From assembly GCF_003003035.1 (NCBI RefSeq), contig NZ_PVTS01000004.1:124001-188000 (forward strand): a DNA stretch of 64,000 nucleotides, given 5' to 3'. Positions 1 to 64,000 of the stretch are shown here, piece after piece (positions within the stretch are counted from its first letter, which is position 1; each line of letters begins with the position of its first letter). Both the position numbers and the translations under genes were made by a program. The notes beneath the pieces are model-generated. The model made no database searches. It saw nothing but the letters and a program-made list of their open reading frames with translations, and was not told the origin of the DNA. The stretch is from Marinilabilia salmonicolor (GTDB taxonomy: Bacteria > Bacteroidota > Bacteroidia > Bacteroidales > Marinilabiliaceae).

Positions 1-2
1 AC

Positions 3-158
3 AACCTGGAAGAGGTGTTTGAAAACAGAGAGCAAATTGAAATCTCCAAATTTTATGAGCGTCTTCCAAAGCCTTCTCTGCTTGCTGCTCAGGAGTATGA
101 GGAAGGAAAGATTTATTATCGTAATCCCGCCAACGATAAGGCTGAAGACGAAGAATAG
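3..158 (+). CDS. rpoZ: DNA-directed RNA polymerase omega subunit (Rpb6-like), 3' end only
   Basis: The window opens inside this gene; frame 3 stays open for 51 codons to a TAG at 156-158. The visible C-terminus contains RLPKPSLLAAQEYEEGKIYY and ends in an acidic tail (DKAEDEE). That pattern matches my recollection of the C-terminus of the Bacteroidota omega/Rpb6-like subunit, which helps assemble RNA polymerase around the beta-prime chain. The order omega, coaBC, DUF4835, recN is common in this phylum and supports the call. The N-terminal helices lie outside the window, so the family cannot be confirmed by motif. Overlapping frames in this stretch are shadows. Confidence 0.72.
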   Translation, partial: NLEEVFENREQIEISKFYERLPKPSLLAAQEYEEGKIYYRNPANDKAEDEE

Positions 159-260
159 AGGATATCTCACAGAGGCTTCCCTGCTTTATGCGGGGAAGCT
201 TTTGTTGTTTTCAGGATTGTTGAATCTGTTCTGCTTTTAAAAGAACATTAAATTCCCCGG

Positions 261-1469
261 ATGCTGAAAGGAAAGAAGGTTATTTTAGGTGTTACCGGCA
301 GTATTGCTGCCTATAAATCTGTTTTGTTACTTCGCCTTTTGGTGAAAGCTGGTGCCGAAGTTCAGGTGATTATCACTCCTGCCGGCAAGGAATTTATTAC
401 TCCGGTCACATTATCAGCCCTTTCGGGCAAAGCAGTACTCTCCGATTTTTTTGCCAATAGCGATGGCACCTGGCACAGCCATGTGGATTTGGGCTTATGG
501 GCCGATATCATGGTCGTTGCTCCTGCAAGTGCCAATACCATGGGTAAAATGGTTAATGCCATTTGCGACAATTTGTTAATCACTACCTATCTTTCAGCCA
601 AATGTCCTGTTCTTGTGGCTCCTGCAATGGATTTGGATATGTATGCCCATCCGGCCAATCAAAGGAATATTGAACAGTTGCGCACTTTTGGGGCTCACAT
701 TGTGGAGCCCGGCACCGGAGAATTGGCCAGTGGTCTTGAAGGAAAAGGACGAATGGAAGACCCGGAGGTAATTGTTCAGCGAATGGAGGAAATTCTGGGC
801 AGTCAAAAAAAAAAGACTTTGACCGGTAAGAAGGTGCTTGTTACCGCAGGTCCTACTTACGAAAATATTGATCCTGTCCGTTTTATCGGAAATTTTTCAT
901 CCGGGAAGATGGGGTTTGCTATTGCTGAAGCCCTTGCCAACCGGGGGGCGGTGGTGCATCTGGTAGCAGGGCCGGTAGGTCTTTCGGTTTCCAATCAATT
1001 GATAGAACGAACCGATGTGGTTTCGGCAAAGGAAATGGACCAGGCCTGCCGGGAAATATTTCCGCAGTGTGATGCTGCTGTTTTTTCTGCGGCAGTGGCC
1101 GATTATTCGCCGGCCAATCTTTCTGCAGAGAAAATTAAACGAACCGGTGACGATTTGAATCTTCAACTTACACCCAATCCAGATATTGCTTCGAATATGG
1201 GGGCTCTGAAGAAAGCTCACCAGGTGACTGTTGGTTTTGCACTGGAAACTTCCAATGAAGAGGTCAATGCATTGAAGAAAATCGGGAAAAAGAATTTTGA
1301 TTTCATAGTGCTTAATTCACCGAATAACGCCGGAGAGGGCTTTATGACCGACACCAACCGAATCACAATAATTCACAAAGACCATAAAAAAGAAAATTTT
1401 CCGTTAAAGAGTAAGAAAGAGGTTGCTGAAGATATTGCTTCAGCCCTGGAAAAAATTCTTTTGAAATGA
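261..1469 (+). CDS. coaBC: Bifunctional phosphopantothenoylcysteine decarboxylase / phosphopantothenate-cysteine ligase
   Basis: Two steps of coenzyme A synthesis in the cytosol: CoaB joins cysteine to 4'-phosphopantothenate and CoaC decarboxylates the product with FMN. The N-terminal half is the flavoprotein domain: GSIAAYK at 13-19, the catalytic-type His at 74 in HSHVDLG, and the substrate clamp PAMDLDMY at 121-128 (Asp where many homologues have Asn). The C-terminal half, from about residue 190, is the ligase, with AGPTYENIDPVRFIGNFSSG, AAVADY and the KIKR lysine loop. At 402 residues it is full length. The start ATG lies about 100 nt after the omega stop. The stop overlaps the next start by 4 nt (ATGA), which implies translational coupling. 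Confidence 0.97.
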   Translation: MLKGKKVILGVTGSIAAYKSVLLLRLLVKAGAEVQVIITPAGKEFITPVTLSALSGKAVLSDFFANSDGTWHSHVDLGLWADIMVVAPASANTMGKMVNAICDNLLITTYLSAKCPVLVAPAMDLDMYAHPANQRNIEQLRTFGAHIVEPGTGELASGLEGKGRMEDPEVIVQRMEEILGSQKKKTLTGKKVLVTAGPTYENIDPVRFIGNFSSGKMGFAIAEALANRGAVVHLVAGPVGLSVSNQLIERTDVVSAKEMDQACREIFPQCDAAVFSAAVADYSPANLSAEKIKRTGDDLNLQLTPNPDIASNMGALKKAHQVTVGFALETSNEEVNALKKIGKKNFDFIVLNSPNNAGEGFMTDTNRITIIHKDHKKENFPLKSKKEVAEDIASALEKILLK

Positions 1470-2368
1470 GAAAACTGATTTTTGTATTTTTCTTTTTGCT
1501 GATGCCTCTGATGAAGGTTTCCGGACAGGAGCTGCGCTGCAATGTTCAGGTAGTTGCCCCGTCCGTTCAGGGAACCAATCGCAATGTTTTTCAGACATTG
1601 CGTGAAACCATCTATGAGTTCATGAACAATCAGCAATGGACCGGTCATGTGTATGAGAATTCTGAACGTATTGAGTGTACTTTCCATTTCACCATCGATG
1701 AGGTGATTGGAGTGGATCAGTTCAGAGGATCCTTGCAAATACAGGCTCGCCGGCCGGTTTACAATTCTGCATATTCCACTACCACATTAAATCTTAAGGA
1801 TGATAATGTGGATTTCAGGTATGGTGAATATGAGCAACTTGTTTACAATAAAAACAATCTTGAATCCAATCTGGTGGCTCTTCTTGCCTATTATGCCAAT
1901 ATTGTTCTGGGGTACGATTATGATACTTTCAGTCCTGAAGGAGGAACTCCCTGGTTTGAGGAGGCTGAGCGTATTGTCGGGATGATGCAAAATGCCCGTG
2001 AAAGTGGATGGAAACAATTTGAAAGCCGGCAGAATCGCTACTGGCTGGTTGATAATCTGCTTGAAGAGGACCACAGGCCACTGAGGGAGTTTTATTATGA
2101 ATATCATCGATCCGGTTTGGATCAAATGTCCGAAGATCCGGAGGAGGGAAGGGCTAATATTGCCGAATCGATGGATTTGTTGAAGAAAGTTTACCGAACC
2201 GATCCCAGTTCGTTTGCTTTGCAGGTGTTATTTGATGCCAAGCATCAGGAATTTGTAAATATTTTTTCGGAATCTTTCTCTATGGAGAAGGCGGAGGTGG
2301 TTAATACCCTCTCAGAAATCAATCCTACCAATTCGGATGCTTATCAGAAATTACTTAAAGATAATTGA
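1466..2368 (+). CDS. DUF4835 family exported protein (PorD-like name used in some databases)
   Basis: A 300-residue protein with a clear signal peptide (MRKLIFVFFFLLMPLMKVSG, cleavage near QE), so it is exported to the periplasm or outer membrane. Sequence and place between coaBC and recN match the DUF4835 family of Bacteroidota. My recollection is that some annotation pipelines call this family PorD and link it to type IX secretion; nothing in the sequence itself shows that role. The mature part is rich in aromatic and acidic residues and has no enzyme motif that I can recognise. It overlaps the coaBC stop by 4 nt and ends 6 nt before recN, so the three genes are probably one transcript. Confidence 0.85.
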   Translation: MRKLIFVFFFLLMPLMKVSGQELRCNVQVVAPSVQGTNRNVFQTLRETIYEFMNNQQWTGHVYENSERIECTFHFTIDEVIGVDQFRGSLQIQARRPVYNSAYSTTTLNLKDDNVDFRYGEYEQLVYNKNNLESNLVALLAYYANIVLGYDYDTFSPEGGTPWFEEAERIVGMMQNARESGWKQFESRQNRYWLVDNLLEEDHRPLREFYYEYHRSGLDQMSEDPEEGRANIAESMDLLKKVYRTDPSSFALQVLFDAKHQEFVNIFSESFSMEKAEVVNTLSEINPTNSDAYQKLLKDN

Positions 2369-2374
2369 TGTAAT

Positions 2375-4030
2375 ATGCTGAAATCTTTATCCATAAAGAA
2401 TTATGCGCTGATTGATAAGGCCGTTATCGAATTTGGTTCCGGTTTTACTGTTATTACAGGTGAAACGGGTGCCGGAAAGTCTATCATGCTTGGTGCGCTC
2501 GGCCTTGTGTTGGGGCAGCGGAGTGATGTTTCTGTAATTGGAGATAAAGAGAGTAAGTGTGTTATAGAGAGTGTTTTTGATGTATCGAAATACGGATTGC
2601 GGGTACTTTTTGAGGAAGAAGATGTGGATTATGAGGAGGAAACCGTTCTGAGGCGGGAAATTCTTCCTTCCGGAAAATCTCGTGCTTTTGTCAATGATAC
2701 TCCGGTGAATTTGAATTTTCTGAAGTCTTTGTCCGACAAACTGATTGATGTCCATTCGCAACATCAGAACCTGCTATTGGGCGATAATCACTTTCAGTTA
2801 AATGTGGTGGATACTGTCGCTTCGAATAACCAAATAGTTGAAGGTTACCGCGAAGCATACCATAAATACAGGAAATTACTTTCGGATAAGAAAAAACTGG
2901 AAGAGCTCAACGCCCGTCAGCGTAATGATCAGGATTATTGGGAATTTCAGTTTAGGCAATTGGAGGAGGCCAACCTTCAGGCCGGAGAGCAGGCTGAGCT
3001 GGAGCGTGAGTTGGAAACGCTTGCACATGTGGAAGAGATAAAATCGGCATTGTCGCAGGCTGCGTTGGCACTTTATGAAAGTGAACAACCCATGGTTCAG
3101 GAGTTGTTTCATCTGAAAGAGACATTACAGCGTATTTCATCTTACCTGCCGCAGGGGGATGAATTGTCTGACCGAATGAATTCTGTTTACATTGAACTTA
3201 AGGATATTGCTGAGGAAATAACAGAACGTGGTACTGAGGTTGAGTTTGATCCGGGGCGTCAGCAGTTAATTCAGGAACGTTTGGATATGATCTATTCGCT
3301 TCAGCAAAAGCATCATGTTGATTCAGTGGAGGCACTTTTGGAAATAAGAGAGGATCTCTCTTCCAAACTTGAGCAGCTTGCTTCCTTTGATGAAGAGTTG
3401 GTACGTGTTGACAAAGAAATTGCTTCAGCCCTGAACATACTGCAGGATCTGTCAAAATCTTTGACAAAAAGCCGCGAAAAGGTATTCAAACAAATTGAGA
3501 ATTTTATTCAGGGACAATTGCGTGAACTGGGGATGCCTAATGCCAGATTTTCTGTGTCCAACAAAAAAAATGCAGATTTTGGTCCTGAAGGTCAGGATGA
3601 GATCGCTTTTCTTTTTTCTGCCAACAAGAGTGCACAGTTGACCGATATTCCCAAAGTTGCTTCAGGAGGGGAAATTTCCCGGGTAATGCTATGTATCAAA
3701 TCTCTTTTGTCCGATGCAAAGGGACTGCCAACCATCATCTTTGATGAGATAGATACCGGTGTCTCCGGTGAGATAGCTGACCGGATGGGACGCATTATGC
3801 AATTGATGGGGAAAAATATTCAGGTTATCAGCATCACACACCTTCCACAGATTGCCGGAAAAGGCAATCGTCACTTCAAAGTTTTTAAAACAGAAACTGA
3901 TCATCAAACCATTTCCTCTGTTAAGTTGTTAAGTAATGATGAAAGAGTGAATGAAATTGCAGGCATGCTTAGTGGTTCCAGCGTTACGGATGCAGCTCTT
4001 GAAAATGCCCGCTTTTTGATGGAAAACTGA
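2375..4030 (+). CDS. recN: DNA repair ATPase RecN
   Basis: SMC-like ATPase acting at DNA double-strand breaks and tethering DNA during recombinational repair. The Walker A motif GETGAGKS is at residues 29-36 and the ABC signature (ASGGEISRVM) near 428. The Walker B stretch (LPTIIFDEID followed by TGVSGE) starts near 449. Between them lie long charged, Glu/Lys/Gln-rich stretches (about 150-370) that fit the antiparallel coiled coil. The length of 551 residues is normal for RecN. It follows the DUF4835 gene by 6 nt and is followed by about 230 nt of noncoding DNA before fabI, so it is probably the last gene of the operon. Confidence 0.97.
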   Translation: MLKSLSIKNYALIDKAVIEFGSGFTVITGETGAGKSIMLGALGLVLGQRSDVSVIGDKESKCVIESVFDVSKYGLRVLFEEEDVDYEEETVLRREILPSGKSRAFVNDTPVNLNFLKSLSDKLIDVHSQHQNLLLGDNHFQLNVVDTVASNNQIVEGYREAYHKYRKLLSDKKKLEELNARQRNDQDYWEFQFRQLEEANLQAGEQAELERELETLAHVEEIKSALSQAALALYESEQPMVQELFHLKETLQRISSYLPQGDELSDRMNSVYIELKDIAEEITERGTEVEFDPGRQQLIQERLDMIYSLQQKHHVDSVEALLEIREDLSSKLEQLASFDEELVRVDKEIASALNILQDLSKSLTKSREKVFKQIENFIQGQLRELGMPNARFSVSNKKNADFGPEGQDEIAFLFSANKSAQLTDIPKVASGGEISRVMLCIKSLLSDAKGLPTIIFDEIDTGVSGEIADRMGRIMQLMGKNIQVISITHLPQIAGKGNRHFKVFKTETDHQTISSVKLLSNDERVNEIAGMLSGSSVTDAALENARFLMEN

Positions 4031-4206
4031 TGTAAATAAGAAAAACACCCGCTTTTGGCGAAATTTCAACCAGAAAAGATGCTTTTTAATGTCTAATTGG
4101 TGTGTAATTTTGTTAAATGTCTTGTGCGGTCTTTTATGCAAGGTTTTGTGGGTCAGGAGTTAGACTTATTTTTAAATAGATTCTATAAATATAAGATGAC
4201 CGGATT

Positions 4207-4238
4207 CTTTTACCGGCAGTGAATTTGCAATATATTTG
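4207..4238 (+). promoter_or_regulatory. Promoter of fabI, Bacteroidota type
   Basis: TATATTTG at 4231-4238 matches the Bacteroidota -7 consensus TAnnTTTG exactly and is followed by CAGCC. A T-run at 4207-4210 lies about 20 nt upstream, where the -33 element is expected. Transcription would begin near 4245. This excludes the ATG at 4236 as the fabI start, because it lies inside the promoter, and supports the ATG at 4263. Confidence 0.62.
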
Positions 4239-4262
4239 CAGCCTGAAAAACATTTTACCGAT

Positions 4263-5108
4263 ATGGGAAATAACTTGTTAAAAGGGAAACGGGGGATTAT
4301 TTTCGGCGCCCTCAATGATATGTCTATCGCCTGGAAAGTTGCCGAACTGGCCCACGAAGAAGGAGCCACTTTCACTTTGTCCAACACGCATGTGGCCTGC
4401 CGCATGGGGGAGGTGACCAACCTGGCAGAGAAAACAGGAGCAACCTTGCTTCCTGCTGATGCCACCAATGTTGAAGATCTTGAAAATGTTTTCAAACAAT
4501 CAACAGAAATTCTTGGCGGCAAAATCGACTTTGTGCTGCATTCTATCGGGATGTCTCTTAACGTACGAAAGAAGAGAGTCTATCACGATCTGGACTATAA
4601 TTATCTTCAGAAAACACTGGACATTTCCGCTATTTCATTCCACAAAATGTTGCAGGTGGCTTTCAAGCTGGATGCAATGAGTGAATGGGGATCTGTGCTT
4701 GCACTTTCTTATGTGGCCGCTCAGCGCACCCTTTACGGATACAATGATATGGCCGATGCAAAAGCTTTGCTGGAGTCTATCGCCCGGAGTTTTGGATATA
4801 TTTTCGGCCGTGAGCGTAAAGTCAGAGTCAACACCATTAGCCAGTCACCTACTGTAACAACTGCCGGTAGCGGAGTAAAAGGATTTGACGGTTTGGTGGA
4901 TTTCGCCGATCGTATGTCACCTCTTGGCAATGCCGATGCACAGGATTGTGCCAATTTCTGTGCCCTCATGTTCTCAGACTATGCTCGAAAAGTTACCATG
5001 CAAAATCTTTATCACGATGGAGGATTTGCCAGTATGGGGATGAGCATGCGCGCTATGAAGCAATACAATAAGAGTTTTGATTCCGGAGAGTTGAGCGACA
5101 TGTATTAA
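4263..5108 (+). CDS. fabI: Enoyl-[acyl-carrier-protein] reductase (NADH), FabI type
   Basis: Catalyses the last reduction of each fatty acid elongation cycle and is the target of triclosan-type inhibitors in other bacteria. It is an SDR-fold enzyme with the NAD-binding motif IIFGALND at 12-19. Catalytic residues are Y150, Y160 and K167, spaced exactly like Y146/Y156/K163 of E. coli FabI. I start it at 4263 (281 residues) rather than at the upstream ATG 4236, because a promoter -7 box covers 4231-4238 and homologues begin with a short MxxNLLKGKRG-type leader. It is monocistronic: its own promoter precedes it and an intrinsic terminator follows at 5259. Confidence 0.96.
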   Translation: MGNNLLKGKRGIIFGALNDMSIAWKVAELAHEEGATFTLSNTHVACRMGEVTNLAEKTGATLLPADATNVEDLENVFKQSTEILGGKIDFVLHSIGMSLNVRKKRVYHDLDYNYLQKTLDISAISFHKMLQVAFKLDAMSEWGSVLALSYVAAQRTLYGYNDMADAKALLESIARSFGYIFGRERKVRVNTISQSPTVTTAGSGVKGFDGLVDFADRMSPLGNADAQDCANFCALMFSDYARKVTMQNLYHDGGFASMGMSMRAMKQYNKSFDSGELSDMY

Positions 5109-5258
5109 ATGAATGCCCCGATACTTGTTCCTGAACTCAGGTTGTTGTTTGTCAGGCTTTTAGTGTCGACGGGGGACCTTGGTTAAAAGATCAGGATTCA
5201 GATTTTTTTGATTTTACTGATTTTAACCACTAAGAATCTAACATTCTATTGTTTATAT

Positions 5259-5289
5259 GGCCATTCCAATTTTTGGGAATGGCCTTTTT
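5259..5289 (+). terminator. Intrinsic terminator of fabI
   Basis: GGCCATTCC (5259-5267) pairs perfectly with GGAATGGCC (5276-5284) around an 8-nt loop, followed by five T. The T-rich loop appears to double as the -33 element of the next promoter. Confidence 0.85.
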
Positions 5290-5303
5290 ATTAAGTATAT
5301 TTG
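5271..5303 (+). promoter_or_regulatory. Promoter of cysDN with a roughly 90-nt leader
   Basis: TATATTTG at 5296-5303 matches the -7 consensus. TTTTG at 5271-5275, 20 nt upstream, would be the -33 element and lies in the loop of the fabI terminator. The transcript would start near 5310, leaving about 90 nt before cysD. The leader contains interleaved complementary pairs (ccgatt 5307-5312 with aatcgg 5367-5372; agatta 5336-5341 with taatct 5374-5379), described in the findings. Confidence 0.5.
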
Positions 5304-5399
5304 GAGCCGATTTTCAAAGGATGTATTTATTTCAAAGATTAACCGGGACTGGTGATTTTTTTAACCAATCGGATAATCTCAGCAAAAGAATAAAGATAA

Positions 5400-6305
5400 A
5401 TGGACAAATACCAGATTAACCACCTTAAAGAGTTGGAAGCTGAATCCATTTTTGTGATTCGCGAAGTTGCCGCCCAGTTTGAGAACCCGGTGATGTTATT
5501 CTCTGGCGGGAAAGATTCTATTGTGATGTTTCATCTGGCCCGAAAGGCTTTCTGGCCTGCCAAGGTGCCTTTTCCGTTGATGCATATCGACACGGGGCAT
5601 AACTTCCCGGAGACAATAAAATACCGCGACGATTTGATGGAGAAAACCGGTGCCCGCTGTATTGTGAAATATGTTCAGGACACCATTGATCAGGGTAAAG
5701 CGGTAGAAGAAACAGGCGTAAATGCCAGTCGCAACAAAATTCAAACCATCACTTTGCTGGATGCCATCGAACAAGAGAAGTTTGATGCTGCCATGGGTGG
5801 TGGACGACGCGATGAGGAAAAGGCACGTGCCAAAGAGCGTTTCTTTTCACATCGTGACGAATTTGGTCAGTGGGATCCTAAAAATCAGCGTCCCGAACTC
5901 TGGAACCTTTTCAACGGTAAAAAAAATATGGGAGAGCATTTTCGTGTATTCCCCATCAGTAACTGGACAGAGATGGATGTCTGGCAATACATCTATATGG
6001 AAGAGATTGAGCTTCCATCGCTTTACTTTACCCACAAAAGAGAAGTGTTTCAGCGAGATGGTGTGTGGATGGCGAAGGCTCCTTTCATGCAACTCAAAGA
6101 AGGTGAGAAACTCGAAATGCGTGACGTTCGTTGCCGTACCATTGGCGATGTAACCTGTACCGGAGTTACTCTTTCTACGGCAAATAATCTTCAGGACATT
6201 ATTCAGGAAGTGGCAGCAACCCGCGTTACAGAACGCGGTGGTCGGGCCGATGATAAACGTTCTGAATCCGCCATGGAAGATCGCAAACGCGAGGGATATT
6301 TTTAG
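5400..6305 (+). CDS. cysD: Sulfate adenylyltransferase subunit 2 (small, catalytic subunit)
   Basis: With CysN it forms ATP sulfurylase, which makes adenosine 5'-phosphosulfate from sulfate and ATP. The PP-loop SGGKDS is at residues 35-40. The GGGRRDEEKARAKER stretch and the C-terminal RGGRADD and REGYF segments are typical of CysD. Its length of 301 residues matches the E. coli protein. The ATG follows a purine-rich stretch (aagaataaagataa). cysN follows after 96 nt that contain two heptamer arrays. No cysC or cysH lies in the window, so the fate of the APS (assimilation or sulfation) cannot be read from this locus. Confidence 0.97.
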   Translation: MDKYQINHLKELEAESIFVIREVAAQFENPVMLFSGGKDSIVMFHLARKAFWPAKVPFPLMHIDTGHNFPETIKYRDDLMEKTGARCIVKYVQDTIDQGKAVEETGVNASRNKIQTITLLDAIEQEKFDAAMGGGRRDEEKARAKERFFSHRDEFGQWDPKNQRPELWNLFNGKKNMGEHFRVFPISNWTEMDVWQYIYMEEIELPSLYFTHKREVFQRDGVWMAKAPFMQLKEGEKLEMRDVRCRTIGDVTCTGVTLSTANNLQDIIQEVAATRVTERGGRADDKRSESAMEDRKREGYF

Positions 6306-6339
6306 GGTTCAGGGTTCTGAGTTCAGGGTTTCGAGTTGA
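6305..6339 (+). repeat. Heptamer array A (five units, GRGTTYN)
   Basis: Five consecutive 7-nt units beginning right at the cysD stop codon: gggttca, gggttct, gagttca and two variants. Period seven holds without a slip. Array B follows 23 nt later. Confidence 0.8.
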
Positions 6340-6361
6340 ATCTCAATAAAAAATAAATTAA

Positions 6362-6396
6362 TAATTGATCATTGATAATTGATCATTGATAATTGA
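6362..6396 (+). repeat. Heptamer array B (five units, TMATTGA)
   Basis: The units taattga and tcattga alternate five times with no errors, ending 5 nt before the cysN ATG. A TTG inside the last unit opens a spurious in-frame extension of cysN. Confidence 0.85.
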
Positions 6397-6401
6397 ATAA
6401 A

Positions 6402-7679
6402 ATGAGTGGAAAAGAATCCGGATATTTAGATATGGAGCTTTTGCGTTTTACCACAGCAGGTAGCGTGGACGATGGCAAAAGCACACTAATTGGTCGTTTA
6501 TTGTTCGACTCTAAAGCCATTTTTGAAGACCAGATGGAAGCCATCGAAAAGGCAAGTCTTCGTTCGGGTGGCGAAGATGTAAACCTTGCTTTGCTGACCG
6601 ATGGTCTGAAGGCTGAAAGAGAGCAGGGAATTACCATTGATGTGGCTTACCGATACTTTGCCACCCCCAAAAGGAAATTTATTATCGCCGATACTCCCGG
6701 GCATATCCAATACACACGGAATATGGTAACGGGTGCCAGTACGGCCAATGCAGCCATTATTCTGGTGGATGCACGTCATGGTGTTCTTGAGCAGACCCGC
6801 CGGCATACTTATATTGCTTCATTGCTCCAAATCCCGCATATCATCATCTGTGTGAATAAGATGGATTTGGTGGATTATAAGCAGGAGGTATTTGAGGAAA
6901 TAAAATCTGATGTAGAGGCCATTTCTTCCAAGCTTAGTGTGAAAGATGTTCGTTACGTCCCCATTAGCGCCCTGGTAGGTGACAATGTGGTGGATCGCTC
7001 TAAAAATATGGATTGGTATGAGGGGCCAACCTTGATGTATCTTCTTGAAAATCTGCATATCGGAAGTGATATCAATCGTGACGACTTTAGGATGCCCGTA
7101 CAGTATGTGATTCGTCCCCAGTCGAAAGATTATCCCGATTATCGTGGTTATGGTGGTCGTATAATGAGCGGTAGCCTCAATGTGGGTGATACTGTGAAGG
7201 TATTGCCATCAGGGTTTACTTCTAAAGTTAAAACCATCGACTTGTTTACTGAAAGTCTGCAGAAAGCCTTTGCTCCTCAGTCGGTTTCGGTACAACTGGA
7301 AGATGACATTGACATTAGTCGGGGAGATATGCTCGTTAAAGAAACCAACGGACATGAGCCGATCGTCAGCCAGGATATTGATGTGATGCTTTGCTGGTTC
7401 AATGAGCGGAAAATGATTCCGGGAGGTAAATATACTTTGCGTCAGACAAGTGCCGAAATGCGTTGTATGATTAAGAGTGTTGATTACAAGATGAATATCA
7501 ATACACTTGAAAATGATCCTGATGATTTGGAGGTGAACATGAACGATATTGTTCGCGTGAAGCTTAGAACCACTAAACCTTTGTTCTACGATTCCTACAA
7601 TGTCAATCGTAATACCGGAAGTCTGGTGCTTATTGATGAGACTACCAACGAAACAGTTGCCGCAGGAATGATTGTGTAA
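6402..7679 (+). CDS. cysN: Sulfate adenylyltransferase subunit 1 (GTPase subunit)
   Basis: An EF-Tu-like GTPase that drives APS synthesis by CysD through GTP hydrolysis. G1 motif GSVDDGKST is at 20-28, G3 DTPGH near 97-101 and G4 NKMD near 152-155. Translation-factor beta-barrel domains II and III fill the C-terminal half. At 425 residues it is somewhat shorter than E. coli CysN (about 475) and has no fused APS kinase domain. I use ATG 6402; an in-frame TTG at 6393 lies inside repeat array B and is an unlikely start. A strong terminator follows 22 nt after the stop, closing a cysDN operon. Confidence 0.96.
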   Translation: MSGKESGYLDMELLRFTTAGSVDDGKSTLIGRLLFDSKAIFEDQMEAIEKASLRSGGEDVNLALLTDGLKAEREQGITIDVAYRYFATPKRKFIIADTPGHIQYTRNMVTGASTANAAIILVDARHGVLEQTRRHTYIASLLQIPHIIICVNKMDLVDYKQEVFEEIKSDVEAISSKLSVKDVRYVPISALVGDNVVDRSKNMDWYEGPTLMYLLENLHIGSDINRDDFRMPVQYVIRPQSKDYPDYRGYGGRIMSGSLNVGDTVKVLPSGFTSKVKTIDLFTESLQKAFAPQSVSVQLEDDIDISRGDMLVKETNGHEPIVSQDIDVMLCWFNERKMIPGGKYTLRQTSAEMRCMIKSVDYKMNINTLENDPDDLEVNMNDIVRVKLRTTKPLFYDSYNVNRNTGSLVLIDETTNETVAAGMIV

Positions 7680-7701
7680 CGCAATTTTTGAATGAATATA
7701 T

Positions 7702-7742
7702 AAAGACCGTCAATACCGCAGGGTGTTGACGGTCTTTTTTTT
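7702..7742 (+). terminator. Intrinsic terminator of cysDN
   Basis: AAAGACCGTCAA (7702-7713) pairs perfectly with TTGACGGTCTTT (7726-7737). A small inner stem (acc/ggt) is present, and a run of T follows. Confidence 0.93.
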
Positions 7743-7776
7743 GGACATATTGAGATGACTATTAATAAAAGTTAAT

Positions 7777-7820
7777 TGCCGAAAACTATTTTGGTTTTTT
7801 TAGTTTTCGGCATACATTTG
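7777..7820 (+). promoter_or_regulatory. tetR promoter overlapped by a 12-bp inverted repeat (probable TetR operator)
   Basis: The arms TGCCGAAAACTA (7777-7788) and TAGTTTTCGGCA (7801-7812) are perfect inverted repeats separated by 12 nt. TTTTGG at 7789-7794 (-33) lies between them, and TACATTTG at 7813-7820 (-7) abuts the right arm. Spacing between the two promoter elements is about 20 nt, as expected in this phylum. The tetR ATG is at 7840. A dimeric repressor bound here would cover the whole promoter. Confidence 0.75.
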
Positions 7821-7839
7821 TTTTTCTCAAAATTACTGG

Positions 7840-8451
7840 ATGGATATCAGAGAACGCATAATCACGGGAGCCGGTAAACTCTTTTATTCCAAAGGGATAA
7901 AGCGGGTTACGATGGATGATATTTCCACAGAGATTGGTATGTCCAAGCGAACCATTTATGAAAATTTCCGCGATAAGACCGAAATACTCCGTGCAACGGT
8001 GGATTTTCTGAGTGATAAACACCGTCAGGAGGTGGATCAGATGCAGAGTGGGTCAGGGAATGTGATGGAGGTAATCATTAAAATTCTTCTTTACGGTTTG
8101 AAAAGCATCGATTTGGTTTCTCCCATGTATCTGGAGGATATGCAGAAATTTTATCCACTGCTTTGGGAGGAGACGATTCAAAGGGGCCGGATATCTGCTC
8201 AAAAGCAGTTGCAGGATTTATTGGAACGCGGAAAAAAGGAGGGGCTTTTCAGGTCTGAAATTAACACCGGGTTGGTTGCCAGGATTTTTTATGAGCAACT
8301 GAACCTGATTCACAGCAATGAAGCTTTCCCTATCGAGGAGTTTCCACGTAAGGAGTTGTTCGAGAATATGTTTCTCAACTTTGCACGTGGAATCTCTACC
8401 CGCAAGGGTGTGGAGGTGATGGAGGAGTTGTTGGTAAGATCCAGTTATTGA
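7840..8451 (+). CDS. TetR/AcrR family transcriptional regulator
   Basis: A one-component repressor of 203 residues. The N-terminal helix-turn-helix covers about residues 20-50 (VTMDDISTEIGMSKRTIYEN followed by FRDK, typical of TetR). The all-helical C-terminal part would bind the inducer and is too variable to name a ligand. It is the first gene of a run that continues with tolC, an RND adaptor and an RND pump, so it most likely represses itself and the efflux operon. The palindrome over its own promoter is the likely operator. It ends about 120 nt before the tolC start, with no terminator in between. Confidence 0.93.
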   Translation: MDIRERIITGAGKLFYSKGIKRVTMDDISTEIGMSKRTIYENFRDKTEILRATVDFLSDKHRQEVDQMQSGSGNVMEVIIKILLYGLKSIDLVSPMYLEDMQKFYPLLWEETIQRGRISAQKQLQDLLERGKKEGLFRSEINTGLVARIFYEQLNLIHSNEAFPIEEFPRKELFENMFLNFARGISTRKGVEVMEELLVRSSY

Positions 8452-8568
8452 TTCATTGTTGGCAGGGGTGGTTCCCGGTTATTGACTGAAGTAAAAATCA
8501 GGACCGGACTGTTTTGGGTGACCATTTTTTATGTGCGAAGTTTTAGGATTTATAAAGAACTTGAGAAT

Positions 8569-9945
8569 ATGACACAAATGAGATCATTAGGAAAATTTTT
8601 TCTGCCGCTGGTTTTGAGTTTGTTGGTGTTTTCTGCCAAAACTATGGCTCAGGAAGAGGCCGGGAACGATACACTTTATCTTTCCATTGGGGAAGCAGTG
8701 GAGATTGCATTGTCGGATAACCCGGGAATAAAGGTAGCGGACAAGGAGATTACAAAAGTGGATTACTCCCGAAAAGAGGCCTGGGCTGGGCTTATCCCCT
8801 CTGTTTCTGCAGAAGGGAGCTACAACCGGAATGTAAAAAAACCGGTTATGTTTCTTTCGGAGGATATGGCTGCCGGGTTTGGAGGTAACACTACCATCGA
8901 GATTGGTTCGGACAACAGTTATTCCGGGGCCATCACAGCCGCCATGCCATTGTTTAATATGTCGCTGTTTCGTAACATTCAGATGACTGAGGTGCAAATG
9001 GAAAGCGCTCTTGAGTCGGCACGTCAGTCAAGAATAAATATGATCAGTGAGGTTAAAAAGGCTTATTTCAATTGTTTGTTGGCCAATGATTCTTACAATG
9101 TTATGAAACGCAGTATCCGGAACGCCCGGGAGAATTATGACAATATCAAACGGCTTTTTGAACAGGGAGCTGCGGCCGAATATGATGTGATTCGTTCCGA
9201 AGTACAGGTTCGGAATCTGGAACCGTCACTGACAGAAGCAAGAAACGGGCGTGAAGTGTCGGTTTTGATGCTAAAAATTTTATTGGGACTGGAGCGGGAT
9301 ATGCCTGTTAAGTTTAAGGAAGATCTGTTGACTTTTAATCAATTAATTGAAACCATGCCACCGGCACCACAGCAGGATATTTCCAACAATAGTGATATCA
9401 GGCAACTCAATGTTCAGGAACTTCAACTGGACAAACAGTTTGATCTTACAAGGGCACAACGTTTTCCGACATTGTCCGCTTTTGTCAATTTTCAGTATCA
9501 GACGCAGGCCAACCACTTCCGGTTTAATGAATATGAATGGGCAAAGCCTGTGGTTGCCGGTTTGCAGTTACAAGTGCCCATCTTTAGCGGGTTCTCAAAG
9601 CGTTATCAGGAGAAGCAGGTGGAAATCAGTATGGAACAACTTTCTTTTCAGCGCGAAAACGTGGAACGACAGGTTTCTGTGTCGGTTCTTAATGCACATT
9701 CACAAATGGAAGCTGCAGCCGAAAAGGTGGAGTCAGGAAAAGTGGGAGTTAAACAAGCCGAGCGAGGTTACAAAATTGCCCAAACCCGTTACGAAACAGG
9801 GGTGGGAACATTACTTGAGCTGAATGATGCAGAGGTGGCTCTCACCCAGTCACAACTGAATTTGAATCAGGCGCGTTTTGAGTTTTTATCTGCCCGGGCA
9901 GAGTATGAGAAACTTCTTGGTAATTCGTTGCCCGGGGAAAATTGA
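8569..9945 (+). CDS. TolC family outer-membrane efflux protein
   Basis: Outer-membrane channel of a tripartite RND pump. A signal peptide (FFLPLVLSLLVFSAKTMA, then QEE) precedes about 430 residues of mostly helical, Gln/Glu/Ala-rich sequence containing the two tandem OEP repeats. The second repeat carries the familiar YETGVGTLLELNDAEVALTQ segment. I start at ATG 8569; ATG 8578 is equally possible. The longer open frame from 8482 begins with TTG and adds 29 residues that do not look like a signal peptide. The adaptor gene follows after 60 nt. Confidence 0.93.
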   Translation: MTQMRSLGKFFLPLVLSLLVFSAKTMAQEEAGNDTLYLSIGEAVEIALSDNPGIKVADKEITKVDYSRKEAWAGLIPSVSAEGSYNRNVKKPVMFLSEDMAAGFGGNTTIEIGSDNSYSGAITAAMPLFNMSLFRNIQMTEVQMESALESARQSRINMISEVKKAYFNCLLANDSYNVMKRSIRNARENYDNIKRLFEQGAAAEYDVIRSEVQVRNLEPSLTEARNGREVSVLMLKILLGLERDMPVKFKEDLLTFNQLIETMPPAPQQDISNNSDIRQLNVQELQLDKQFDLTRAQRFPTLSAFVNFQYQTQANHFRFNEYEWAKPVVAGLQLQVPIFSGFSKRYQEKQVEISMEQLSFQRENVERQVSVSVLNAHSQMEAAAEKVESGKVGVKQAERGYKIAQTRYETGVGTLLELNDAEVALTQSQLNLNQARFEFLSARAEYEKLLGNSLPGEN

Positions 9946-10005
9946 ATTTCATCAATTAATAAAGTATTTAGGTCAGTAAACCAATAACTCATAATACAAT
10001 AAGAC

Positions 10006-11040
10006 ATGAAAACCAGTGTGTTAAGCTATAAAGTTCTGTGGTTATCCATCCTTTTATCGGGTGCTGTGGCTTGTTCTGGACCGGCGGAAGAAAAAAATGA
10101 GGATTCTGCGGAAGAGATTAAGAAAGTGGAAACAGCCTTTTCCGAAATTAAAGAGGTGGATCAGAAAATGACTTTAACCGGAAATGTGGAGCCCTTGGAA
10201 CAGAATATTATCAGTCCTTCCATGCAGCTGCGCATTCAGAAGATATTTGTTGAGGTCGGAGATCCTGTTCGAAAGGGACAATTGTTGGTGCAAATGGATC
10301 CGTCGCAGTTGGTTCAGACCCAGTTGCAACTGGCGCACCTGGAAAAGGAATTTGCCAGACTGGATACATTACACAAAGCGGGAAGTGTCTCTCAGCAACA
10401 ACTTGATCAGATGCGCACTGAGCTTGATGTGACGCGATCTGCATATGAAAACCTGAAAGAAAATACCAGACTGGTTTCTCCCATAACTGGAATCGTTACC
10501 TCCCGAAATTTCGAAAACGGAGATATGTACTCCATGGCTAAGGGGGCTGGCATTCTTACTATTATGCAAATTAATCCCGTTCAGGTGGATGTGCATATTC
10601 CGGAAGCTTTTTTCCCGCTTGTTAAAAATGGAATGCCCGTTTCAATGGAACTGGATGTTTATCCTGAGGATGATTTTGAAGGAAAGGTTTATCTGAAATA
10701 TCCGACCATTGATCCCAATACCCGCACTTTCACTGTCGAAACCAGGTTCTCCAATCAGGAAGAGAAGATTCGCCCGGGTATGTTTGGCCGTGTGAATATG
10801 GTATTTGAAACTCTGGAGCGGGTTACCGTACCCGATTTGGCAGTTCAGCGACAGCAGGGGACCAATGATAAGTTTGTATTTGTTGTGGAGGATGGCAAGG
10901 TAATCCGTCGCGTTGTGGAGTTGGGACGGAGAATTGATGATTTTTATGAAATAACCGGGGGGCTGTCTGCCGGTCAAGAAGTGGTTATAGCAGGTCATGC
11001 CGGATTGCTGGATCAGACACCCGTGGAAGTCGTCAAGTAA
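10006..11040 (+). CDS. RND efflux periplasmic adaptor (AcrA/MexA-like), lipoprotein
   Basis: Bridges the inner-membrane pump and the TolC channel. The N-terminus has a signal peptide ending in a probable lipobox (SGAVAC, Cys near residue 23), so it is probably a lipoprotein. A half-lipoyl motif (VEVGDPVRKGQLLVQMDPSQ), a short coiled hairpin (about 105-150) and the second lipoyl half (LVSPITGIVTSRNFENGD) follow. Beta-barrel and membrane-proximal domains complete it, giving 344 residues. It lies between tolC and the pump, about 100 nt before the latter. Gene order and orientation support one operon. Confidence 0.95.
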   Translation: MKTSVLSYKVLWLSILLSGAVACSGPAEEKNEDSAEEIKKVETAFSEIKEVDQKMTLTGNVEPLEQNIISPSMQLRIQKIFVEVGDPVRKGQLLVQMDPSQLVQTQLQLAHLEKEFARLDTLHKAGSVSQQQLDQMRTELDVTRSAYENLKENTRLVSPITGIVTSRNFENGDMYSMAKGAGILTIMQINPVQVDVHIPEAFFPLVKNGMPVSMELDVYPEDDFEGKVYLKYPTIDPNTRTFTVETRFSNQEEKIRPGMFGRVNMVFETLERVTVPDLAVQRQQGTNDKFVFVVEDGKVIRRVVELGRRIDDFYEITGGLSAGQEVVIAGHAGLLDQTPVEVVK

Positions 11041-11144
11041 CCAGGAAGGATGCCGGTGAAATGACAATCACAAAATATATAGAAAGTTCTGAGTCATCGT
11101 AGTGTCCTTTTTAATTGATTTATTAATCAGATAATTATCAGACA

Positions 11145-14100
11145 ATGAGTATATACGAAAAGGCGGTAAAAAAGCCGATATCAGTGATTTTGATATTTGT
11201 CGGGGTAATCATCATGGGGATGTTTTCGCTTCGGTATCTTCCCATTGATCTCTATCCTGAAATTGACCCGCCCATTGTGAGTATTTTTACCTTCTATCAG
11301 GGTGCCAGTGCGGCAGATATTGAAACCAATGTTACCCGGATTCTGGAAGACAACCTAAATACGGTGAATAACCTTAAGGAGTTGACTTCCACATCAAAGG
11401 ATAATACTTCTTTGGTGATGCTGGAGTTTGAGTGGGGAACCAATCTGGACGAAGCAACCAATGATATCAGGGATGCTTTGGGCAGGGTGGAATCCTATCT
11501 TCCCGAGGGAGTTGAGAAACCCATTATTTTCAAGTTCAGCACCAGTATGATTCCCATTATGCTGCTTTCTGCCACGGCGGAGGAGAGTTATCCTGCCCTC
11601 ACAAAAATTCTGGATGAAGGAATTGTGAATCCGCTCAACCGCATCGAAGGGGTAGGGGCTGTCTCTTTATCCGGAGGTCCGAAGCGGGAGATACAGGTGA
11701 ATGTTGATCCACGGAAAATTGAGGCATACAACATGTCTGTGGAACAAATTGGAGCGGTTATCGGTCAGGAAAACATTAATCTTCCAGGAGGTAACCTTGA
11801 TATTGGGAGTCATCGGTATCCCGTGCGAGTGGAGGGAGAATTCAAATCAAGTGATGAACTGAAGCACCTGGTTTTGGGGAACTTTCAGGGACGCATCATT
11901 CGTTTGTCTGACGTGGCTACTGTAAAAGATACGCTGGCCGAAACAACCATCGACGAACGCGCCAATGGTCGTGTGGGGGCACGAATTGTGATTCAGAAGC
12001 AATCGGGTGCCAATTCGGTGGAAATTGCTCAGGAGGTGAGAGACCGATTGCCGGTGCTGATGAAAAATCTGCCACCGGATGTGGAGATTGAGACCATTTT
12101 TGATACCTCTGAGTTTATTGAAAACTCCATCAGCAGTCTGGCCAACACCGTGATGTATGCCGGGATCTTTGTGGTTCTGGTGGTTCTGTTTTTTCTGGGA
12201 CGCTGGCGGGCAACCTTTATCATTATCTTAACGATCCCTGTTTCACTGATTGTTTCTTTTATTTACCTGTATGCAACAGGGAATACCTTGAATATCATTT
12301 CTCTGTCATCACTGTCTATTGCTATTGGAATGGTGGTGGATGATGCTATTGTGGTACTGGAAAATATAACCCACCACATTGAAAAGGGGAGTTCTCCCCG
12401 TGAAGCAGCCATTTACGGGACCAATGAGGTGGGGCTTGCCGTTGTGGCTACCACACTTACAGTTGTGGCTGTGTTCTTTCCTTTAACGCTGGTTCAGGGA
12501 TTGAGTGGTATCATGTTTCGCCAGTTGGGAATGATTGTTACTTTGGTGGTGATTGTATCCACCATAGCCGCATTGACTCTTACACCCATGCTTTCTTCGC
12601 AGATGCTGCGACTGATGCCGCCGCGTAAAAAGGGAATTGCTAAAGCTGTATTTGGAACTTTTGAAAAATTTCTGGTATGGCTCGATAATGTTTACGAGAA
12701 AACACTCGGTTTTGCCGTCCGACATCGTGTGATGGTGGTTATTGTTTCCGTAATCATCTTTGTTGCCAGTATTTCACTGGTTTCATTAGTGGGAACGGAG
12801 TTTATTCCACCTGCTGACAATGCACGGATTGAGGCAACTGTTGAGCTTCCCATGAGTTTACGGCTGGAGAAAACTCAAAAAGTTGCCCGTGATCTGGAGA
12901 ATATCTGGCAGGAGAAATACCCTGAGATAGAGGTAATTTCCACGAGTGCCGGTGTGGCAGACGAAGAAAATATTTTTTCGGCATTTGGAGAGAACGGGAC
13001 CCACGTGATTAACTTCACCATGCGATTGTCCAACAGTTCGGAGCGTGAAAGAGATATTTATCAGATAGGAGATTTGATGCGTCAGGATTTGGACAGCGTT
13101 ACTTTGCTCAAGGATTACACTGTTTCTCCGGGAGGTAGCGGAGGCGGTATGGGCAGCGGTGCCAGTACTGTTGAAGTTATTGTTTCCGGATACAATTTGG
13201 AGGAGACCGGAAAGGTAGCTGATCATTTTATGGAGAAATTAGAAGATATGGAGGGGCTTCGCGACGTTGATATCAGTCGGGATGATCCCAAAATGGAATA
13301 TCAGCTGGTGCTTGATCGTGAGAAGCTTGGTATCTACGGACTTAACACAGCCACTGTTGCAAATGCCATGCGAAATCGAATCAACGGACTGATTGCAGCT
13401 CAATACCGGGAGGATGGTGATGAGTATGATGTGAGAGTTCGTTTTTCAGAACCCTTTAGGGAATCTATTGAATCTGTTGAAAATATTTTGGTTTATAATC
13501 CGCAGGGGGAAGCTATTCGGATCCGTGAAGTAGGAAGCGTGGAGGAATATATGGCGCCTCTTTCTATCGAGCGCAGAAACCGTCAGAGGGTAATTACCGT
13601 TACGGGATCTCTTTACGATGCTTCCATTACTGATGTAGTAAACGAGATAAATGCCGAAGTAGAACGAATGGATCTGCCACAGGGAGTGGGGATTGATATT
13701 GGCGGAACTGCAGAAGATCAGCAGGAATCCTTCGCAGATTTGGGTTTGTTGTTGGTTTTGATCATCATTCTGGTTTATATTGTAATGGCATCTCAGTTTG
13801 AGTCCCTGCGTTCGCCGTTTATTATCATGCTAACTCTGCCATTTGCTTTTACCGGAGTTTTTATTGCCCTCTTCATCACGGGTACTACGCTCAACCTCAT
13901 TTCAATGATTGGAGGAGTGATGCTGGTGGGAATTGTGGTGAAAAACGGTATTGTGCTCATCGACTATATCAATTTGTTGCGCGACCGGGGTATGTCTTTG
14001 GTTCAGGCTGTGGTTGCCGGAGGTAAATCCAGACTACGACCCGTATTGATGACAACACTTACCACCATTCTGGGAATGTTGCCTTTGGCCATTGGCATTG

Positions 14101-14267
14101 GTGAAGGAGCCGAAATCTGGCGCCCTATGGGTGTTGCTATTATCGGGGGACTGACAGTTTCCACCATGCTTACATTGGTACTGATGCCTGTGGTTTACAC
14201 CATGTTTGGTGCCAACCGCATGAAGAGTGAACGAAAACGAATCGCTAAACTGGAAGAAAGTATTTGA
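11145..14267 (+). CDS. RND efflux permease (AcrB/MexF-like, HAE1 type)
   Basis: Proton-driven inner-membrane pump of 1040 residues with the usual 12 membrane spans and two large periplasmic loops. Visible signatures include YPEIDPPIVSI after the first span and the proton-relay segment in TM4 (SLSIAIGMVVDDAIVVLENI, with the double Asp). TM5 and TM6 follow, and the second half repeats the pattern (GIVVKNGIVLIDYINLLRDR). The substrate cannot be read from sequence. Its stop codon TGA at 14265-14267 is already part of heptamer array C. It is the main product of the TetR-controlled operon. Confidence 0.97.
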   Translation: MSIYEKAVKKPISVILIFVGVIIMGMFSLRYLPIDLYPEIDPPIVSIFTFYQGASAADIETNVTRILEDNLNTVNNLKELTSTSKDNTSLVMLEFEWGTNLDEATNDIRDALGRVESYLPEGVEKPIIFKFSTSMIPIMLLSATAEESYPALTKILDEGIVNPLNRIEGVGAVSLSGGPKREIQVNVDPRKIEAYNMSVEQIGAVIGQENINLPGGNLDIGSHRYPVRVEGEFKSSDELKHLVLGNFQGRIIRLSDVATVKDTLAETTIDERANGRVGARIVIQKQSGANSVEIAQEVRDRLPVLMKNLPPDVEIETIFDTSEFIENSISSLANTVMYAGIFVVLVVLFFLGRWRATFIIILTIPVSLIVSFIYLYATGNTLNIISLSSLSIAIGMVVDDAIVVLENITHHIEKGSSPREAAIYGTNEVGLAVVATTLTVVAVFFPLTLVQGLSGIMFRQLGMIVTLVVIVSTIAALTLTPMLSSQMLRLMPPRKKGIAKAVFGTFEKFLVWLDNVYEKTLGFAVRHRVMVVIVSVIIFVASISLVSLVGTEFIPPADNARIEATVELPMSLRLEKTQKVARDLENIWQEKYPEIEVISTSAGVADEENIFSAFGENGTHVINFTMRLSNSSERERDIYQIGDLMRQDLDSVTLLKDYTVSPGGSGGGMGSGASTVEVIVSGYNLEETGKVADHFMEKLEDMEGLRDVDISRDDPKMEYQLVLDREKLGIYGLNTATVANAMRNRINGLIAAQYREDGDEYDVRVRFSEPFRESIESVENILVYNPQGEAIRIREVGSVEEYMAPLSIERRNRQRVITVTGSLYDASITDVVNEINAEVERMDLPQGVGIDIGGTAEDQQESFADLGLLLVLIIILVYIVMASQFESLRSPFIIMLTLPFAFTGVFIALFITGTTLNLISMIGGVMLVGIVVKNGIVLIDYINLLRDRGMSLVQAVVAGGKSRLRPVLMTTLTTILGMLPLAIGIGEGAEIWRPMGVAIIGGLTVSTMLTLVLMPVVYTMFGANRMKSERKRIAKLEESI

Positions 14268-14333
14268 GGGTTGAGGGGTGAGGGATGAGTCCCCAAACTC
14301 AGAACCCCGAACTCAGAACTCCGAAACACAAAA
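14264..14333 (+). repeat. Heptamer array C (ten units) overlapping the RND stop codon
   Basis: Four units of the type NTGAGGG (ttgaggg, ttgaggg, gtgaggg and a variant) run without a phase slip into six units of the type tcagaac/cccgaac. The first unit contains the stop codon of the RND gene. The array fills most of the gap before the PII-like gene. Confidence 0.85.
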
Positions 14334-14342
14334 CTAATTAAG

Positions 14343-14636
14343 ATGAAGACAGTATTTATCACATACAACCAGGCGCTTACTGAGAAAATCGAGCACATTC
14401 TTGATAAGCTTGCCATTCGTGGCTATACCCGATGGCCGCAGGTACAGGGACGGGGAACTAATGACGGGGAACCCCATCAGGGCACACATACCTGGCCGGC
14501 CATGAATGAGGCAATCATCACTGTTGTGGAAGAAGATCGTGTTGCCGGACTGCTGGAGCATCTGAATCACCTGAATGATAAGGCCGAAATGCAAGGGCTT
14601 AGAGCTTTTGTCTGGGATGCAGAGATCGGAGTTTAA
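14343..14636 (+). CDS. PII-like, PG0541-type transporter-associated protein
   Basis: A 97-residue protein with a ferredoxin-like/PII-like pattern: beta strand KTVFITYN, helix ALTEKIEHILDKLAI, and a T-loop-like stretch of about 30 residues (WPQVQGRGTNDGEPHQGTHT) before the second half. My recollection is that Bacteroidota carry this family, named PG0541 transporter-associated protein, directly downstream of RND pump genes, as here. A role in sensing a small ligand or tuning the pump is inference by analogy with PII proteins. It starts 75 nt after the pump across heptamer array C and ends in a shared terminator. Confidence 0.82.
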   Translation: MKTVFITYNQALTEKIEHILDKLAIRGYTRWPQVQGRGTNDGEPHQGTHTWPAMNEAIITVVEEDRVAGLLEHLNHLNDKAEMQGLRAFVWDAEIGV

Positions 14637-14680
14637 AAGTGTTGGTAGTTTATTAAGCGGACACCAATGATCACCATATA

Positions 14681-14721
14681 AAAAGCAGGATTCCTTCATC
14701 TTGAAGAAACCCTGCTTTTTT
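14681..14721. terminator. Terminator between converging genes
   Basis: AAAAGCAGG (14681-14689) pairs with CCTGCTTTT (14711-14719), with a second inner stem, and T-runs in both orientations. It can serve the efflux operon and the minus-strand FadL-like gene. Confidence 0.85.
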
Positions 14722-14783
14722 CTATTCTCTAACTTCTATTCTCTAATTTCTAATTGCCATTCTCTAAGTCCTCTTCCCTACTC
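14721..14783 (+). repeat. Heptamer array D (nine units, TCTAWTY)
   Basis: Units such as tctattc, tctaact and tctaatt repeat with period seven through nine units, from the terminator T-run up to the 3' end of the FadL-like gene. Confidence 0.82.
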
Positions 14784-16354
14784 TAAAACCTCCACCCCAG
14801 AGTTACCGCCAAATGATGGTCTTTTGCAGTCATTTCGGCGGGTTGCTGAATGTCATCGGTCAATTCAGGCGAATAATACAGTGAGTGAATATAAGTTTCA
14901 TGATTGTAGAGATAAGCCACATCAATGGTCATATTTCCGTTTCTGAAGCCAATACCTCCCGTAACATTGTAATGCTCGCCATCTGCATTCAGCAGGTTTT
15001 TATCCTGTTTGTAAGGATTCTGAAACATAGCGTAGCCACCCCGGAGTGATAACATCGGAGATACACGGTATTCGGCTCCGAATCTTAGATTGTGGGTTGC
15101 CCGGAATATTTCATTAATGGCGGTGTTGGTCGCATTAAACTGGGCTGTTTCGTTGATGTGGTTGTTTTTGCTGTTGTATTTCATGGATGAATAATCGGTG
15201 TATTCATAATCAACCGATACCAACCCTTTGGTTCCTATGATGTAGGCAAAACTACCAACGGCTTTTAGGGGGGTGCGGAAATTATAGGATATTTCGCCAA
15301 GATCAGAGGTTATCTCATAGTTGTCGGCATCGAAAAAATTTGCACGCGCTTTTGTATCATATTCCGTTTTCATTGAATAGTATGTCGGGGTATGCAGCGA
15401 TGCCCCAATACGAATGCTGTTAATAGGTTTGTAGATGGCACCAATTTTAAAATTGAGACCTGTACCGGATGTCCGTTCATATTCGTCGAAGTAGAAATCA
15501 TCCAGAATTTCAAATCCATTATCCAGTCTGTAATCAATGTATGCGTTGTAAACTTCATCACTACCCTGTTCGTAATGTTGAGTTTCAATTTTATTTTCAA
15601 GGGTAGCTATTCCCAGGCTGGCTCCCAAATAAAACTGATTGCTGAAGTTTGCACCAAAAGAGAAATCAAACAAGCCTGAATATCCCGATTCTGTCATCAG
15701 TTTCATTTGATTAACTCCGTTTACCGTACCCATCTCCAGGAATCCTTCCTCATTAATAAATTCAAAGGCCTGTATGTATTCATTAAGCTCACTGCCAGGG
15801 ACCAATTCCGTCAGACGGGCGTCATACGCTATGCCTGTATAAAAATTATCCAGTTGCTGAGGTGCATAACCCAAAGAATTGTATGCGAAGGAGTGAAGTA
15901 GTGATGATTCAACGCCATCGGCCTGGATGAAACTTTTCCGGTTGTAATTATTGGTCCGGTTGTATCCGATTCCAAAATGAGTGCTGACCAGTCCGTTCTC
16001 AACTTCCCTCATCAGGCGGGATGTGCCTACATAGGAAATCTGATTAATTGGCACACTGAATTTATCGTCATTGGAAAGGTTTCCGTAGTAATCGCTTTCG
16101 GTTTGACCGAATATCAGGGAGGGGGTAAAGGAGAACTCACTGCTCCGATAAACGGCTATTCCTGCCGGGTTGATGCCAATGGCAGAGTAATCACCGCCAA
16201 GTGCCCCCATGGCACCACCAAGGCCAATGCTTCTGGCGGTTCCCGTAGGCTTTTGTGCGGAAAATCGCAAAGCATGATCCTCTGTTTGTGCATTGATGGA
16301 GGTGGTTATTAGCAATAATGCTGTTGCAAAATACAAATACTTTGTCATAGTCAT
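14783..16354 (-). CDS. OmpP1/FadL family outer-membrane protein
   Basis: A predicted beta-barrel of the FadL/TodX family, which carries hydrophobic compounds across the outer membrane. A signal peptide (KYLYFATALLLITTSINAQ) is followed by an N-terminal FadL-like hatch pattern (GTARSIGLGGAMGALGGDYS, then GINPAGIAVYRSSEFSFTP). The rest is strand-rich with a C-terminal aromatic (LGWRF), as expected for BAM-dependent barrels. Length is 523 residues from ATG 16354; ATG 16348 also fits, and a longer frame to 16375 adds a charged segment. A 12-bp inverted repeat lies just upstream (16368-16404). The cargo is unknown. Confidence 0.88.
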   Translation of the reverse strand: MTMTKYLYFATALLLITTSINAQTEDHALRFSAQKPTGTARSIGLGGAMGALGGDYSAIGINPAGIAVYRSSEFSFTPSLIFGQTESDYYGNLSNDDKFSVPINQISYVGTSRLMREVENGLVSTHFGIGYNRTNNYNRKSFIQADGVESSLLHSFAYNSLGYAPQQLDNFYTGIAYDARLTELVPGSELNEYIQAFEFINEEGFLEMGTVNGVNQMKLMTESGYSGLFDFSFGANFSNQFYLGASLGIATLENKIETQHYEQGSDEVYNAYIDYRLDNGFEILDDFYFDEYERTSGTGLNFKIGAIYKPINSIRIGASLHTPTYYSMKTEYDTKARANFFDADNYEITSDLGEISYNFRTPLKAVGSFAYIIGTKGLVSVDYEYTDYSSMKYNSKNNHINETAQFNATNTAINEIFRATHNLRFGAEYRVSPMLSLRGGYAMFQNPYKQDKNLLNADGEHYNVTGGIGFRNGNMTIDVAYLYNHETYIHSLYYSPELTDDIQQPAEMTAKDHHLAVTLGWRF

Positions 16355-16367
16355 AGGTTTGAAAGTT

Positions 16368-16404
16368 TCTCTCACGCAAGTCGATGTATGATTTGCGTGA
16401 GAGA
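16368..16404 (-). promoter_or_regulatory. 12-bp perfect inverted repeat upstream of the FadL-like gene
   Basis: TCTCTCACGCAA (16368-16379) and TTGCGTGAGAGA (16393-16404) are perfectly complementary around 13 nt. The repeat ends 14 nt before the ATG at 16354, so it is either a regulator site or a hairpin that could hide the ribosome binding site. No recognisable -7 box lies in the loop. Confidence 0.6.
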
Positions 16405-16527
16405 GAAAATATTGTGTAACGAGCCTGGCAATGGTTGCCTCAAAAGAACCTATAGGCGTTTCTCTATGCGGGTTCTATCCGGCTTAAATAGTTGAAATAA
16501 ATCCGGATGCAACAAGGATACCTGTCT

Positions 16528-18042
16528 TTATCGTCTTCCGCTGCGTACAGTACTTCCGCTGCTTGAACCGCTGCTGCTTCTGGATCCTGATGAGGAAGAA
16601 CTACTTCCGGAATAGGACGATCTGCTTGAGCTGCTACTTGATCTGCTTGGCGTATAGCTACTGTTAGATGAGGAGCTACGCTGGGCAGGTGTGTAGGTGC
16701 TTCGTTGCACACTGGACCGCTGACGGGTGCTGCTGCCACTGTTGTATGTTCTTGTGGGAGTAGAGACCGACCGCTGTTGGGTTGAACTTCCGGTTTTCAA
16801 TGAGCTTTCAGAGCGTGTTCTTGTATTGGTTCCTGTTGGCCGGGTGTATGTACTTGTCCTGTTGTACGATGGTTTGGAAGCGTTTTCCGGCTGACTGTAA
16901 GTCGGGGCGGAGCTTCTTCTTGTTCTGGATTGAACGGTTCCGGTTGAAGCTCCTGTACTTCTGTAGCGGGTTACACTTCTATCCTGAGAGTCCTGACCAT
17001 CAGACTTAAGAGTGGCAGATCCCCTGATGATTCGTTGTGTGTTTCGATCCGGATTGGTAACTGTTGTACTTCCGTTTGAGTTACGAATAATTCGGGTGCC
17101 ACTATCAGTTGTTCTGACGACACGTTCTTCACTTGTGGTACCCGTACGCTTAAGCGGAGTATAAGCACCACCTGATGATGTGTTGGAATATCTGGTGTTG
17201 GTTCCCATTGATGGTTTTATACCACGTTCCACATTTCTGTAATCTCTTTTACTGTCATTGCTATAATACCCGTGGTTGTAATAGGGTTGATGCCAATAAC
17301 TGTAATATGAGTTGTGATAGTAAGGGCGATGATGGTAACCCCATCCGTAATAATAAGGGTCATAAAACGGATCGTAATATCCATATCCATACCAGGAGCT
17401 GTAAGAGGGATATCCCCAGGAGCTGTAACCAAACGACATGCTCCATGGACTTGACCACCGGTTGAAACGATAGGTGTCGTACCAGCGATTGCTCCAGGTA
17501 GGAAATGCATAGGCATAGTTTCCGTCCACATAAACATTCCAGTCGGGATCGTTGAAATAGACAAACTGGTTGTAAAGTGGTGAATAATATGGTATGCGAT
17601 TAAATGGGCCGTGGAATCGAATCAGTCTTTCAGCATAATCACGGTCCATGCTGCTTCCATCGAAACCATCTACCCAATATCCGGTTTCATCGTTGTAATA
17701 AATCAATGTATCTACCTCTTCTGACTGGTCATCAGACAAAACAGATGCATATTTTTCCTGAATTTCAGAGAAGTCACGAACATCTTCCTGTTGACGGGCA
17801 ATATTACTGTTTTCATATTCCCGAATCTGTCTGTTTTCTTCTCTTCTGGCTTGTTTTAGTTCCTCTTTGGCAATGGAAGGCACCGGAGCAAATGCCTGCT
17901 CACGGGTTTCCTGTGTCAAGTCCGGTGCATAGTAGATATCATCATAATACACTCCGGTTGATGCCATTTGGCCGGTAGTAGTGCATCCACCTGCCACTAT
18001 CAGCAAAACAGCTGCGGTTGTTGTTAATAATAAGTTTTTCAT
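16528..18042 (-). CDS. Tyr-rich and Ser/Arg-rich lipoprotein of unknown function
   Basis: A 504-residue lipoprotein (lipobox VAGGC near residue 20). After an ordered, charged N-terminal third with a helix-forming Glu/Arg/Gln segment comes a striking Tyr/Trp/Gly/Ser-rich belt (about 170-265, with motifs such as YYDPFYDPYYYGWGYHHRPY). A Thr/Ser/Arg-rich repeat region follows, with RTSTYTRPTGTNTRTRSES-like runs, and the tail is almost pure Ser with Arg and Gly. The ATG at 18042 has a strong AGGAGG at about 7 nt, unusual in this phylum, so it is chosen over a longer frame to 18081. Similar proteins are scattered in Bacteroidota without assigned function; a structural or adhesive surface role is a guess. 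Confidence 0.8.
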   Translation of the reverse strand: MKNLLLTTTAAVLLIVAGGCTTTGQMASTGVYYDDIYYAPDLTQETREQAFAPVPSIAKEELKQARREENRQIREYENSNIARQQEDVRDFSEIQEKYASVLSDDQSEEVDTLIYYNDETGYWVDGFDGSSMDRDYAERLIRFHGPFNRIPYYSPLYNQFVYFNDPDWNVYVDGNYAYAFPTWSNRWYDTYRFNRWSSPWSMSFGYSSWGYPSYSSWYGYGYYDPFYDPYYYGWGYHHRPYYHNSYYSYWHQPYYNHGYYSNDSKRDYRNVERGIKPSMGTNTRYSNTSSGGAYTPLKRTGTTSEERVVRTTDSGTRIIRNSNGSTTVTNPDRNTQRIIRGSATLKSDGQDSQDRSVTRYRSTGASTGTVQSRTRRSSAPTYSQPENASKPSYNRTSTYTRPTGTNTRTRSESSLKTGSSTQQRSVSTPTRTYNSGSSTRQRSSVQRSTYTPAQRSSSSNSSYTPSRSSSSSSRSSYSGSSSSSSGSRSSSGSSSGSTVRSGRR

Positions 18043-18207
18043 AAGGCATCCTCCTGTTTGTTTCTGTTTTTTATGAAGCAAAATCTATACCAAAAGGTCA
18101 TTTTTTTTGGTGAGTGTTAAAAAATGTTTTATGTTTCTTTGATTTGCTCCATTTTTTAAGGCTTCGTCCTATAAGTTGGACAGTACCGGTGCGGTTAGGT
18201 TTACTGG

Positions 18208-19575
18208 TCAAATAAAAAGGCCGGCAAGCATTGTAGTTGCCAGTCCTCCCACAGCAATGATGGATTCCATTACCGTCCATGATTGTAGTGTTTGTTTTTC
18301 GTTCATACGCAGATATTTTCCAACCAGCCAAAAGCCACTGTCGTTGACGTGCGATAAAAGGGTTGCTCCTGATGCGATGGACAATACTACCAGGGCCCGA
18401 TGGGGATCTGTGAGCCCCATTTCCTGAATAAGTGGAGCCATAATTCCGGCAGCCGTAATCATCGCTACTGTTGCCGATCCCTGGGTTATTCTGACAATCG
18501 CTGCCAAAAGCCATGCCAGAAATATGGGAGGCAGAGAGGAGCCCGCCATTGATTCGGCCAGAATCTTCCCAATTCCGCTGTCCACCAGTACCTCTTTAAA
18601 TACCCCGCCTGCTCCTGTTATTAAAATGATGATACCCGCCGGTCCAAGCGCTTTGGTGCTTAACTCTAAAACTTTATCCCGTGACATTCCTCTGCGAAGA
18701 CATAAAAAATAGATGGCCAGTAAAGTTGCTATGATTAATGCTGAAAAAGGGTGCCCCAGAAACCGGATGGTATCGGTGAGTGCTGTTTTATTTAATATTC
18801 CCTGATCAACCAGAACTTCAGAGAGGGTATTCAATAAAATCAGGAATAGCGGAACACCTATTAAAAGGGCAATCAGTCTGAAGGAGGGCGGTTTCTGGGA
18901 TATATCTTCCTGTGCCTTCTCTTTGGCAGAAATAATGTTTTCTTCCGGTGGTAAAACCATTATTTTCCTGGAAATATACTTGCCCCACACCGGCCCTGCA
19001 AGTACGGCTACCGGGAAGCCGAGGATAACTCCGAAAAGAATGACCCACCCCAATTGAACATTAATGATTTCTGCTACAGCCACCGGCCCCGGAGTTGGTG
19101 GTATGAAACTGTGGGTTACTGCCAGGCCGGCCAGTAACGGGATTCCGTAATACAATAATGATTTTTTGGTGTCACGAGCCATGGCATAAATGATGGGAAC
19201 TAAAATGATGAATCCCACATCGAAGAACACAGGGATGGCTACGATGAATCCTGTTAGAACCATTGCTGAAGGAGCCCGTTTTTCTCCAAATTTTTTTATT
19301 AAAGAATGAGCCAGGGCTACAGCACCGCCGGAACTTTCCAGCATCTGCCCGAAAATGGCCCCCAAACCGACGACTGTGGCGACAAAGCCCAGTGTTCCTC
19401 CCATTCCATTCTGAATGCTGTTGATGACTGACTGGGGAGACATACCCGATAACAACCCCACATAGATGGAGACCATCAACAGGGATATGAAAGCACTGAT
19501 TTTTAGTTTTAGTACTAAAAACAAGAGAACAGCAACTGCGGAAACAACAATAAAAATAATGTACGGGGTTGACAT
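18208..19575 (-). CDS. GntP family permease (gluconate:H+ symporter type)
   Basis: An inner-membrane secondary transporter of 455 residues with about 12-14 hydrophobic spans. Signatures are typical of GntP: VGLGAIFGQMLESSGGAVAL, the VFFDVGFIILVPIIYAMARD stretch, FIPPTPGPVAVAEI, and the late HVNDSGFWLVGKYLRMNEKQ motif. GntP members carry gluconate or related sugar acids; the exact substrate is not visible because no gluconate kinase or dehydratase gene is adjacent. It is transcribed alone toward the Tyr-rich lipoprotein gene, 166 nt away. Confidence 0.94.
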   Translation of the reverse strand: MSTPYIIFIVVSAVAVLLFLVLKLKISAFISLLMVSIYVGLLSGMSPQSVINSIQNGMGGTLGFVATVVGLGAIFGQMLESSGGAVALAHSLIKKFGEKRAPSAMVLTGFIVAIPVFFDVGFIILVPIIYAMARDTKKSLLYYGIPLLAGLAVTHSFIPPTPGPVAVAEIINVQLGWVILFGVILGFPVAVLAGPVWGKYISRKIMVLPPEENIISAKEKAQEDISQKPPSFRLIALLIGVPLFLILLNTLSEVLVDQGILNKTALTDTIRFLGHPFSALIIATLLAIYFLCLRRGMSRDKVLELSTKALGPAGIIILITGAGGVFKEVLVDSGIGKILAESMAGSSLPPIFLAWLLAAIVRITQGSATVAMITAAGIMAPLIQEMGLTDPHRALVVLSIASGATLLSHVNDSGFWLVGKYLRMNEKQTLQSWTVMESIIAVGGLATTMLAGLFI

Positions 19576-19821
19576 TTCAGGTTGTTTAGAGTTTTGTAAT
19601 CCGGATTATTTCACATAAACATCATTCGTCTCTGTAAATTAGCATTGTAAAATAACAAAAAGTTTGCTCATTTTTATTATTTTCGTGCCGCTTTAAGGGC
19701 ATCTTTTTGTATAGTTATTTCATATACTGAGGATGTTTTGAATAGAAATTTCACTTATGTTGGATGAACCGGTATTGGTGCTTTTTTCCGGTTTATCTGA
19801 CACAAATATCTTAAATATATC

Positions 19822-21297
19822 ATGGCAAAAGTTTTGACCCCAAGAAGTGAGAGTTATGCGCAGTGGTACAATGATTTGGTAATTAAAGCCGGATTGGCAG
19901 AGAATTCTGCTGTTCGTGGATGTATGGTTATCAAGCCCTATGGTTATGCAATTTGGGAAAAAATGCAGCGGGTGCTGGACGATAAGTTTAAGGAAACCGG
20001 TCATCAGAATGCATATTTCCCGTTGTTTATTCCAAAATCCTTTTTTAGTAAAGAGGCCGACCACGTAGAGGGATTTGCCAAGGAGTGTGCCGTGGTAACT
20101 CATTATCGTTTGAAGAATAATCCGGATGGCAGCGGTGTTGTGGTGGATCCTGATGCTAAACTGGAGGAGGAGTATATTGTTCGTCCGACTTCGGAAACCA
20201 TTATATGGAATACTTATAAGGACTGGATACAGTCATACCGGGATCTCCCAATTAAAATAAATCAGTGGGCCAATGTGGTTCGCTGGGAAATGCGGACCCG
20301 ATTGTTTTTACGTACTGCCGAGTTTCTCTGGCAGGAGGGACATACTGCACATGCCACAAAAGAGGAGGCTATTGAGGAAGCTGAAACAATGCTGAAGGTA
20401 TATGCCGATTTTGCCGAAAATTATATGGCGATGCCTGTTGTCCAGGGTTATAAGACTGCCAGTGAGCGTTTTGCTGGTGCGGTGGAGACGTTAACCATTG
20501 AAGCTTTGATGCAGGATGGAAAGGCTTTGCAATCAGGTACTTCCCACTTTTTGGGACAGAACTTCGCAAAGGTTTTTGATGTTAAATATCAGAGTAAAGA
20601 AGGCAAAGAAGAGTATGTGTGGGCTACTTCATGGGGTGTTTCTACCCGTTTGATGGGGGCGCTTATTATGGCACATTCCGACGATAACGGTTTGGTACTT
20701 CCTCCTAAACTTGCACCTATTCAGGTGGTTATTGTTCCCATTTACCGAAAGGAAGAAGAACTGAGGCAGGTGGTGGAGAAAGCTGATAAAATTGCAGCAG
20801 CCCTTAAGAAGTTCGGTATTTCGGTTAAGGTGGATGATGACGACAATCACAAGCCGGGATGGAAGTTTGCTCAGTATGAATTGCAAGGGGTCCCATTGCG
20901 GATAGCTATTGGACCGCGTGATTTGCAAAACGGTACGGTGGAGCTTGCACGCAGGGATACACTGACCAAAGAGGTGGTTGCGGTGGATGGCCTTGAAAAT
21001 CACATTAATGATTTGTTGGAGGAGATTCAGGACAGCATTTATCAGCGAGCCATTGATTTCAGAAAAGAGAATACCCGAACTGTTGAGACCTATGAGGAAT
21101 TTAAAAAGGTTCTTGATGAAAAGGGTGGCTTCATCATGGCGCACTGGGATGGTACTGAGGAGACAGAAGAGAAAATCAAACAGGAAACTAAAGCTACTGT
21201 GCGGTGTATTCCTATCGATGGTCCCAAAGAACCCGGAAAGTGCATGGTAACAGGAAAACCTTCCGAAAGAATGGTGGTTTTTGCACGTGCCTATTAA
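19822..21297 (+). CDS. proS: Proline-tRNA ligase (eukaryote/archaea-like type without editing insert)
   Basis: Charges tRNA-Pro. The protein has 491 residues and lacks the large INS editing domain of the E. coli type. Class II motifs are visible: the [10 protein letters not shown] segment, the motif 2 region ([20 protein letters not shown] and EGHTAHAT), and motif 3 before the anticodon-binding domain. The C-terminal zinc-binding-type domain ends with FARAY, the characteristic C-terminal tyrosine of this subgroup. It is a single gene. A 12-bp stem-loop without a clear T-run follows at 21336-21374. Confidence 0.96.
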
Positions 21298-21335
21298 TTT
21301 TGAAGATAATAACAAGATTATTATAAGTCTGTAAG

Positions 21336-21374
21336 TGTTTTCCACAGCCGTTTTCAACGTGACTGTGGAAAACA
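21336..21374 (+). terminator. Stem-loop after proS, weak terminator candidate
   Basis: TGTTTTCCACAG (21336-21347) and CTGTGGAAAACA (21363-21374) form a perfect 12-bp stem with a 15-nt loop. Only a distant T-run follows (21384 onward), so termination is uncertain. Confidence 0.5.
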
Positions 21375-21438
21375 TAAAACGGATTTTTTACCTTTCTTAG
21401 AGAAGCCGGCTGTTTCGAAGCTTTGTACTTCCTAACAT

Positions 21439-21728
21439 GGGGTTGTCCCAAAAGGTACAAAGCACAAAAAAATGTCATGTTTAGCGTAATCGAAACATCT
21501 GTCTTTCAAACAATCAGATTCTTCGACAAGCTACCAATGACAGATTAGGTGCGGCGGATTCCGATCCGCCGTTAGAGACGAAACGGCGGATCGGAATCCG
21601 CCGCACCTGCTCAACAAATAACCTTTCCTCGAGTTTTAACATTGAGCATATCAGCTTGTTATCTTCCAAAATTTAATTGAGGTAGGTACTCAGAATGATA
21701 TCAAAACCTGCCTTTTTGGACAGCCTCC
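21439..21728. mobile_element. MITE-like composite element with inverted ends (about 290 bp)
   Basis: This stretch fills much of the 700-bp gap between proS and pepT. The outer ends, GGTTGTCCCAAAAGGTA (21441-21457) and the complement of 21709-21725, match at 14 of 17 positions and resemble insertion-sequence termini. Inside are an imperfect 26-bp inverted repeat (21474-21500 with 21516-21541) and a perfect 27-bp one (21547-21573 with 21582-21608). There is no credible coding frame. The rest of the gap (21729-21999) holds a short C/T-rich run and a duplicated cttaatattatgacttc-like segment just before pepT. Confidence 0.6.
21547..21608. repeat. Perfect 27-bp inverted repeat (REP-like)
   Basis: The arms 21547-21573 and 21582-21608 are exact reverse complements around an 8-nt loop (agagacga). 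Each arm also folds on itself (GGCGGA with TCCGCC), so one long hairpin or two short ones can form. It is much richer in G+C than its surroundings. Confidence 0.85.
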
Positions 21729-21999
21729 TATTCTCATGATCTCTTTAATCCGGTTAATTCCTTTTAATTTTGCGAAAAGCCGGCTATATTGGAATCTTGA
21801 TCTGCACATGTATTTCATGGCTCAGGCAGAGGAGAATTCACGTCAAGCATTCTCCTGACAGGCCTTGGCACAATCATTTTACCTCAATTACAGCCTCAAC
21901 CTCAACCTCAGCCTTCCTCTCACTTAATATTATGACTTCCCTCAATACAGAGTTCGTCTTATTTTTTTATCTTGCAGACAACAAATAAAAACTTATATT

Positions 22000-23235
22000 A
22001 TGACTTCTATAGTTGACAGATTTATCAAATACACCAAAATCGATACCCAGTCGGATCCCAATACAGGTCTGACACCCAGCACTCCCGGTCAGATGAAGTT
22101 TTCCCGAGAATTGGCTGAAGAACTCAAAACCATCGGCCTGGAAGATGTGGAGCTTGATGACAACGGATACATTATGGCCACTGTTCCTTCCAATATTGAG
22201 GAGGATGTTCCGGTGGTTGGTTTTATTGCCCATGTGGACACGAGCCCTGATTTTTCGGGTAAGAATGTTTCTCCGAAAATTGTTGAGGAGTATGACGGTG
22301 GTGAAATAGTGCTGGATGCGGAGAATAATATTTCGCTTAAACCGGCTGAATTCCCGGAGTTGAAGCAATACATCGGACAAAAAATTATTAGCACGGACGG
22401 AAGCACCCTTCTGGGGGCAGATGATAAAGCAGGTGTTGCAGCGATTGTATCTGCCATGGAATACCTGATTAAACATCCGGAAGTAAGGCATGGAAAAATA
22501 AGGGTTGGTTTTACCCCTGATGAGGAGATTGGAGAGGGAGCAGACCTGTTCAATGTGGAGAAATTTGGAGCGGAATTTGCTTATACCATTGATGGAGGTG
22601 AGATTGGTGAACTGGAATATGAAAATTTCAATGCAGCCATGGCTAAAGTTACGGCACATGGTCGCAATGTACATCCGGGGTATGCCCGGGGGAAGATGCG
22701 CAACTCCATCAGGATTGCCAACCAGTTGATTGCAATGTTGCCTCGTCATGAAACACCTGAACATTCTGATGGGTATGAGGGTTTTTATCATTTGATGTCT
22801 TTTAACGGAGATGTGGAAAAAACGGAGATGCAGTTTTTGATTCGTGACTTCAAACGGGATCGTTTCGAAGACAGGAAAAAAGAGATGGAACACCTTGTTA
22901 GGAAGGTAAACCATGAATTTGGCGAAGGTGCCATGGACCTGGACATCAAAGATCAGTATTACAATATGCGGGAGAAAATAGAGCCCGTGAAATATATCGT
23001 TGATTTGGCCGAACAGGCTATGAAAGACGTTGGTGTTGTTCCTAAAATTAAGCCTATCAGAGGGGGAACCGATGGCGCACGCCTGGCCTTTATGGGCTTG
23101 CCAACGCCCAACATCTTTGCCGGAGGACACAATTTTCACGGACGCTTTGAGTTTCTGCCTGTTCCATCCCTGGAAAAGGCTATGGAGGTGGTGCTGAAAA
23201 TTGCAGAACTGGTACCTTCGGTAAAAAAAGTGTAA
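22000..23235 (+). CDS. pepT: Peptidase T (tripeptide aminopeptidase, M20B)
   Basis: A cytosolic di-zinc aminopeptidase that releases the N-terminal residue from tripeptides. Metal-site and catalytic segments are clear: [11 protein letters not shown] (His ligand), [12 protein letters not shown] (bridging Asp), [13 protein letters not shown] (catalytic Glu pair), and [20 protein letters not shown] with [11 protein letters not shown] near the end. Length of 411 residues equals the family norm. ATG 22000 is the first start after the repeat-rich gap. A histidine phosphatase gene follows 9 nt later in the same direction, so the two are probably co-transcribed. Confidence 0.97.
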
Positions 23236-23244
23236 ATTGAGTAT

Positions 23245-23754
23245 ATGAAGAGATTAATTTTAGTAAGACATGCCAAGACTGAACCGCTGACTGATGCGGA
23301 AAATGATTTTTCGCGTCAGTTGAAAAAGCGGGGACATAAAGATGCAAGAATGATTGCTGATCATCTGATTGGTAAAAGTCTGGTACCGGACGTTGTTATT
23401 TCAAGTCCGGCCCGGCGTGCCTTGCAAACGGCCAGGATTATGGCAGGCTCTTTCAGTATCCCGGAGGCCGATGTTCGGGAGGTGCCGTTTATTTATGACG
23501 GGTTTGCACTGGATGAACTTGTTAGTAAGATTGCCGAGCTTTCAGGAGATAAGGATTCTGTGATGGTGGTTGGGCACAATCCCGACATTGCTTTAATGGC
23601 CATCCAGTTTGCAGGTGACAATTTTTTCCATTTTCCTACTTCGGCTACTGCTGTTATTGGTTTCTCCGTTTCTGAATGGAGCCAGATAAAGGCAGGAGCG
23701 GGAAGAACGGAAATGTTTGTTTATCCCAAAGAACTGAAAGGAAAGAAAGATTAA
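23245..23754 (+). CDS. SixA-like histidine phosphatase family protein
   Basis: A small phosphatase of the branch-2/SixA type, 169 residues. The phosphoacceptor RHA motif is at 8-10 (H9), a second Arg pair in SSPARRALQTA at 53-63, and the second catalytic His in VGHNPDI near 111. SixA in E. coli removes phosphate from phosphohistidine in the nitrogen-PTS; Bacteroidota homologues have no proven substrate, so I give no symbol. It is coupled to pepT (9-nt gap) and closed by a strong terminator. An unrelated phosphomonoesterase role is possible. Confidence 0.9.
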   Translation: MKRLILVRHAKTEPLTDAENDFSRQLKKRGHKDARMIADHLIGKSLVPDVVISSPARRALQTARIMAGSFSIPEADVREVPFIYDGFALDELVSKIAELSGDKDSVMVVGHNPDIALMAIQFAGDNFFHFPTSATAVIGFSVSEWSQIKAGAGRTEMFVYPKELKGKKD

Positions 23755-23756
23755 AG

Positions 23757-23790
23757 AAAAAGCCCCCTCTTTATTACCGGGGGCTTTTAA
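23757..23790 (+). terminator. Terminator of the pepT-sixA-like operon
   Basis: AAAAGCCCCC (23758-23767) pairs with GGGGGCTTTT (23779-23788) around an 11-nt loop, with T after the stem on the plus strand. Confidence 0.9.
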
Positions 23791-23821
23791 TTTTGTCAAA
23801 AAGATGTGTCAGGCCAAAACG

Positions 23822-23877
23822 CCCAGCTCAACCCGAAACTCAAAACCCTCAACTCCAAGCTCCAAAACTCCAAACTT
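23822..23877 (+). repeat. Heptamer array E (about eight units, MAAMYCN)
   Basis: Eight degenerate 7-nt units (for example aaactca, caactcc, aagctcc) between the sixA-like terminator and the queF stop codon. It is more degenerate than the other arrays, but the period is the same. Confidence 0.65.
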
Positions 23878-24753
23878 TCACTGCCTGAGCAGTTTGCTCA
23901 TCAACTTATTTTTGTTTACCAGGTTGTCGGGCATCAATTCCGGTGAACTGGTTCTGACCGGGCAAATATCAATACCTCCCCGTCGCGTATAAATGCAAGA
24001 CACCATCAATTCTTCCGGTGAAAATTTATCCCACAAGCGCTTGTATATCATCTCACAGATCTCTTCGTGAAAATGATTTTCATTACGGATGGAGACCAGG
24101 TATTGTAACAGAGCAGTTTTGGCTGGAATGTTTTCCCCTTTCAGATGAATAAATGCGCTACCCCAATCGGGCTGAAAAGTTACCTTGCAGTTGCTGCGGA
24201 GCAGATGAGTGGCAACTTTCATGCTCTTTTCCTGCGTGTAGGGGGCTTCTTTCAACAACTCAGGTGCTTCCTGAAATTTTGAGAACGATGTTTCTTCAAT
24301 TCCCGGTTGTTCTTCCAGAATTTCATAGTCCGTGAAATCGGCTTCTAAAGATTCTTCTTTTGAAAAAAAGGTGACTTCCGCCTTGGTTTCCAGAATTTTT
24401 TCCAGATCGGTTTTTATAATCCGGAGCACCATTGCAGTTCCTTCGGCAGGATTGTTTCCATATCGTTCCATGTTGAACCCGTTCAGATAGAGCTTCAACG
24501 ACTTACTCTCCACAATGTTGGGGCTGTTGGCCGGATAAATAATTTTCAACAGTCCTGCTACCGGCATTCCTTTTTGGGTAAGAAAGCTTAGTTCGTAGGC
24601 ATGCCATACATCAAATCCGGTGAAAGGAAGGTTGTGATCTTCCAGACCGTATATTTCCCGGTTGAGATGGCGTGGTACAGGTACCAGCACCTCCGGGGCA
24701 TATTGTTTTGGGTATCTGGAAACTTTACCTAGATATTTGGCTTCGTTGCTCAT
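23878..24753 (-). CDS. queF: NADPH-dependent preQ0 reductase (long QueF type)
   Basis: Reduces 7-cyano-7-deazaguanine (preQ0) to preQ1 in queuosine synthesis. At 291 residues it is the long, two-domain form, as in E. coli. The nucleophile is C189 in RSNCKVTFQPDWGS, matching E. coli C190. The substrate-binding ESKSLKLYLNGFN stretch is near 95-107. An Asp-rich/His segment (NENHFHEEICEMIYKRL) follows. It stands apart from queE and queC, separated by 427 bp containing a palindromic element, but all three point the same way. The ATG at 24753 has only a weak upstream purine stretch. Confidence 0.96.
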   Translation of the reverse strand: MSNEAKYLGKVSRYPKQYAPEVLVPVPRHLNREIYGLEDHNLPFTGFDVWHAYELSFLTQKGMPVAGLLKIIYPANSPNIVESKSLKLYLNGFNMERYGNNPAEGTAMVLRIIKTDLEKILETKAEVTFFSKEESLEADFTDYEILEEQPGIEETSFSKFQEAPELLKEAPYTQEKSMKVATHLLRSNCKVTFQPDWGSAFIHLKGENIPAKTALLQYLVSIRNENHFHEEICEMIYKRLWDKFSPEELMVSCIYTRRGGIDICPVRTSSPELMPDNLVNKNKLMSKLLRQ

Positions 24754-24924
24754 AGTCCTTCGATAATTAGTGGCTTGCTGAAAAACTATTTAAATGCTAA
24801 CAATGAATTAATTATAGTCAATGAATTCATTCATAGTGCAAGGTTTTTCAATTAAATCATACAAAAAGTATGTGCCTGAGTGATAAATAGTCAAAATGTC
24901 ACTGTTCAAAATATTGTTTTTTTG

Positions 24925-25111
24925 CTAAACGATTCTTACCATTTGAAAGGCGCGGTGGCCTGTCCGTTTTCCGGGCCGGCGGATAGCGGGAAGCCAAAAT
25001 GGGCGACTTTCAAGGCCTTGCGCAATGGCCGGAAATTTTGGCTTTCGCGGGCGGATAGGTTTAAACGGACTAGACCTTTTTAGTTCTTTTTGGGGCAATG
25101 CCAAAAAGGAC
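24925..25111. mobile_element. MITE-like G+C-rich palindromic element between queF and queE
   Basis: About 185 bp, clearly richer in G+C than the flanks. The outer parts GGCCTGTCCGTTT and AAACGGACTAGACC are near-perfect inverted repeats. An inner pair (gaagccaaaat with attttggctttc) is also inverted. At the right edge ttctttttgg (25084-25093) mirrors ccaaaaagga (25101-25110). Open frames on both strands are artefacts of the palindrome. The remaining bases of the 427-bp gap (24754-24924) show only a duplicated caatgaatt motif. Confidence 0.6.
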
Positions 25112-25133
25112 AATAAAAAATATATTTTAAATA

Positions 25134-25158
25134 GGTCTGCTGACTTTTTCAGCAGACC
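25134..25158 (-). terminator. Stem-loop after queE
   Basis: GGTCTGCTGA (25134-25143) and TCAGCAGACC (25149-25158) form a perfect 10-bp stem with a 5-nt loop. On the minus strand, the queE side, the stem is followed by tattt rather than a full T-run, so it is a weak terminator. Confidence 0.55.
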
Positions 25159-25180
25159 CTAATTAAAGAGGCGAAAAATC

Positions 25181-26038
25181 TTATACCCCTGCTTTGGACC
25201 CAAACAGATCGATGTGTAATCGTGGGGCATAACGCCAACCATTGCTGATGGCCATTTCTGCTACCATGGCGGATGTGGTTTTCAACTCTTCGGGAGTGGC
25301 TCCCAGCGGCATCAGGAGAATATCCGCCGGGTTCCAGTTATTAAGATGAGCCAGAAATTCTTCCTTTATTTCGATGTAATCGTTGGGTTGCCCTACAACA
25401 AATTTAAGCTGCAATTCTTTGCCTGAAGCGTTGCAAAAGTCAATGTATTTTTGGAGTACCTCAATATTTCTTCGTTTTTCGGCGTGATAAGTCAGCGGTC
25501 CGTTGGGTTTCAATCCGTAGGCGGCCAGTTTTTGGGCTGAAGGATTGGAGTTCTTCAGTTTGGGGGAAATACTGAACAGGTCAATGTGTTGTGCCACATC
25601 TTCAGCAAAGATTGTTCCGTTGGTTTCGATGCTCAAATGTAGCTGTAATTCTTCCTTGAGGCGTGCGGAAAGCATTGCAAGGTGTCTGTGCTGAAGCATT
25701 GGTTCTCCACCTGTCAGAACCACGTGGTTGAGGTTTCCGATATTGTGTTGTACCAGAGTAAAGATGTCCTCCTGACTTAATTGGAGTTCCTGTTCTGCTT
25801 CAAATGAGGCATACGGAGTATCGCAGCGGCAGAATGAGCCGTCTGGAAGCGACCACATACAACGCAGATTGCATCCGGCAAGTCGTATAAACAATGAAGG
25901 AACCCCTGCCAGTTTGCCTTCGCCCTGTATGGTGCCGGAGGTTTTCATTCCAGTGGCAGGTATCGATTTCAACGGTTTGCCATGTTTATCCTTAGTTATG
26001 GGAAAAACGCCCTCGTTGGCCAGTACTATCTTGTTCAT
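25181..26038 (-). CDS. queE: 7-carboxy-7-deazaguanine synthase, radical SAM (long form)
   Basis: Converts 6-carboxy-tetrahydropterin to 7-carboxy-7-deazaguanine with an iron-sulfur cluster and SAM. The signature GTIQGEGKLAGVPSLFIRLA precedes the cluster loop. Cysteines lie at 56, 60, 70 and 72 (C-X3-C-X9-C-X-C, followed by DTPYASF). The classic loop would be CX3CX2C or CX14CX2C, so the ligand set here is probably C56, C60 and C72, with C70 extra. VVLTGGEPMLQ and ETNGT are typical SAM-binding segments. At 285 residues it is the long Bacteroidota form. It overlaps the queC stop by 4 nt, so they are co-translated. Confidence 0.93.
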   Translation of the reverse strand: MNKIVLANEGVFPITKDKHGKPLKSIPATGMKTSGTIQGEGKLAGVPSLFIRLAGCNLRCMWSLPDGSFCRCDTPYASFEAEQELQLSQEDIFTLVQHNIGNLNHVVLTGGEPMLQHRHLAMLSARLKEELQLHLSIETNGTIFAEDVAQHIDLFSISPKLKNSNPSAQKLAAYGLKPNGPLTYHAEKRRNIEVLQKYIDFCNASGKELQLKFVVGQPNDYIEIKEEFLAHLNNWNPADILLMPLGATPEELKTTSAMVAEMAISNGWRYAPRLHIDLFGSKAGV

Positions 26039-26706
26039 CGTATAAGTGCTTTATCTTCTATTCCGGCTTCTGCAAAGGCTTTGGCCCTCAGAAGACAGCT
26101 GTCGCAGGTTTCACAAGGCTTTTCACCACCCCGATAGCAACTCCAGGTCAACTCAAAGGGGACCCCCAGTTCCCGGCCCAATTGGATCTCCTCGGCTTTG
26201 GTCTTGTGCACAAACGGGGCATGAATCCGGATGGGGCGATTTTGCTCAGCGCCCATTACCGTACCTTTGTTTACCGCATTTTCCATAGCTTCAATGAATT
26301 CCTGACGACAATCCACGTAGCCGGAATAATCCACCTGACTAACCCCGATAAAGATCTCTGTAGCCTGAATGGCTTCGGCGTAAGATGCCGCAACTGATAA
26401 AAATACCATATTTCGGGCCGGTACGTAAGTAACAGGAATGTCCTGACGTGTGACGTCGCCGTTTTCCACTTCCATAGACTTGTCAGTAAGGGAAGAGCCT
26501 CCCCACTGATCCAGCTTCAGGGAAACTACCTGATGAGCTGCAACACCGGCTTCTTGTGCAATGGCTTTGGCCGCATGTAACTCACGATCGTGACGTTGAC
26601 CATAGTCAAACGACAAGGCATGAATCTCAAACCCGCGCGATTTAGCCAGGTAGAGGGCAACGGCACTGTCGAGACCTCCCGATAATAACACAACTGCTCG
26701 CTTCAT
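26035..26706 (-). CDS. queC: 7-cyano-7-deazaguanine synthase
   Basis: ATP-dependent conversion of 7-carboxy-7-deazaguanine to preQ0. The PP-loop SGGLDS is at 9-14. The C-terminal zinc site (SCYRGGEKPCETCDSCLLRA) has four cysteines. Length is 223 residues from ATG 26706; a longer frame to 26763 is excluded because it adds no conserved residues. The stop TGA overlaps the queE ATG. It is preceded by a leader of about 250 nt from a promoter at 26966-26973. queD and folE-type genes are not in the window. Confidence 0.96.
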   Translation of the reverse strand: MKRAVVLLSGGLDSAVALYLAKSRGFEIHALSFDYGQRHDRELHAAKAIAQEAGVAAHQVVSLKLDQWGGSSLTDKSMEVENGDVTRQDIPVTYVPARNMVFLSVAASYAEAIQATEIFIGVSQVDYSGYVDCRQEFIEAMENAVNKGTVMGAEQNRPIRIHAPFVHKTKAEEIQLGRELGVPFELTWSCYRGGEKPCETCDSCLLRAKAFAEAGIEDKALIR

Positions 26707-26973
26707 TGATGAAAAAGTTTTTAAAATATACCATACATCCGGCCATTTGGTCGGTGTAACCAATTAAAAACAGTTTCTTAACTTTTCCTGAAAAAAACAT
26801 TGGGGAATGGAAGAACCGGAGAGAAATCTCCTGCAAAAGCACAGTTCCCGGCAACATCTGAAAAATACAGACGCCGGAAAATCAGCATTTATGCACATGC
26901 AGTCCATGGCCCATAGTTTTTTTTAGAGACAGGATGGTTTCGAACTGTCTTTCTGATTTAGGGTGCAAAGATA
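26707..26973 (-). promoter_or_regulatory. queC promoter and long structured leader
   Basis: On the minus strand TATCTTTG (26966-26973) matches the -7 consensus and is followed by CACCC. Transcription would start near 26959, leaving about 250 nt of leader. The leader can form CCGGC/GCCGG with TCTG/CAGA (26848-26877) and a GGAG/CTCC hairpin near 26818-26831. I could not match preQ1-I, -II or -III riboswitch consensus. No open frame of note lies in it. Confidence 0.5.
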
Positions 26974-27015
26974 CGAAAATATGAAATCCACAATCATGGT
27001 TTCATTCAAAATGTG

Positions 27016-27023
27016 CATTTTTG
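27016..27023 (+). promoter_or_regulatory. Possible promoter of the PagL-like gene
   Basis: CATTTTTG matches TAnnTTTG at seven of eight positions and is followed by CACC, like several other promoters here. It would start transcription about 30 nt before the GTG at 27061. The -33 element is not clear. Confidence 0.35.
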
Positions 27024-27060
27024 CACCTGATTTGTTTAAGCAGCCAAAAGATTTTGTATT

Positions 27061-28194
27061 GTGAGAAGTTGTATTCTGTTTTTAATAACGTTTTTTCTTA
27101 TGTTTTCCGGGGTTGGGAAGGCACAACATGTACCGGTTTCGGAGGTAGGACTACCTCCTAATCAGCAACATGTGAGTGTTCTTTATCATCATGGAATCGT
27201 TATTCCTCATCATGCGAATATGATCTATTTTATAGACGATTTCTCACGAGGTGTGGAAGTGAATTATGGTTTGTGGCGTTTCGACCGGGCTGGTTGGCAA
27301 CAGTATTACAATTATCCTGAGGTTGGGGTGGGATTTTTTTATAACTCCTATGGCAATCCTGATATTTACGGACAGGGGATGGCGGTTTATCCTTATCTGA
27401 AATTTCCCATTGTCCGGACCTCCCGTTTTACATTAAAGAATAAGGTGGCAATGGGACTGGGTTATACCAACAATCCGTTTGATCCACAGGAAAATCCATG
27501 GAATCAGATTTTCGGCGCTAAGCTCAATGCATATGTCGGTTTTGGGCTTTATACCGGTTACCGGATTTTGGATCACTGGTCCTTGTATGGTTCAGCTTCA
27601 TTGAATCATATGTCGAATGGTGCTGCACGTAAGCCCAATAATGGTATCAATACCCTTACTTTCAGCCTGGGAACCCGCTATCATTTTCTGGATGATAAAA
27701 TGCCACAGTTGAAGCGGCATGATGCGCCCCGCAGAAATAACAGGGAGATAGAGGTGTTCGTAAATTACGGACGCAGTCAGGCCAACGATTACAATTTCAA
27801 TATTTATTCCTCGGGCAGTTTGAGCATCAATCACATTTGGTACCGGTCGGTTAAGTCTGCCTGGAGTGCCGGATTGGATGCCATATATTTTGGAGCTGCT
27901 CCATATGCATATCCTGATATAAAAGAGTACATTGATCATACCGACAGAATGTTTTATGGTGCATTTGGGGGCCGCCACTGGATTATGGGGAAAACCTCTC
28001 TTTTTGTTCAGGTGGGGGTTTATCTTTATTCACATATAAAACCACCTCAGCCGGTTTATCCCCGGTTAGGTATCCGCCACCGGATTACGGACCGATTGGT
28101 GGCTAATTTCAGTGTGAAAGCAAGTTTTTTCAGGTCTGAATTTATGGAGTTTGGATTGGGATACCGTATTCCATATAAAAAGAATGAATTATGA
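27061..28194 (+). CDS. PagL-like acyloxyacyl hydrolase (lipid A 3-O-deacylase family)
   Basis: A predicted outer-membrane beta-barrel esterase that removes a fatty acid from lipid A. The signal peptide is residues 1-22 (ending GVGKAQ). Catalytic-type His and Ser are in LNHMSNGAARKPNNGIN (H183, S185), matching the H-x-S-N motif of PagL. The C-terminal half is strand-rich and ends in GLGYRIPYKK. At 377 residues it is much longer than Pseudomonas PagL (about 170), as in other Bacteroidota homologues. The start is GTG 27061, shortly after a possible promoter. It overlaps the next gene by 4 nt (ATGA). Confidence 0.82.
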   Translation: MRSCILFLITFFLMFSGVGKAQHVPVSEVGLPPNQQHVSVLYHHGIVIPHHANMIYFIDDFSRGVEVNYGLWRFDRAGWQQYYNYPEVGVGFFYNSYGNPDIYGQGMAVYPYLKFPIVRTSRFTLKNKVAMGLGYTNNPFDPQENPWNQIFGAKLNAYVGFGLYTGYRILDHWSLYGSASLNHMSNGAARKPNNGINTLTFSLGTRYHFLDDKMPQLKRHDAPRRNNREIEVFVNYGRSQANDYNFNIYSSGSLSINHIWYRSVKSAWSAGLDAIYFGAAPYAYPDIKEYIDHTDRMFYGAFGGRHWIMGKTSLFVQVGVYLYSHIKPPQPVYPRLGIRHRITDRLVANFSVKASFFRSEFMEFGLGYRIPYKKNEL

Positions 28195-28937
28195 AAGGTA
28201 TTTGGACACTATTGATATTGGCAATTCTTTTTTCTGGGTGCGACTATACCGATGCTTTGCTTAAAGACGGGAAAATGATCCGAAAAGAGGTATTGCTCGG
28301 GTCCATTGAGCGGATAGAGATAGATACCTCCGTTGAATTGGTTCTTACCAATGGGAGGGATTCGGTGGTTGTTGTGGAGGGACTTGACTTTCTTGTGCCC
28401 CGGCTGGTGTTAAATCAGGAGGGGGACGTGTTGAAAATTGAGTCGGAAGGTTTGATTGGTTTTAGAGAAAAACAGCTGCCAACCGTTACGGTTGGAGTTT
28501 CCGGGCTTAAACGAATTACCTCTAACTTTCCATCCAGGATAACCAACACGGATACATTGAAATTATCCTCGCTTTCGGTGGTGATTAACGGTCGCGGAAC
28601 TTTTACACAGTGTGATTTGTTGGTTGATGCAGGAACGCTCTCTCTGGCCGCCTATGGCAGCAATGTTGGGAACCATATTTTCAGAGGGAAAGCCGATAAG
28701 CTGATTGTCAATGCAGAAGGGTTATCAACGGTTGATGCGTTGCAGCTGAAGGCAAAAACGGTTCGTATGGTTCAAAAATCGGTAAACTCGTCCTACGTAA
28801 ATGCTGTGGAAGCGTTGAGTGTGGATATTTTTTCTTCCGGTAATGTTTATTACATCGGTAACCCTGATACAACGCTTAAAATAGGTGATCCCTTGTATGA
28901 AGTGGAACTTGGTACATTAATAAAGTTGACGGAGTAA
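28191..28937 (+). CDS. GIN-domain (DUF2807) lipoprotein
   Basis: A 248-residue lipoprotein (lipobox LFSGC near residue 18) followed by a DUF2807/GIN-type right-handed beta-helix fold. Segments such as IERIEIDTSVELVLTNGRDS open the domain, and short alternating strand repeats (LSSLSVVINGRGTFTQCDLL and so on) fill it. Such proteins are called putative adhesins but are generally uncharacterised. It is translationally coupled to the PagL-like gene (4-nt overlap), suggesting a shared surface-lipid or envelope role. It converges with the rrf2 gene, 10 nt away. Confidence 0.85.
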   Translation: MKGIWTLLILAILFSGCDYTDALLKDGKMIRKEVLLGSIERIEIDTSVELVLTNGRDSVVVVEGLDFLVPRLVLNQEGDVLKIESEGLIGFREKQLPTVTVGVSGLKRITSNFPSRITNTDTLKLSSLSVVINGRGTFTQCDLLVDAGTLSLAAYGSNVGNHIFRGKADKLIVNAEGLSTVDALQLKAKTVRMVQKSVNSSYVNAVEALSVDIFSSGNVYYIGNPDTTLKIGDPLYEVELGTLIKLTE

Positions 28938-28947
28938 TGTAACCGCG

Positions 28948-29385
28948 TTATTGATTGGCGGTTTCCTTTTTCTCAAGCTCCATTTGTTGCTCCAGTAAAT
29001 CCTGCAGCGTATTGTTTTGGAAATAATCGGCAATGATGTTGTTGAGTCCTGACCAGAACTTCTTGGCAGAACAGGTATTCTCCCGGTCGCATTTGTAATT
29101 CCTTTCAATACAATCGATAACACAAATGCCGGGCTCAAAAGCATTGTTGATGTCCAGGATTCTTATTTGATCTGCGGGACGTGTAAGGATGTATCCGCTT
29201 TTCTTACCTTTAACATTGGTAATCAGTCCTGCCACTTTAAGTGCATAGATGATGTGATCCAGGTATTTATTGGAAATATCCTGGCGTTCGGAAATGTCTT
29301 TCTGAAAAATACCGTTATTGTTGGTTTCGCGGGCAATCTCGACCATGGCTCTGAGGCCGTAACGGGTTTTAGTGTTAAATTTCAA
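28948..29385 (-). CDS. Rrf2 family transcriptional regulator with four cysteines
   Basis: A 145-residue winged-helix regulator of the Rrf2/IscR/NsrR family. The N-terminal signature KFNTKTRYGLRAMVEIA is clear, followed by the recognition region (KDISERQDISNKYLDHIIYA) and the wing KGKKSGYILTRP. Cysteines at 88, 92, 99 and 105 (CX3CX6CX5C) lie where IscR and NsrR bind an Fe-S cluster, so a redox, NO or iron signal is plausible but unproven. It is the last gene of a four-gene operon (YceI, porin, YceI-like, rrf2), 12 nt behind the YceI-like gene, and probably controls that operon. Confidence 0.92.
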   Translation of the reverse strand: MKFNTKTRYGLRAMVEIARETNNNGIFQKDISERQDISNKYLDHIIYALKVAGLITNVKGKKSGYILTRPADQIRILDINNAFEPGICVIDCIERNYKCDRENTCSAKKFWSGLNNIIADYFQNNTLQDLLEQQMELEKKETANQ

Positions 29386-29397
29386 TGCTACAGATTT

Positions 29398-30078
29398 TTA
29401 CTTGTTTAAAGTAAGCCCAAAGTTAATAAAAACTTCATTATTAACCTTTACCATGCCCATGAATTTGGATGGTGGTTCCAGGTTGAAGTCTTGCAGACTG
29501 ATATTAACCTTGCCGTTAAGGTGGACGGATTCCTCTCTGCAGTCATGTATGCGGCCAGGTATTTCATAAGTGTTGGATGTTCCGGCAAGTCCTACTTTTA
29601 TTTTCGGAACCACCGTGCTTTCAGCACCGGCCGGTAATTTAATGTTTTCAAAGAAGATGGTAATATCGATGTAGGGATATTCAGAAGCTTTTATGAGTTT
29701 TAGAAAATCATCAAGCATCATGGGATTTGACGGGTTGAATTCGTTTGCGGGAATTTTGAGCTTTATTATTTCCCCTGAATGACTTTCTTCTTCAATAATC
29801 TCATCCTTTTTGCGGAAGACCTGCTCAAAGTGAAAATGGTTCACATTGGTTGAACCTTCTATTTTTATATAGTTGTCGCACTCTTCAACGATTGATTCAT
29901 TGTGATGAGGGAGGTGTTTCTCCGCCATTGGTTGCCCGACAACATGGAAGAAACAGAATAAAAAACTTATTACCATCACCATACGTAATCTCCGGTAATG
30001 CTTGAACTCATTCTGGGAAATCCGTTTAACCGGTTTTGTATAGCCGGCTGGTAACAGTAATAAGTTTTTTAACTTCAT
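29398..30078 (-). CDS. YceI-like exported protein (divergent)
   Basis: A divergent member of the YceI-like beta-barrel family, which binds polyisoprenoid or other lipids in the periplasm. The C-terminal part (LNGKVNISLQDFNLEPPSKF followed by MGMVKVNNEVFINFGLTL) parallels the YceI gene 1.4 kb upstream (YEMDPPTAMFGTIKTGDEVKVN). The N-terminus is ambiguous: from 30078 a 32-residue basic leader precedes the hydrophobic VMVISFLFCFFHVVG segment, while ATG 29982 would give a compact signal peptide. A weak stem (ctgatttt/aaaatcag) separates it from the porin gene. It lies 12 nt before rrf2. Confidence 0.7.
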   Translation of the reverse strand: MKLKNLLLLPAGYTKPVKRISQNEFKHYRRLRMVMVISFLFCFFHVVGQPMAEKHLPHHNESIVEECDNYIKIEGSTNVNHFHFEQVFRKKDEIIEEESHSGEIIKLKIPANEFNPSNPMMLDDFLKLIKASEYPYIDITIFFENIKLPAGAESTVVPKIKVGLAGTSNTYEIPGRIHDCREESVHLNGKVNISLQDFNLEPPSKFMGMVKVNNEVFINFGLTLNK

Positions 30079-30120
30079 ATGTCTGATTTTTTGTTTTTGA
30101 AAATCAGCTGGTTGTCTTGA

Positions 30121-31380
30121 TTAGAAACTGATGGCAGCTTCTAACAGCAAGCCGTTGAATTTGCCCTCATTGAGAATGTCTCCGGTAGCAAATCCGTCAT
30201 ATTTCTGACTTACATATTCTACCTTGGCAAGAATATTTTTGGTCATAAACCAACCACCACTTAACTGCACCCGGTTGATGTCAACGTCTTCTCCGGTGGC
30301 AGTTTCACCGCCAACTGTATTGTAGCGTCCGCCTACGTAAAAGTTCTCTTCATTGCCAAAGCGGTATATTAATTCTCCTGACAGTTGTGTGAAGTTTCTT
30401 GTGTCAGCTTCGCCGTTGGATTTTCCGCTGGCAGATTCTATTACTCCGAAAAACTCCAAGCCGCCTAACTTCACAAATGGGTTGACCATAAAAGCAGTCA
30501 GTTCGTTATTGAAACCCGGATTCCATCGTCCTGAGCGGAAGTTTCCTGAAGCTGAAGCATCCGGAGCTTCCATTACATAATAGTAACGTGATCCTGCACG
30601 GTCGCCGGCATACAGATATGTCCTTGCACTTTCTCCGGTAGTGTAAACAGAACCGGTCAGGCGGAATCTGAAGTCTTCATCAATTTGTTTGTCATAACCA
30701 ACTTTTCCAACGAATGATGCTTTTGTGGTGCCGGGATTGGTGACCGATTGGTTCAGCTTTCCGTTTGTCAGACCCACCATTCCGATAAAGCCATTGCTTC
30801 GGTAATATACCTCTCCACCCACTTCTGTGGTAAAGGCATCCATGATGAGGTTGCCCACAAATGGGTTGTAAATGGCTCTTGCATTGTCGGTTCTTCTGAA
30901 GTGTGCATCACCGTAATTGTTTTCCATATGACCTATTTTGATGGTTACTTTATCCATCAGGTCAGCCATAAATCCTTCGCGAATGAAATCCAGTTTGTCG
31001 ATTTGGAAGTATCCGCCTTTTACGTATGGCTCTGGGTGGTGACGTGATGATAAATAGGTGCGAAGGTGCATTTTTACACCATCATAAAGGTGCACATCAA
31101 GGTCCAGGTTGGCTGTTGCCAAATTGAAGTTATCACCAATCTCAATCAATTCCACATCTCCTGAGTTTTCATGATCTACTGCCTGGAATTGAATGGTGGA
31201 TGCTCCACCAATTCTTACCTGAACACCGTCGAAATTATCGGCTGTGTCTTTAGGCGCTTCAAAGTCATTGATTCCACGCTGATCGGGAAGTCTGAAATTC
31301 TTAAAGTCTCTGTCGTTTTGTGCGCTGGTGGTAATACCTGTTGCCAGAAACGCCAGCAATACTAAATATTGAAATTTCAT
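30121..31380 (-). CDS. Outer-membrane porin-like beta-barrel protein
   Basis: A 419-residue exported protein with a signal peptide (FQYLVLLAFLATGITTSAQ). Alternating aromatic strands and charged loops are followed by a C-terminal barrel signature (LLLEAAISF, terminal Phe). It resembles porins with an N-terminal charged linker (DRDFKNFRLPDQRGINDFEA), but I do not recognise a named family. ATG 31380 is used because it opens the signal peptide directly; the longer frame to 31410 is not needed. It is flanked by two YceI-like genes on the same strand, with 48-nt and 42-nt gaps. Confidence 0.78.
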   Translation of the reverse strand: MKFQYLVLLAFLATGITTSAQNDRDFKNFRLPDQRGINDFEAPKDTADNFDGVQVRIGGASTIQFQAVDHENSGDVELIEIGDNFNLATANLDLDVHLYDGVKMHLRTYLSSRHHPEPYVKGGYFQIDKLDFIREGFMADLMDKVTIKIGHMENNYGDAHFRRTDNARAIYNPFVGNLIMDAFTTEVGGEVYYRSNGFIGMVGLTNGKLNQSVTNPGTTKASFVGKVGYDKQIDEDFRFRLTGSVYTTGESARTYLYAGDRAGSRYYYVMEAPDASASGNFRSGRWNPGFNNELTAFMVNPFVKLGGLEFFGVIESASGKSNGEADTRNFTQLSGELIYRFGNEENFYVGGRYNTVGGETATGEDVDINRVQLSGGWFMTKNILAKVEYVSQKYDGFATGDILNEGKFNGLLLEAAISF

Positions 31381-31428
31381 ATTTACTTTTTTTATTGGTT
31401 TGTAATGCAATAAGTTGAATGATGATTG

Positions 31429-32007
31429 TTACTTCAATTCAAGATTGATATTGACTTTTACTTCATCTCCTGTTTTTATCGTTCCGAACATTGCTGTCGG
31501 TGGATCCATTTCATAGTCACTCATTTGAATGGTGGCCGTTCCTTTTACCGTAATATTTCCACTCTCCTGATAGGAAAGGTTGATGGGTAAGGATACAGGT
31601 CTGGTTTCCCCGGCAATTGTAAGGTTGCCTTTGATCTGAACTTTTTTGTCATTGCCTGCCTGAATATTCAGTGGAGCCGACTGACGAAAAGTCAATGCAG
31701 GAGCTTTTTTTGCTTCCAGAGCTTCATGAGCTTTTTTGTCCATCATTGAGTTGTCGCTCGATAGTTTATTGGCATCACCGGTTAAACCGGCTTTTGTCAG
31801 GGTAAAGGAGCCGTCATCGTTTTGGGTAACTTCAGCCGTAGCCCTGAAATCTGACAAAACCATTTCCCAATCGTGAAGGGAGGAGGTTCCGGTAACTACA
31901 ACCGAATTCTTGTTCCCTGTCAAATTAAGTGTTTGAGCTTTGGTTGCTGTAGTACTGATAATTGTCAAAGCAATGATCAGCAGTGTCTGTAATGCAAATC
32001 TGGTCAT
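31429..32007 (-). CDS. YceI family periplasmic lipid-binding-type protein
   Basis: A 192-residue YceI protein: signal peptide (ALQTLLIIALTIISTTATKA), then the lipocalin-like barrel. Typical positions include the SSLHDWEM segment and MDKKAHEALEAKKAPALTFR. The strands VKGTATIQMSDYEMDPPTAM and KTGDEVKVNINLEL follow. YceI folds bind long isoprenoids such as ubiquinone-8 in other bacteria; the ligand here is unknown. It is the first gene of the operon YceI, porin, YceI-like, rrf2, with a promoter -7 box just upstream (32037-32044). Confidence 0.92.
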   Translation of the reverse strand: MTRFALQTLLIIALTIISTTATKAQTLNLTGNKNSVVVTGTSSLHDWEMVLSDFRATAEVTQNDDGSFTLTKAGLTGDANKLSSDNSMMDKKAHEALEAKKAPALTFRQSAPLNIQAGNDKKVQIKGNLTIAGETRPVSLPINLSYQESGNITVKGTATIQMSDYEMDPPTAMFGTIKTGDEVKVNINLELK

Positions 32008-32036
32008 ATCTTTAGTTTAAAACATTAATCCTATTG

Positions 32037-32044
32037 CAAAAGTA
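32037..32044 (-). promoter_or_regulatory. Promoter -7 box of the YceI-porin-rrf2 operon
   Basis: On the minus strand TACTTTTG (32037-32044) matches TAnnTTTG and is followed by CAATAGG. The ATG at 32007 is about 30 nt downstream. No clear palindrome for Rrf2 is seen here. The rest of this 356-bp gap (32045-32363) shows only a 6-bp stem-loop (cccggt/accggg, 32299-32315). Confidence 0.5.
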
Positions 32045-32363
32045 GTATAAAATGATAAAGTTTTAAATACTTTGGAGTCTTTTTTTTTATTTTATCGATT
32101 ATTGCCCTGTGAAGTTTTAAGGTAAATGAATGCTTCGCCTTGCTTACAATGATCTTGTTTTCCCGATTAGAGTATGATGGAGTGGGTGATTTTCCCTGTA
32201 AGATTCATTCGGTTGGCGATTGTAGAAAATTGAGTCAAAATGTGTCTGTTACAGAACTGTGTCGTTTATGATGAGCCCAAGTTTGAATCGAAGATTGGCC
32301 CGGTCATTAACCGGGATTACGTTGAAACAAGAAGGAAAGATCCCCCAATGGGAGTGAAGTTGA

Positions 32364-33302
32364 TTACATTCCCAGTGGAATCATCTCCATTAGCGGTTGC
32401 AGAATATTCGAAGTTTGACGTAAATGTATCGGAGGCACCACCACTTTAAGTGCCAAAGGCATGATGTCTATGTTCACGGTTTTGCCCAGATTGACCGGTT
32501 CTCCATCCACATGTCCCAACAGGGGGTGTGGGTGGTTGATTGTTATTTTTCGTGCTTTAACAATCTTATCGTATTTGCTTTTGTCGATAGATTGATCGAC
32601 CAGGCTTATTAGCAAGGCCGGAGCGGTATATTTCGGAAAATCTTTGATCAGACAAACATCAATCAATCCATCGTCAATACGGGCTTGTGGAGCTATGTGG
32701 AAATTGTTTCCATATTGACTGGAATTGGCAAAACTTATAAGAAAAGCATCCAGTTCTGTTAATTCTCCGTCAATCTCTATTTTGTAATGATCTGATTTGT
32801 ATTTGGGGAACTCTTTGGATATGAGTTGCATATAGGCCAGGGGGCCCCGCTTTTTTTTATGGGCAAACTGATGACTGATGTAGGCATCAAAACCAATGCC
32901 GGCAACGTTTAATGAGTAATAGTCGTTGATTTTGATGGCATCAATGGATTTTATATTTCCATGGTTGATGACATCCAGGGCTTTATTGACCTTGAATGGC
33001 ATTTGCAGAAAGCGGGCAAGTCCATTGCCCGATCCGGTAGGGAGAATGCCAAGTGCTGTTTCGGTATTGAGCAACCCGCGGCCAACTTCGTTGACAGTTC
33101 CATCGCCACCAACAGCCACAACAATGTCGAAATTTCCGGCTGCCTGCCTGCTTATTTCGAATGCGTGATCAGGGTGCTTTGAAAAAAGAATCTCAATGTC
33201 CAGACGCGAAGCATCTGTTTCATTCTGAATAAGCTTTGCCATGTCTTTCTGGCGTCCAATGCCGGAAGCCGGATTGATAATATATAAAGCCTTCTTTTTC
33301 AT
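32364..33302 (-). CDS. Diacylglycerol kinase family lipid kinase (YegS/DgkB-like)
   Basis: A soluble lipid kinase of 312 residues. The catalytic GGDGTVNEVGRGL glycine loop is near 64-76, preceded by KKALYIINPASGIGRQKD at the start and followed by GILPTGSGNGLARFL. The C-terminal beta-sandwich includes HGHPHPLLGHVDGEP-like His/Asp residues seen in YegS-type kinases. The substrate may be diacylglycerol or another lipid alcohol. It is divergent from the PAP2 phosphatase gene 135 bp away, so the two could act on opposite sides of a lipid phosphate cycle. A -7 box is at 33328-33335. Confidence 0.93.
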   Translation of the reverse strand: MKKKALYIINPASGIGRQKDMAKLIQNETDASRLDIEILFSKHPDHAFEISRQAAGNFDIVVAVGGDGTVNEVGRGLLNTETALGILPTGSGNGLARFLQMPFKVNKALDVINHGNIKSIDAIKINDYYSLNVAGIGFDAYISHQFAHKKKRGPLAYMQLISKEFPKYKSDHYKIEIDGELTELDAFLISFANSSQYGNNFHIAPQARIDDGLIDVCLIKDFPKYTAPALLISLVDQSIDKSKYDKIVKARKITINHPHPLLGHVDGEPVNLGKTVNIDIMPLALKVVVPPIHLRQTSNILQPLMEMIPLGM

Positions 33303-33327
33303 TCAATACCTGTTGGTTTTGCGGCCA

Positions 33328-33335
33328 CAAATTTA
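33328..33335 (-). promoter_or_regulatory. Promoter -7 box of the lipid kinase gene
   Basis: On the minus strand TAAATTTG matches TAnnTTTG, 26 nt upstream of the ATG at 33302. The -33 element is uncertain. Confidence 0.4.
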
Positions 33336-33437
33336 CATATATATTTTTGAAAATACCTCATTTGTGTTAGTCATGGACAATTTTTATGAGAAAAGTGAGA
33401 TAATTTTATTTTCTTTGATAAACTAAAATACAAAGTC

Positions 33438-34133
33438 GTGGAAACATTAATTCAATTGGATCAGGAGCTTTTGCTGTATTTAAACTCATTCACATCACCT
33501 TTGTTTGATGCTGTTTTCTGGTTGATTACCAGTAAAACCATTTGGGTTCCGATGTATGTAATGATACTCTATGCAATTTTTAAGAGTCAGGGAATTAAAG
33601 GTTTTGTGACCATTGTTTTTCTTGGTTTGATGGTGCTTTTGTGTGATCAAATCTCCACCAATATTTTCAAAGAGGGATTTGAGCGTTTTCGTCCGTCACA
33701 TGAACCTGCCCTGGAAGGATTGGTTGATCTGATCAATGGCAAAAAAGGAGGGAAGTATGGTTTTGTCTCCTCTCATGCAACCAACTCCTTTGGTTTAGCA
33801 GTGTTTTCATTGCTTCTGTTCCGATTTCGATGGTACACCGTATTTATTTTGTTTTGGGCAGCGTTGAATAGTTATTCCCGTATTTATATGGGGGTGCATT
33901 ATCCGGGAGATATTCTGGGTGGCTTAGTATTGGGATCCGTTATAGGTTGGTTTGTTTATTGGATGTACCGGAAAGTTGCTTCCAGATTCCTTTTGATTCC
34001 TGACAGCATAACCCCAACAGCCGGAAGACGGGAGTTCTCATTGTCAAATGTACGCTTGGTCGTTTTTACGGGACTCATCACTATTGTTTTAATATTGCTG
34101 TCGGGTAAAATAATTCTGCCGCTCACGGTTTAG
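33438..34133 (+). CDS. PAP2 family membrane phosphatase
   Basis: An integral-membrane phosphatase of 231 residues with about six spans. All three PAP2 motifs are present: KX6RP at 78-86 (KEGFERFRP), SSHA at 111-114, and SRX5HX3D at 147-158 (SRIYMGVHYPGD). Likely substrates are undecaprenyl pyrophosphate, phosphatidylglycerol phosphate or a lipid phosphate; sequence alone does not choose. The start is GTG 33438. It stands alone, divergent from the lipid kinase gene, and is followed by about 185 nt before the next gene. Confidence 0.94.
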   Translation: METLIQLDQELLLYLNSFTSPLFDAVFWLITSKTIWVPMYVMILYAIFKSQGIKGFVTIVFLGLMVLLCDQISTNIFKEGFERFRPSHEPALEGLVDLINGKKGGKYGFVSSHATNSFGLAVFSLLLFRFRWYTVFILFWAALNSYSRIYMGVHYPGDILGGLVLGSVIGWFVYWMYRKVASRFLLIPDSITPTAGRREFSLSNVRLVVFTGLITIVLILLSGKIILPLTV

Positions 34134-34318
34134 GATTTCTTTTACATTGGTGCCTTAATTGGATTGATATTGAGCGTGTTATTTAAGAAACAAGAAGGGG
34201 TGAAGTATAATTTTTGTTAAAACCAATATTTTTGATGTTAAATCTGTTTTAAACCTTCCTTTTTTTTCTTATTTTTATATCACATCAATATCAATAACCT
34301 CTTTAAATCATTTCAATT

Positions 34319-34588
34319 ATGAGCACTACAATAACATTCAATCAGCTCAGGAAGATTAAGGATAGTCTGCCTGAGGGAAGTATTCGCAGCATTGCCGACT
34401 CGTTAAACCTCGACGTAGAGACAGTCAGAAATTATTTCGGAGGGGCCAACTACGATCGGGGCAGAAGTATTGGAATTCATCTGGAACAAGGCCCTGATGG
34501 TGGCGTAGTGGAACTTGACGATACCACCATCCTGGATATGGCCAGAGAAATCATTGAAGGAAAAAGAGAAGTGCATATGAGTAACTGA
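34319..34588 (+). CDS. Small HTH-like conserved protein (Bacteroidota-specific)
   Basis: An 89-residue protein with a DNA-binding-type helical start (TFNQLRKIKDSLPEGSIRSI followed by ADSLNLDVETVRNYFGG, resembling a helix-turn-helix with recognition helix DVETVRNYF). An acidic C-terminal half follows (LEQGPDGGVVELDDTTILDM). I know very similar short proteins in many Bacteroidota, always hypothetical. It is a single gene ended by a strong terminator. Regulation and targets are unknown. Confidence 0.82.
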   Translation: MSTTITFNQLRKIKDSLPEGSIRSIADSLNLDVETVRNYFGGANYDRGRSIGIHLEQGPDGGVVELDDTTILDMAREIIEGKREVHMSN

Positions 34589-34645
34589 TTGAAGCGTTGC
34601 CTTACCTGAAAGGGTGAGGTTTTATTATGATACTATGTGGAACCC

Positions 34646-34683
34646 GGGGGTGTTTTCAGAATTATGAGAACACCCCCCTTTTT
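34646..34683 (+). terminator. Intrinsic terminator after the small HTH-like gene
   Basis: GGGGGTGTTTTC (34646-34657) pairs with GAGAACACCCCC (34666-34677, one G-T pair) around an 8-nt loop. A T-run follows on the plus strand. Confidence 0.9.
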
Positions 34684-34698
34684 ATGGTCAGGCAGCAG

Positions 34699-36036
34699 TT
34701 ATGCAACTTCTTTTTTTAAGGATGATTTTAGAATATAAAATCCGATAAGCCCTGCCGCAATGGAGCCAAAGAAAATACCGATTTTGGCTTGATTCATCAG
34801 TTCCTGGGTTTCAAATGCAAGACTTGAGATAAAGAGCGACATGGTGAATCCGATACCTCCTATAAACCCGAGTCCGACAAAAGCTTTCCATGGAATGTTA
34901 CGAGGCTTCACAGAAAGTTTCAGCTTTACGGCCAGCCATGAGAAGAGTGAAATTCCGATGGCTTTTCCAAAAACCAGACTTACTGCAATGGCGATGGATA
35001 AGTCGTTGAGAATGGCCCCGCTGGACAGCGGAGAACCCGGGGACAGAATTGTCACCCCTGCATTGGCCAGCGCAAAAAGTGGAAGAATAAGATAATTGAC
35101 CACTCCGCTGAGATTATGTTCAATCATCTGCAGCGGGCTTTGGGTTTTCTTTACCAGCGATTCTACTTGATCGATTGCAGCCAACTGCTTGTTGGTCATT
35201 ACAAATTTTTTATCATCACGTGGTAAGGTCGAAAAATGCTTTAGCCCCTCTTTTATCCTAGGCATAAAGTCATTGATGTGAATTTTAGGACGCATTGGTA
35301 TGCTGAAGGCTACTAAAACACCTGCAATGGTGGGGTGAATTCCTGATTTGAGGAACAGAAGCCAGATGATAAATCCCACGTAAGTGTAGAGATAGAGATT
35401 TTGTATGTTAAAATAATTGGCGGCAAATAAAATCATTAATAATCCCAGTGCAAAGAACAAATAGTACCACAAAATGGTGTTGCTGTAAAACATGGCAATG
35501 ACCAACACTGCTCCGAGGTCATCGACAATAGCCAGGGCTGTAAGGAATATTTTCAAACTTAAAGGAACCTTTTTCCCCAGAATTCCTAAAATGGCCAGAG
35601 AAAAGGCAATATCTGTGGCCATGGGTATTCCCCATCCCTGAGACATCTCCCCGGAGAAACCAAATGAGACAAATAAAAGAATCGGGACAACCATGCCCCC
35701 AATAGCTCCGAAAACAGGGAAGATGGCCTGGCGGAACGAACTTAACTCTCCCGCGATAAATTCCCGTTTGATTTCCAGTCCTACCACAAAAAAGAAAATG
35801 GCCATCATGCCATCGTTAATCCAGTGCAGTAATGACTTTTTGAGTTCAAAGGGCGCCAACCCCAGGATGAAATCATATTCCCAGAGTGATTCGTAATATC
35901 CTTTCATGGGGGAATTGGCCCAAAGCAACGCCAGAAAGGTTACAAATATTAACAATACACCACCACTGGTAACATGTTTTAAAAACCACTGTATGGGATC
36001 TGTCAGATTGGGTTTAGGGAATTGAGTTCTCTTCAT
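34699..36036 (-). CDS. nhaA: Na+/H+ antiporter NhaA
   Basis: Inner-membrane electrogenic exchanger that expels Na+ in return for protons, important at alkaline pH. It has 445 residues with about 12 spans. The ion-binding double Asp is D172-D173 in LAIVDDLGAVLVIAMFY, equivalent to D163/D164 of E. coli. The conserved GIPMATDIAFSLAIL helix (D142) precedes it. The loop and last spans (IGISLFSWLAVKLKLSV, LGFIGGIGFTMSLFISSLAF) are typical. It is divergent from nhaD across 300 bp. No riboswitch was recognised upstream. Confidence 0.97.
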   Translation of the reverse strand: MKRTQFPKPNLTDPIQWFLKHVTSGGVLLIFVTFLALLWANSPMKGYYESLWEYDFILGLAPFELKKSLLHWINDGMMAIFFFVVGLEIKREFIAGELSSFRQAIFPVFGAIGGMVVPILLFVSFGFSGEMSQGWGIPMATDIAFSLAILGILGKKVPLSLKIFLTALAIVDDLGAVLVIAMFYSNTILWYYLFFALGLLMILFAANYFNIQNLYLYTYVGFIIWLLFLKSGIHPTIAGVLVAFSIPMRPKIHINDFMPRIKEGLKHFSTLPRDDKKFVMTNKQLAAIDQVESLVKKTQSPLQMIEHNLSGVVNYLILPLFALANAGVTILSPGSPLSSGAILNDLSIAIAVSLVFGKAIGISLFSWLAVKLKLSVKPRNIPWKAFVGLGFIGGIGFTMSLFISSLAFETQELMNQAKIGIFFGSIAAGLIGFYILKSSLKKEVA

Positions 36037-36287
36037 TTTTAATGTTGGTTATTTTGTTATTCTTTTTTGTTGTCCCGGCTATTTACGAACTTACCTGTAT
36101 TATGTTTCAGCTAATTTATATATTTAGAGCTTTGTATATATATGTCTTTTTACATATGTGTCTGTGTGGCATTGAATTGTCATCTTTTTTTCTGTGATAA
36201 AATAGATTTTGTCTGAATAGTGACTCCTTCCTGCGTTAAACATTCTTAAAACTGAGCCAGGGGAGGATAATCAGACGCAAAGGACTC

Positions 36288-36295
36288 TACCTTTG
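36288..36295 (+). promoter_or_regulatory. Possible nhaD promoter
   Basis: TACCTTTG matches TAnnTTTG, about 40 nt before the nhaD ATG. No good -33 element. The rest of the 300-bp nhaA-nhaD gap (36037-36336) is A+T-rich with nothing else recognisable. Confidence 0.35.
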
Positions 36296-36336
36296 CCGGT
36301 GTCAAAAAATTACCTCTCTCTCTAATATTTATTCTT

Positions 36337-37722
36337 ATGTTTTTCTTTTATGCGATGATCATAGTCTTTGTTCTGGGCTATGGGTTGATTGTTTTTGAAC
36401 ACGTCAATAAAATTGATAAAGCGGCTACGGCCCTGTTTACCGGAGCTATTCTCTGGACACTATTGGTTATTGATGCTCCACAAATAATGGGTATGCATTT
36501 AAACCGGAACTGGAGTGATTTTTCTTCCGGTCTGGGAATTCCTGAGACCGCCCAGGTCATGGAGTTTGTTACGCAGCATGCTGTTATTGAGCATTTGGGA
36601 GATGTTGCTTCCATTATCTTTTTCCTGTTGGGAGCTATGACCATTGTGGAGGTAATTGACCGATACCAGGGGTTCAGGATTATAACAGACCGAATTCATA
36701 CAACAAACAGAATTAAGTTGTTGTGGATCATTAGTGTGCTGACTTTCTTCATTTCGGCAGTTTTGGATAACCTTACCACAACCATTGTGATGATTGCTTT
36801 GCTCCAGAAATTGCTTTCAAAACAGGATAATCGCTGGCTTTTTTCAGGGATGGTGGTTGTTGCTGCCAATGCGGGCGGTGCATGGTCGCCCATGGGTGAT
36901 GTTACCACGATTATGCTGTGGATAGGTGGTCAGATTACAGCTGCGGGCATTGTGAAAACGCTTATTTTGCCCAGTCTTGTCACGATGTTGGTGCCCCTGG
37001 CCATTCTTTCTTTGGTGATGAAAGGAGCCACCAATCGTCCATTGCTGGAACCTGATGAATCGGCAGAGTTTATTCCCTATAAAGACCGGTTGAAAATTTT
37101 GGTTTTCGGAATACTGGCGCTTGTGGCAGTTCCGGTGTTTAAAGGACTGACTCAGTTACCACCATTTCTGGGGATGTTGCTCGGGTTGGGTGCTCTGTGG
37201 ATGTACACCGATCGTCATTTGAAAAGACGAAATGTTTTGGATAAAAGGAAATTGAGTATTGTTAAGATTCTCGAAAGGGTGGATGTGGCTTCTATCCTGT
37301 TCTTTTTGGGAATACTACTGGCGGTGGCAGCCCTTCAAACAGCGGGTCATCTTAACCTGCTGGCTCAATGGCTGGATGAAAATGTTTCCAATATTTACGG
37401 GATTAATATCATTATTGGCTTTCTGTCATCTGTTGTGGATAATGTCCCTTTGGTGGCTGCATCGATGGGAATGTACGATGTGCCACAGGTAGCAGATGTG
37501 GCCATGGCTTCCGATTTCTTTGTGGATGGTAATTTTTGGTCCTTTCTGGCATACTGCTCAGGAACAGGTGGAAGTATTCTTATCATTGGTTCGGCTGCAG
37601 GAGTGGCTGCCATGAGCATGGAAGGAATTCCATTTTTCTGGTATCTGAAACGAATAAGTTTATTGGCTTTATTGGGCTATATTGCCGGTGCAGGCACTTA
37701 TTTACTGATGTTTGCCTGGTAA
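36337..37722 (+). CDS. nhaD: Na+/H+ antiporter NhaD (ArsB/NhaD superfamily)
   Basis: A second sodium-proton exchanger, of the NhaD type known from marine, halophilic and alkaliphilic bacteria and chloroplasts. It has 461 residues with about 12 spans. Typical NhaD segments: LDNLTTTIVMIALLQKLLSK, ANAGGAWSPMGDVTTIMLWI, and SSVVDNVPLVAASMGMYDVP. The duplicated DN motifs suggest the internal repeat of the superfamily. It stands alone, divergent from nhaA. No terminator is seen; the following 600 bp hold palindromic repeats. Confidence 0.95.
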   Translation: MFFFYAMIIVFVLGYGLIVFEHVNKIDKAATALFTGAILWTLLVIDAPQIMGMHLNRNWSDFSSGLGIPETAQVMEFVTQHAVIEHLGDVASIIFFLLGAMTIVEVIDRYQGFRIITDRIHTTNRIKLLWIISVLTFFISAVLDNLTTTIVMIALLQKLLSKQDNRWLFSGMVVVAANAGGAWSPMGDVTTIMLWIGGQITAAGIVKTLILPSLVTMLVPLAILSLVMKGATNRPLLEPDESAEFIPYKDRLKILVFGILALVAVPVFKGLTQLPPFLGMLLGLGALWMYTDRHLKRRNVLDKRKLSIVKILERVDVASILFFLGILLAVAALQTAGHLNLLAQWLDENVSNIYGINIIIGFLSSVVDNVPLVAASMGMYDVPQVADVAMASDFFVDGNFWSFLAYCSGTGGSILIIGSAAGVAAMSMEGIPFFWYLKRISLLALLGYIAGAGTYLLMFAW

Positions 37723-38336
37723 AAAGAGCAGGTGAATCTGGAAATAATAGTTTTAGCCTGGACGATTCATGTACTTTCTTAATGATATGATCGAATACCA
37801 ATAAATACTGGCAACGTAAAGAAAATTGATGAAGAGAACAATGAATTATTTTCAAATTAATTTTTTGAGGAAGTTTTTATTTGGCAGGTAGTTGAACATC
37901 TTAATAGAAAAATTGTGAATAGTTCAGTCCTCCCAAAAGCGTGGCCTTTTCCTTTTAAAGGAATACATAATGTCGCATTGGTAGGGTGAGGCTTTGTTTT
38001 ATTAAGGCCGAAGGTTTAAAAGAAATTGTATTAAATCAATCCCCCCCTCTCATTATTGGTCGCGTCGCGACCAATAATGAGAGGGGGCGTGGGGGATACC
38101 TCAAAACCCAGGGCGTTGCCCTGGGCTATTTCGTTTAGGCTTTCAGCCTGTTTACATATTACCTGGTTTATGTATAAGGTAGTTAGAACAATACTCCGTT
38201 ATCCCGAAGTTTCGGAAAAATTCAACTATTTGCAGAACATGGTTTTTTGTCGCTTAAAACACAGGTTATCATCATTATATGAATTGTCTTACATCTTAAA
38301 TCTAATAGTCTAACGATCTATTGTTAGAACAAAGCT
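37723..38336. repeat. 614-bp intergenic region with REP-like palindromes
   Basis: A 22-bp perfect inverted repeat with a single central base (38043-38064 and 38066-38087) carries long C/G runs at its ends and CGCG at the centre. It is followed by an 8-bp hairpin CCCAGGGC/GCCCTGGG (38107-38125) and a short AGGC/GCCT hairpin (38137-38149). Such cccagggc, gccctggg and aggctttcagcct strings are widespread in Bacteroidota noncoding DNA and may be REP elements moved by IS200-like RAYT transposases (inference). No gene was found in 37723-38042 or 38150-38336. Confidence 0.75.
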
Positions 38337-39086
38337 TCAGTATAGCAGTTTTTTATCATCTTCACTCATCTGTTCAATTGCTTTTTTGGTTGTTTCCAGT
38401 TTTTCGGGAGTGCCAATATCAAACCACAAGTCGTGTTGACTTTCGTATCCTCTGAATGTGTGGTTACGTGCCAGCCGGAGGTAAAGCTCCATAATGGGGA
38501 ATTTCCCGGTTTCAAGAATTAAATCGAAAATCCGGGGCTCTACGATGTGTATTCCCTGGAAACCGAATGCGTTGTATCTGGAGGTTTCTTTGGTTATGAT
38601 TTTGTCACCGGTTTTCAGGTTTTCCCATCCCGCCAGTTCCATGTGTTCATTGAAGAGCAGATGCCGGGTGGTGTGGCGTTGCTTTACCATGAGTGAAGCA
38701 AGTTCCCCGTGCGACTGATGGAATGATATAAATTTTTTTAGATTGGCGGTGGTCACAATATCCACGTTGTAAAGGAGCATAGGATTTTTATTATCGAACA
38801 GGGGACGGGCTTTAAGAAGGCCTCCGCCAGTGTCCAGTAATTGCTCCGATTCATCCGATACAACGATTTCCATCCTGTCAGAACGAAAGCGATTTATTTC
38901 CTCAATGACCAGATCACTAAAATGATGTACGTTGACCACTACTTTGCTGATTCCTGCATTCTCCATTTTGAGCAGAGCCATCTTAAGCATAGTCATTCCG
39001 TTGACTTCAATCAAAGCCTTTGGTTTATTATTGGTAAGAGGTTTTAATCGTGTGCCCAGACCGGCAGCAAACAGCATTGCGTTCAT
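38337..39086 (-). CDS. Sugar nucleotidyltransferase (MurU / Man1P-guanylyltransferase-like)
   Basis: A nucleotidyltransferase of the RfbA/GlmU-N fold, 249 residues. The signature is GLGTRLKPLTNNKPKALIEV near the N-terminus. The catalytic Asp segment NPMLLYNVDI is near 95-105. Homologues in Bacteroidota are close to MurU, which activates N-acetylmuramic acid 1-phosphate in cell-wall recycling. The AmgK-like kinase needed for that route lies 7 kb away on the same strand (46098-47537), which supports the MurU reading over mannose-1-phosphate guanylyltransferase. Assignment of substrate remains open. Confidence 0.82.
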   Translation of the reverse strand: MNAMLFAAGLGTRLKPLTNNKPKALIEVNGMTMLKMALLKMENAGISKVVVNVHHFSDLVIEEINRFRSDRMEIVVSDESEQLLDTGGGLLKARPLFDNKNPMLLYNVDIVTTANLKKFISFHQSHGELASLMVKQRHTTRHLLFNEHMELAGWENLKTGDKIITKETSRYNAFGFQGIHIVEPRIFDLILETGKFPIMELYLRLARNHTFRGYESQHDLWFDIGTPEKLETTKKAIEQMSEDDKKLLY

Positions 39087-39260
39087 TTGGTAGATGTTAG
39101 TCAGTAGGTTGTGGTGAATAGTCTTTTGTTAGTCAAATATGGTCATAACTTATACCACAAAGCCCACCTATTTGACTAGAATTACTATCCTTTTCGTCAT
39201 TTATTCGTTGCGATAAAATGAAGATATCAAAACCTGAAAATGGAATTGTGGTGTCGTGCT

Positions 39261-39608
39261 TTATTCAAGATCTAATACTATCTGAATGTTTTCTTTTACC
39301 AATTCTATCAGGTTGTCAGGAAGAACACCAACCCTGTTTGTCAGACGTTTATTGTCAATTGCTCGGATTTGGTCAATCATAACATCACAAGCCTGATGTA
39401 AATTTGCTGTTCCTTTTTTTATGTGTACTCTTAATATTTCAGAATCTCTTTTCACGTTTGTTGTAATCGGGCAAACAATGGTTGAGGGATGAGGAATATT
39501 ATTGAGCAGGTTTGTTTGAATCGTTAAAACAGGTCTTGTTTTTCCCGGTTCAGTCCCAATTTGTGGATTTAGGTCTGCAATCCAAATTTCGAATTGTTTA
39601 ATCTGCAT
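39261..39608 (-). CDS. PemK/MazF-type mRNA interferase toxin
   Basis: Toxin of a type II toxin-antitoxin pair, an endoribonuclease that cleaves mRNA at short sequences. It has 115 residues with the family core: EIWIADLNPQIGTEPGKTRP followed by VLTIQT, then STIVCPITTN. Catalytic-type R25 and T49 match MazF/PemK. Its ATG overlaps the antitoxin stop by 11 nt, so translation is coupled. It lies next to a MITE-like element. I give no symbol because the mazF/pemK split cannot be decided here. Confidence 0.93.
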   Translation of the reverse strand: MQIKQFEIWIADLNPQIGTEPGKTRPVLTIQTNLLNNIPHPSTIVCPITTNVKRDSEILRVHIKKGTANLHQACDVMIDQIRAIDNKRLTNRVGVLPDNLIELVKENIQIVLDLE

Positions 39609-39828
39609 AATCTATCTCCTCAAAATCTTTTAGTGCAGACATAGAATCAGATTTAACTATTTCCGATTCCTTCCTAAGCTTTTTCTCAAGAATATTTTTG
39701 CGCTGAACTTTGTTGTAATAGTCTAAAGCTTCATTTATATAACGGTTTCTTGGTTTCTTAATTCGAGAGAGAATTTTTTCTGTCTCACCAAAAATCGAAT
39801 CATCTATTTTCAGGGATACTGTTTTCAT
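39598..39828 (-). CDS. Antitoxin (MazE/RHH-like)
   Basis: A 76-residue antitoxin partner. The N-terminus KTVSLKIDDSIFGETEKILS and KKPRNRYINEALDYY suit a ribbon-helix-helix or MazE-like DNA-binding fold. The C-terminus (SDSMSALKDFEEIDYAD) is acidic, as toxin-wrapping tails are. It precedes the toxin gene with an 11-nt overlap. A promoter -7 box lies about 30 nt upstream (39858-39865), probably autoregulated. Confidence 0.88.
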   Translation of the reverse strand: MKTVSLKIDDSIFGETEKILSRIKKPRNRYINEALDYYNKVQRKNILEKKLRKESEIVKSDSMSALKDFEEIDYAD

Positions 39829-39857
39829 AACACATGATTTTTTTTACTTGTATATTA

Positions 39858-39865
39858 CAAAGGTA
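39858..39865 (-). promoter_or_regulatory. Promoter -7 box of the toxin-antitoxin operon
   Basis: On the minus strand TACCTTTG matches TAnnTTTG, about 30 nt before the antitoxin ATG. The region up to 39895 is A+T-rich; the MITE-like element begins at 39896. Confidence 0.5.
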
Positions 39866-39895
39866 TATCTTATTTGTATGTTTATCAAGTGTGTT

Positions 39896-40168
39896 TAGTT
39901 TCTGCCCATGAATTACCACTTGCGTAGTTACGCTTGCCGCCAAAATACTCATCCCGATAGTGCTTTTTGTTGTTTTTTTGCTCAAAAACCTTACATAAGC
40001 TATTTCAGGACTACGTTTTTTGCGTCTTGCGCCACCTATCGGTCGCCAAAGGCTTGCTGACGGCACGGTGCTAAAGCTATAGGCGGCACGCGGTCGCAAG
40101 CCTCGAAATTCGCAATTTCTGACAAGAAATTAAAAACAAATTTTACCGGGTTGATGGACAGACTCTAT
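39896..40168. mobile_element. MITE-like element beside the toxin-antitoxin pair
   Basis: About 270 bp between the antitoxin promoter and the mrpG stop. The left end (39896-39912) and the reverse complement of the right end (near 40151-40167) agree at 13 of 17 positions. The left part 39896-39952 is repeated at 62722-62778 in inverted orientation with four mismatches in 57. The interior has G+C-rich inverted segments (tgcgccacctat and ataggcggcacgc, 40024-40091) and no credible gene. The 383-bp gap between mrpG and the antitoxin is thereby mostly explained. Confidence 0.62.
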
Positions 40169-40211
40169 TAATAGATGTTGCCTCCCAATAATATTACCCA
40201 AAAAAGAGCAA

Positions 40212-40547
40212 TCAACGTTCCTTTCTGCTTTCATCAGAAATGCCGCTTTCCGGTTCGTCGGTAGTTCCGGGAGTGCCAATGCTGCGGGCTGCGCGGGCAA
40301 TTACATGCGCTGCAACGGGTGAGAGGAATACCAGTACTCCGAATACAATGGCAGATTCAAGCAATACAAACCAATCGAGAAACAACAGATTGACACCAAT
40401 GAGCAGCAGCAATAATCCCAGAGATGAAACTTTGGTAACGACATGCATTCGTGCATACAAATTTTTAAATCGCCAGATACCGACAGAGGCAATTAAAACA
40501 ACGATTGCACTGATTAACAATATGGCTCCTACAATATATTCCATCAT
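40212..40547 (-). CDS. mrpG: Mrp Na+/H+ antiporter subunit G
   Basis: Small membrane subunit of the Mrp (Mnh/Pha) antiporter. It has 111 residues, three hydrophobic spans, the KNLYARMHVVTKVSSLG motif after the first span, and a hydrophilic tail ending in Lys/Glu/Arg. It overlaps mrpF by 4 nt. It is the last gene of the seven-gene operon, here in the order mrpA, B, C, D, E, F, G. Confidence 0.95.
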   Translation of the reverse strand: MMEYIVGAILLISAIVVLIASVGIWRFKNLYARMHVVTKVSSLGLLLLLIGVNLLFLDWFVLLESAIVFGVLVFLSPVAAHVIARAARSIGTPGTTDEPESGISDESRKER

Positions 40548-40831
40548 TGGTCTTTGTTTTGTTTATACAGATAACGGGCAATAATCATTGATCCAAAAGC
40601 CAGAATAAAGGCTACAACCAATACCACATCCAGAAGGAGTTTCTCCCTGGTGTAAAGGACGTCGCATACCATCATTCCAACAATAATAACTCCGATCTGA
40701 TCGAGGGCCACAACCCTGTCGGGCAGGGTAGGTCCTTTGAAAAGACGTAAGAAGGGGAATATGAGACTTATAGAAAAAATATACAAAGCAATGAGTGCGG
40801 CATATTCCAAAAAAACATCGGCATGGGTCAT
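40544..40831 (-). CDS. mrpF: Mrp Na+/H+ antiporter subunit F
   Basis: Small subunit of the Mrp complex, 95 residues from ATG 40831, with three spans and the RLFKGPTLPDRVVALDQIG motif typical of MrpF. A longer frame to 40861 adds ten residues overlapping mrpE and is not needed. It sits in the cytoplasmic membrane with subunit G. It overlaps mrpG by 4 nt and lies 1 nt after mrpE. Confidence 0.94.
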   Translation of the reverse strand: MTHADVFLEYAALIALYIFSISLIFPFLRLFKGPTLPDRVVALDQIGVIIVGMMVCDVLYTREKLLLDVVLVVAFILAFGSMIIARYLYKQNKDQ

Positions 40832-40832
40832 A

Positions 40833-41150
40833 TCACAAAGCTTTAGATAACAAACTTTCAATTTTACCGGTCACTTTCAAAAAATCGGCATGGTCACTCC
40901 TGTTGAGCAGATGAACCAGTATTTTATTGTTCTCAGAGTCAATGTCAATACTCATAGATCCGGGAGTCATACTAATGAGGTTAAAAAGCAGAACAACCCT
41001 CCATCCTTTCTTAAGTGTTGATTGATATTCGATGAGCATACCATCTTCTCCACGACTTCCCTTCACCACTTGCATGGCAATGGCCAAACCGGATTCGGTG
41101 ACCTTGAAGGCGTAGTAGATGAAAAAGTATATGAAATAGAGTGGTTTCAT
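40833..41150 (-). CDS. mrpE: Mrp Na+/H+ antiporter subunit E, short form
   Basis: 105 residues, compared with about 160 in typical MrpE. The conserved C-terminal part is clear (YFIYYAFKVTESGLAIAMQV start; LISMTPGSMSIDIDSENNK; HADFLKVTGKIESLLSKAL), but the usual two N-terminal spans are absent. The 151 bp upstream do not encode them; they hold heptamer array F. Whether this is a functional short version or a truncated gene is unknown. It lies between mrpD and mrpF in an otherwise standard operon. Confidence 0.88.
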   Translation of the reverse strand: MKPLYFIYFFIYYAFKVTESGLAIAMQVVKGSRGEDGMLIEYQSTLKKGWRVVLLFNLISMTPGSMSIDIDSENNKILVHLLNRSDHADFLKVTGKIESLLSKAL

Positions 41151-41160
41151 TTTTAGTTAA

Positions 41161-41258
41161 TTAGTTGTTCTTTAGCTTATAGTTCTTGGCTCATTGCTTT
41201 TAGCCCCCTGTACCCTGCTCCTTGCTGCATGCCCCTTGCTCCATGGCTTTGCTCCTTA
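41161..41258 (-). repeat. Heptamer array F (14 units, GCYYCNT) between mrpD and mrpE
   Basis: Fourteen 7-nt units (for example gctcatt, gctcctt, gcccctt, gctccat) keep phase. They occupy most of the only wide gap in the mrp operon. Confidence 0.78.
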
Positions 41259-41301
41259 TTGTGGAACCGGAAGTCCTCCCTGGGGGGGATTTAGGGGGCT
41301 G

Positions 41302-42810
41302 TTAGTTATTCTCCAATACAAAGTTGATGTAATCAGAGGGTTGCATTAGGGATTCTGCCGCAAGCGTGCAGTATTCTACAATTGGTGTGGCAAAAACTCC
41401 GGCCAGTATAATAATAATCGCCATCGCACCTGATGACCATTTCATCCAGTTGATGTTAACAGGCTTATCGTCCAGCAGGGCTATTTTAATGATGGGGGCA
41501 GGAATTTTATCGGGTGTTTTTTTCCAGAATACTTCCATCCAGATCTTTACCATTGAGAAAAGGGTAAAGAAACCAACAAAGAGGGCGGTAAAAGCAATTC
41601 CCAACTGCTGGGCTTCGATGCCTGCTTTGATGAGCAGGTATTTTCCGATAAATCCGCTGAGGGGCGGTAATCCGGCCAGACTGAAAGCGGAAATAAAAAA
41701 GAAAATGGCCCAGAGGGGGTGTTCTTTATAAAAATCGCCCAATATTTTGAGGTTGAGCGTTCCTTTCTGTCGGTGAACATATCCGGCCACTAAAAAAGCA
41801 TTGGTTTTTGAAATCATGTTGTGCGCCAGGAAAAATATGGCTCCGGCGAGACCGCCTACCGTAAAGAGTCCCAGTCCCATTACCACGTAGCCCACCTGAC
41901 TGATGATGTGAAACGATAATACTTTGCGAAATTCAAACTGGGAGGTTGCCGTAATGACCCCGATTACCATGCTGAGCCCTGCAATCCATAAGATCAGGGG
42001 TTGCCAGAATTGACTGTTCTGATGCAAAAACAGGGCATAGAAACGGATGAGTGAGTAAATGCCAACCTTGGTCAGCAATCCGGCAAATAGCGCGGTAACA
42101 ACCGGGGGTGGGGTGTGATAGGAGGCAGGTAGCCAGAAAAAGAAAGGCACCAGGGCTCCCTTGATGGCAAATCCCACAAAGATGAGGATGAATGCCGGAT
42201 TTAATTCCGGTGGCATTGTTTCAAAATTCATCAGTTTTTGCGCAATGTCGGCCATATTGAGGGTTCCCATTTTACCGTACAAAAGACCGATGCCTGCCAC
42301 AAAAAAGAATGAGGAAATGAGGTTGAGAATCAAATATTTGATGGCTCCTTCGAGTTGGTTCCGTTCTCCGCCATGACTCATCAGAATGAACGAAGCCATC
42401 AGCATAACTTCAAACCAGACATAGAGGTTGAAGATGTCGCCGGCAAGGAAGCTGCCGTTGACACCCATTAATATGCCAAACGAAAAGAGATAAAATCCAA
42501 AACTTTTTCTGCGAGTGTCAACCGATTGGATGGAGTAGGCCATGGCAGCCATAAATACAATGGCTGATACCAGTACCATCAAAGCACTAAGCCGGTCGGC
42601 AATAAGGGTGATGCCGTAAGGGGCGGGCCAGTCGCCCATCTGCATTTTTACCATTCCTTCGGTGTTCACTTCCACCAAAAGAAATACCGCAACGAGCAGG
42701 TTGAGGGTGGCGGCACCCAAGGCAACATATTCCCGGCCATGAAAATGGCGAAACAGAAAAGCAAAAATCATGAATGCCAGAGGCAAAAAAACAGGTAAAG
42801 CTATTATCAT
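41302..42810 (-). CDS. mrpD: Mrp Na+/H+ antiporter subunit D
   Basis: A 502-residue proton-conducting subunit homologous to NuoM/NuoN of complex I, with about 14 spans. The Glu in the VWFEVMLMASFILMS helix and the Lys-rich KGALVPFFFWLPASYHTPPP loop are family hallmarks. It overlaps mrpC by 4 nt. Stop at 41302; the next gene mrpE follows after 151 bp with array F. Confidence 0.96.
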   Translation of the reverse strand: MIIALPVFLPLAFMIFAFLFRHFHGREYVALGAATLNLLVAVFLLVEVNTEGMVKMQMGDWPAPYGITLIADRLSALMVLVSAIVFMAAMAYSIQSVDTRRKSFGFYLFSFGILMGVNGSFLAGDIFNLYVWFEVMLMASFILMSHGGERNQLEGAIKYLILNLISSFFFVAGIGLLYGKMGTLNMADIAQKLMNFETMPPELNPAFILIFVGFAIKGALVPFFFWLPASYHTPPPVVTALFAGLLTKVGIYSLIRFYALFLHQNSQFWQPLILWIAGLSMVIGVITATSQFEFRKVLSFHIISQVGYVVMGLGLFTVGGLAGAIFFLAHNMISKTNAFLVAGYVHRQKGTLNLKILGDFYKEHPLWAIFFFISAFSLAGLPPLSGFIGKYLLIKAGIEAQQLGIAFTALFVGFFTLFSMVKIWMEVFWKKTPDKIPAPIIKIALLDDKPVNINWMKWSSGAMAIIIILAGVFATPIVEYCTLAAESLMQPSDYINFVLENN

Positions 42811-43160
42811 TTCTGGTCGGTCTTACTCAGTTGATCCAGGTCGTGTGTCCCGGTAGTTTCAAAATATTTATATTTCAATGCCAGTATGTAGGCGGCAATG
42901 CCCAATCCTATTACTATGGCTGTAAGTATCAATGCCTGTGGCAGAGGGTCGGTCATGGTTTCCAGAGTGGCTTTTTCGGCTTCGTCGCCAATGAAACTGA
43001 CACCGCTGCGGGTAATCCCTCCCGATAGAAAGATGATCAGGTTGGTGGCATTACTGATAACAAATACCCCGAGGATGAGCTTTACAATACTGCGGCGAAG
43101 AAGCAAATAAACACCGCTGGCATATAACAATCCGATAAATATTGCAATTACGAGTTCCAT
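42807..43160 (-). CDS. mrpC: Mrp Na+/H+ antiporter subunit C
   Basis: A NuoK-like subunit of 117 residues with three spans and conserved acidic residues in the membrane (GVFVISNATNLIIFLSGGIT). The DPLPQALILTAIVIGLGIAA segment is diagnostic of MrpC/MnhC. It overlaps mrpD by 4 nt and mrpB by 13 nt. Confidence 0.95.
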   Translation of the reverse strand: MELVIAIFIGLLYASGVYLLLRRSIVKLILGVFVISNATNLIIFLSGGITRSGVSFIGDEAEKATLETMTDPLPQALILTAIVIGLGIAAYILALKYKYFETTGTHDLDQLSKTDQK

Positions 43161-43561
43161 TTCAGTACATCCATTATGTTGGTGAATATTGACACAATCA
43201 TTCCCACTACCAGCACAAAAACTCCAATATCAAAGAGCAGCGGTGTGCCCAGGGCGATGCCGGCCAAAGAGGTCCAAACACCTGTCAGCGGAGGTTTTCC
43301 CAGCGTCATAGGAATCAATGCTGCGAGCAGGGCAATGAGCAGACCGCTTCCCATGATGTAACGTGGATTAACTCTGATTTTTTCAAGTACTTTTTCCGAG
43401 CCAAAGACAATTCCATAGAGCAGAAATCCTGCGGCCGCAATAATACCACCGATGAATCCTCCTCCGGGACGGTTATGGCCTCTGAACAGCAGGAAAAGAG
43501 CAAAACCTACCATGACATATAAAAAGAGACTTACGATGCGTTCCAGTACAATATTTCTCAT
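43148..43561 (-). CDS. mrpB: Mrp Na+/H+ antiporter subunit B
   Basis: A 137-residue membrane subunit with four spans. LLFRGHNRPGGGFIGGIIAA in the second segment is the MnhB signature. The C-terminal span ends with VFTNIMDVLKW-type sequence and overlaps mrpC by 13 nt. It overlaps mrpA by 4 nt at its start. Confidence 0.95.
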   Translation of the reverse strand: MRNIVLERIVSLFLYVMVGFALFLLFRGHNRPGGGFIGGIIAAAGFLLYGIVFGSEKVLEKIRVNPRYIMGSGLLIALLAALIPMTLGKPPLTGVWTSLAGIALGTPLLFDIGVFVLVVGMIVSIFTNIMDVLKWNS

Positions 43562-45891
43562 TTCTCAGATTTCTTTTTTATGGGGTTGAATCGAAGCAGT
43601 GTAAACACACCTGCTGCAGCCAGGGCCAGAACAGTTATCTCCCCCAGGGTGTCGAGGGCCCTGAAATCAACCAGAATTACATTTACAATATTGCGTCCAT
43701 GACCTTCCAGATAACTTTTTTCTGCAAAAAACTGCGAAATGGGCTCTTCCAGGTTGATGAATCTGGCTTTGAGGACTATCATTGTCATCATGGCCCCAAC
43801 GGACAGGGCTATGATGGCATCGCGAATGCGTGATTTTTTACTGGAAAGTACTGCAAAATCGGGCAAATAGAATATTACCATGACGAAGATGACCATGATA
43901 ATGGTTTCGGCCAGAAACTGTGTGATAGCCAGGTCAACCGCTCCATAGAACATATAAAGAACTGCCACACCATATCCCAGCACTCCCATGGAGACAATGG
44001 CTGAGAGCCGTGACTTGCTGAAAACGGCAAACAATACTGCCATGGCCGATATTATCAGGACCAGAACGACATGCATTCTCACAGGGGAACTTTCTGAGGG
44101 GTGGAACCATTCTCCACCGGCGCTGAGCAATTGATAGACAATCAAAAGCAGGGTGGCCATAAAAAAAGTAATGAGGTAGTATCGATGATACCCGTGTTGT
44201 ATGCGGTTGGTATGTTTACCGGCAAAACTCAGGTAATTGCTGATGAGATTGTTGAATTTTTCCGGCAAATGATACTGGTCGGTCCACGGAATGATGATTC
44301 CTACCAGTTTGCCAACGGGGCGCCGAAGAATAAAGATGACGGTTCCCATGGCCACGGTAAAAATACTCAGCAATAAAACCTGGTTGAACCCATGCCAAAG
44401 AGTCAGATGAACATCCACTGCCTGCGACTGCACGTAAAACATGGCGTTGGACAGAATGTTATTGAGCCATCCAGGGGCCATTCCGAGACCTAATCCGATA
44501 AGGGCCAGTATTACAGGTCCTGCCAGAAAGTTGCCCGGCAGCTCTTTTTCTTTGTGAAGAAGGGCGATGGCGGGTTTATTTTTGCGTGGGATGAAAATTT
44601 CGTAAAAAACCAATATGGAAATGGCTACCATCATCATATTGGCGGCAACGCCCAATGGAACCACAAGCCAGGATAATTCGGGCATCTGGACCTTGGCATC
44701 GTAAATCAGTTCTTTTCCGATAAAACCAAGCATCGGCGGGAGTCCGGACATACTCAGAAGGGCCAGAATGCCTGCTATACTTGTCACCGGCATGCTTTTT
44801 AACAGTCCGCTTAACCTGGTTATGTCGCGTGTGCCGGTATTTTTGTCGATGATACCGGCTACCATGAACAAACCACCTTTGTACAAACCATGGACTATGA
44901 AAAATATCAATGCTGCCTTGATGGAAGCGGTGGTATTCATCCCGATGAGCATAACCATAGTTCCCAGAGCGCTGATGGTGGTGAATGCCAGAATGCGCTT
45001 CAGGTCTTTTTGACCCAGGGAAAAGAATGCACCAATAAACATGGTAATACCACCCGTCAGGATTAATGCTCCTTTCCAGGCGATGGTACCGCCCATGACC
45101 GGGTTCAGACGCAATAACAGAAAGATTCCCGCGTTGACCATCGTAGCAGAGTGCAGATAGGCGCTGATGGGAGTCGGGGCATTCATGGCACCGGGAAGCC
45201 AGAAGTGAAATGGAAACTGTGCCGATTTGGTGGCTACGGCTACGAAAATCAGTAAAAAAACTGTTTGATATTGTGAATGAGCGCCGAAGTGAAAACCTTG
45301 TGAATAGAGTTCACTAAGACGGAAAGTTCCGGCAAGGTTACCTATCATGATGACGGCAAACAGCAGACAAAGTCCTCCGAGAGCAGTGATGAGCAGTGCC
45401 TGAAGAGCTGCCTGACGTGGCTTGTCCTTATCGTGATCGAACCCTATCAAAAAGAATGAAGTAATACTGGTCAGTTCCCAGAAAATAAAGAGTGCCAGAA
45501 GGTTGTCGGCAAATACAAGCCCCAGCATGGCTCCCATAAACAGGATCAAAAAGAAGTAGAATTTTGTCTTTCCTGCGTATTTGGCCATGTAAAACGAAGA
45601 ATAGCCGAGCACCAGTCCTCCGATTCCGCTTACCATCATTCCAAATATCAGACTGAGACCGTCTATGCGGAACGAGAACTGCATTTCAGGCAGGAAGCCA
45701 AAACCGGTTTCTACAATGCGTGCTGTTTCATCCGGCAGCGAAAAAAACAGGAAAGTTAGTGCCCCGAAAAGAGCAAAGGGTACCAATGCCAGAATTCGTC
45801 CGGTATAATTTTTAAGCAATGGACGAAGAACGGGAACCATTAGTCCCATCAGAAAAATAAGAACTATTAAAACAATTGCCAGCTGCTCCAT
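43558..45891 (-). CDS. mrpA: Mrp Na+/H+ antiporter subunit A (NuoL-like with C-terminal extension)
   Basis: The largest subunit, 777 residues, homologous to NuoL. The proton-translocating core (about 60-450) has the Glu in LALFIFWELTSITSFFLIGF and the Lys helix ATKSAQFPFHFWLPGAMNAP. The C-terminal third, from about 600, is the MrpA-specific extension with DUF4040-type segments (YGAVDLAITQFLAETIIMVI; LVDFRALDTLGEITVLALAA). It exports Na+ together with subunit D. It is the first subunit gene of the operon; the small cysteine-rich gene ends 32 nt upstream. Confidence 0.97.
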   Translation of the reverse strand: MEQLAIVLIVLIFLMGLMVPVLRPLLKNYTGRILALVPFALFGALTFLFFSLPDETARIVETGFGFLPEMQFSFRIDGLSLIFGMMVSGIGGLVLGYSSFYMAKYAGKTKFYFFLILFMGAMLGLVFADNLLALFIFWELTSITSFFLIGFDHDKDKPRQAALQALLITALGGLCLLFAVIMIGNLAGTFRLSELYSQGFHFGAHSQYQTVFLLIFVAVATKSAQFPFHFWLPGAMNAPTPISAYLHSATMVNAGIFLLLRLNPVMGGTIAWKGALILTGGITMFIGAFFSLGQKDLKRILAFTTISALGTMVMLIGMNTTASIKAALIFFIVHGLYKGGLFMVAGIIDKNTGTRDITRLSGLLKSMPVTSIAGILALLSMSGLPPMLGFIGKELIYDAKVQMPELSWLVVPLGVAANMMMVAISILVFYEIFIPRKNKPAIALLHKEKELPGNFLAGPVILALIGLGLGMAPGWLNNILSNAMFYVQSQAVDVHLTLWHGFNQVLLLSIFTVAMGTVIFILRRPVGKLVGIIIPWTDQYHLPEKFNNLISNYLSFAGKHTNRIQHGYHRYYLITFFMATLLLIVYQLLSAGGEWFHPSESSPVRMHVVLVLIISAMAVLFAVFSKSRLSAIVSMGVLGYGVAVLYMFYGAVDLAITQFLAETIIMVIFVMVIFYLPDFAVLSSKKSRIRDAIIALSVGAMMTMIVLKARFINLEEPISQFFAEKSYLEGHGRNIVNVILVDFRALDTLGEITVLALAAAGVFTLLRFNPIKKKSEK

Positions 45892-45923
45892 GCTGTAGTG
45901 TTGAAAATTTAATTTTTGTATTG

Positions 45924-46049
45924 TTACAATTTATCCGGTTTGCACAATTTATCTTTCTTCTTTGCCGAATGACCGCATTTTTTACATTCAAATTTGTGTG
46001 ATGGCTTCAGCTCTTTTTCTTTTCCGGTTTTACACTTTTTCTTGCTCAT
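45924..46049 (-). CDS. Small cysteine-rich, lysine-rich protein (41 residues)
   Basis: A short gene. From ATG 46049 it encodes 41 residues, about one third Lys, with C6, C22, C25 and C36: MSKKKCKTGKEK at the start and FECKKCGHSAKKKDKLCK in the middle. The C-X2-C pair with two more Cys suggests a zinc ribbon or knuckle. It lies in a 206-bp gap between the kinase-RapZ gene and mrpA, on the same strand. I recall near-identical short proteins in other Bacteroidota next to this kinase, but cannot verify. It may bind nucleic acid or a metal; function unknown. Confidence 0.72.
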   Translation of the reverse strand: MSKKKCKTGKEKELKPSHKFECKKCGHSAKKKDKLCKPDKL

Positions 46050-46097
46050 AAACGGTTATTTATTGAGATGTAGGGAAGTAACCGCTCATGCTTTGTT

Positions 46098-47537
46098 TTA
46101 TTGGGGCCAGGAGGCTCTTTCCATATGCTTTAGCTCCACGTTTACCGGGAAATGTTTTCGCAGGTAAAGAGCCAGCTTTTCGGCACAATATACCGAGCGG
46201 TGCTGTCCTCCAGTACAACCAAAGCTGAACATTAAATGTTTAAAACCTCGATTCAGATATTTTTGTACTGCCTGGCTTGCCAGGGTGTAAACACTTCCCA
46301 GGTATTGATCCATCTCATCCTCCTTTTCGAAAAAGGCAATTACCTCCGGACTTAATCCTGTTTTACTTTTGTATTCCTCATACCGTCCAGGGTTGTGAAT
46401 GCATCGACAATCAAATACAAAACCGCCGCCGTGGCCGGAATCATCAACCGGAATTCCCCTTCGGTATGAAAAACTGTTGATACTGATGGTGAGCTTTGGT
46501 GAATCACTTAATTGCTGCAGTTTTTCTGATTTTGTAACCTGCCACAAGGCAGCTTCCAGGGCGGGAAATTTGACCGGAAGCGAAAGATTGGTGAGGATGA
46601 ATTTGAGATTTTCTATGGCGTAGGGAATACTTTTGAGAAAATGTTCTTTGTTTTCATAGAATCCCCGAAATCCATAAGCTCCCATGGCCTGCATGATGCG
46701 GATAAGTACAAATCCCTGAAAGAAACTTTTGAAGGATTCTTCGTCCACGTCTGTTTTCTTTTTAAGGGCGGAGATATAAAAATCCAGAAGTTCCCGACGC
46801 AGTTCGTCAGGCAAATCTGCTTTGGCATCATAAAGCAAAGATGCCAGATCGTATTGCAGCGGGCCTTTGCGGCCTCCCTGGTAATCAATAAATGCCGGAC
46901 CGTTATCAGTAACCATAATGTTGCGCGATTGAAAATCACGATACATAAAATAGTTGCTGTCGGCCTGTTGCAGGTATTCCGAAAAAGCATTGAAATCGTC
47001 TTCCAGCAACTGTTCATCGAATGGGATGCCTGCCAGCTTCAGAAAATAATATTTGAAATAGTGCAAATCCCACAGCATTGATTGTTTATCGAAACTGTGA
47101 CGTGGATAGCACAATGAGAAATCCAGGTCCGCAGAGGCATCCACTTGAAAGCGAATGAGATACTCTAAGGATTTTTTGTAGAAACGGACGATGTCACCGG
47201 AAATGTTTTTGCCTAATCTGGTCGTTGAGAGCCAGTCGAACAAAGTGGTGTTACCGAAATCTTCCTGCAGGTAACTGTCGGTGGAGTCACTCACACTGAA
47301 TATCTCGGGTACCGGGAGCTTCAAAGCTTTGAAATGACGACTGAATTCAATAAAAGCCCGGTTTTCTTTCTTATTGTGATTGATGGTGCCGATTGCACTT
47401 CTAGTGGCTCCGGAAATGCGAAAATAGCGACGGTCAGAACCGGAGGGAGGCAGCGGAGTGAAACTTTCGGTCTCTTCACCGGCCCATTTTAAAAATAGTT
47501 CTTCCAGATGTGGTGGATATGAATTTTTCAATGTCAA
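46098..47537 (-). CDS. AmgK-like sugar kinase fused to a RapZ-like C-terminal domain
   Basis: A 479-residue two-domain protein. Residues about 1-330 are an aminoglycoside phosphotransferase-fold kinase (RDFQSRN at 200-206 with catalytic D201; IDYQGG at 217-222 with metal-binding D218), similar to AmgK, which phosphorylates MurNAc/GlcNAc at C1. Residues about 348-472 resemble the C-terminal domain of RapZ (ISINSFSYRRGIP; FDCRCIHNPGR; SFGCTGGQHRSVYCAEKLA), the part that senses glucosamine 6-phosphate in E. coli. The fusion suggests sugar recycling tied to amino-sugar sensing. It follows the DUF554 gene by 5 nt and is near mrpA-G. Confidence 0.85.
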   Translation of the reverse strand: MTLKNSYPPHLEELFLKWAGEETESFTPLPPSGSDRRYFRISGATRSAIGTINHNKKENRAFIEFSRHFKALKLPVPEIFSVSDSTDSYLQEDFGNTTLFDWLSTTRLGKNISGDIVRFYKKSLEYLIRFQVDASADLDFSLCYPRHSFDKQSMLWDLHYFKYYFLKLAGIPFDEQLLEDDFNAFSEYLQQADSNYFMYRDFQSRNIMVTDNGPAFIDYQGGRKGPLQYDLASLLYDAKADLPDELRRELLDFYISALKKKTDVDEESFKSFFQGFVLIRIMQAMGAYGFRGFYENKEHFLKSIPYAIENLKFILTNLSLPVKFPALEAALWQVTKSEKLQQLSDSPKLTISINSFSYRRGIPVDDSGHGGGFVFDCRCIHNPGRYEEYKSKTGLSPEVIAFFEKEDEMDQYLGSVYTLASQAVQKYLNRGFKHLMFSFGCTGGQHRSVYCAEKLALYLRKHFPVNVELKHMERASWPQ

Positions 47538-47542
47538 TCAGT

Positions 47543-48247
47543 TTAAAATAAAGAAAAAGGAAAAATCTGGCGATACTGCATCCATGCAAAAAGCACCACG
47601 AAAAGAAGGGAGGGTAAAAGGTCGGTTATTTTTAGTTTTCCCAAATTCAGGATGTTGATGCCCAGACCAATCAATAATACCCCGCCCGTAGCTGTCAGCT
47701 CATTGACAACGGATTGTGCAAAGAAATCGCCCAGCCACATAGACAATAAGGTTATGCCACCCTGATAGACGAGAAGAGGAATCACCGAAAAGAGAACGCC
47801 TACGCCCATGGCTGCGGCCAGTGCCATGGAAGAGAATCCGTCCAGTACCGATTTGGTAATCAGTAGTTCCGGGCCTTGTCCCATGCCTTCGTTGATGGCA
47901 CCTAATAAAGTGAGTGACCCCATACAAAACAGAAGAAATGAGGTAATCAATCCTTCTGTAAATCGCTCATCGGTAAACCGAAAACGGCTTTTGATATTTT
48001 CAGACATGTTCTCAACCCGTTCTTCCAGTCGAAGCAGGCCGCCTGTAATACCTCCGAAGAGCAGGGAAAGAACTACTGTGATGATCCATTGACTTTCCAG
48101 AAACATGGAAACACCCAAACCCATGGTAAACAGGCCGATGCCATGAAATACAACTGTTACCACTCGTCGTGGCAGTCGCTGCTTAAAAATAAGGCCGAGA
48201 ATGCTTCCGGCAATTACGGTGGCTACATTGACAAGAGTACCTGTCAT
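47543..48247 (-). CDS. DUF554 family membrane protein
   Basis: A 234-residue integral membrane protein of the DUF554/YdfK family with about seven spans (for example GTLVNVATVIAGSILGLIF and LLIGLGINILNLGKLKITDL). Transport or channel function is suggested for relatives but not established. The open frame runs back to 48430 through heptamer array G, giving a false 61-residue extension; ATG 48247 is preferred because it begins the conserved part and a promoter lies just upstream. It is the probable first gene of the operon DUF554, kinase-RapZ, Cys-rich protein, mrpA-G. Confidence 0.9.
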   Translation of the reverse strand: MTGTLVNVATVIAGSILGLIFKQRLPRRVVTVVFHGIGLFTMGLGVSMFLESQWIITVVLSLLFGGITGGLLRLEERVENMSENIKSRFRFTDERFTEGLITSFLLFCMGSLTLLGAINEGMGQGPELLITKSVLDGFSSMALAAAMGVGVLFSVIPLLVYQGGITLLSMWLGDFFAQSVVNELTATGGVLLIGLGINILNLGKLKITDLLPSLLFVVLFAWMQYRQIFPFSLF

Positions 48248-48271
48248 TTTCTGGTTTTTTTTGATGTCCTG

Positions 48272-48279
48272 CAAAAATA
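48272..48279 (-). promoter_or_regulatory. Promoter -7 box of the DUF554-kinase-mrp operon
   Basis: On the minus strand TATTTTTG matches TAnnTTTG and is followed by CAGG. The start would be near 48264, with the ATG at 48247. A T-run 20 nt upstream may be the -33 element. Heptamer array G begins 57 nt further upstream. Confidence 0.5.
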
Positions 48280-48335
48280 AGACACACAGGGTTAAGAAAA
48301 AAGAAAAAGTGAGAAAAAGGAACAGGGGGCATTTA

Positions 48336-48440
48336 GCAATGACCAATGAACAATGATTAATTAGCAATGACCAATGAACAATGAGCAATGAGCAATGAGC
48401 AATGAACAATGAGCAATGAGCAATAAACAATAATCAATGA
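48336..48440 (-). repeat. Heptamer array G (15 units, NCAATGA)
   Basis: Fifteen 7-nt units, all but two of the type NCAATRA (gcaatga, ccaatga, acaatga in turn), with no phase slips. It lies upstream of the DUF554 promoter. The reverse complement reads TCATTGN, close to array B. Confidence 0.9.
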
Positions 48441-48559
48441 CCAAAGGAAAGTTAGTCTGACGTTGCTCACCAACTCGCCAGCTTTTTTATCCCGGGGATT
48501 GAAATTTCAGACAACAAAATAGGTGGTACCTATGGCACTTTTTGGGAATACCCCGGCTT

Positions 48560-49333
48560 TCAGATTTTTTTCCCGATGTAAAATGCATAACCGTAGAACT
48601 TTTTGTACTTATAGTAAAGTTCGGTTTCGTGTTTTTGGTTAGCAATAAAGTCTATTGCTGTCTTGTTTCCTGCATTTTTATTGAGGAATATCTTCTCTGC
48701 CCTGACTTGTGGTTTGTAAAAATGGTCAATCCAACAATCCTTAGGAAGAATAAATGAAGCTATAGGGATGTATCCTGAATCCTGCATCTTTTGCATGTTG
48801 CCCGGGATCGTATCTATACCCGGATAGGCGTCTTTCCAGAATGAATCAATCTCTTTCGGTCGTTCGGTGGTAAACCAGGAGGCTTCGCTTACTGCCACAT
48901 AACCTCCCTTTTTAAGGAATGGTCTCCATGTTTTCAGTCCGTTTTCAAATCCGATGTTGTAGATGGCCCCTTCGGACCAGATAAGATCTAATGATTCTTT
49001 TTGAAACGGAAGATTGTCCATGGAGCCGATGATTCCTTTTACCCTGTTCTCAAGTCCTGATTTTCGTATATTAGAATTGAACAAGTCAATGAATTTGGGA
49101 AAGAGATCCAGTCCGGTGATCTGCCCCGGAGCGTTTTGAGCCAGCACAATGGTTTGTCCGCCGGTGCCGCATCCGAGGTCAGCAATTTGTGATTCACTGC
49201 TCAGGTTGTCGATAAAACTGAGGGCTTTGAGGGTGACGTCCGGACTTCCGGGGCCCTGACGTTCCAAAAGTGAGAAATATTCACAGATCAGTTCGATTTC
49301 AAAATCGTGAATGGAGCTATTGTCGTTACTCAT
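48560..49333 (-). CDS. SAM-dependent class I methyltransferase
   Basis: A 257-residue methyltransferase with motif [13 protein letters not shown] at about 50-61 and the usual Rossmann order ([14 protein letters not shown]; the [15 protein letters not shown] segment; [16 protein letters not shown]). The closest theme is small-molecule or UbiE-like methylation; the substrate is unknown. I use ATG 49333; a longer frame to 49417 has a hydrophobic start that does not resemble homologues. No operon partner on the same strand downstream. Confidence 0.87.
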
Positions 49334-49501
49334 GATGTTTAAAATTGATAGATTAGACATGAAACCACAAAAGAGGGCAATAAGGTAATTGCTACACGGG
49401 AAAAATGTGGAAAACAATATTGATAGGTGTAATTTTTAGATAATTTGAATGCTGCCGGTAAAACTCACAACAACATATAAAATTAACGTAAAATAAACAC
49501 T

Positions 49502-49525
49502 CCGGCATGAAAATGCCGGTTTTTT
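49502..49525 (+). terminator. Orphan intrinsic terminator, plus strand
   Basis: CCGGCAT (49502-49508) and ATGCCGG (49513-49519) form a perfect stem around GAAA, followed by six T. No plus-strand gene ends nearby: the preceding coding sequence is a minus-strand gene starting at 49333. A short RNA or unannotated transcript may end here. The rest of the 389-bp gap (49334-49722) is A+T-rich without other features. Confidence 0.7.
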
Positions 49526-49722
49526 AAGGAGGGATAACCACGGGCAAAAATGCCTGAGGTTATTTACTTTACCAGATCCGAAGTAATTTTAAACATCCAA
49601 AGATTTTAGTACTTTAAAGATAAGAAATATTTCTTTGTGAATGCAAGAAAAAAAGTTGTTAAGTGATGAGGATGTGATAAATGGGTAGAAAAAGTTATCT
49701 TTAGTTGCTGGATATAAATTTG

Positions 49723-50469
49723 ATGGTTTATTGTCAAGATAAAATACCTATGTTAAAGACCCGAAATGACAGATATGACGGTGTGATTGTGGACAACCAA
49801 ACACTTCCGGTGAACAGTGACGCCTTTAAAAGAGAAATAAAACAGCTGATTGAATCCTCTGGTAACAAAAAAATAATCTGGATTAGCATTCCGCCTCACC
49901 AGGCCGATTTTATTCCGATTCTTATCAAACTGGGTTTTGAATTTCATCATTGCGATGATCAAAATCTTATGCTTCTGAAGAGAATGAAGCCTGATGTGGT
50001 GGTTCCTACCACAAAAAACTATATAGTAGGAGTGGGAGCTATTGTGGTGTGTGATGGAGAATTGTTGGTGATTAAGGATCGCTTTTATCCGGGATATAAA
50101 CTCCCAGGAGGACATATAGAACGGGGCGAATCAATTAAAGAGGCCCTTAGAAGAGAGGTTTTTGAAGAAACCGGTGTCCATATTGAATTTGAATCTATTG
50201 TAAACCTGGGGCATTTTCAGAATGGGCAGTTTGGTGAGTCTAATCTCTATATTGTTTGCACTGCCAGAGCAAAATCGAAAGAGATTTCTGTAATGGATGC
50301 TTCTGAAATTGCTGAAGCCAAATGGATATCTCCTGAAGAGTTTTTAGGCTCTGAGGAAGTAAATACTTACAACAAAAGTGTCGTGGAAGCTGCCATCAAT
50401 AATGGTGAATTGAAGTTGACAGAGCAGAAAATAGAGTTAAGAGTGGCTTCGGGAGAGGTATTCTTTTAA
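49723..50469 (+). CDS. Nudix hydrolase with N-terminal GNAT-like or Nudix-linked domain
   Basis: A 248-residue protein. The Nudix box spans about residues 129-152 counted from ATG 49723 (GGHIERGESIKEA followed by LRREVFEETGV), with the expected REVFEETG core. It hydrolyses a nucleoside diphosphate linked to another moiety; substrate unknown. The first 100 residues (SGNKKIIWISIPPHQADFIP and so on) resemble the N-terminal domain seen in NUDT6-like proteins. Starts at TTG 49705 or ATG 49750 are possible; I chose 49723 as the first ATG. The following 477 bp have no gene. Confidence 0.82.
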   Translation: MVYCQDKIPMLKTRNDRYDGVIVDNQTLPVNSDAFKREIKQLIESSGNKKIIWISIPPHQADFIPILIKLGFEFHHCDDQNLMLLKRMKPDVVVPTTKNYIVGVGAIVVCDGELLVIKDRFYPGYKLPGGHIERGESIKEALRREVFEETGVHIEFESIVNLGHFQNGQFGESNLYIVCTARAKSKEISVMDASEIAEAKWISPEEFLGSEEVNTYNKSVVEAAINNGELKLTEQKIELRVASGEVFF

Positions 50470-50946
50470 GTGTTTCCCGATTCTTTTCAGGCTCTGTTGT
50501 CTTGAAGCCTGGTAGTTTCAATACATTGACAGTCAACTCGTTACAGACAAGGCAAACCTGCTGCAATTCACTCATAATAAAAACTTTGCGTCATTGCGTT
50601 AAAGTTTCCCTTAAATGAGGGCAGTCTAAAGTCTCTAAAGGTTTTTCCTTGCGGGGGGTATGGTCTTGCAGATTCCTAACAATGAGATTCTTCACTGCGT
50701 TCAGATTGACAAAAACCACGAAGCTCCTGATTTTTGGACAATCGCTGGTGAAATTTTTGGGGAAGCAGGACTTGAAAATCTTAACAGAAAATTTATTCAG
50801 GCTTAAAACCAATCTTTGAACTTAGGTGTTTCTTTGGTAATGAAAAAACAATCACACACAATACAATTATTCTATGAAAGAAGTCCCGATTGTTTGTGAG
50901 TTGTTCTCCCGAAGCAACGGGAAACTTATAATTAAATTTTATACTG
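50470..50946. other. 477-bp gap without a gene; REP-like remnant at 50685-50710
   Basis: No coding frame with support. agattcttcactgcgttc followed by agattgac at 50685-50710 resembles the right arm of the hairpin at 21516-21541 (shared agattcttc and tgac) and, by my recollection, a sequence often dispersed in Bacteroidota genomes. The remainder shows no structure. Confidence 0.45.
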
Positions 50947-52524
50947 ATGAAAGCAATCATTCCTTTTTTGATTTTCTTTTTTCCCGGAGTTATTGACGGT
51001 ATTGCACAAAATCAGGCAACCGGATTTGTTTATGAGGACATCAATCAAAATGGCAAAAAGGAGAAGGGAGAATCAGGTATTCCTAACGTGGCTGTATCAA
51101 ATGGCCGGGAGGTGGTGTTGACTGATTCCGATGGGAAATACAAACTGCATGTAGGGGCAGATCATACTGTTTTTGTAATAAAACCTTCAGGTTATTTGCT
51201 GCCTGTGGATGATTACAATTTGTCACAGTTTTACTATACTCATAAGCCTGATGGTTCTCCTGATCTGGACTACAGTGGCGTTGTTCCGACAGGCGACTTG
51301 CCCCGGTCCGTTGACTTTGGTCTTATTCGCGGTTCTGAAAAGGAAGATTTTACCATGTTGGTTTTTGGTGACCCTCAACCCTATACCCGTGAAGAGGTGG
51401 AGTACTTCTACAAAGGAATTGTTAAGGAACTGGAAGGAGTGGAGAATGTTGACTTCGGATTAAGTCTCGGAGATTTGGTTGGGGATGATTTGAACCTTTT
51501 TCAGCCTTATAGGGAAGTTGTTAAAAAGGTTGGTGTTCCCTGGTTCAATGTGATGGGGAATCATGATATGAATTTTGATGTGAAAGCTGATTCGTTGTCG
51601 GATGAAACTTTTGAAATGCACTTTGGCCCGGCCAACTATTCGTATAATCACGGAATGGTTCATTTTATTGTGCTTGATGATATTCTTTATCCTGATCCGC
51701 GTGATGGAGAAGGGTATTGGGGCGGATTTACGGAAGATCAACTGGCCTTTGTAAAAAATGATTTGCAATTTGTTCCCAAAGACCGTCTGATTGTTTTGGC
51801 TTTTCACATTCCCCTGAAGGAAGGAGAATCCGGGGATTCGTTCCGTGATAGTGATCGTGAACAACTTTTTGACTTGTTAAAGGATTATCCGCATACCCTG
51901 TCACTTTCAGCTCATACCCACATTCAAAACCAGTATTTTTTCGGACCTGAGGATGGATGGCAGCAAGACCGCAGACATCACGAATACAATGTAGGAACGA
52001 CCTCCGGTGATTGGTATGGTGGGCATTTTAATGAGCAGGGAGTGCCTGTTTCCACGATGCGAGATGGCACACCGAAGGGATATGCTTTTCTGCATTTTAA
52101 GGGGAACCAATACTCTGTAAGGTATAAAGTGGCCGGGGAATCAGACGATTATCAGTTGAGCGTTTATGCCCCAAAAGTGTTGCCTCAGAACGAATGGCTG
52201 AGTGCACCCCTGATGGTTAATTTCTTCATGGGCAGTGAACAGGATTCTGTTTTTTACCGAATTGATGAGAGGGGGTGGCAGCCTATGGTTTTTGTGCAGA
52301 CATACGACCCCTCTTATATTTATATGATGCAGGAATGGGACTATGTGGATGAATTGTTTCCGGGTAAACGGCCCTCCAATCCCTCGGAATCCACCCATCT
52401 TTGGATGGGGCGTCTCGATAACCATCTGGAGGAGGGCAACCACACCATCGAAGTAAAAGCAAAAGATATGTTTGGTCGGGAATACAGGGCTACAAAGGAC
52501 TATAGAATCGTAAAACGCAAATAG
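50947..52524 (+). CDS. Calcineurin-like metallophosphoesterase, exported
   Basis: A 525-residue exported protein with a signal peptide (MKAIIPFLIFFFPGVIDGIA). An N-terminal beta-sandwich (about 25-128, TGFVYEDINQNGKKEKGESG) and a metallophosphoesterase domain follow, then a C-terminal beta domain. The metal-site motifs are in order: GDPQP at 141-145, GDLVGD at 175-180, GNHD at 204-207, LAFHIP and LSAHTH later. The MetallophosN/MetallophosC architecture is common in Bacteroidota surface or periplasmic proteins. The substrate (phosphodiester, nucleotide or phosphosugar) is unknown. An AraC gene follows after 29 nt. Confidence 0.92.
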   Translation: MKAIIPFLIFFFPGVIDGIAQNQATGFVYEDINQNGKKEKGESGIPNVAVSNGREVVLTDSDGKYKLHVGADHTVFVIKPSGYLLPVDDYNLSQFYYTHKPDGSPDLDYSGVVPTGDLPRSVDFGLIRGSEKEDFTMLVFGDPQPYTREEVEYFYKGIVKELEGVENVDFGLSLGDLVGDDLNLFQPYREVVKKVGVPWFNVMGNHDMNFDVKADSLSDETFEMHFGPANYSYNHGMVHFIVLDDILYPDPRDGEGYWGGFTEDQLAFVKNDLQFVPKDRLIVLAFHIPLKEGESGDSFRDSDREQLFDLLKDYPHTLSLSAHTHIQNQYFFGPEDGWQQDRRHHEYNVGTTSGDWYGGHFNEQGVPVSTMRDGTPKGYAFLHFKGNQYSVRYKVAGESDDYQLSVYAPKVLPQNEWLSAPLMVNFFMGSEQDSVFYRIDERGWQPMVFVQTYDPSYIYMMQEWDYVDELFPGKRPSNPSESTHLWMGRLDNHLEEGNHTIEVKAKDMFGREYRATKDYRIVKRK

Positions 52525-52553
52525 AAAGATTATCGCGTTCTGAGTATTACTCC

Positions 52554-53297
52554 ATGGAGAACTCAATCTACATAGAAAGGGATTTTGGTTGGTTTCTGGG
52601 ATGTTTTGAAAACAATCGTCAGCATCGTCATTATGCCATTCAGTTAAGCATCCCCATTAATAGTTTTGTGGATGTTGAACTTACCGAAAAAAACATCTCT
52701 ACGGAGTCTCCTGTTTTAATTAAACCCAATATTTCTCATCGGATAACTTCAAATGAAGAACAGTTTTTATTGCTCATCAATCCTGCCTCAACCATTGGTC
52801 ATTTCTGGAATAAAACCGCTGCCAATACTGTTTCGGAAATTAATCATCCCGTTATAGCGGCATTGCTGGCTGTTATAAAAGATGGGGCATTAGATACAGG
52901 TGAGCGTAGGTCGAAGATAAATAGTCTGATTAAATCGTATGATTGTTTTTGTGATTCCTTCATTCATCAAGGAGATGACCGGATAAACAAAGCTTTAGGG
53001 TATTTGGCCAGCCAAACAAATCGTGTAGTTCCGTTGGATGAGATTGCCGGTGTTTGTGCCTTGTCGCCCGACAGGTTCCTGCATTTGTTTAAAAAGGAAA
53101 CCGGTATGACCTACCGACGGGCTCAACTATGGGCTAAGCTTGTTGATGCCATTCCATTAATGAGAAACTATTCTGTCACTGAAACAGCTCATGAAGCAGG
53201 ATTTGCTGACAGTGCGCATTTCAGCAGAACTTTTCGGGAGAATTTCGGCTTTAATCCCCGCGAAGTTTTGAAGTTTAGCTGGTTTATTCAAGTTTAA
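52554..53297 (+). CDS. AraC family transcriptional regulator
   Basis: A 247-residue regulator. The N-terminal half (about 1-125) is a cupin-type sensing domain (RHYAIQLSIPINSFVDVELT), and the C-terminal HTH pair is typical (LDEIAGVCALSPDRFLHLFK; AHEAGFADSAHFSRTFRENF; the final FNPREVLKF segment). It begins 29 nt after the phosphoesterase gene, and a transglutaminase-like gene begins 52 nt after it. It may control the phosphoesterase-to-lipocalin run. The inducer is unknown. Confidence 0.93.
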   Translation: MENSIYIERDFGWFLGCFENNRQHRHYAIQLSIPINSFVDVELTEKNISTESPVLIKPNISHRITSNEEQFLLLINPASTIGHFWNKTAANTVSEINHPVIAALLAVIKDGALDTGERRSKINSLIKSYDCFCDSFIHQGDDRINKALGYLASQTNRVVPLDEIAGVCALSPDRFLHLFKKETGMTYRRAQLWAKLVDAIPLMRNYSVTETAHEAGFADSAHFSRTFRENFGFNPREVLKFSWFIQV

Positions 53298-53349
53298 GAG
53301 AGCAGTGTTTTCGATTTTTGTACTCAACAGAAATAAAAATCAAAACACT

Positions 53350-54054
53350 ATGAAAACGTATTTAGAAAAAACTCCGATTCTGGACTATGACCATTCAGAT
53401 ATTCAGTCGCTTATCTCCAGCGAAGGATGGTGTGAGCAGGATGCATTCACCAAAATAAGCAGTATCTACAATTTTGTGCGGGATGAGATCCGGTTTGGAT
53501 ATAATATAGATGATAATATACCGGCATCAAAGGTATTGGCTGATGGATACGGCCAGTGCAATACCAAATCCAATTTGCTGATGGCGCTTCTCAGGGCGGT
53601 CGGCATACCTGTCAGGATTCATGGTTTTACCATCCACAAGGCTTTGCAAAAAGGAGCGATTACAGGCTTGTGGTACCGGCTATCGCCTGAAAACATCTTA
53701 CACAGCTGGGTTGAGGTGTACTTCGAAGATGAATGGTACAACCTTGAAGGTGTAATACTTGATAGATCTTATTTTTCCGCATTGAAAAGAAAATTCCCTG
53801 ATTGTAAAACTTCTTTCTGCGGATATGGTGCTTACACCGATTCATTTGCCAATCCTCCAATCGATTGGAACAGGAATAACACCTACATACAACATAAAGG
53901 AATCAATCAGGATTTTGGCCTTTTTGACTCTCCGGATGAGTTTTATAAAATGCATGGCCAGCAACTAAACCTCATAAAAAAATGGATTTTTCGAAATTTT
54001 GTGCGACATTTAATGAATAGAAATGTGGACAGAATAAGAAAGAAGTTCAATTAA
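53350..54054 (+). CDS. Transglutaminase-like domain protein
   Basis: A 234-residue cytosolic-looking protein with the papain-like transglutaminase fold. The catalytic Cys is C70 in GYGQCNTKSNLLMALLRAVG and the His is H118 in LHSWVEVYFEDEWYNLEGV. An acidic residue a little later completes the triad. I chose ATG 53350 because the region before it in the longer frame to 53305 is A+T-rich and unrelated. Probably a cysteine protease or amide transferase; the substrate is unknown. It lies between the AraC gene and an ABM-type lipoprotein gene. Confidence 0.88.
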   Translation: MKTYLEKTPILDYDHSDIQSLISSEGWCEQDAFTKISSIYNFVRDEIRFGYNIDDNIPASKVLADGYGQCNTKSNLLMALLRAVGIPVRIHGFTIHKALQKGAITGLWYRLSPENILHSWVEVYFEDEWYNLEGVILDRSYFSALKRKFPDCKTSFCGYGAYTDSFANPPIDWNRNNTYIQHKGINQDFGLFDSPDEFYKMHGQQLNLIKKWIFRNFVRHLMNRNVDRIRKKFN

Positions 54055-54060
54055 CGATCG

Positions 54061-54507
54061 ATGAAACAAGTTTGTATCATGTTGGGATTGCTTTTCCTTG
54101 GGATATCCTGTAAAACAGGAACCGAGGAAGCCAATCAGGTAGAAAAAATTTCCGGTTCTGATGAAATGCTGATTCGGATTTCAGAAATCCAAATCTATCA
54201 GAATTATCTGACGGAATATATTTCCATTCTTAAAGAAGAAGCTGAGGCATCTGTAAGGCTGGAACCGGGCGTAATCTCCATATTTCCCATGTTTCAGAAG
54301 GAAGATTCAACAGAATTTCGGATACTTGAAATTTACAGAAACAGGGAAGCTTATGAGTCTCACTTGAAAACCCCTCATTTCAAGAAATATAAAACCACTA
54401 CACTGGATATGGTTGAATCTTTGAAACTGACAGATATGGTAGCAATAGACGAAGAAACCATGCTCGATATTTTTTCGAAATTGAACTTAGAAATGGCGGC
54501 TCAATAA
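54061..54507 (+). CDS. ABM-domain (quinol monooxygenase-like) lipoprotein
   Basis: A 148-residue lipoprotein (lipobox GISC near residue 17) followed by a ferredoxin-like antibiotic biosynthesis monooxygenase domain (ISEIQIYQNYLTEYISILK; LEPGVISIFPMFQ; FRILEIYRNREAYESHLKT, then PHFKKY). Most ABM domains are in the cytosol, so the lipidated version is unusual. Function could be quinone or heme-related handling, or peroxide defence; no evidence decides. Starts 6 nt after the transglutaminase-like gene, so co-transcribed. Confidence 0.83.
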   Translation: MKQVCIMLGLLFLGISCKTGTEEANQVEKISGSDEMLIRISEIQIYQNYLTEYISILKEEAEASVRLEPGVISIFPMFQKEDSTEFRILEIYRNREAYESHLKTPHFKKYKTTTLDMVESLKLTDMVAIDEETMLDIFSKLNLEMAAQ

Positions 54508-54537
54508 TTTTTGAAATTTTACTAATCAACTTTTTTT

Positions 54538-54753
54538 ATGAAAACCAAGCGGGATCAACAATTACTTAACATCATGAGCCGGAATCCGGATAACTGGAAA
54601 GGTGTATTCTATTTCAACAGGAAAGACCCCCGGCTGGTGGTTCCCAAACAGATTCCATCAATGGGATGGACATTAAATTTTGCCAGCCCTTATTCCTGGA
54701 TTACATTGATAGGGATTATTCTGATTATTATTGCTTCATCTTATTTCCTGTAG
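54538..54753 (+). CDS. DUF5808 small membrane protein
   Basis: 71 residues. The motif NWKGVFYFNRKDPRLVVPKQ and MGWTLNFASPYSWITL, followed by a single C-terminal span (LIGIILIIIASSYFL), identifies DUF5808, a small family of unknown function. It starts 30 nt after the ABM-type gene and ends 15 nt before the lipocalin, in the same direction. It may be a membrane partner of these envelope proteins. Confidence 0.85.
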   Translation: MKTKRDQQLLNIMSRNPDNWKGVFYFNRKDPRLVVPKQIPSMGWTLNFASPYSWITLIGIILIIIASSYFL

Positions 54754-54768
54754 AAAATTAGCTTAATT

Positions 54769-55299
54769 ATGAGACTGGATAAAAAACTTTTTCTTTTGAT
54801 TATTTCCATCATGATTTTTGGATTCATTTCCTGCCGTACCATTCCCAAGGAAGCAACGGCTGTAAAGCCTTTTTACATAGAAAAGTATCTGGGTAAGTGG
54901 TACGAAATTGCCCGTTTGGATTTTAAATACGAGCGGAACCTCAACAATGTCACGGCTGAATATTCGTGGAATGATAACGGAACCATCAGGGTGGTCAACC
55001 GAGGTTACAATACCGTTGAAGAGGAATGGCAGGAGGCTATAGGTAAAGCCAAATTTGTAGGCGAAAAAAATGTAGCCAAACTGAAGGTTTCCTTTTTTGG
55101 CCCGTTTTATTCGGGCTATAACGTTATTGCCATCGATGAAGATTACCAATATGCGCTGGTTGCCGGTAAAAACCTGGATTATCTCTGGATTTTGTCCAGA
55201 GAAACGACCATTCCTGATGAGGTAAAAAAACAATACCTCAAAATTGCCCGGGACATTGGCTATGATACTTCTGATTTGTTATGGCCGGAGCATGATTAA
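54769..55299 (+). CDS. Lipocalin family lipoprotein (Blc-like)
   Basis: A 176-residue outer-membrane-type lipocalin. The start has a signal peptide with a probable lipobox (FISC, Cys 22), then the hallmark GKWYEIARLDFKYE at 42-55. Later signatures are NRGYNT, AKLKVSFFGPFYSGYNVIAI, YALVAGKNLDYLWILSR and the closing IGYDTSDL. Blc binds lysophospholipids in E. coli. Its stop overlaps the stop of the converging MFS gene by 3 nt (55297-55299). Confidence 0.93.
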   Translation: MRLDKKLFLLIISIMIFGFISCRTIPKEATAVKPFYIEKYLGKWYEIARLDFKYERNLNNVTAEYSWNDNGTIRVVNRGYNTVEEEWQEAIGKAKFVGEKNVAKLKVSFFGPFYSGYNVIAIDEDYQYALVAGKNLDYLWILSRETTIPDEVKKQYLKIARDIGYDTSDLLWPEHD

Positions 55300-56882
55300 T
55301 TTTGCAACCGATCCATTTTCAACTGATGCTTGATGGATTTACGAATGCTTTTGAATTTTGGATGCAAGGCTTTAGGTCGCAGGGAGCTGGCCTTGAAAAG
55401 GAAGACCATAAGACTCAGCAGGCTCAGAATAACGAGCCATCCGTACAACTCTTTCATACTCACCATTATTGCTTGCTTTTGTAATACTCCAAACAACTCA
55501 CCTTGTCCTATTTGGTGAACGCGCTGGTTCACACTGTCCAGGTTGGTGGAGAGCAGCATGAAATTTTTCTTTGCGGTAATGTTGAACAAATGGTGCAACA
55601 ATGTAGATCCCAATAATGCTCCCAGAGAAGCACTTACAAATGCTTGAATTGTGATAGTTTGGGGGAATATCTGAAAAGAGATTCCCGACAAGGCTGTGAT
55701 AAATGTGATAGCGATGATTACGTATCCTGCAGCTCTTAGCAGCAATGGGATAACCAGCATTTTTTTAGGTAAATCGAAATCTATGGTAAAATACATCATC
55801 ATCAGGTAACCGGCAATCAGCATAAAACCAATGATGGTCATGGTTTTGTATCTCCATTTGCGAATGGCAAACACACGGTATGCAAAGATGGCACCCACAA
55901 AGGTTCCTGCCAGTACGATCCAGTTGAGCGAAGCCAGGTGCAGCGCATCATAACCAAGTATGGCTTCGGTGTAGATGTGCTCAAACAGGTGTACCGGACT
56001 CAGCAAAATATCTACCAGAATGTAAAGTAAAAAGGTCAGCCAGACATTCTTGATAGTCCAGGTTCTCAACTCTATGAGCGGGTGTCTGATGAAAGAAGCC
56101 CGCCACAGGTTAAGGATCAGGGAGATAACTCCCAGTGCAAGTCCTGCGCGAATATAATCTGAATCAAACCAGTCGTAATGTTCTCCATAGTTGAGGACAA
56201 AAATAAATGCCATGATGGTTGTGGCCCAAAGAATCCAGCCTGTCCAGTCGATTCCATACAGTGGGAGTTTTTTCATAAACACAAAACGTTTGAAAATGCC
56301 CTGTGTAACCAACACCACCATCAATAGTAATGCTATAATGACCCAATGCATATATTCCCAGGTACTGAGAAATGCTGTATATAGGGTGGCAATTCCGGAT
56401 AGTTGAATGGAGCCCTGAACTAGTAAATAAATGTACACAAACCAAACGGCCATATCGCGTTTGGGGGTTATCCAAAGCTGGATTGTCGTGTTGCAGGCAA
56501 AGGTGCCCCACATTCTGAAAAATCCTGCGATGAAGGAAACCCCAACAAGGATGGGGACACTATCCGTGAAAATAACAATCAGGTTACAAAGAATGAGTGC
56601 TCCGGCAGTCATCAGCAGAGACGATTTTATGGTATAGGCAAATTTAAGCCGGAACATAACCACAAATGTCAGCGAAAGACCTACCAATGATGCATAACCG
56701 GCCATCAGAATATCTTCCTGTCGGAGCCCTAGTGAACCGGTCATGTCGCTAACAGCTGCCAGGTAAACACCACCCGACAACTGGTATATCAGCACAAAAA
56801 TGACAAGTATCCAGGGTTTTATTTTCTCCGGAACAAAATCGTAGATGTCATGTATTTTAAAAGGTCTGTTGTCCCAGCTCAT
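55296..56882 (-). CDS. MFS transporter (EmrB/DHA2-like efflux permease)
   Basis: A 528-residue inner-membrane transporter of the major facilitator type with about 14 hydrophobic spans (for example VIFVLIYQLSGGVYLAAVSD at the start). The adaptor gene (56884-57918) and TolC gene (57970-59286) lie upstream on the same strand with a 1-nt and a 51-nt gap, so this is the pump of an EmrAB-TolC-like tripartite efflux system. The substrate is unknown. Its 3' end overlaps the lipocalin stop. Confidence 0.86.
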   Translation of the reverse strand: MSWDNRPFKIHDIYDFVPEKIKPWILVIFVLIYQLSGGVYLAAVSDMTGSLGLRQEDILMAGYASLVGLSLTFVVMFRLKFAYTIKSSLLMTAGALILCNLIVIFTDSVPILVGVSFIAGFFRMWGTFACNTTIQLWITPKRDMAVWFVYIYLLVQGSIQLSGIATLYTAFLSTWEYMHWVIIALLLMVVLVTQGIFKRFVFMKKLPLYGIDWTGWILWATTIMAFIFVLNYGEHYDWFDSDYIRAGLALGVISLILNLWRASFIRHPLIELRTWTIKNVWLTFLLYILVDILLSPVHLFEHIYTEAILGYDALHLASLNWIVLAGTFVGAIFAYRVFAIRKWRYKTMTIIGFMLIAGYLMMMYFTIDFDLPKKMLVIPLLLRAAGYVIIAITFITALSGISFQIFPQTITIQAFVSASLGALLGSTLLHHLFNITAKKNFMLLSTNLDSVNQRVHQIGQGELFGVLQKQAIMVSMKELYGWLVILSLLSLMVFLFKASSLRPKALHPKFKSIRKSIKHQLKMDRLQN

Positions 56883-56883
56883 A

Positions 56884-57918
56884 TTAGTAGATTACCTCAC
56901 ATTCCACATTCATTCCTGCTCGTAAAAGTGCCATATCTTCTTTGCTGTTGGCAGCCGAAAATTCAATACGAACCGGAATTCGTTGAGCGACCTTTACAAA
57001 GTTGCCGGAGGAGTTGTCTTGCGGAAACAAAGAGAAACTGGCACCGGTAGCTTCAGAGATTGCCTGCACCTGGCCTTTATAAACCCTGTCGGGGATGGCA
57101 TCCACCATTATTTCCACTTCTCCTTTGGTTTGAATATTAGAGATTTGTGTCTCTTTGTAATTGGCTATAATCCAGATTTCCTCCTCATTTACCAGGTCGA
57201 ATACAGGTTGTCCCGGTTGAATTAACTGTCCTTCTTCGATGTTTTTTCGTCCGGTAACTCCATCACAGGGAGCTGTTATTACGGTGTAGGAGAGATTCAG
57301 CCGGGCCAGTTCCAGGGCTGCTTCAGCGAGTTTTATTTGTGCCATGGTCTGATCCACACGCAGTGTCTGTTCATCCCTGACCAGAGATGTGGTGTTTTTT
57401 TGATGTAAAACCTGCTCGTGGCGGGCTTTGGCAGCTTCGTAGTTGGTTTTTACGTTGTCGTATTGCTGTTGGGTAACGGCCTTTTGTTCCAGCAGTTGCT
57501 GGTAACGCAGAAACTCTTTTTTCGCATTTTCCATCCGGATGCGGCTCTCTTCAATTCCTGCCTGAGAAACTTCAATGTTGCTGCTGGCTGTTCTGACAGC
57601 TGTGCCCATGGCTTCTTTGCCTGTTAGGGCTCTTTGATAATCAGCTTGAGCTTGTGCCAGACGGTATCGGTATTCCACATCTTCAATAACCACCAGCGTG
57701 TCGCCTTTCTTTACGCGTTGATATTCATCGGTGCAAATATTTTTGATGTACCCCTGAACCCGGCTGTGTACAGGGACTATTTGTTGTTTGATCTGAGCAT
57801 TATCTGTAAACTCCACATTGCCCAGGTGGACAAAACGGCTGACAATCCATACCAGACATACTACCAGTAATAATCCAACTACGGTGTTATAGGCAATTTT
57901 CATCTTTTTGTTCTTCAT
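56884..57918 (-). CDS. HlyD/EmrA family periplasmic adaptor
   Basis: A 344-residue membrane-fusion protein with one N-terminal span (VVGLLLVVCLVWIVSRFVHL). A lipoyl half-motif (VPVHSRVQGYIKNICTDEYQ, then RVKKGDTLVVIED) and a long coiled-coil hairpin (about 75-200) follow. The second lipoyl half contains SYTVITAPCDGVTGRKNIEE. It bridges the MFS pump and TolC. The typical EmrA feature FTDNAQIKQQIVPV is present. It ends 1 nt before the MFS start. Confidence 0.93.
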   Translation of the reverse strand: MKNKKMKIAYNTVVGLLLVVCLVWIVSRFVHLGNVEFTDNAQIKQQIVPVHSRVQGYIKNICTDEYQRVKKGDTLVVIEDVEYRYRLAQAQADYQRALTGKEAMGTAVRTASSNIEVSQAGIEESRIRMENAKKEFLRYQQLLEQKAVTQQQYDNVKTNYEAAKARHEQVLHQKNTTSLVRDEQTLRVDQTMAQIKLAEAALELARLNLSYTVITAPCDGVTGRKNIEEGQLIQPGQPVFDLVNEEEIWIIANYKETQISNIQTKGEVEIMVDAIPDRVYKGQVQAISEATGASFSLFPQDNSSGNFVKVAQRIPVRIEFSAANSKEDMALLRAGMNVECEVIY

Positions 57919-57969
57919 TTCTTCAGGTATTTCTATGTTGTGTTTCTTGATAGCAGTTTGGGGATTGGC

Positions 57970-59286
57970 TTATAAAGAGCCCATTTCTCTCATCAGTTTG
58001 AAATAGCAAAAGACAACATCCAGACGGGCATTCACCACTTGTAATTCGGCTTTGAGTTTCATATTGCTGGCATCCAGCATTTCGGTAATCAGCACCAGAT
58101 CGCTTAGATATCGCTTGTTGATTACTGAATAGTTTTCACTAGCCAATTGATAGCTTTTTTCGAAAGCATGGAGCTTTTCAAATGATTCTTTGTATCTGGT
58201 TTCTGCAGCATGCAAGGCTGTTTTTGTTTGTTCAATTTCGGCCTGATAAGCATGAGTTGCTGTATTGTAAGCCAATTTCGCGAGCCTGGTTTTATCTTTT
58301 GATTTATAGAGGGAGGCCAAATCGTATTTTAATGCCACTCCTACGTACCAGTAATTAAAATTTTTGTCGATTGGTGGAACCTCAATTGTGATAGGACCAT
58401 CGAGATGGTCTCCACCAATAATTGCAATGGAAGGATACAGATTTGCTTTGGATAACTGTACATTTTTTCCGGCTAACTCTTGTTTTAGGGCCTGCATTCG
58501 GATGTCCTGTCGATTGGTTAAAGCTTCTCTCAAATAATCATTTTCCGAAGGAGTAATGACAGCTGCATGGTTTTGCACCGATGAGTCTGGCAGAATGATG
58601 ACATCTTCTGTTAACCCAAGTGTTATTTGCAGGTGTTTGTTGATGATGCTGATGTTGTTTTCAATTTCAATGACTGCCAGTTTCAGGTTTTGCAGCATCA
58701 GTTCATAACGGGTTAGGTCGTTTTCCAGGGCCATTCCCTGGGTTAGCTTTGCTTGTACCTGGCGAACAACTTCATTGGCCTGATCGATGTTTTTGGCAAA
58801 AACTTTCTTCTGATTGTACAGTTTGTAAAGATCCAGGTATTGTCCGGCCACCAGAAATCTGATGTTTTGTGCATTTTTTGCATGTTCAAGTTCTGCAACC
58901 TGAGCTTCCAGACGAGATTTTTCTATAGTGTTGGATATTGCTCCACCTGCAAATACAACATAAGAGGCTTCAATGGAGAAATTGTTGCCAAAGTCGGGGA
59001 TAGGCGCAGTGATGGAATTGGAGAAATTACGATCACTTATGGTTCCATCGCCCAGATACATTGCTGATACCCCTAGTTCAATGGAAGGTAGTTGTTGGTT
59101 TTTAGCGACCTTCACCGCCTGGCCGGATGTCTGAGTTGCCGATTTGGTGATTTTCAGGTAAGTACTGTTGCGTTCTGCGAGTGCAAAGGCGGAATCCAAC
59201 GGTACTATTTGTTCTTTTTGTGCCTGCGCATTGCTTATTGTGCCTGCAAACAGAAGCAGGAATATTCCGTATTTTAAATTTTTCAT
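57970..59286 (-). CDS. TolC family outer-membrane protein
   Basis: A 438-residue outer-membrane factor with a signal peptide (KNLKYGIFLLLFAGTISNAQA). Long helical hairpins with the duplicated TolC fold follow (TYKES and Leu/Glu/Ala-rich heptads). It is the first gene of the MFS-type efflux operon. An AraC regulator gene lies divergent, 458 bp away, with a direct TCAATATTT repeat in between. Confidence 0.92.
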   Translation of the reverse strand: MKNLKYGIFLLLFAGTISNAQAQKEQIVPLDSAFALAERNSTYLKITKSATQTSGQAVKVAKNQQLPSIELGVSAMYLGDGTISDRNFSNSITAPIPDFGNNFSIEASYVVFAGGAISNTIEKSRLEAQVAELEHAKNAQNIRFLVAGQYLDLYKLYNQKKVFAKNIDQANEVVRQVQAKLTQGMALENDLTRYELMLQNLKLAVIEIENNISIINKHLQITLGLTEDVIILPDSSVQNHAAVITPSENDYLREALTNRQDIRMQALKQELAGKNVQLSKANLYPSIAIIGGDHLDGPITIEVPPIDKNFNYWYVGVALKYDLASLYKSKDKTRLAKLAYNTATHAYQAEIEQTKTALHAAETRYKESFEKLHAFEKSYQLASENYSVINKRYLSDLVLITEMLDASNMKLKAELQVVNARLDVVFCYFKLMREMGSL

Positions 59287-59476
59287 TTTCTATTTTGATT
59301 GAAATATGTTTATGAAGTCCCTTTCAGACTGATCTCTTGTAGGCGATATAATTCCCTGGTTTCAGGGGATTTTCACTTACCGAGGTTGTACCAGAAATGG
59401 AACCTGTAATATTTTAAAAGACATAAGATTTTTTGGATATTGCAGTGATTTATTATATCTGGTATTTTGTGAGGGG

Positions 59477-59539
59477 CAAAGGTCGGTTCTTTTTAACTTT
59501 TTCTTTTTATCATTAGTTCCTCAATATTTGTCAATATTT
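59477..59539 (-). promoter_or_regulatory. Possible promoter and AraC site for the MFS efflux operon
   Basis: The direct repeats TCAATATTT (59521-59529 and 59531-59539) are spaced exactly 10 bp apart, one helical turn, as for AraC-family activators. About 40 bp toward the tolC gene, GACCTTTG on the minus strand (59477-59484) matches TAnnTTTG at seven of eight positions. The divergent AraC gene at 59745 is the obvious candidate regulator. The rest of the 458-bp gap (59287-59744) is A+T-rich with T- and G-runs. Confidence 0.5.
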
Positions 59540-59744
59540 CCTCATCTTTGTTTTTTGATTTTATAGATAAGTCTGAATTGAATGGTTCTGGAAAGATTAT
59601 TTTTTGTAAAAAAAGGGGGGGGATAATGCTTATGCTCATGATGTAGGCTTTCAGAGGTTGATGAACTTTTTTATAATTCTAGTTAATGATGATTCTCAGA
59701 TTTTATGCAAAAAAACATTTTATTTGTTAAAAAAAGAATAAGGC

Positions 59745-60596
59745 ATGGGTTTTCAGGATGTTTTTCCAAACTCCGAATTGGCAGGTGATGATTTTCTCAT
59801 TTCATTATCAGACAATCAACTGCCACTGGGAAGTTTACTGGCCAAGGCAGGAAGATGTTTTATTTGCTATTGTGTAGAGGGGAGTGCAGATGTTGAAGTA
59901 AATCTGACCAAACATCGGTTTGAAAAGTCAGAAATAATGGTGTTGTTTCCCAGTCAGATTGTGGAGCAGAAAAATGTTAGTAACGATTTTGAGGTCATGC
60001 ACTTTTCTTTGGCACCTCATATTTTGCAGGAAGTTACTTTTCGTTTTCCACCTTCATTTCTTAGTTTTTTGCATCAGCATTTTTATTACAAAGTGGGCGA
60101 GGAAGCTATCAGGGAGGAACAAATACGATTCAATGTAATTCGGGAAAAATTTTCGGACACTCAAAATTTTTGTCGTAGAGAGATTCTTATTAATTTGTTA
60201 CGTATTTATTTTCTGGAACTATATGATAAAATTCTGAAGAAGGATAGCTCTCAATCTCTTACTCGGCATAATCGTAAGGCTGAATTGTATGAGAATTTCT
60301 GTAATTTAGTGATGCAGCATCATAAAAAGCATCGAGATGTTAGGTTTTACGCAGATGCATTGAATATTTCTTCGAAGTATTTATCAATCATAACTTTCAA
60401 ATATGTTGCCCATGGAGCCAAGCAATGGATTGATGATTATGTACTTCTGGAACTAAAGATACTGTTGAAATCTAGCAGTGACAGCCTTCAGAAGATTGCA
60501 GATGATTTTAATTTTGCGGATCTGGCTTTTATGTCCAATTATTTTAAAGCTCGGGAAGGAATGTCTCCCGGTCAGTACCGCAAAATATTTGGTTGA
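59745..60596 (+). CDS. AraC family transcriptional regulator of the efflux operon
   Basis: A 283-residue regulator. The N-terminal part (about 1-130) is a cupin-like sensing domain (FICYCVEGSADVEVNLTKHR). The C-terminal HTH region is typical (YADALNISSKYLSIITFKYV; FNFADLAFMSNYFKAREGMS and the PGQYRKIF ending). It is divergent from the tolC-hlyD-MFS operon, which it probably regulates. The ATG at 59745 lies a few nt after a purine-rich stretch (aaaaaaagaataagg). A bidirectional terminator follows. Confidence 0.92.
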   Translation: MGFQDVFPNSELAGDDFLISLSDNQLPLGSLLAKAGRCFICYCVEGSADVEVNLTKHRFEKSEIMVLFPSQIVEQKNVSNDFEVMHFSLAPHILQEVTFRFPPSFLSFLHQHFYYKVGEEAIREEQIRFNVIREKFSDTQNFCRREILINLLRIYFLELYDKILKKDSSQSLTRHNRKAELYENFCNLVMQHHKKHRDVRFYADALNISSKYLSIITFKYVAHGAKQWIDDYVLLELKILLKSSSDSLQKIADDFNFADLAFMSNYFKAREGMSPGQYRKIFG

Positions 60597-60627
60597 AAAA
60601 AGGTCGCTCTGGTTGGAGCGACCTTTT
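60597..60627. terminator. Bidirectional terminator
   Basis: AAAAGGTCGCTC (60598-60609) and GAGCGACCTTTT (60616-60627) pair perfectly with a 6-nt loop; A-runs and T-runs flank both sides. It can end both the AraC gene and, on the minus strand, the xylanase gene. Confidence 0.93.
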
Positions 60628-60651
60628 GAGGGCTTTGGGAAAAGGGTTAGG

Positions 60652-62367
60652 TTACTTAAGGAATTTCAGGTTAAAGCTTTGGTTATCCACACTAATCAAC
60701 AAAAAGTAGATTCCACTCGGTAAGTCATTTAGGGTAACAGGATTATTGCCCGGTTGAGCCAGGAATTGCTTTACTGCAGCTCCATTGGAATTGTATATAA
60801 TGGCTTCGAAGGGACCCTCTTCTTCGGCAGCAACTGAGATATTCAGCAGATTTACTACCGGATTGGGGTATATACTTACATTTGTTTCCTGCTTTTCCTG
60901 TTCCATGGTTGCTTTGTTGGCGGCAGATGCACTTCTGAGAGGGTTAAAACCGATGTAACCTCCGCAATGCATCCATTCGCTGTAAGAACCACCGCAACTT
61001 CCATCCTGCCAGACGCCGGTATTGGTTCCCTGGTCTTCCGCCTGCCAGGTAGCTCCGTCCACCTGAATATAGTCCACCTGGACATCGCGTCCGTCTCCGT
61101 CGTTTGTAAATTCCACATTGATTCCTCCTGTGGCCGAGGTGGTAATGGTGCGATTGGAAAAGCTTGTTCCCAATGTATAGTTGGCAACTTCAGTTCCACC
61201 TACTGTTACTCTCAGGTTTTCGCCACCGGAGGTACCTCTGGCTCTTACTACGATGCTGTGAGCACCTGAACCTGTATCACCGCCTGATGAGTCACCGCTG
61301 TCACCCTGATAAGTAATGTCTCCAAAGCCGATAACCCCGGAGCAGTGCATCATCTCACTATAGGAGCCCCCGCAACTGCCATCCTGATATACGGCAGTAT
61401 TGTATTCCATATCTTCGGCTTGACGGGTCTCTCCGTGAATTTCAATCCAGTCAACCTGCACATCCCGGTCACCTCCGTCATTGTCGAATTCGAGGTTGAG
61501 ATCTCCACGATCCACATACACCTCATATTCCTGCCAGCTGGTGGAAAGATTAATCCCTGCCTGCGCCTGGTTATCGATTAATACATTCAGGTGTTCGCCG
61601 CCTGCCATACCGCGGGCCCTTACTGTCAGTGTATATTCTCCGTCTCCCTGATCGCTGGTTCCTCCGCCGGTATCACCACCGGTATCACCGCCAGTGTCAC
61701 CACCGGTTCCATCGGTACTCATGGACATACTGTAAACATCAGCAGTGCCACTGCTTTGATAACCTTCAACACAGAAAGATACTTCGTAGAAATTACCGAG
61801 ATTCATCCCCATGCGCTCCCAGGCAGCAAAGTGATTGGCACAGGTAATGGTGCCACTGGTACGCTTTGAAGTACGTACACTCCAGTATTGCTGAAAAGTT
61901 TGAGTTCCCTCGATTGAAGGTTGCTGGGTGCGGGTGGTTTCATAAATTTCATAAGTTCCGCCATCGGTGGAAACGGTTCCTTTGGATGTTGCTCCCGGTG
62001 GACGCCAGCTTCCCCAGCTTTCTACAATGTAATATTCAACCAGAGGATTGGTTGTCCATCCATAAACACATAAATAGGAGTTACCCGATGGCTGGTAGTT
62101 GGCGCCATAATTAATTACCACATTTCGTCCTCCGGGACGTAGCCCCTTACGTGCAAGCAGGTTGCCAATATTGCTCCATTCAACACTGAAGGTTCCTCCG
62201 GAGCCCAGCGTCATACAGCCATTGCCATTGTCTTTCCAGTACTCATAGGTATAGCCTCCCTGACTGCCCTGATCATTTGAGCAGATGGTTTGAGCCTTCA
62301 TCCCGCTAAACGAAATTAAGGCAATTACCCCGGTCAGGAGTAATGATTTTTTGTAGTTAAATTTCAT
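60652..62367 (-). CDS. GH11 endo-beta-1,4-xylanase with two CBM60-like modules and a T9SS signal
   Basis: A secreted 571-residue enzyme for xylan. After the signal peptide (ending FSGMKAQ) comes a GH11 domain (about 25-215): nucleophile E111 in [18 protein letters not shown], acid/base E202 in [11 protein letters not shown], and the [12 protein letters not shown] beta-jelly-roll strands. A Gly-Asp-Thr linker follows, then two similar carbohydrate-binding modules, each ending in a [19 protein letters not shown]-type segment (CBM60/CBM36-like, calcium-dependent xylan binding in relatives). The C-terminal [14 protein letters not shown] to NLKFLK segment is a type A T9SS domain. ATG 62367 opens the signal peptide; a longer frame to 62415 is not needed. 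Confidence 0.93.
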
Positions 62368-62583
62368 AAGCATAAATGTTTGTCTGAAAATGATCTTTTC
62401 AGGATGGTTAGACAATTGTTAAAACTTGTTTGCAAATCTAAGGGTGAGTTAACTTTTGCGGTTGTATTTTTGTCTTTTAAGCTTGTATTTTTGTCTTTCT
62501 CTTTTGAAGTATCAGGTAAACAGGGGGCTTGCCATTAGCGGAAATGAGTAAATGAGCAATTTCCGCTTATGGCGTAACACAGT

Positions 62584-62780
62584 AAACGGGACTTTATGGA
62601 CAGACTCTACTTTGTGCCTGTCCATAAACTAAGCAAATTCTGTTTTTAGAGCTGTTTCTGGTCAGAAAGTGCCAATTGCCAGGCTTGCGAAGCCGCCAAA
62701 AACTGAGTTTACTAATCGTAAATGAGTATTTTGGCGGCAAGCGTAACGACGCAAGTGGTACTTTATGGACAGAAACTACT
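62584..62780. mobile_element. MITE-like element before tRNA-Leu, same family as the one at 39896
   Basis: Two direct copies of ACTTTATGGACAGAcwCTACTT-like sequence (about 62588-62612 and 62759-62780) border the element. tatggacag and ctgtccata form an inverted pair near the left end, and cttgc/gcaag with gccgccaaaa/ttttggcggc form an inner hairpin. The stretch 62722-62778 is the inverted copy of 39896-39952 (53 of 57 identical). It covers part of the 594-bp gap between the xylanase and the tRNA gene; the rest (62368-62583 and 62781-62891) has no gene. Confidence 0.62.
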
Positions 62781-62891
62781 TAGTCTGATTCTATACCGAT
62801 GAAGAGTTGATTTTCAGTAATTTTTGGTTGTGGACGGCAATCAGGACAAGGCCTAAAGATATTTTTTCGGATAAAAATTTCAGATTTATTG

Positions 62892-62921
62892 TTGCAGGAA
62901 AAAATTTAGTTTCTATATTTG
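62892..62921 (+). promoter_or_regulatory. Promoter of tRNA-Leu
   Basis: TTG at 62892-62894 and TATATTTG at 62914-62921 (19-nt spacer) match the Bacteroidota -33/-7 consensus. CACC follows. Transcription near 62929 would start about 33 nt before the tRNA. Confidence 0.68.
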
Positions 62922-62961
62922 CACCGCTGTTAAACGAAACGGCATCACATAATAAATATTG

Positions 62962-63045
62962 GCCCAGTTGGCGGAATTGGTAGACGCGCTAGTTTCAGGG
63001 ACTAGTATCCGTAAGGATGTGAAGGTTCGAGTCCTTTACTGGGCA
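62962..63045 (+). tRNA. tRNA-Leu (anticodon CAG)
   Basis: A class II tRNA of about 84 nt. Acceptor stem GCCCAGT (62962-62968) pairs with ACTGGGC (63038-63044), with discriminator A. The D-arm contains GGAATTGGTAGAC. The anticodon stem CTAGT/ACTAG encloses loop TTCAGGG, giving anticodon CAG at 62996-62998. A long variable arm (TATCCGTAAGGATG) and the T-loop GGTTCGAGTCC follow. The 3' CCA is not encoded (ACA follows). Its terminator follows immediately. Confidence 0.97.
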
Positions 63046-63047
63046 CA

Positions 63048-63085
63048 AAAAAAGCTCTTAATCAGATGATTAAGAGCTTTTTTTT
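63048..63085. terminator. Terminator after tRNA-Leu, shared with rocD
   Basis: GCTCTTAATC (63054-63063) and GATTAAGAGC (63068-63077) form a perfect stem with a 4-nt loop, flanked by A7 and T8. Usable from both strands. Confidence 0.95.
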
Positions 63086-63100
63086 ATTTGTGCTTTTGTT

Positions 63101-64000
63101 TCAGGACATATCAAGAATGGTTTTTTTGATTATCCCGATGGCTTCCCGCAGTTGCTCTTCATTAATAACCAATGGAGGGGCAAAACGGATGATATGTTGA
63201 TGAGTGGGTTTGGCAATCAGTCCGTTTTCTTTCATGGCAACACATACATCCCAGGCTTCTTTACCATTGGTGGGTTTGATGACAATGGCATTGAGTAGCC
63301 CTTTCCCTCGTACCAGTTCAATCATCCCGGAATCGATGTTTCTCATCTCTTCACGGAATATTTCACCTAAGCGCTCTGCATTTTCAGTCAGCTTTTCATC
63401 TTTTATTATCTGCAGGGCCTCCATGGCAACTTTGCAGGCCACCGGATTTCCGCCATAGGTGGAACCGTGTTCACCGGGCTTAATCACCAGCATGATGTCA
63501 TCGTCGGCCAAAACAGCGGATACCGGATAGACGCCGCCTGAAATGGCTTTTCCAAGAATTAGTACATCCGGACGAACTCCCTCATGGTCACAAGCCAGCA
63601 TTTTGCCTGTACGGCCAATTCCTGTTTGTACTTCATCGGCCATAAACAGTACATTGCGGGCTTTGCAAAGTTCACTGGCTTTTTTCAAAAAACCATCATC
63701 AGGAACATAAACACCTGCTTCTCCCTGAATGGGTTCTACCAGAAATCCGGCCACATTGGGATCCTCCAATTCACGCTTCAGAGCCTCTATGTCGTTGTAT
63801 GGGATGGTGACAAAACCCGGTGTAAAGGGACCGTAATCACCATAACTGTCGGGATCTGATGACATACTGACTATGGTAATTGTTCGTCCGTGAAAATTAC
63901 CTTCACAAACGATGATCTTAGCTTTGTTTTCAGGGATTCCTTTCTTTTTGTATCCCCATTTCCGACAAAGTTTCAGTGCGGTCTCATCAGCCTCGGCACC
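63101..64000 (-). CDS. rocD: Ornithine aminotransferase, 5' part cut by the window edge
   Basis: PLP enzyme converting ornithine and 2-oxoglutarate to glutamate semialdehyde and glutamate. The frame runs past 64000 without a stop, so the visible part is the last 299 codons; an internal ATG at 63865 is not the start. The visible sequence begins with [20 protein letters not shown]. Diagnostic stretches include [54 protein letters not shown] and the PLP-lysine segment [20 protein letters not shown]. The C-terminus ends [10 protein letters not shown]. It may belong to arginine/ornithine breakdown or proline synthesis; its upstream partners are outside the window. Confidence 0.96.

Follow-up and report, generated by a model that had tools for sequence, protein, structure and literature searches.

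Intergenic heptad arrays in Marinilabilia salmonicolor and the orientation of their G-rich strand away from gene edges

The preference of bacteria for seven-base repeats in intergenic DNA has been without an answer since a survey of 2007, to which PMC4679880 and PMC4692102 refer. In the window, a 64-kb stretch of the Marinilabilia salmonicolor genome, an earlier note had listed seven arrays of degenerate repeats. All seven were found, and all of them split into 7-nt units. The features of the window, including a weak array absent from the earlier list, are as follows.

6305..6339, plus strand: G-rich heptad arm GRGTTYN, which runs outward from the cysD stop TAG (6303-6305)
6345..6396, plus strand: heptad array TMATTGA of the ATTGA family, immediately before the cysN start (6402)
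14264..14289, plus strand: G-rich heptad arm TTGAGGG; an RND permease-like gene ends within its first unit (TGA stop, end 14267)
14290..14334, minus strand: C-rich arm with its G strand on minus, which opposes the 14264..14289 arm and runs outward from the next gene (14343)
14712..14783, minus strand: heptad arm AATTAGA (minus-gene sense), which leads away from a PorV/PorQ-like gene (14783-16375, minus) at its TAG stop
23822..23877, minus strand: heptad arm GAGTTT/GGGTTT (minus-gene sense) with a one-base slip, which leads away from a QueF-like gene at its TGA stop
41161..41258, minus strand: heptad array GCTCCNT, flanked by an mrpE-like and an mrpD-like gene, which breaks the polarity rule described below (closer to the mrpE-like start)
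48336..48440, plus strand: heptad array NCAATGA (ATTGA family) between two minus-strand genes, the longest among the seven
62453..62498, no strand assigned: weak lag-21 array cTTTTga, upstream of 60652-62373

The cysD gene is assigned by an NCBIfam match above cut-off; the family matches of the RND permease-like gene are below curated cut-offs, and those of the PorV/PorQ-like, QueF-like, mrpE-like and mrpD-like genes are likewise below cut-off.

The mean self-match of the seven arrays at lags 7, 14 and 21 is 0.50-0.90, as opposed to 0.19-0.38 at periods 5, 6, 8 and 9. With 500 dinucleotide shuffles per array, the observed best score for periods 5-9 is matched or exceeded 0, 0, 0, 0, 1, 0 and 0 times, and Tandem Repeats Finder (TRF) reports a period-7 row at or overlapping 7/7 of the places. 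The assertion that the period never slips was overstated, since two of the seven arrays, those at 23822 and 41161, contain one single-base slip each, read as AAAACTCC and GGCTTT (the latter slip near 41245), correspondingly, with a TRF indel level of 4-5%; the outermost units of the 41161 array are weak. The stretch 14264-14333, which had been listed as one array, does consist of real repeats but comprises two opposite arms, G-rich and then C-rich. According to home-made gene models the arrays are noncoding, as was claimed, except for stop-codon bases within first units, and the 48336 array shares nothing but the 5′ end with a mechanical open reading frame that has a TTG start (47543-48430), the gene model of which starts at 48247. 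At the gathering threshold, the sole Rfam match in the window is a tRNA at 62962-63045, with none over any array.

The seven-base period extends well beyond the window. Two separate samples, which cover 857 and 800 kb of its 4.79-Mb genome, contain 39 and 26 intergenic period-7 arrays, correspondingly, while every other period from 4 to 13 is represented by 0-7 arrays in the first sample and 0-5 in the second. Shuffled sequence yields a mean of 0.7 arrays for the first sample and 0, 0, 0, 0 and 2 for the second, and lag-7 segments number 31, compared with 0.0 in shuffles, and amount to 0.0 per 100 kb in coding sequence. The arrays are nearly absent from coding DNA, where home-made gene models place 1 period-7 array in the first sample and 3 in the second; in unclipped sequence of all data sets, 20 of the 167 arrays lie wholly within called genes and 48 more overlap a gene edge. 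The genome-scale claim of the earlier note thus holds: the intergenic excess on which it was staked is present in both samples, and the shuffles, which had to stay below it, are near zero. The array detector is conservative and at threshold 13 misses 6305-6339 and 23822-23877, while at threshold 14 it also loses 41161-41258; these three arrays, being below the detector threshold used, are outside the polarity counts.

Seven is the preferred step also in pooled samples of other Bacteroidota. Period-8 arrays outnumber period-7 arrays in one relative, G005 (7 vs 3), and few period-7 arrays occur in two others (0 in 8 kb for G024, 1 in 23 kb for G009). Over 39.5 kb of intergenic sequence, Escherichia coli K-12, the negative control, shows 1 array each at periods 6, 7 and 9. 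The arrays have the make-up of heptad satellites, with head-to-tail 7-base units beyond chance in mainly noncoding DNA. Intergenic repeats of heptads form a class that is already established (PMC4679880, PMC4692102), and so the period alone is not new; what is added here is one polarity common to many units.

Of 116 arms, 96 have the G-rich strand placed with its 5′ end closer to the flanking gene; these comprise 27/31 in the discovery set, 19/23 in the fresh test set, 20/24 in the genus and family and 30/38 in other Bacteroidota. Left out of these counts are 3 ties and 32 of 151 arms for which |GC skew| is below 0.3 or the flanking gene is unknown. Array-free control windows matched for length, skew and edge distance show the same orientation in 1036 of 1885 cases (55%), 7 arms being without a match. 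Where opposite arms share an intergenic region, the G-then-C order is found in 19/19 pairs, and arrays of other periods follow no such rule (stop 21/37, start 12/22, order 2:2). The polarity is seen between convergent genes (23/25) and before the starts of divergent genes (6/7, or 12/15 at a looser threshold). Counted per intergenic region (n=91), 71 obey, 14 disobey and 6 are mixed. The rule is broken by 20 of the 116 arms and by the window array at 41161, and AT-rich ATTGA arrays orient opposite to it (19/26). Among the other strand asymmetries of the arms, A-T skew follows no rule (35/80), and the purine and keto counts are 56/77 and 65/75, correspondingly.

The rule was spotted by eye first, and the later tests were performed on fresh stretches of the same genome and on other Bacteroidota. 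Arm splitting was adopted after exceptions to the unsplit counts had appeared; without it, fresh stretches of the same genome give 9/11 at stops and 3/5 at starts, other Bacteroidota give 10/13 and 10/12, and all data together give 69/86. The arms are not fully independent, because several of them share one locus (L100) or orthologous regions. The polarity is robust to thresholds and gene filters, and a gene-caller artefact was rejected, as the polarity is the same with genes of at least 300 nt only (95/117) and the arrays in called genes are so few (1 and 3 in the two samples).

Because repeats of many different sequences share this direction, it would seem to be set by something besides one particular motif. 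The idea of one common unit was rejected, since units vary by locus and a scan of 247 genomes from the order finds the exact TAGTCAG array in just two, the window's genome included, and a made-up control unit in none. Read backwards as a control, the TAGTCAG pattern matches two other genomes at 12 and 1 places, and therefore other heptad arrays exist in those two genomes. By eye, many units are without GGG, such as GTTAGAG, TAGTCAG and TAGAGAA, and so are not of the G-quadruplex-forming type. The window units also differ from TAACTGA and are not direct repeats of that heptamer, which some arrays contain in a mixture with TAATTGA. A polarity shared by many units, and absent at other periods, moves the question from motif function, be it a G-quadruplex or a binding protein, to the array-making process, and offers a simple feature that can be measured in every genome for which the sequence is available.

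The arms also lie close to genes. Within 5 nt of a gene there are 43 of 119 arms at the G-strand 5′ side and 9 at the 3′ side, with about 12.5 expected for each. Stop codons located no more than 12 nt from an arm are TAG or TGA in 41/55 cases, and among stops wholly within arrays these two make up 29/35 vs 1236/2979 elsewhere. Arrays favour gene 3′ ends, as had been claimed. A purely mRNA 3′-end role is insufficient, because the polarity is found also in front of start codons, including those of the divergent genes mentioned above. Units are more uniform at the gene side in 61 arms vs 28 (n=99), a difference that becomes 38 vs 23 (n=63, p 0.07) after trimming 7 nt per end and 29 vs 18 (n=52, p 0.14) after trimming 10 nt. 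Since this gene-side uniformity weakens on trimming, directional growth is only suggested by it.

Whole units are gained and lost between species. Among indels of at least 3 nt, 13/32 inside arrays are divisible by 7 vs 48/513 outside, and 19/32 inside are not multiples; these counts compare species, not strains, lean on few regions (cysD-cysN against four species makes up 4 of the 11 array-bearing pairs) and include some poor G001 alignments. Slippage with a seven-base step, one of the origins offered in the earlier note, is favoured by this gain and loss; no result here favours another of them, the measuring of seven bases by a protein. At 14712-14783, G004 is shorter by exactly 35 nt, a clean difference of five units; it is shorter by 14 nt at the 41161 array, and the 48336 array differs from it by indels of 14 and 28 nt. 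The intergenic region with the 14264..14334 head-to-head pair has 75 nt here vs 151 nt in G004. The arm at 6305..6339 is also present in G003 and, in a shorter form, in G002, and G004 and G001 carry a different GC-rich element there.

The explanation that we prefer, tentatively and with slightly less than even confidence, is that the arrays are intergenic heptad satellites, of the class named STRR in cyanobacteria and long simple sequence repeats elsewhere, which are born by slippage, grow in one direction and come to a halt at coding edges. Replication or repair slippage with a seven-base step would create and remodel the arrays, which would survive where the reading frame is irrelevant. Growth may be directed toward the 5′ end of the G strand, with the polymerase that copies the G-rich strand probably slipping back at the array exit, and each array would advance until coding sequence halts it. 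Such creep up to coding sequence would lead to the abutment, to the stop codons absorbed into the first unit and to the more uniform gene-side units. Given the observed polarity, in which the G-rich strand starts next to a stop or start and runs away from it, opposite arrays of one intergenic region meet head to head. No single motif or binding protein would be required, because units vary by locus. Plain slippage by itself predicts no polarity, which is a point against this explanation. A wider and quite improbable proposal is that heptad arrays across at least three phyla record one directional, strand-specific DNA-extension process with a seven-base step, which would build G-rich repeats from gene edges whatever the unit; head-to-head arrays would then resemble two healed ends joined.

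Selection for RNA elements is possible as well, though on the unlikely side: G-rich unstructured 3′ tails and C-rich, G-poor leaders might aid transcript ends, termination or translation initiation, with slippage supplying the raw repeats. It is in line with the strong preference for bases right after stops (of 69 arms whose G strand has a stop on its 5′ side, 31 are within 5 nt), with the scarcity of arrays in divergent regions (7/155, compared with 37/663 tandem and 14/128 convergent) and with the ATTGA-family array before cysN in 5/5 genomes of the genus examined. The polarity before divergent starts and between convergent genes argues against it, as do the variation of units by locus and the detection of an array at only 16/77 Bacteroidota cysD-cysN junctions. 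A Rho-site reading of the C-rich leaders was weighed and set aside; cyanobacteria are not known to have Rho. The invariant G-then-C order of the 19 opposite pairs is also in line with head-to-head arrays that form the arms of a terminator-like or REP-like hairpin or inverted duplication, the single arrays then being remnants missing one arm. Close inverted pairs, 70 and 75 in number, are described for two Xanthomonas genomes, with few in Nostoc, in the sections of PMC4692102 used here. In 8/19 of the pairs arm likeness at least equals that of 94% of cross pairs, and for these a hairpin or fold-back origin is possible because the arms resemble each other, but in another 8/19 at least one third of the cross pairs match equally well or better. 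The 176-nt head-to-head region at C6b 74864 has a folding energy of -46.4 kcal/mol, a value with no shuffle control, while single arrays can be nearly unstructured (C1 213615 at -1.2 and C4b 33023 at -3.0 kcal/mol), and the Rfam matches of the window amount to the one tRNA. The hairpin origin is doubtful, and simple hairpins were rejected on the split between self-similar and dissimilar pairs and on the weak folding of single arrays.

It is very unlikely that slippage is neutral and orientation a matter of chance, with the polarity being no more than a local base skew that the repeats took over from intergenic edges. Array-free skewed windows at offset 0 lean likewise, both after stops (64/110 and 50/92) and before starts (92/153 and 97/139), where DNA is already somewhat G-poor, but matched resampling gives 55% as opposed to 96/116 in arrays, other-period arrays in the same genomes do not follow the rule, and array-free segments show the pair order 310:244 as opposed to 19:0. 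It is highly improbable that heptad arrays are spread ready-made, through a process of mobility or copying with insertion in one orientation at gene edges. The same unit circles do recur at unrelated loci (AATGATC 10, ACTACTG 8 and AACCTCT 6 of 65 arrays), and a search with the 48300-48500 stretch finds 11 other places in the genome; however, many arrays have other units, and the exact TAGTCAG array is confined to the two genomes mentioned above.

The cyanobacterial STRR are tandem heptanucleotides of several unit types, and the arrays described here can be likened to them, by description, in both respects. Three heptanucleotides of Calothrix are mentioned in PMC4692102. The survey of Mrazek et al. 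(2007) on long simple sequence repeats of 5-11 nt, that is, repeats longer than expected, is known here via PMC4679880 and PMC4692102; as described in the sections used, heptanucleotides dominate, a polymerase-contact explanation is proposed, and gene-edge orientation is not mentioned. TAACTGA direct repeats are reported from Beggiatoaceae, cyanobacteria and five Bacteroidetes (MacGregor 2015, PMC4679880). They share with the present arrays, some of which contain TAACTGA, the intergenic heptads, the indels of mostly 7-nt steps between Cyanothece strains and, in some genomes, the admixture of other heptamers. That system has one fixed heptamer, which in the Guaymas Beggiatoaceae genome mostly sits immediately before starts, and the sections of the paper considered describe no general polarity rule. 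The Xanthomonas and Nostoc repeats GGGAATC / GGGGAYT are likewise heptameric (Rehm et al. 2015, PMC4692102). The sections used describe one G-quadruplex-forming unit type per genome, with few inverted pairs in Nostoc, whereas here many degenerate units, often without GGG, are found in Bacteroidota. The gene-edge geometry given there for single units agrees with the polarity of the present arrays, in which the G-rich strand takes this orientation in 96/116 arms, compared with 1036/1885 matched windows.

Each of the seven arrays in the window is periodic at 7 and none at 5, 6, 8 or 9, as judged by unit-by-unit reading, Tandem Repeats Finder and dinucleotide shuffles. The earlier note had held that the period never slips, but the phase is imperfect, since a one-base slip is present in two of the seven arrays, and 14264-14333, described as a single array, is actually made of two arms of opposite direction. 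The elements discussed here are, in forward-strand coordinates:

6305-6339, heptad array
6362-6396, heptad array, within ATTGA/TCAAT heptads at 6345-6396
14264-14333, heptad array with two opposite arms
14721-14783, heptad array
23822-23877, heptad array
41161-41258, heptad array
41284-41299, GC-rich element GGGGGATTTAGGGGGC, adjoining the mrp array and found in 22 places genome-wide at no more than one mismatch
48336-48440, heptad array of ATTGA/TCAAT units
55296-60596, possible island of four genes, none of them matched at the DNA level (E up to 1e-20) in the sister-species stretches compared
60652-62373, gene next to the latter, whose match to G004, a species of the same GTDB genus, is partial

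The genome of M. salmonicolor (4.79 Mb in 60 contigs; the closest CysD among the named genomes returned is that of Anaerophaga thermohalophila, 92%, pointing to Bacteroidales in the vicinity of Marinilabiliaceae) was sampled twice, as 857 kb including the window and as another 800 kb. Genes were called by a simple codon-context model, so gene edges are approximate. In the first sample, intergenic DNA contains 31 self-match segments at lag 7 versus 0.0 in shuffles, with 0, 3, 4 and 4 at lags 5, 6, 8 and 9 and 29, 21 and 9 at lags 14, 21 and 28, and coding DNA has 0.0 lag-7 segments per 100 kb. When multiples of each base period are joined, the two samples hold 39 and 26 intergenic period-7 arrays, versus 0-7 and 0-5 for any of the other periods 4-13; 1 and 3 lie within coding DNA, and shuffles give a mean of 0.7 in the first sample and 0, 0, 0, 0 and 2 in the second. 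The intergenic excess of 7 over 5, 6, 8 and 9 and over shuffles, on which the earlier claim of period seven depended, is thus present in both samples; that observation was right, and its extent is larger than the window alone could show.

Eight relatives have 0-6 period-7 arrays each, 28 in total, versus sums of 2-16 over the same samples for any of the other periods 5-13. One of the eight, G024, has none in its sample, and in another, G005 (loci L215-L218), period-8 arrays outnumber period-7 ones (7 vs 3), which suggests that the preferred step may differ among lineages. Across 80 Bacteroidota loci, period 7 is the biggest class, with 44 arrays spread over 19 loci, followed by 18 of period 4 and 16 of period 8; E. 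coli K-12 showed no period-7 excess over 250 kb. Tandem arrays are unusually dense in L100, a 17-kb locus from a Bacteroidales MAG (isolate KA21): it has 9 arrays of period 7 and 7 of period 8, and several of its AGTTCAA arrays are oriented head to head.

Between the window's genome and four species of its genus, 74 orthologous intergenic pairs were comparable; the window's genome has an array in 11, four of them being the cysD-cysN region against each species, and the relative also has one in 9 of the 11. Counting indels of 3 nt or more, 13/32 within arrays have a length divisible by seven, versus 48/513 outside. At 14712-14783, G004 is shorter by exactly 35 nt, or five units, while both array ends align. 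The array ahead of cysN is kept in all five genus genomes with varying units. A G-rich heptad array lies 3' of cysD in the window's genome, G003 and, in short form, G002, and its place is taken in G004 and G001 by a different GC-rich element related to GGGGGATTTAGGGGGC. Among 77 cysD-cysN loci, some possibly one genome twice, the junction has a detected period-7 array in 16 (three from the genus), with differing units.

A polarity was suggested when 67 arrays, sampled from nine genomes, were listed: they seemed to be G-rich on the coding strand near stops and C-rich near starts, so that the G-rich strand runs outward with its 5' end nearer the gene. On fresh data, unsplit arrays follow this rule in 9/11 cases at stops and 3/5 at starts in the same genome, and in 10/13 and 10/12 in other Bacteroidota. 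Since several of the exceptions combined two opposite arms in one score, arrays were split, after these tests, at the point of change from G-skew to C-skew. This gave 151 arms, of which 119 had an absolute skew of at least 0.3 and both neighbours known; among these, 96 have the G strand's 5' end closer to a gene and 20 its 3' end, with 3 ties. The rule holds in 27/31 arms of the discovery set, 19/23 of the test set, 20/24 of genus and family and 30/38 of other Bacteroidota, and by class in 32/40 (tandem stop), 35/44 (tandem start), 23/25 (convergent) and 6/7 (divergent; 12/15 at a looser threshold), staying at 75-86% across detection thresholds of 12 to 26 and skew cuts of 0.2 to 0.7. Opposite arms sharing one region are ordered G then C in 19/19 pairs, with 7 more neighbouring pairs carrying the same sign, versus 310 G-then-C and 244 C-then-G among 3235 array-free segments split likewise. 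In arrays of other periods the polarity is absent (21/37, 12/22; pair order 2:2). The window array at 41161 violates the rule and scored below the counting threshold. The AT-rich ATTGA family is oriented oppositely in 19/26 cases, and without it the rule holds in 89/102. Heptads of this ATTGA/TCAAT family (also at locus L029:1313-1385) often lie near start codons, and some arrays are mixed with TAACTGA, a heptamer known from Beggiatoaceae and cyanobacteria.

Slippage fits the whole-unit indels and the near-absence of arrays from coding DNA; in its plain form it does not predict the polarity. The arrays may grow directionally, toward the 5' end of the G strand, until coding sequence stops them. 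Such growth would account for the outward polarity at both gene ends, for head-to-head meetings, for stop codons absorbed into arrays and for gene-side units being more uniform. Arms at most 5 nt from a gene number 43 on the 5' side of the G strand and 9 on the 3' side (expectation about 12.5 per side), and stop codons wholly within an array are TAG or TGA in 29/35 cases versus 1236/2979 elsewhere. In the window, the four stop-adjacent arrays border TAG (cysD), TGA (RND permease-like), TAG (PorV/PorQ-like) and TGA (QueF-like), and the mrpD-like gene, 43 nt away from its array, ends in TAA. Units are more uniform at the gene side in 61 arms versus 28, and in 38 versus 23 after 7-nt trimming. 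The main rival to directional growth is that selection at the RNA level shapes the arrays. That the polarity is merely inherited from local skew would agree with the somewhat G-poor array-free DNA immediately upstream of starts, yet when array-free windows comparable to the arms in length, skew and distance to the gene edge are taken, only 55% (1036/1885) obey the rule (7 arms had no match), and this control made an already improbable explanation slightly more so, to the point of being very unlikely.

The seven-base period itself belongs to an already known repeat class. TAACTGA arrays are described with five Bacteroidetes among the hosts (PMC4679880, which also cites Mrazek 2007 for heptanucleotide dominance and the idea of polymerase contact), and G-quadruplexes are discussed for heptamer repeats (PMC4692102). 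The new part is a polarity independent of unit sequence, in Bacteroidota; no statement of it for mixed units or for this phylum was found in the largely open-access literature searched. This polarity makes an old puzzle measurable. The repeats of Xanthomonas and Nostoc described in PMC4692102 share the geometry seen here, traced in that study for a single unit type in each genome.
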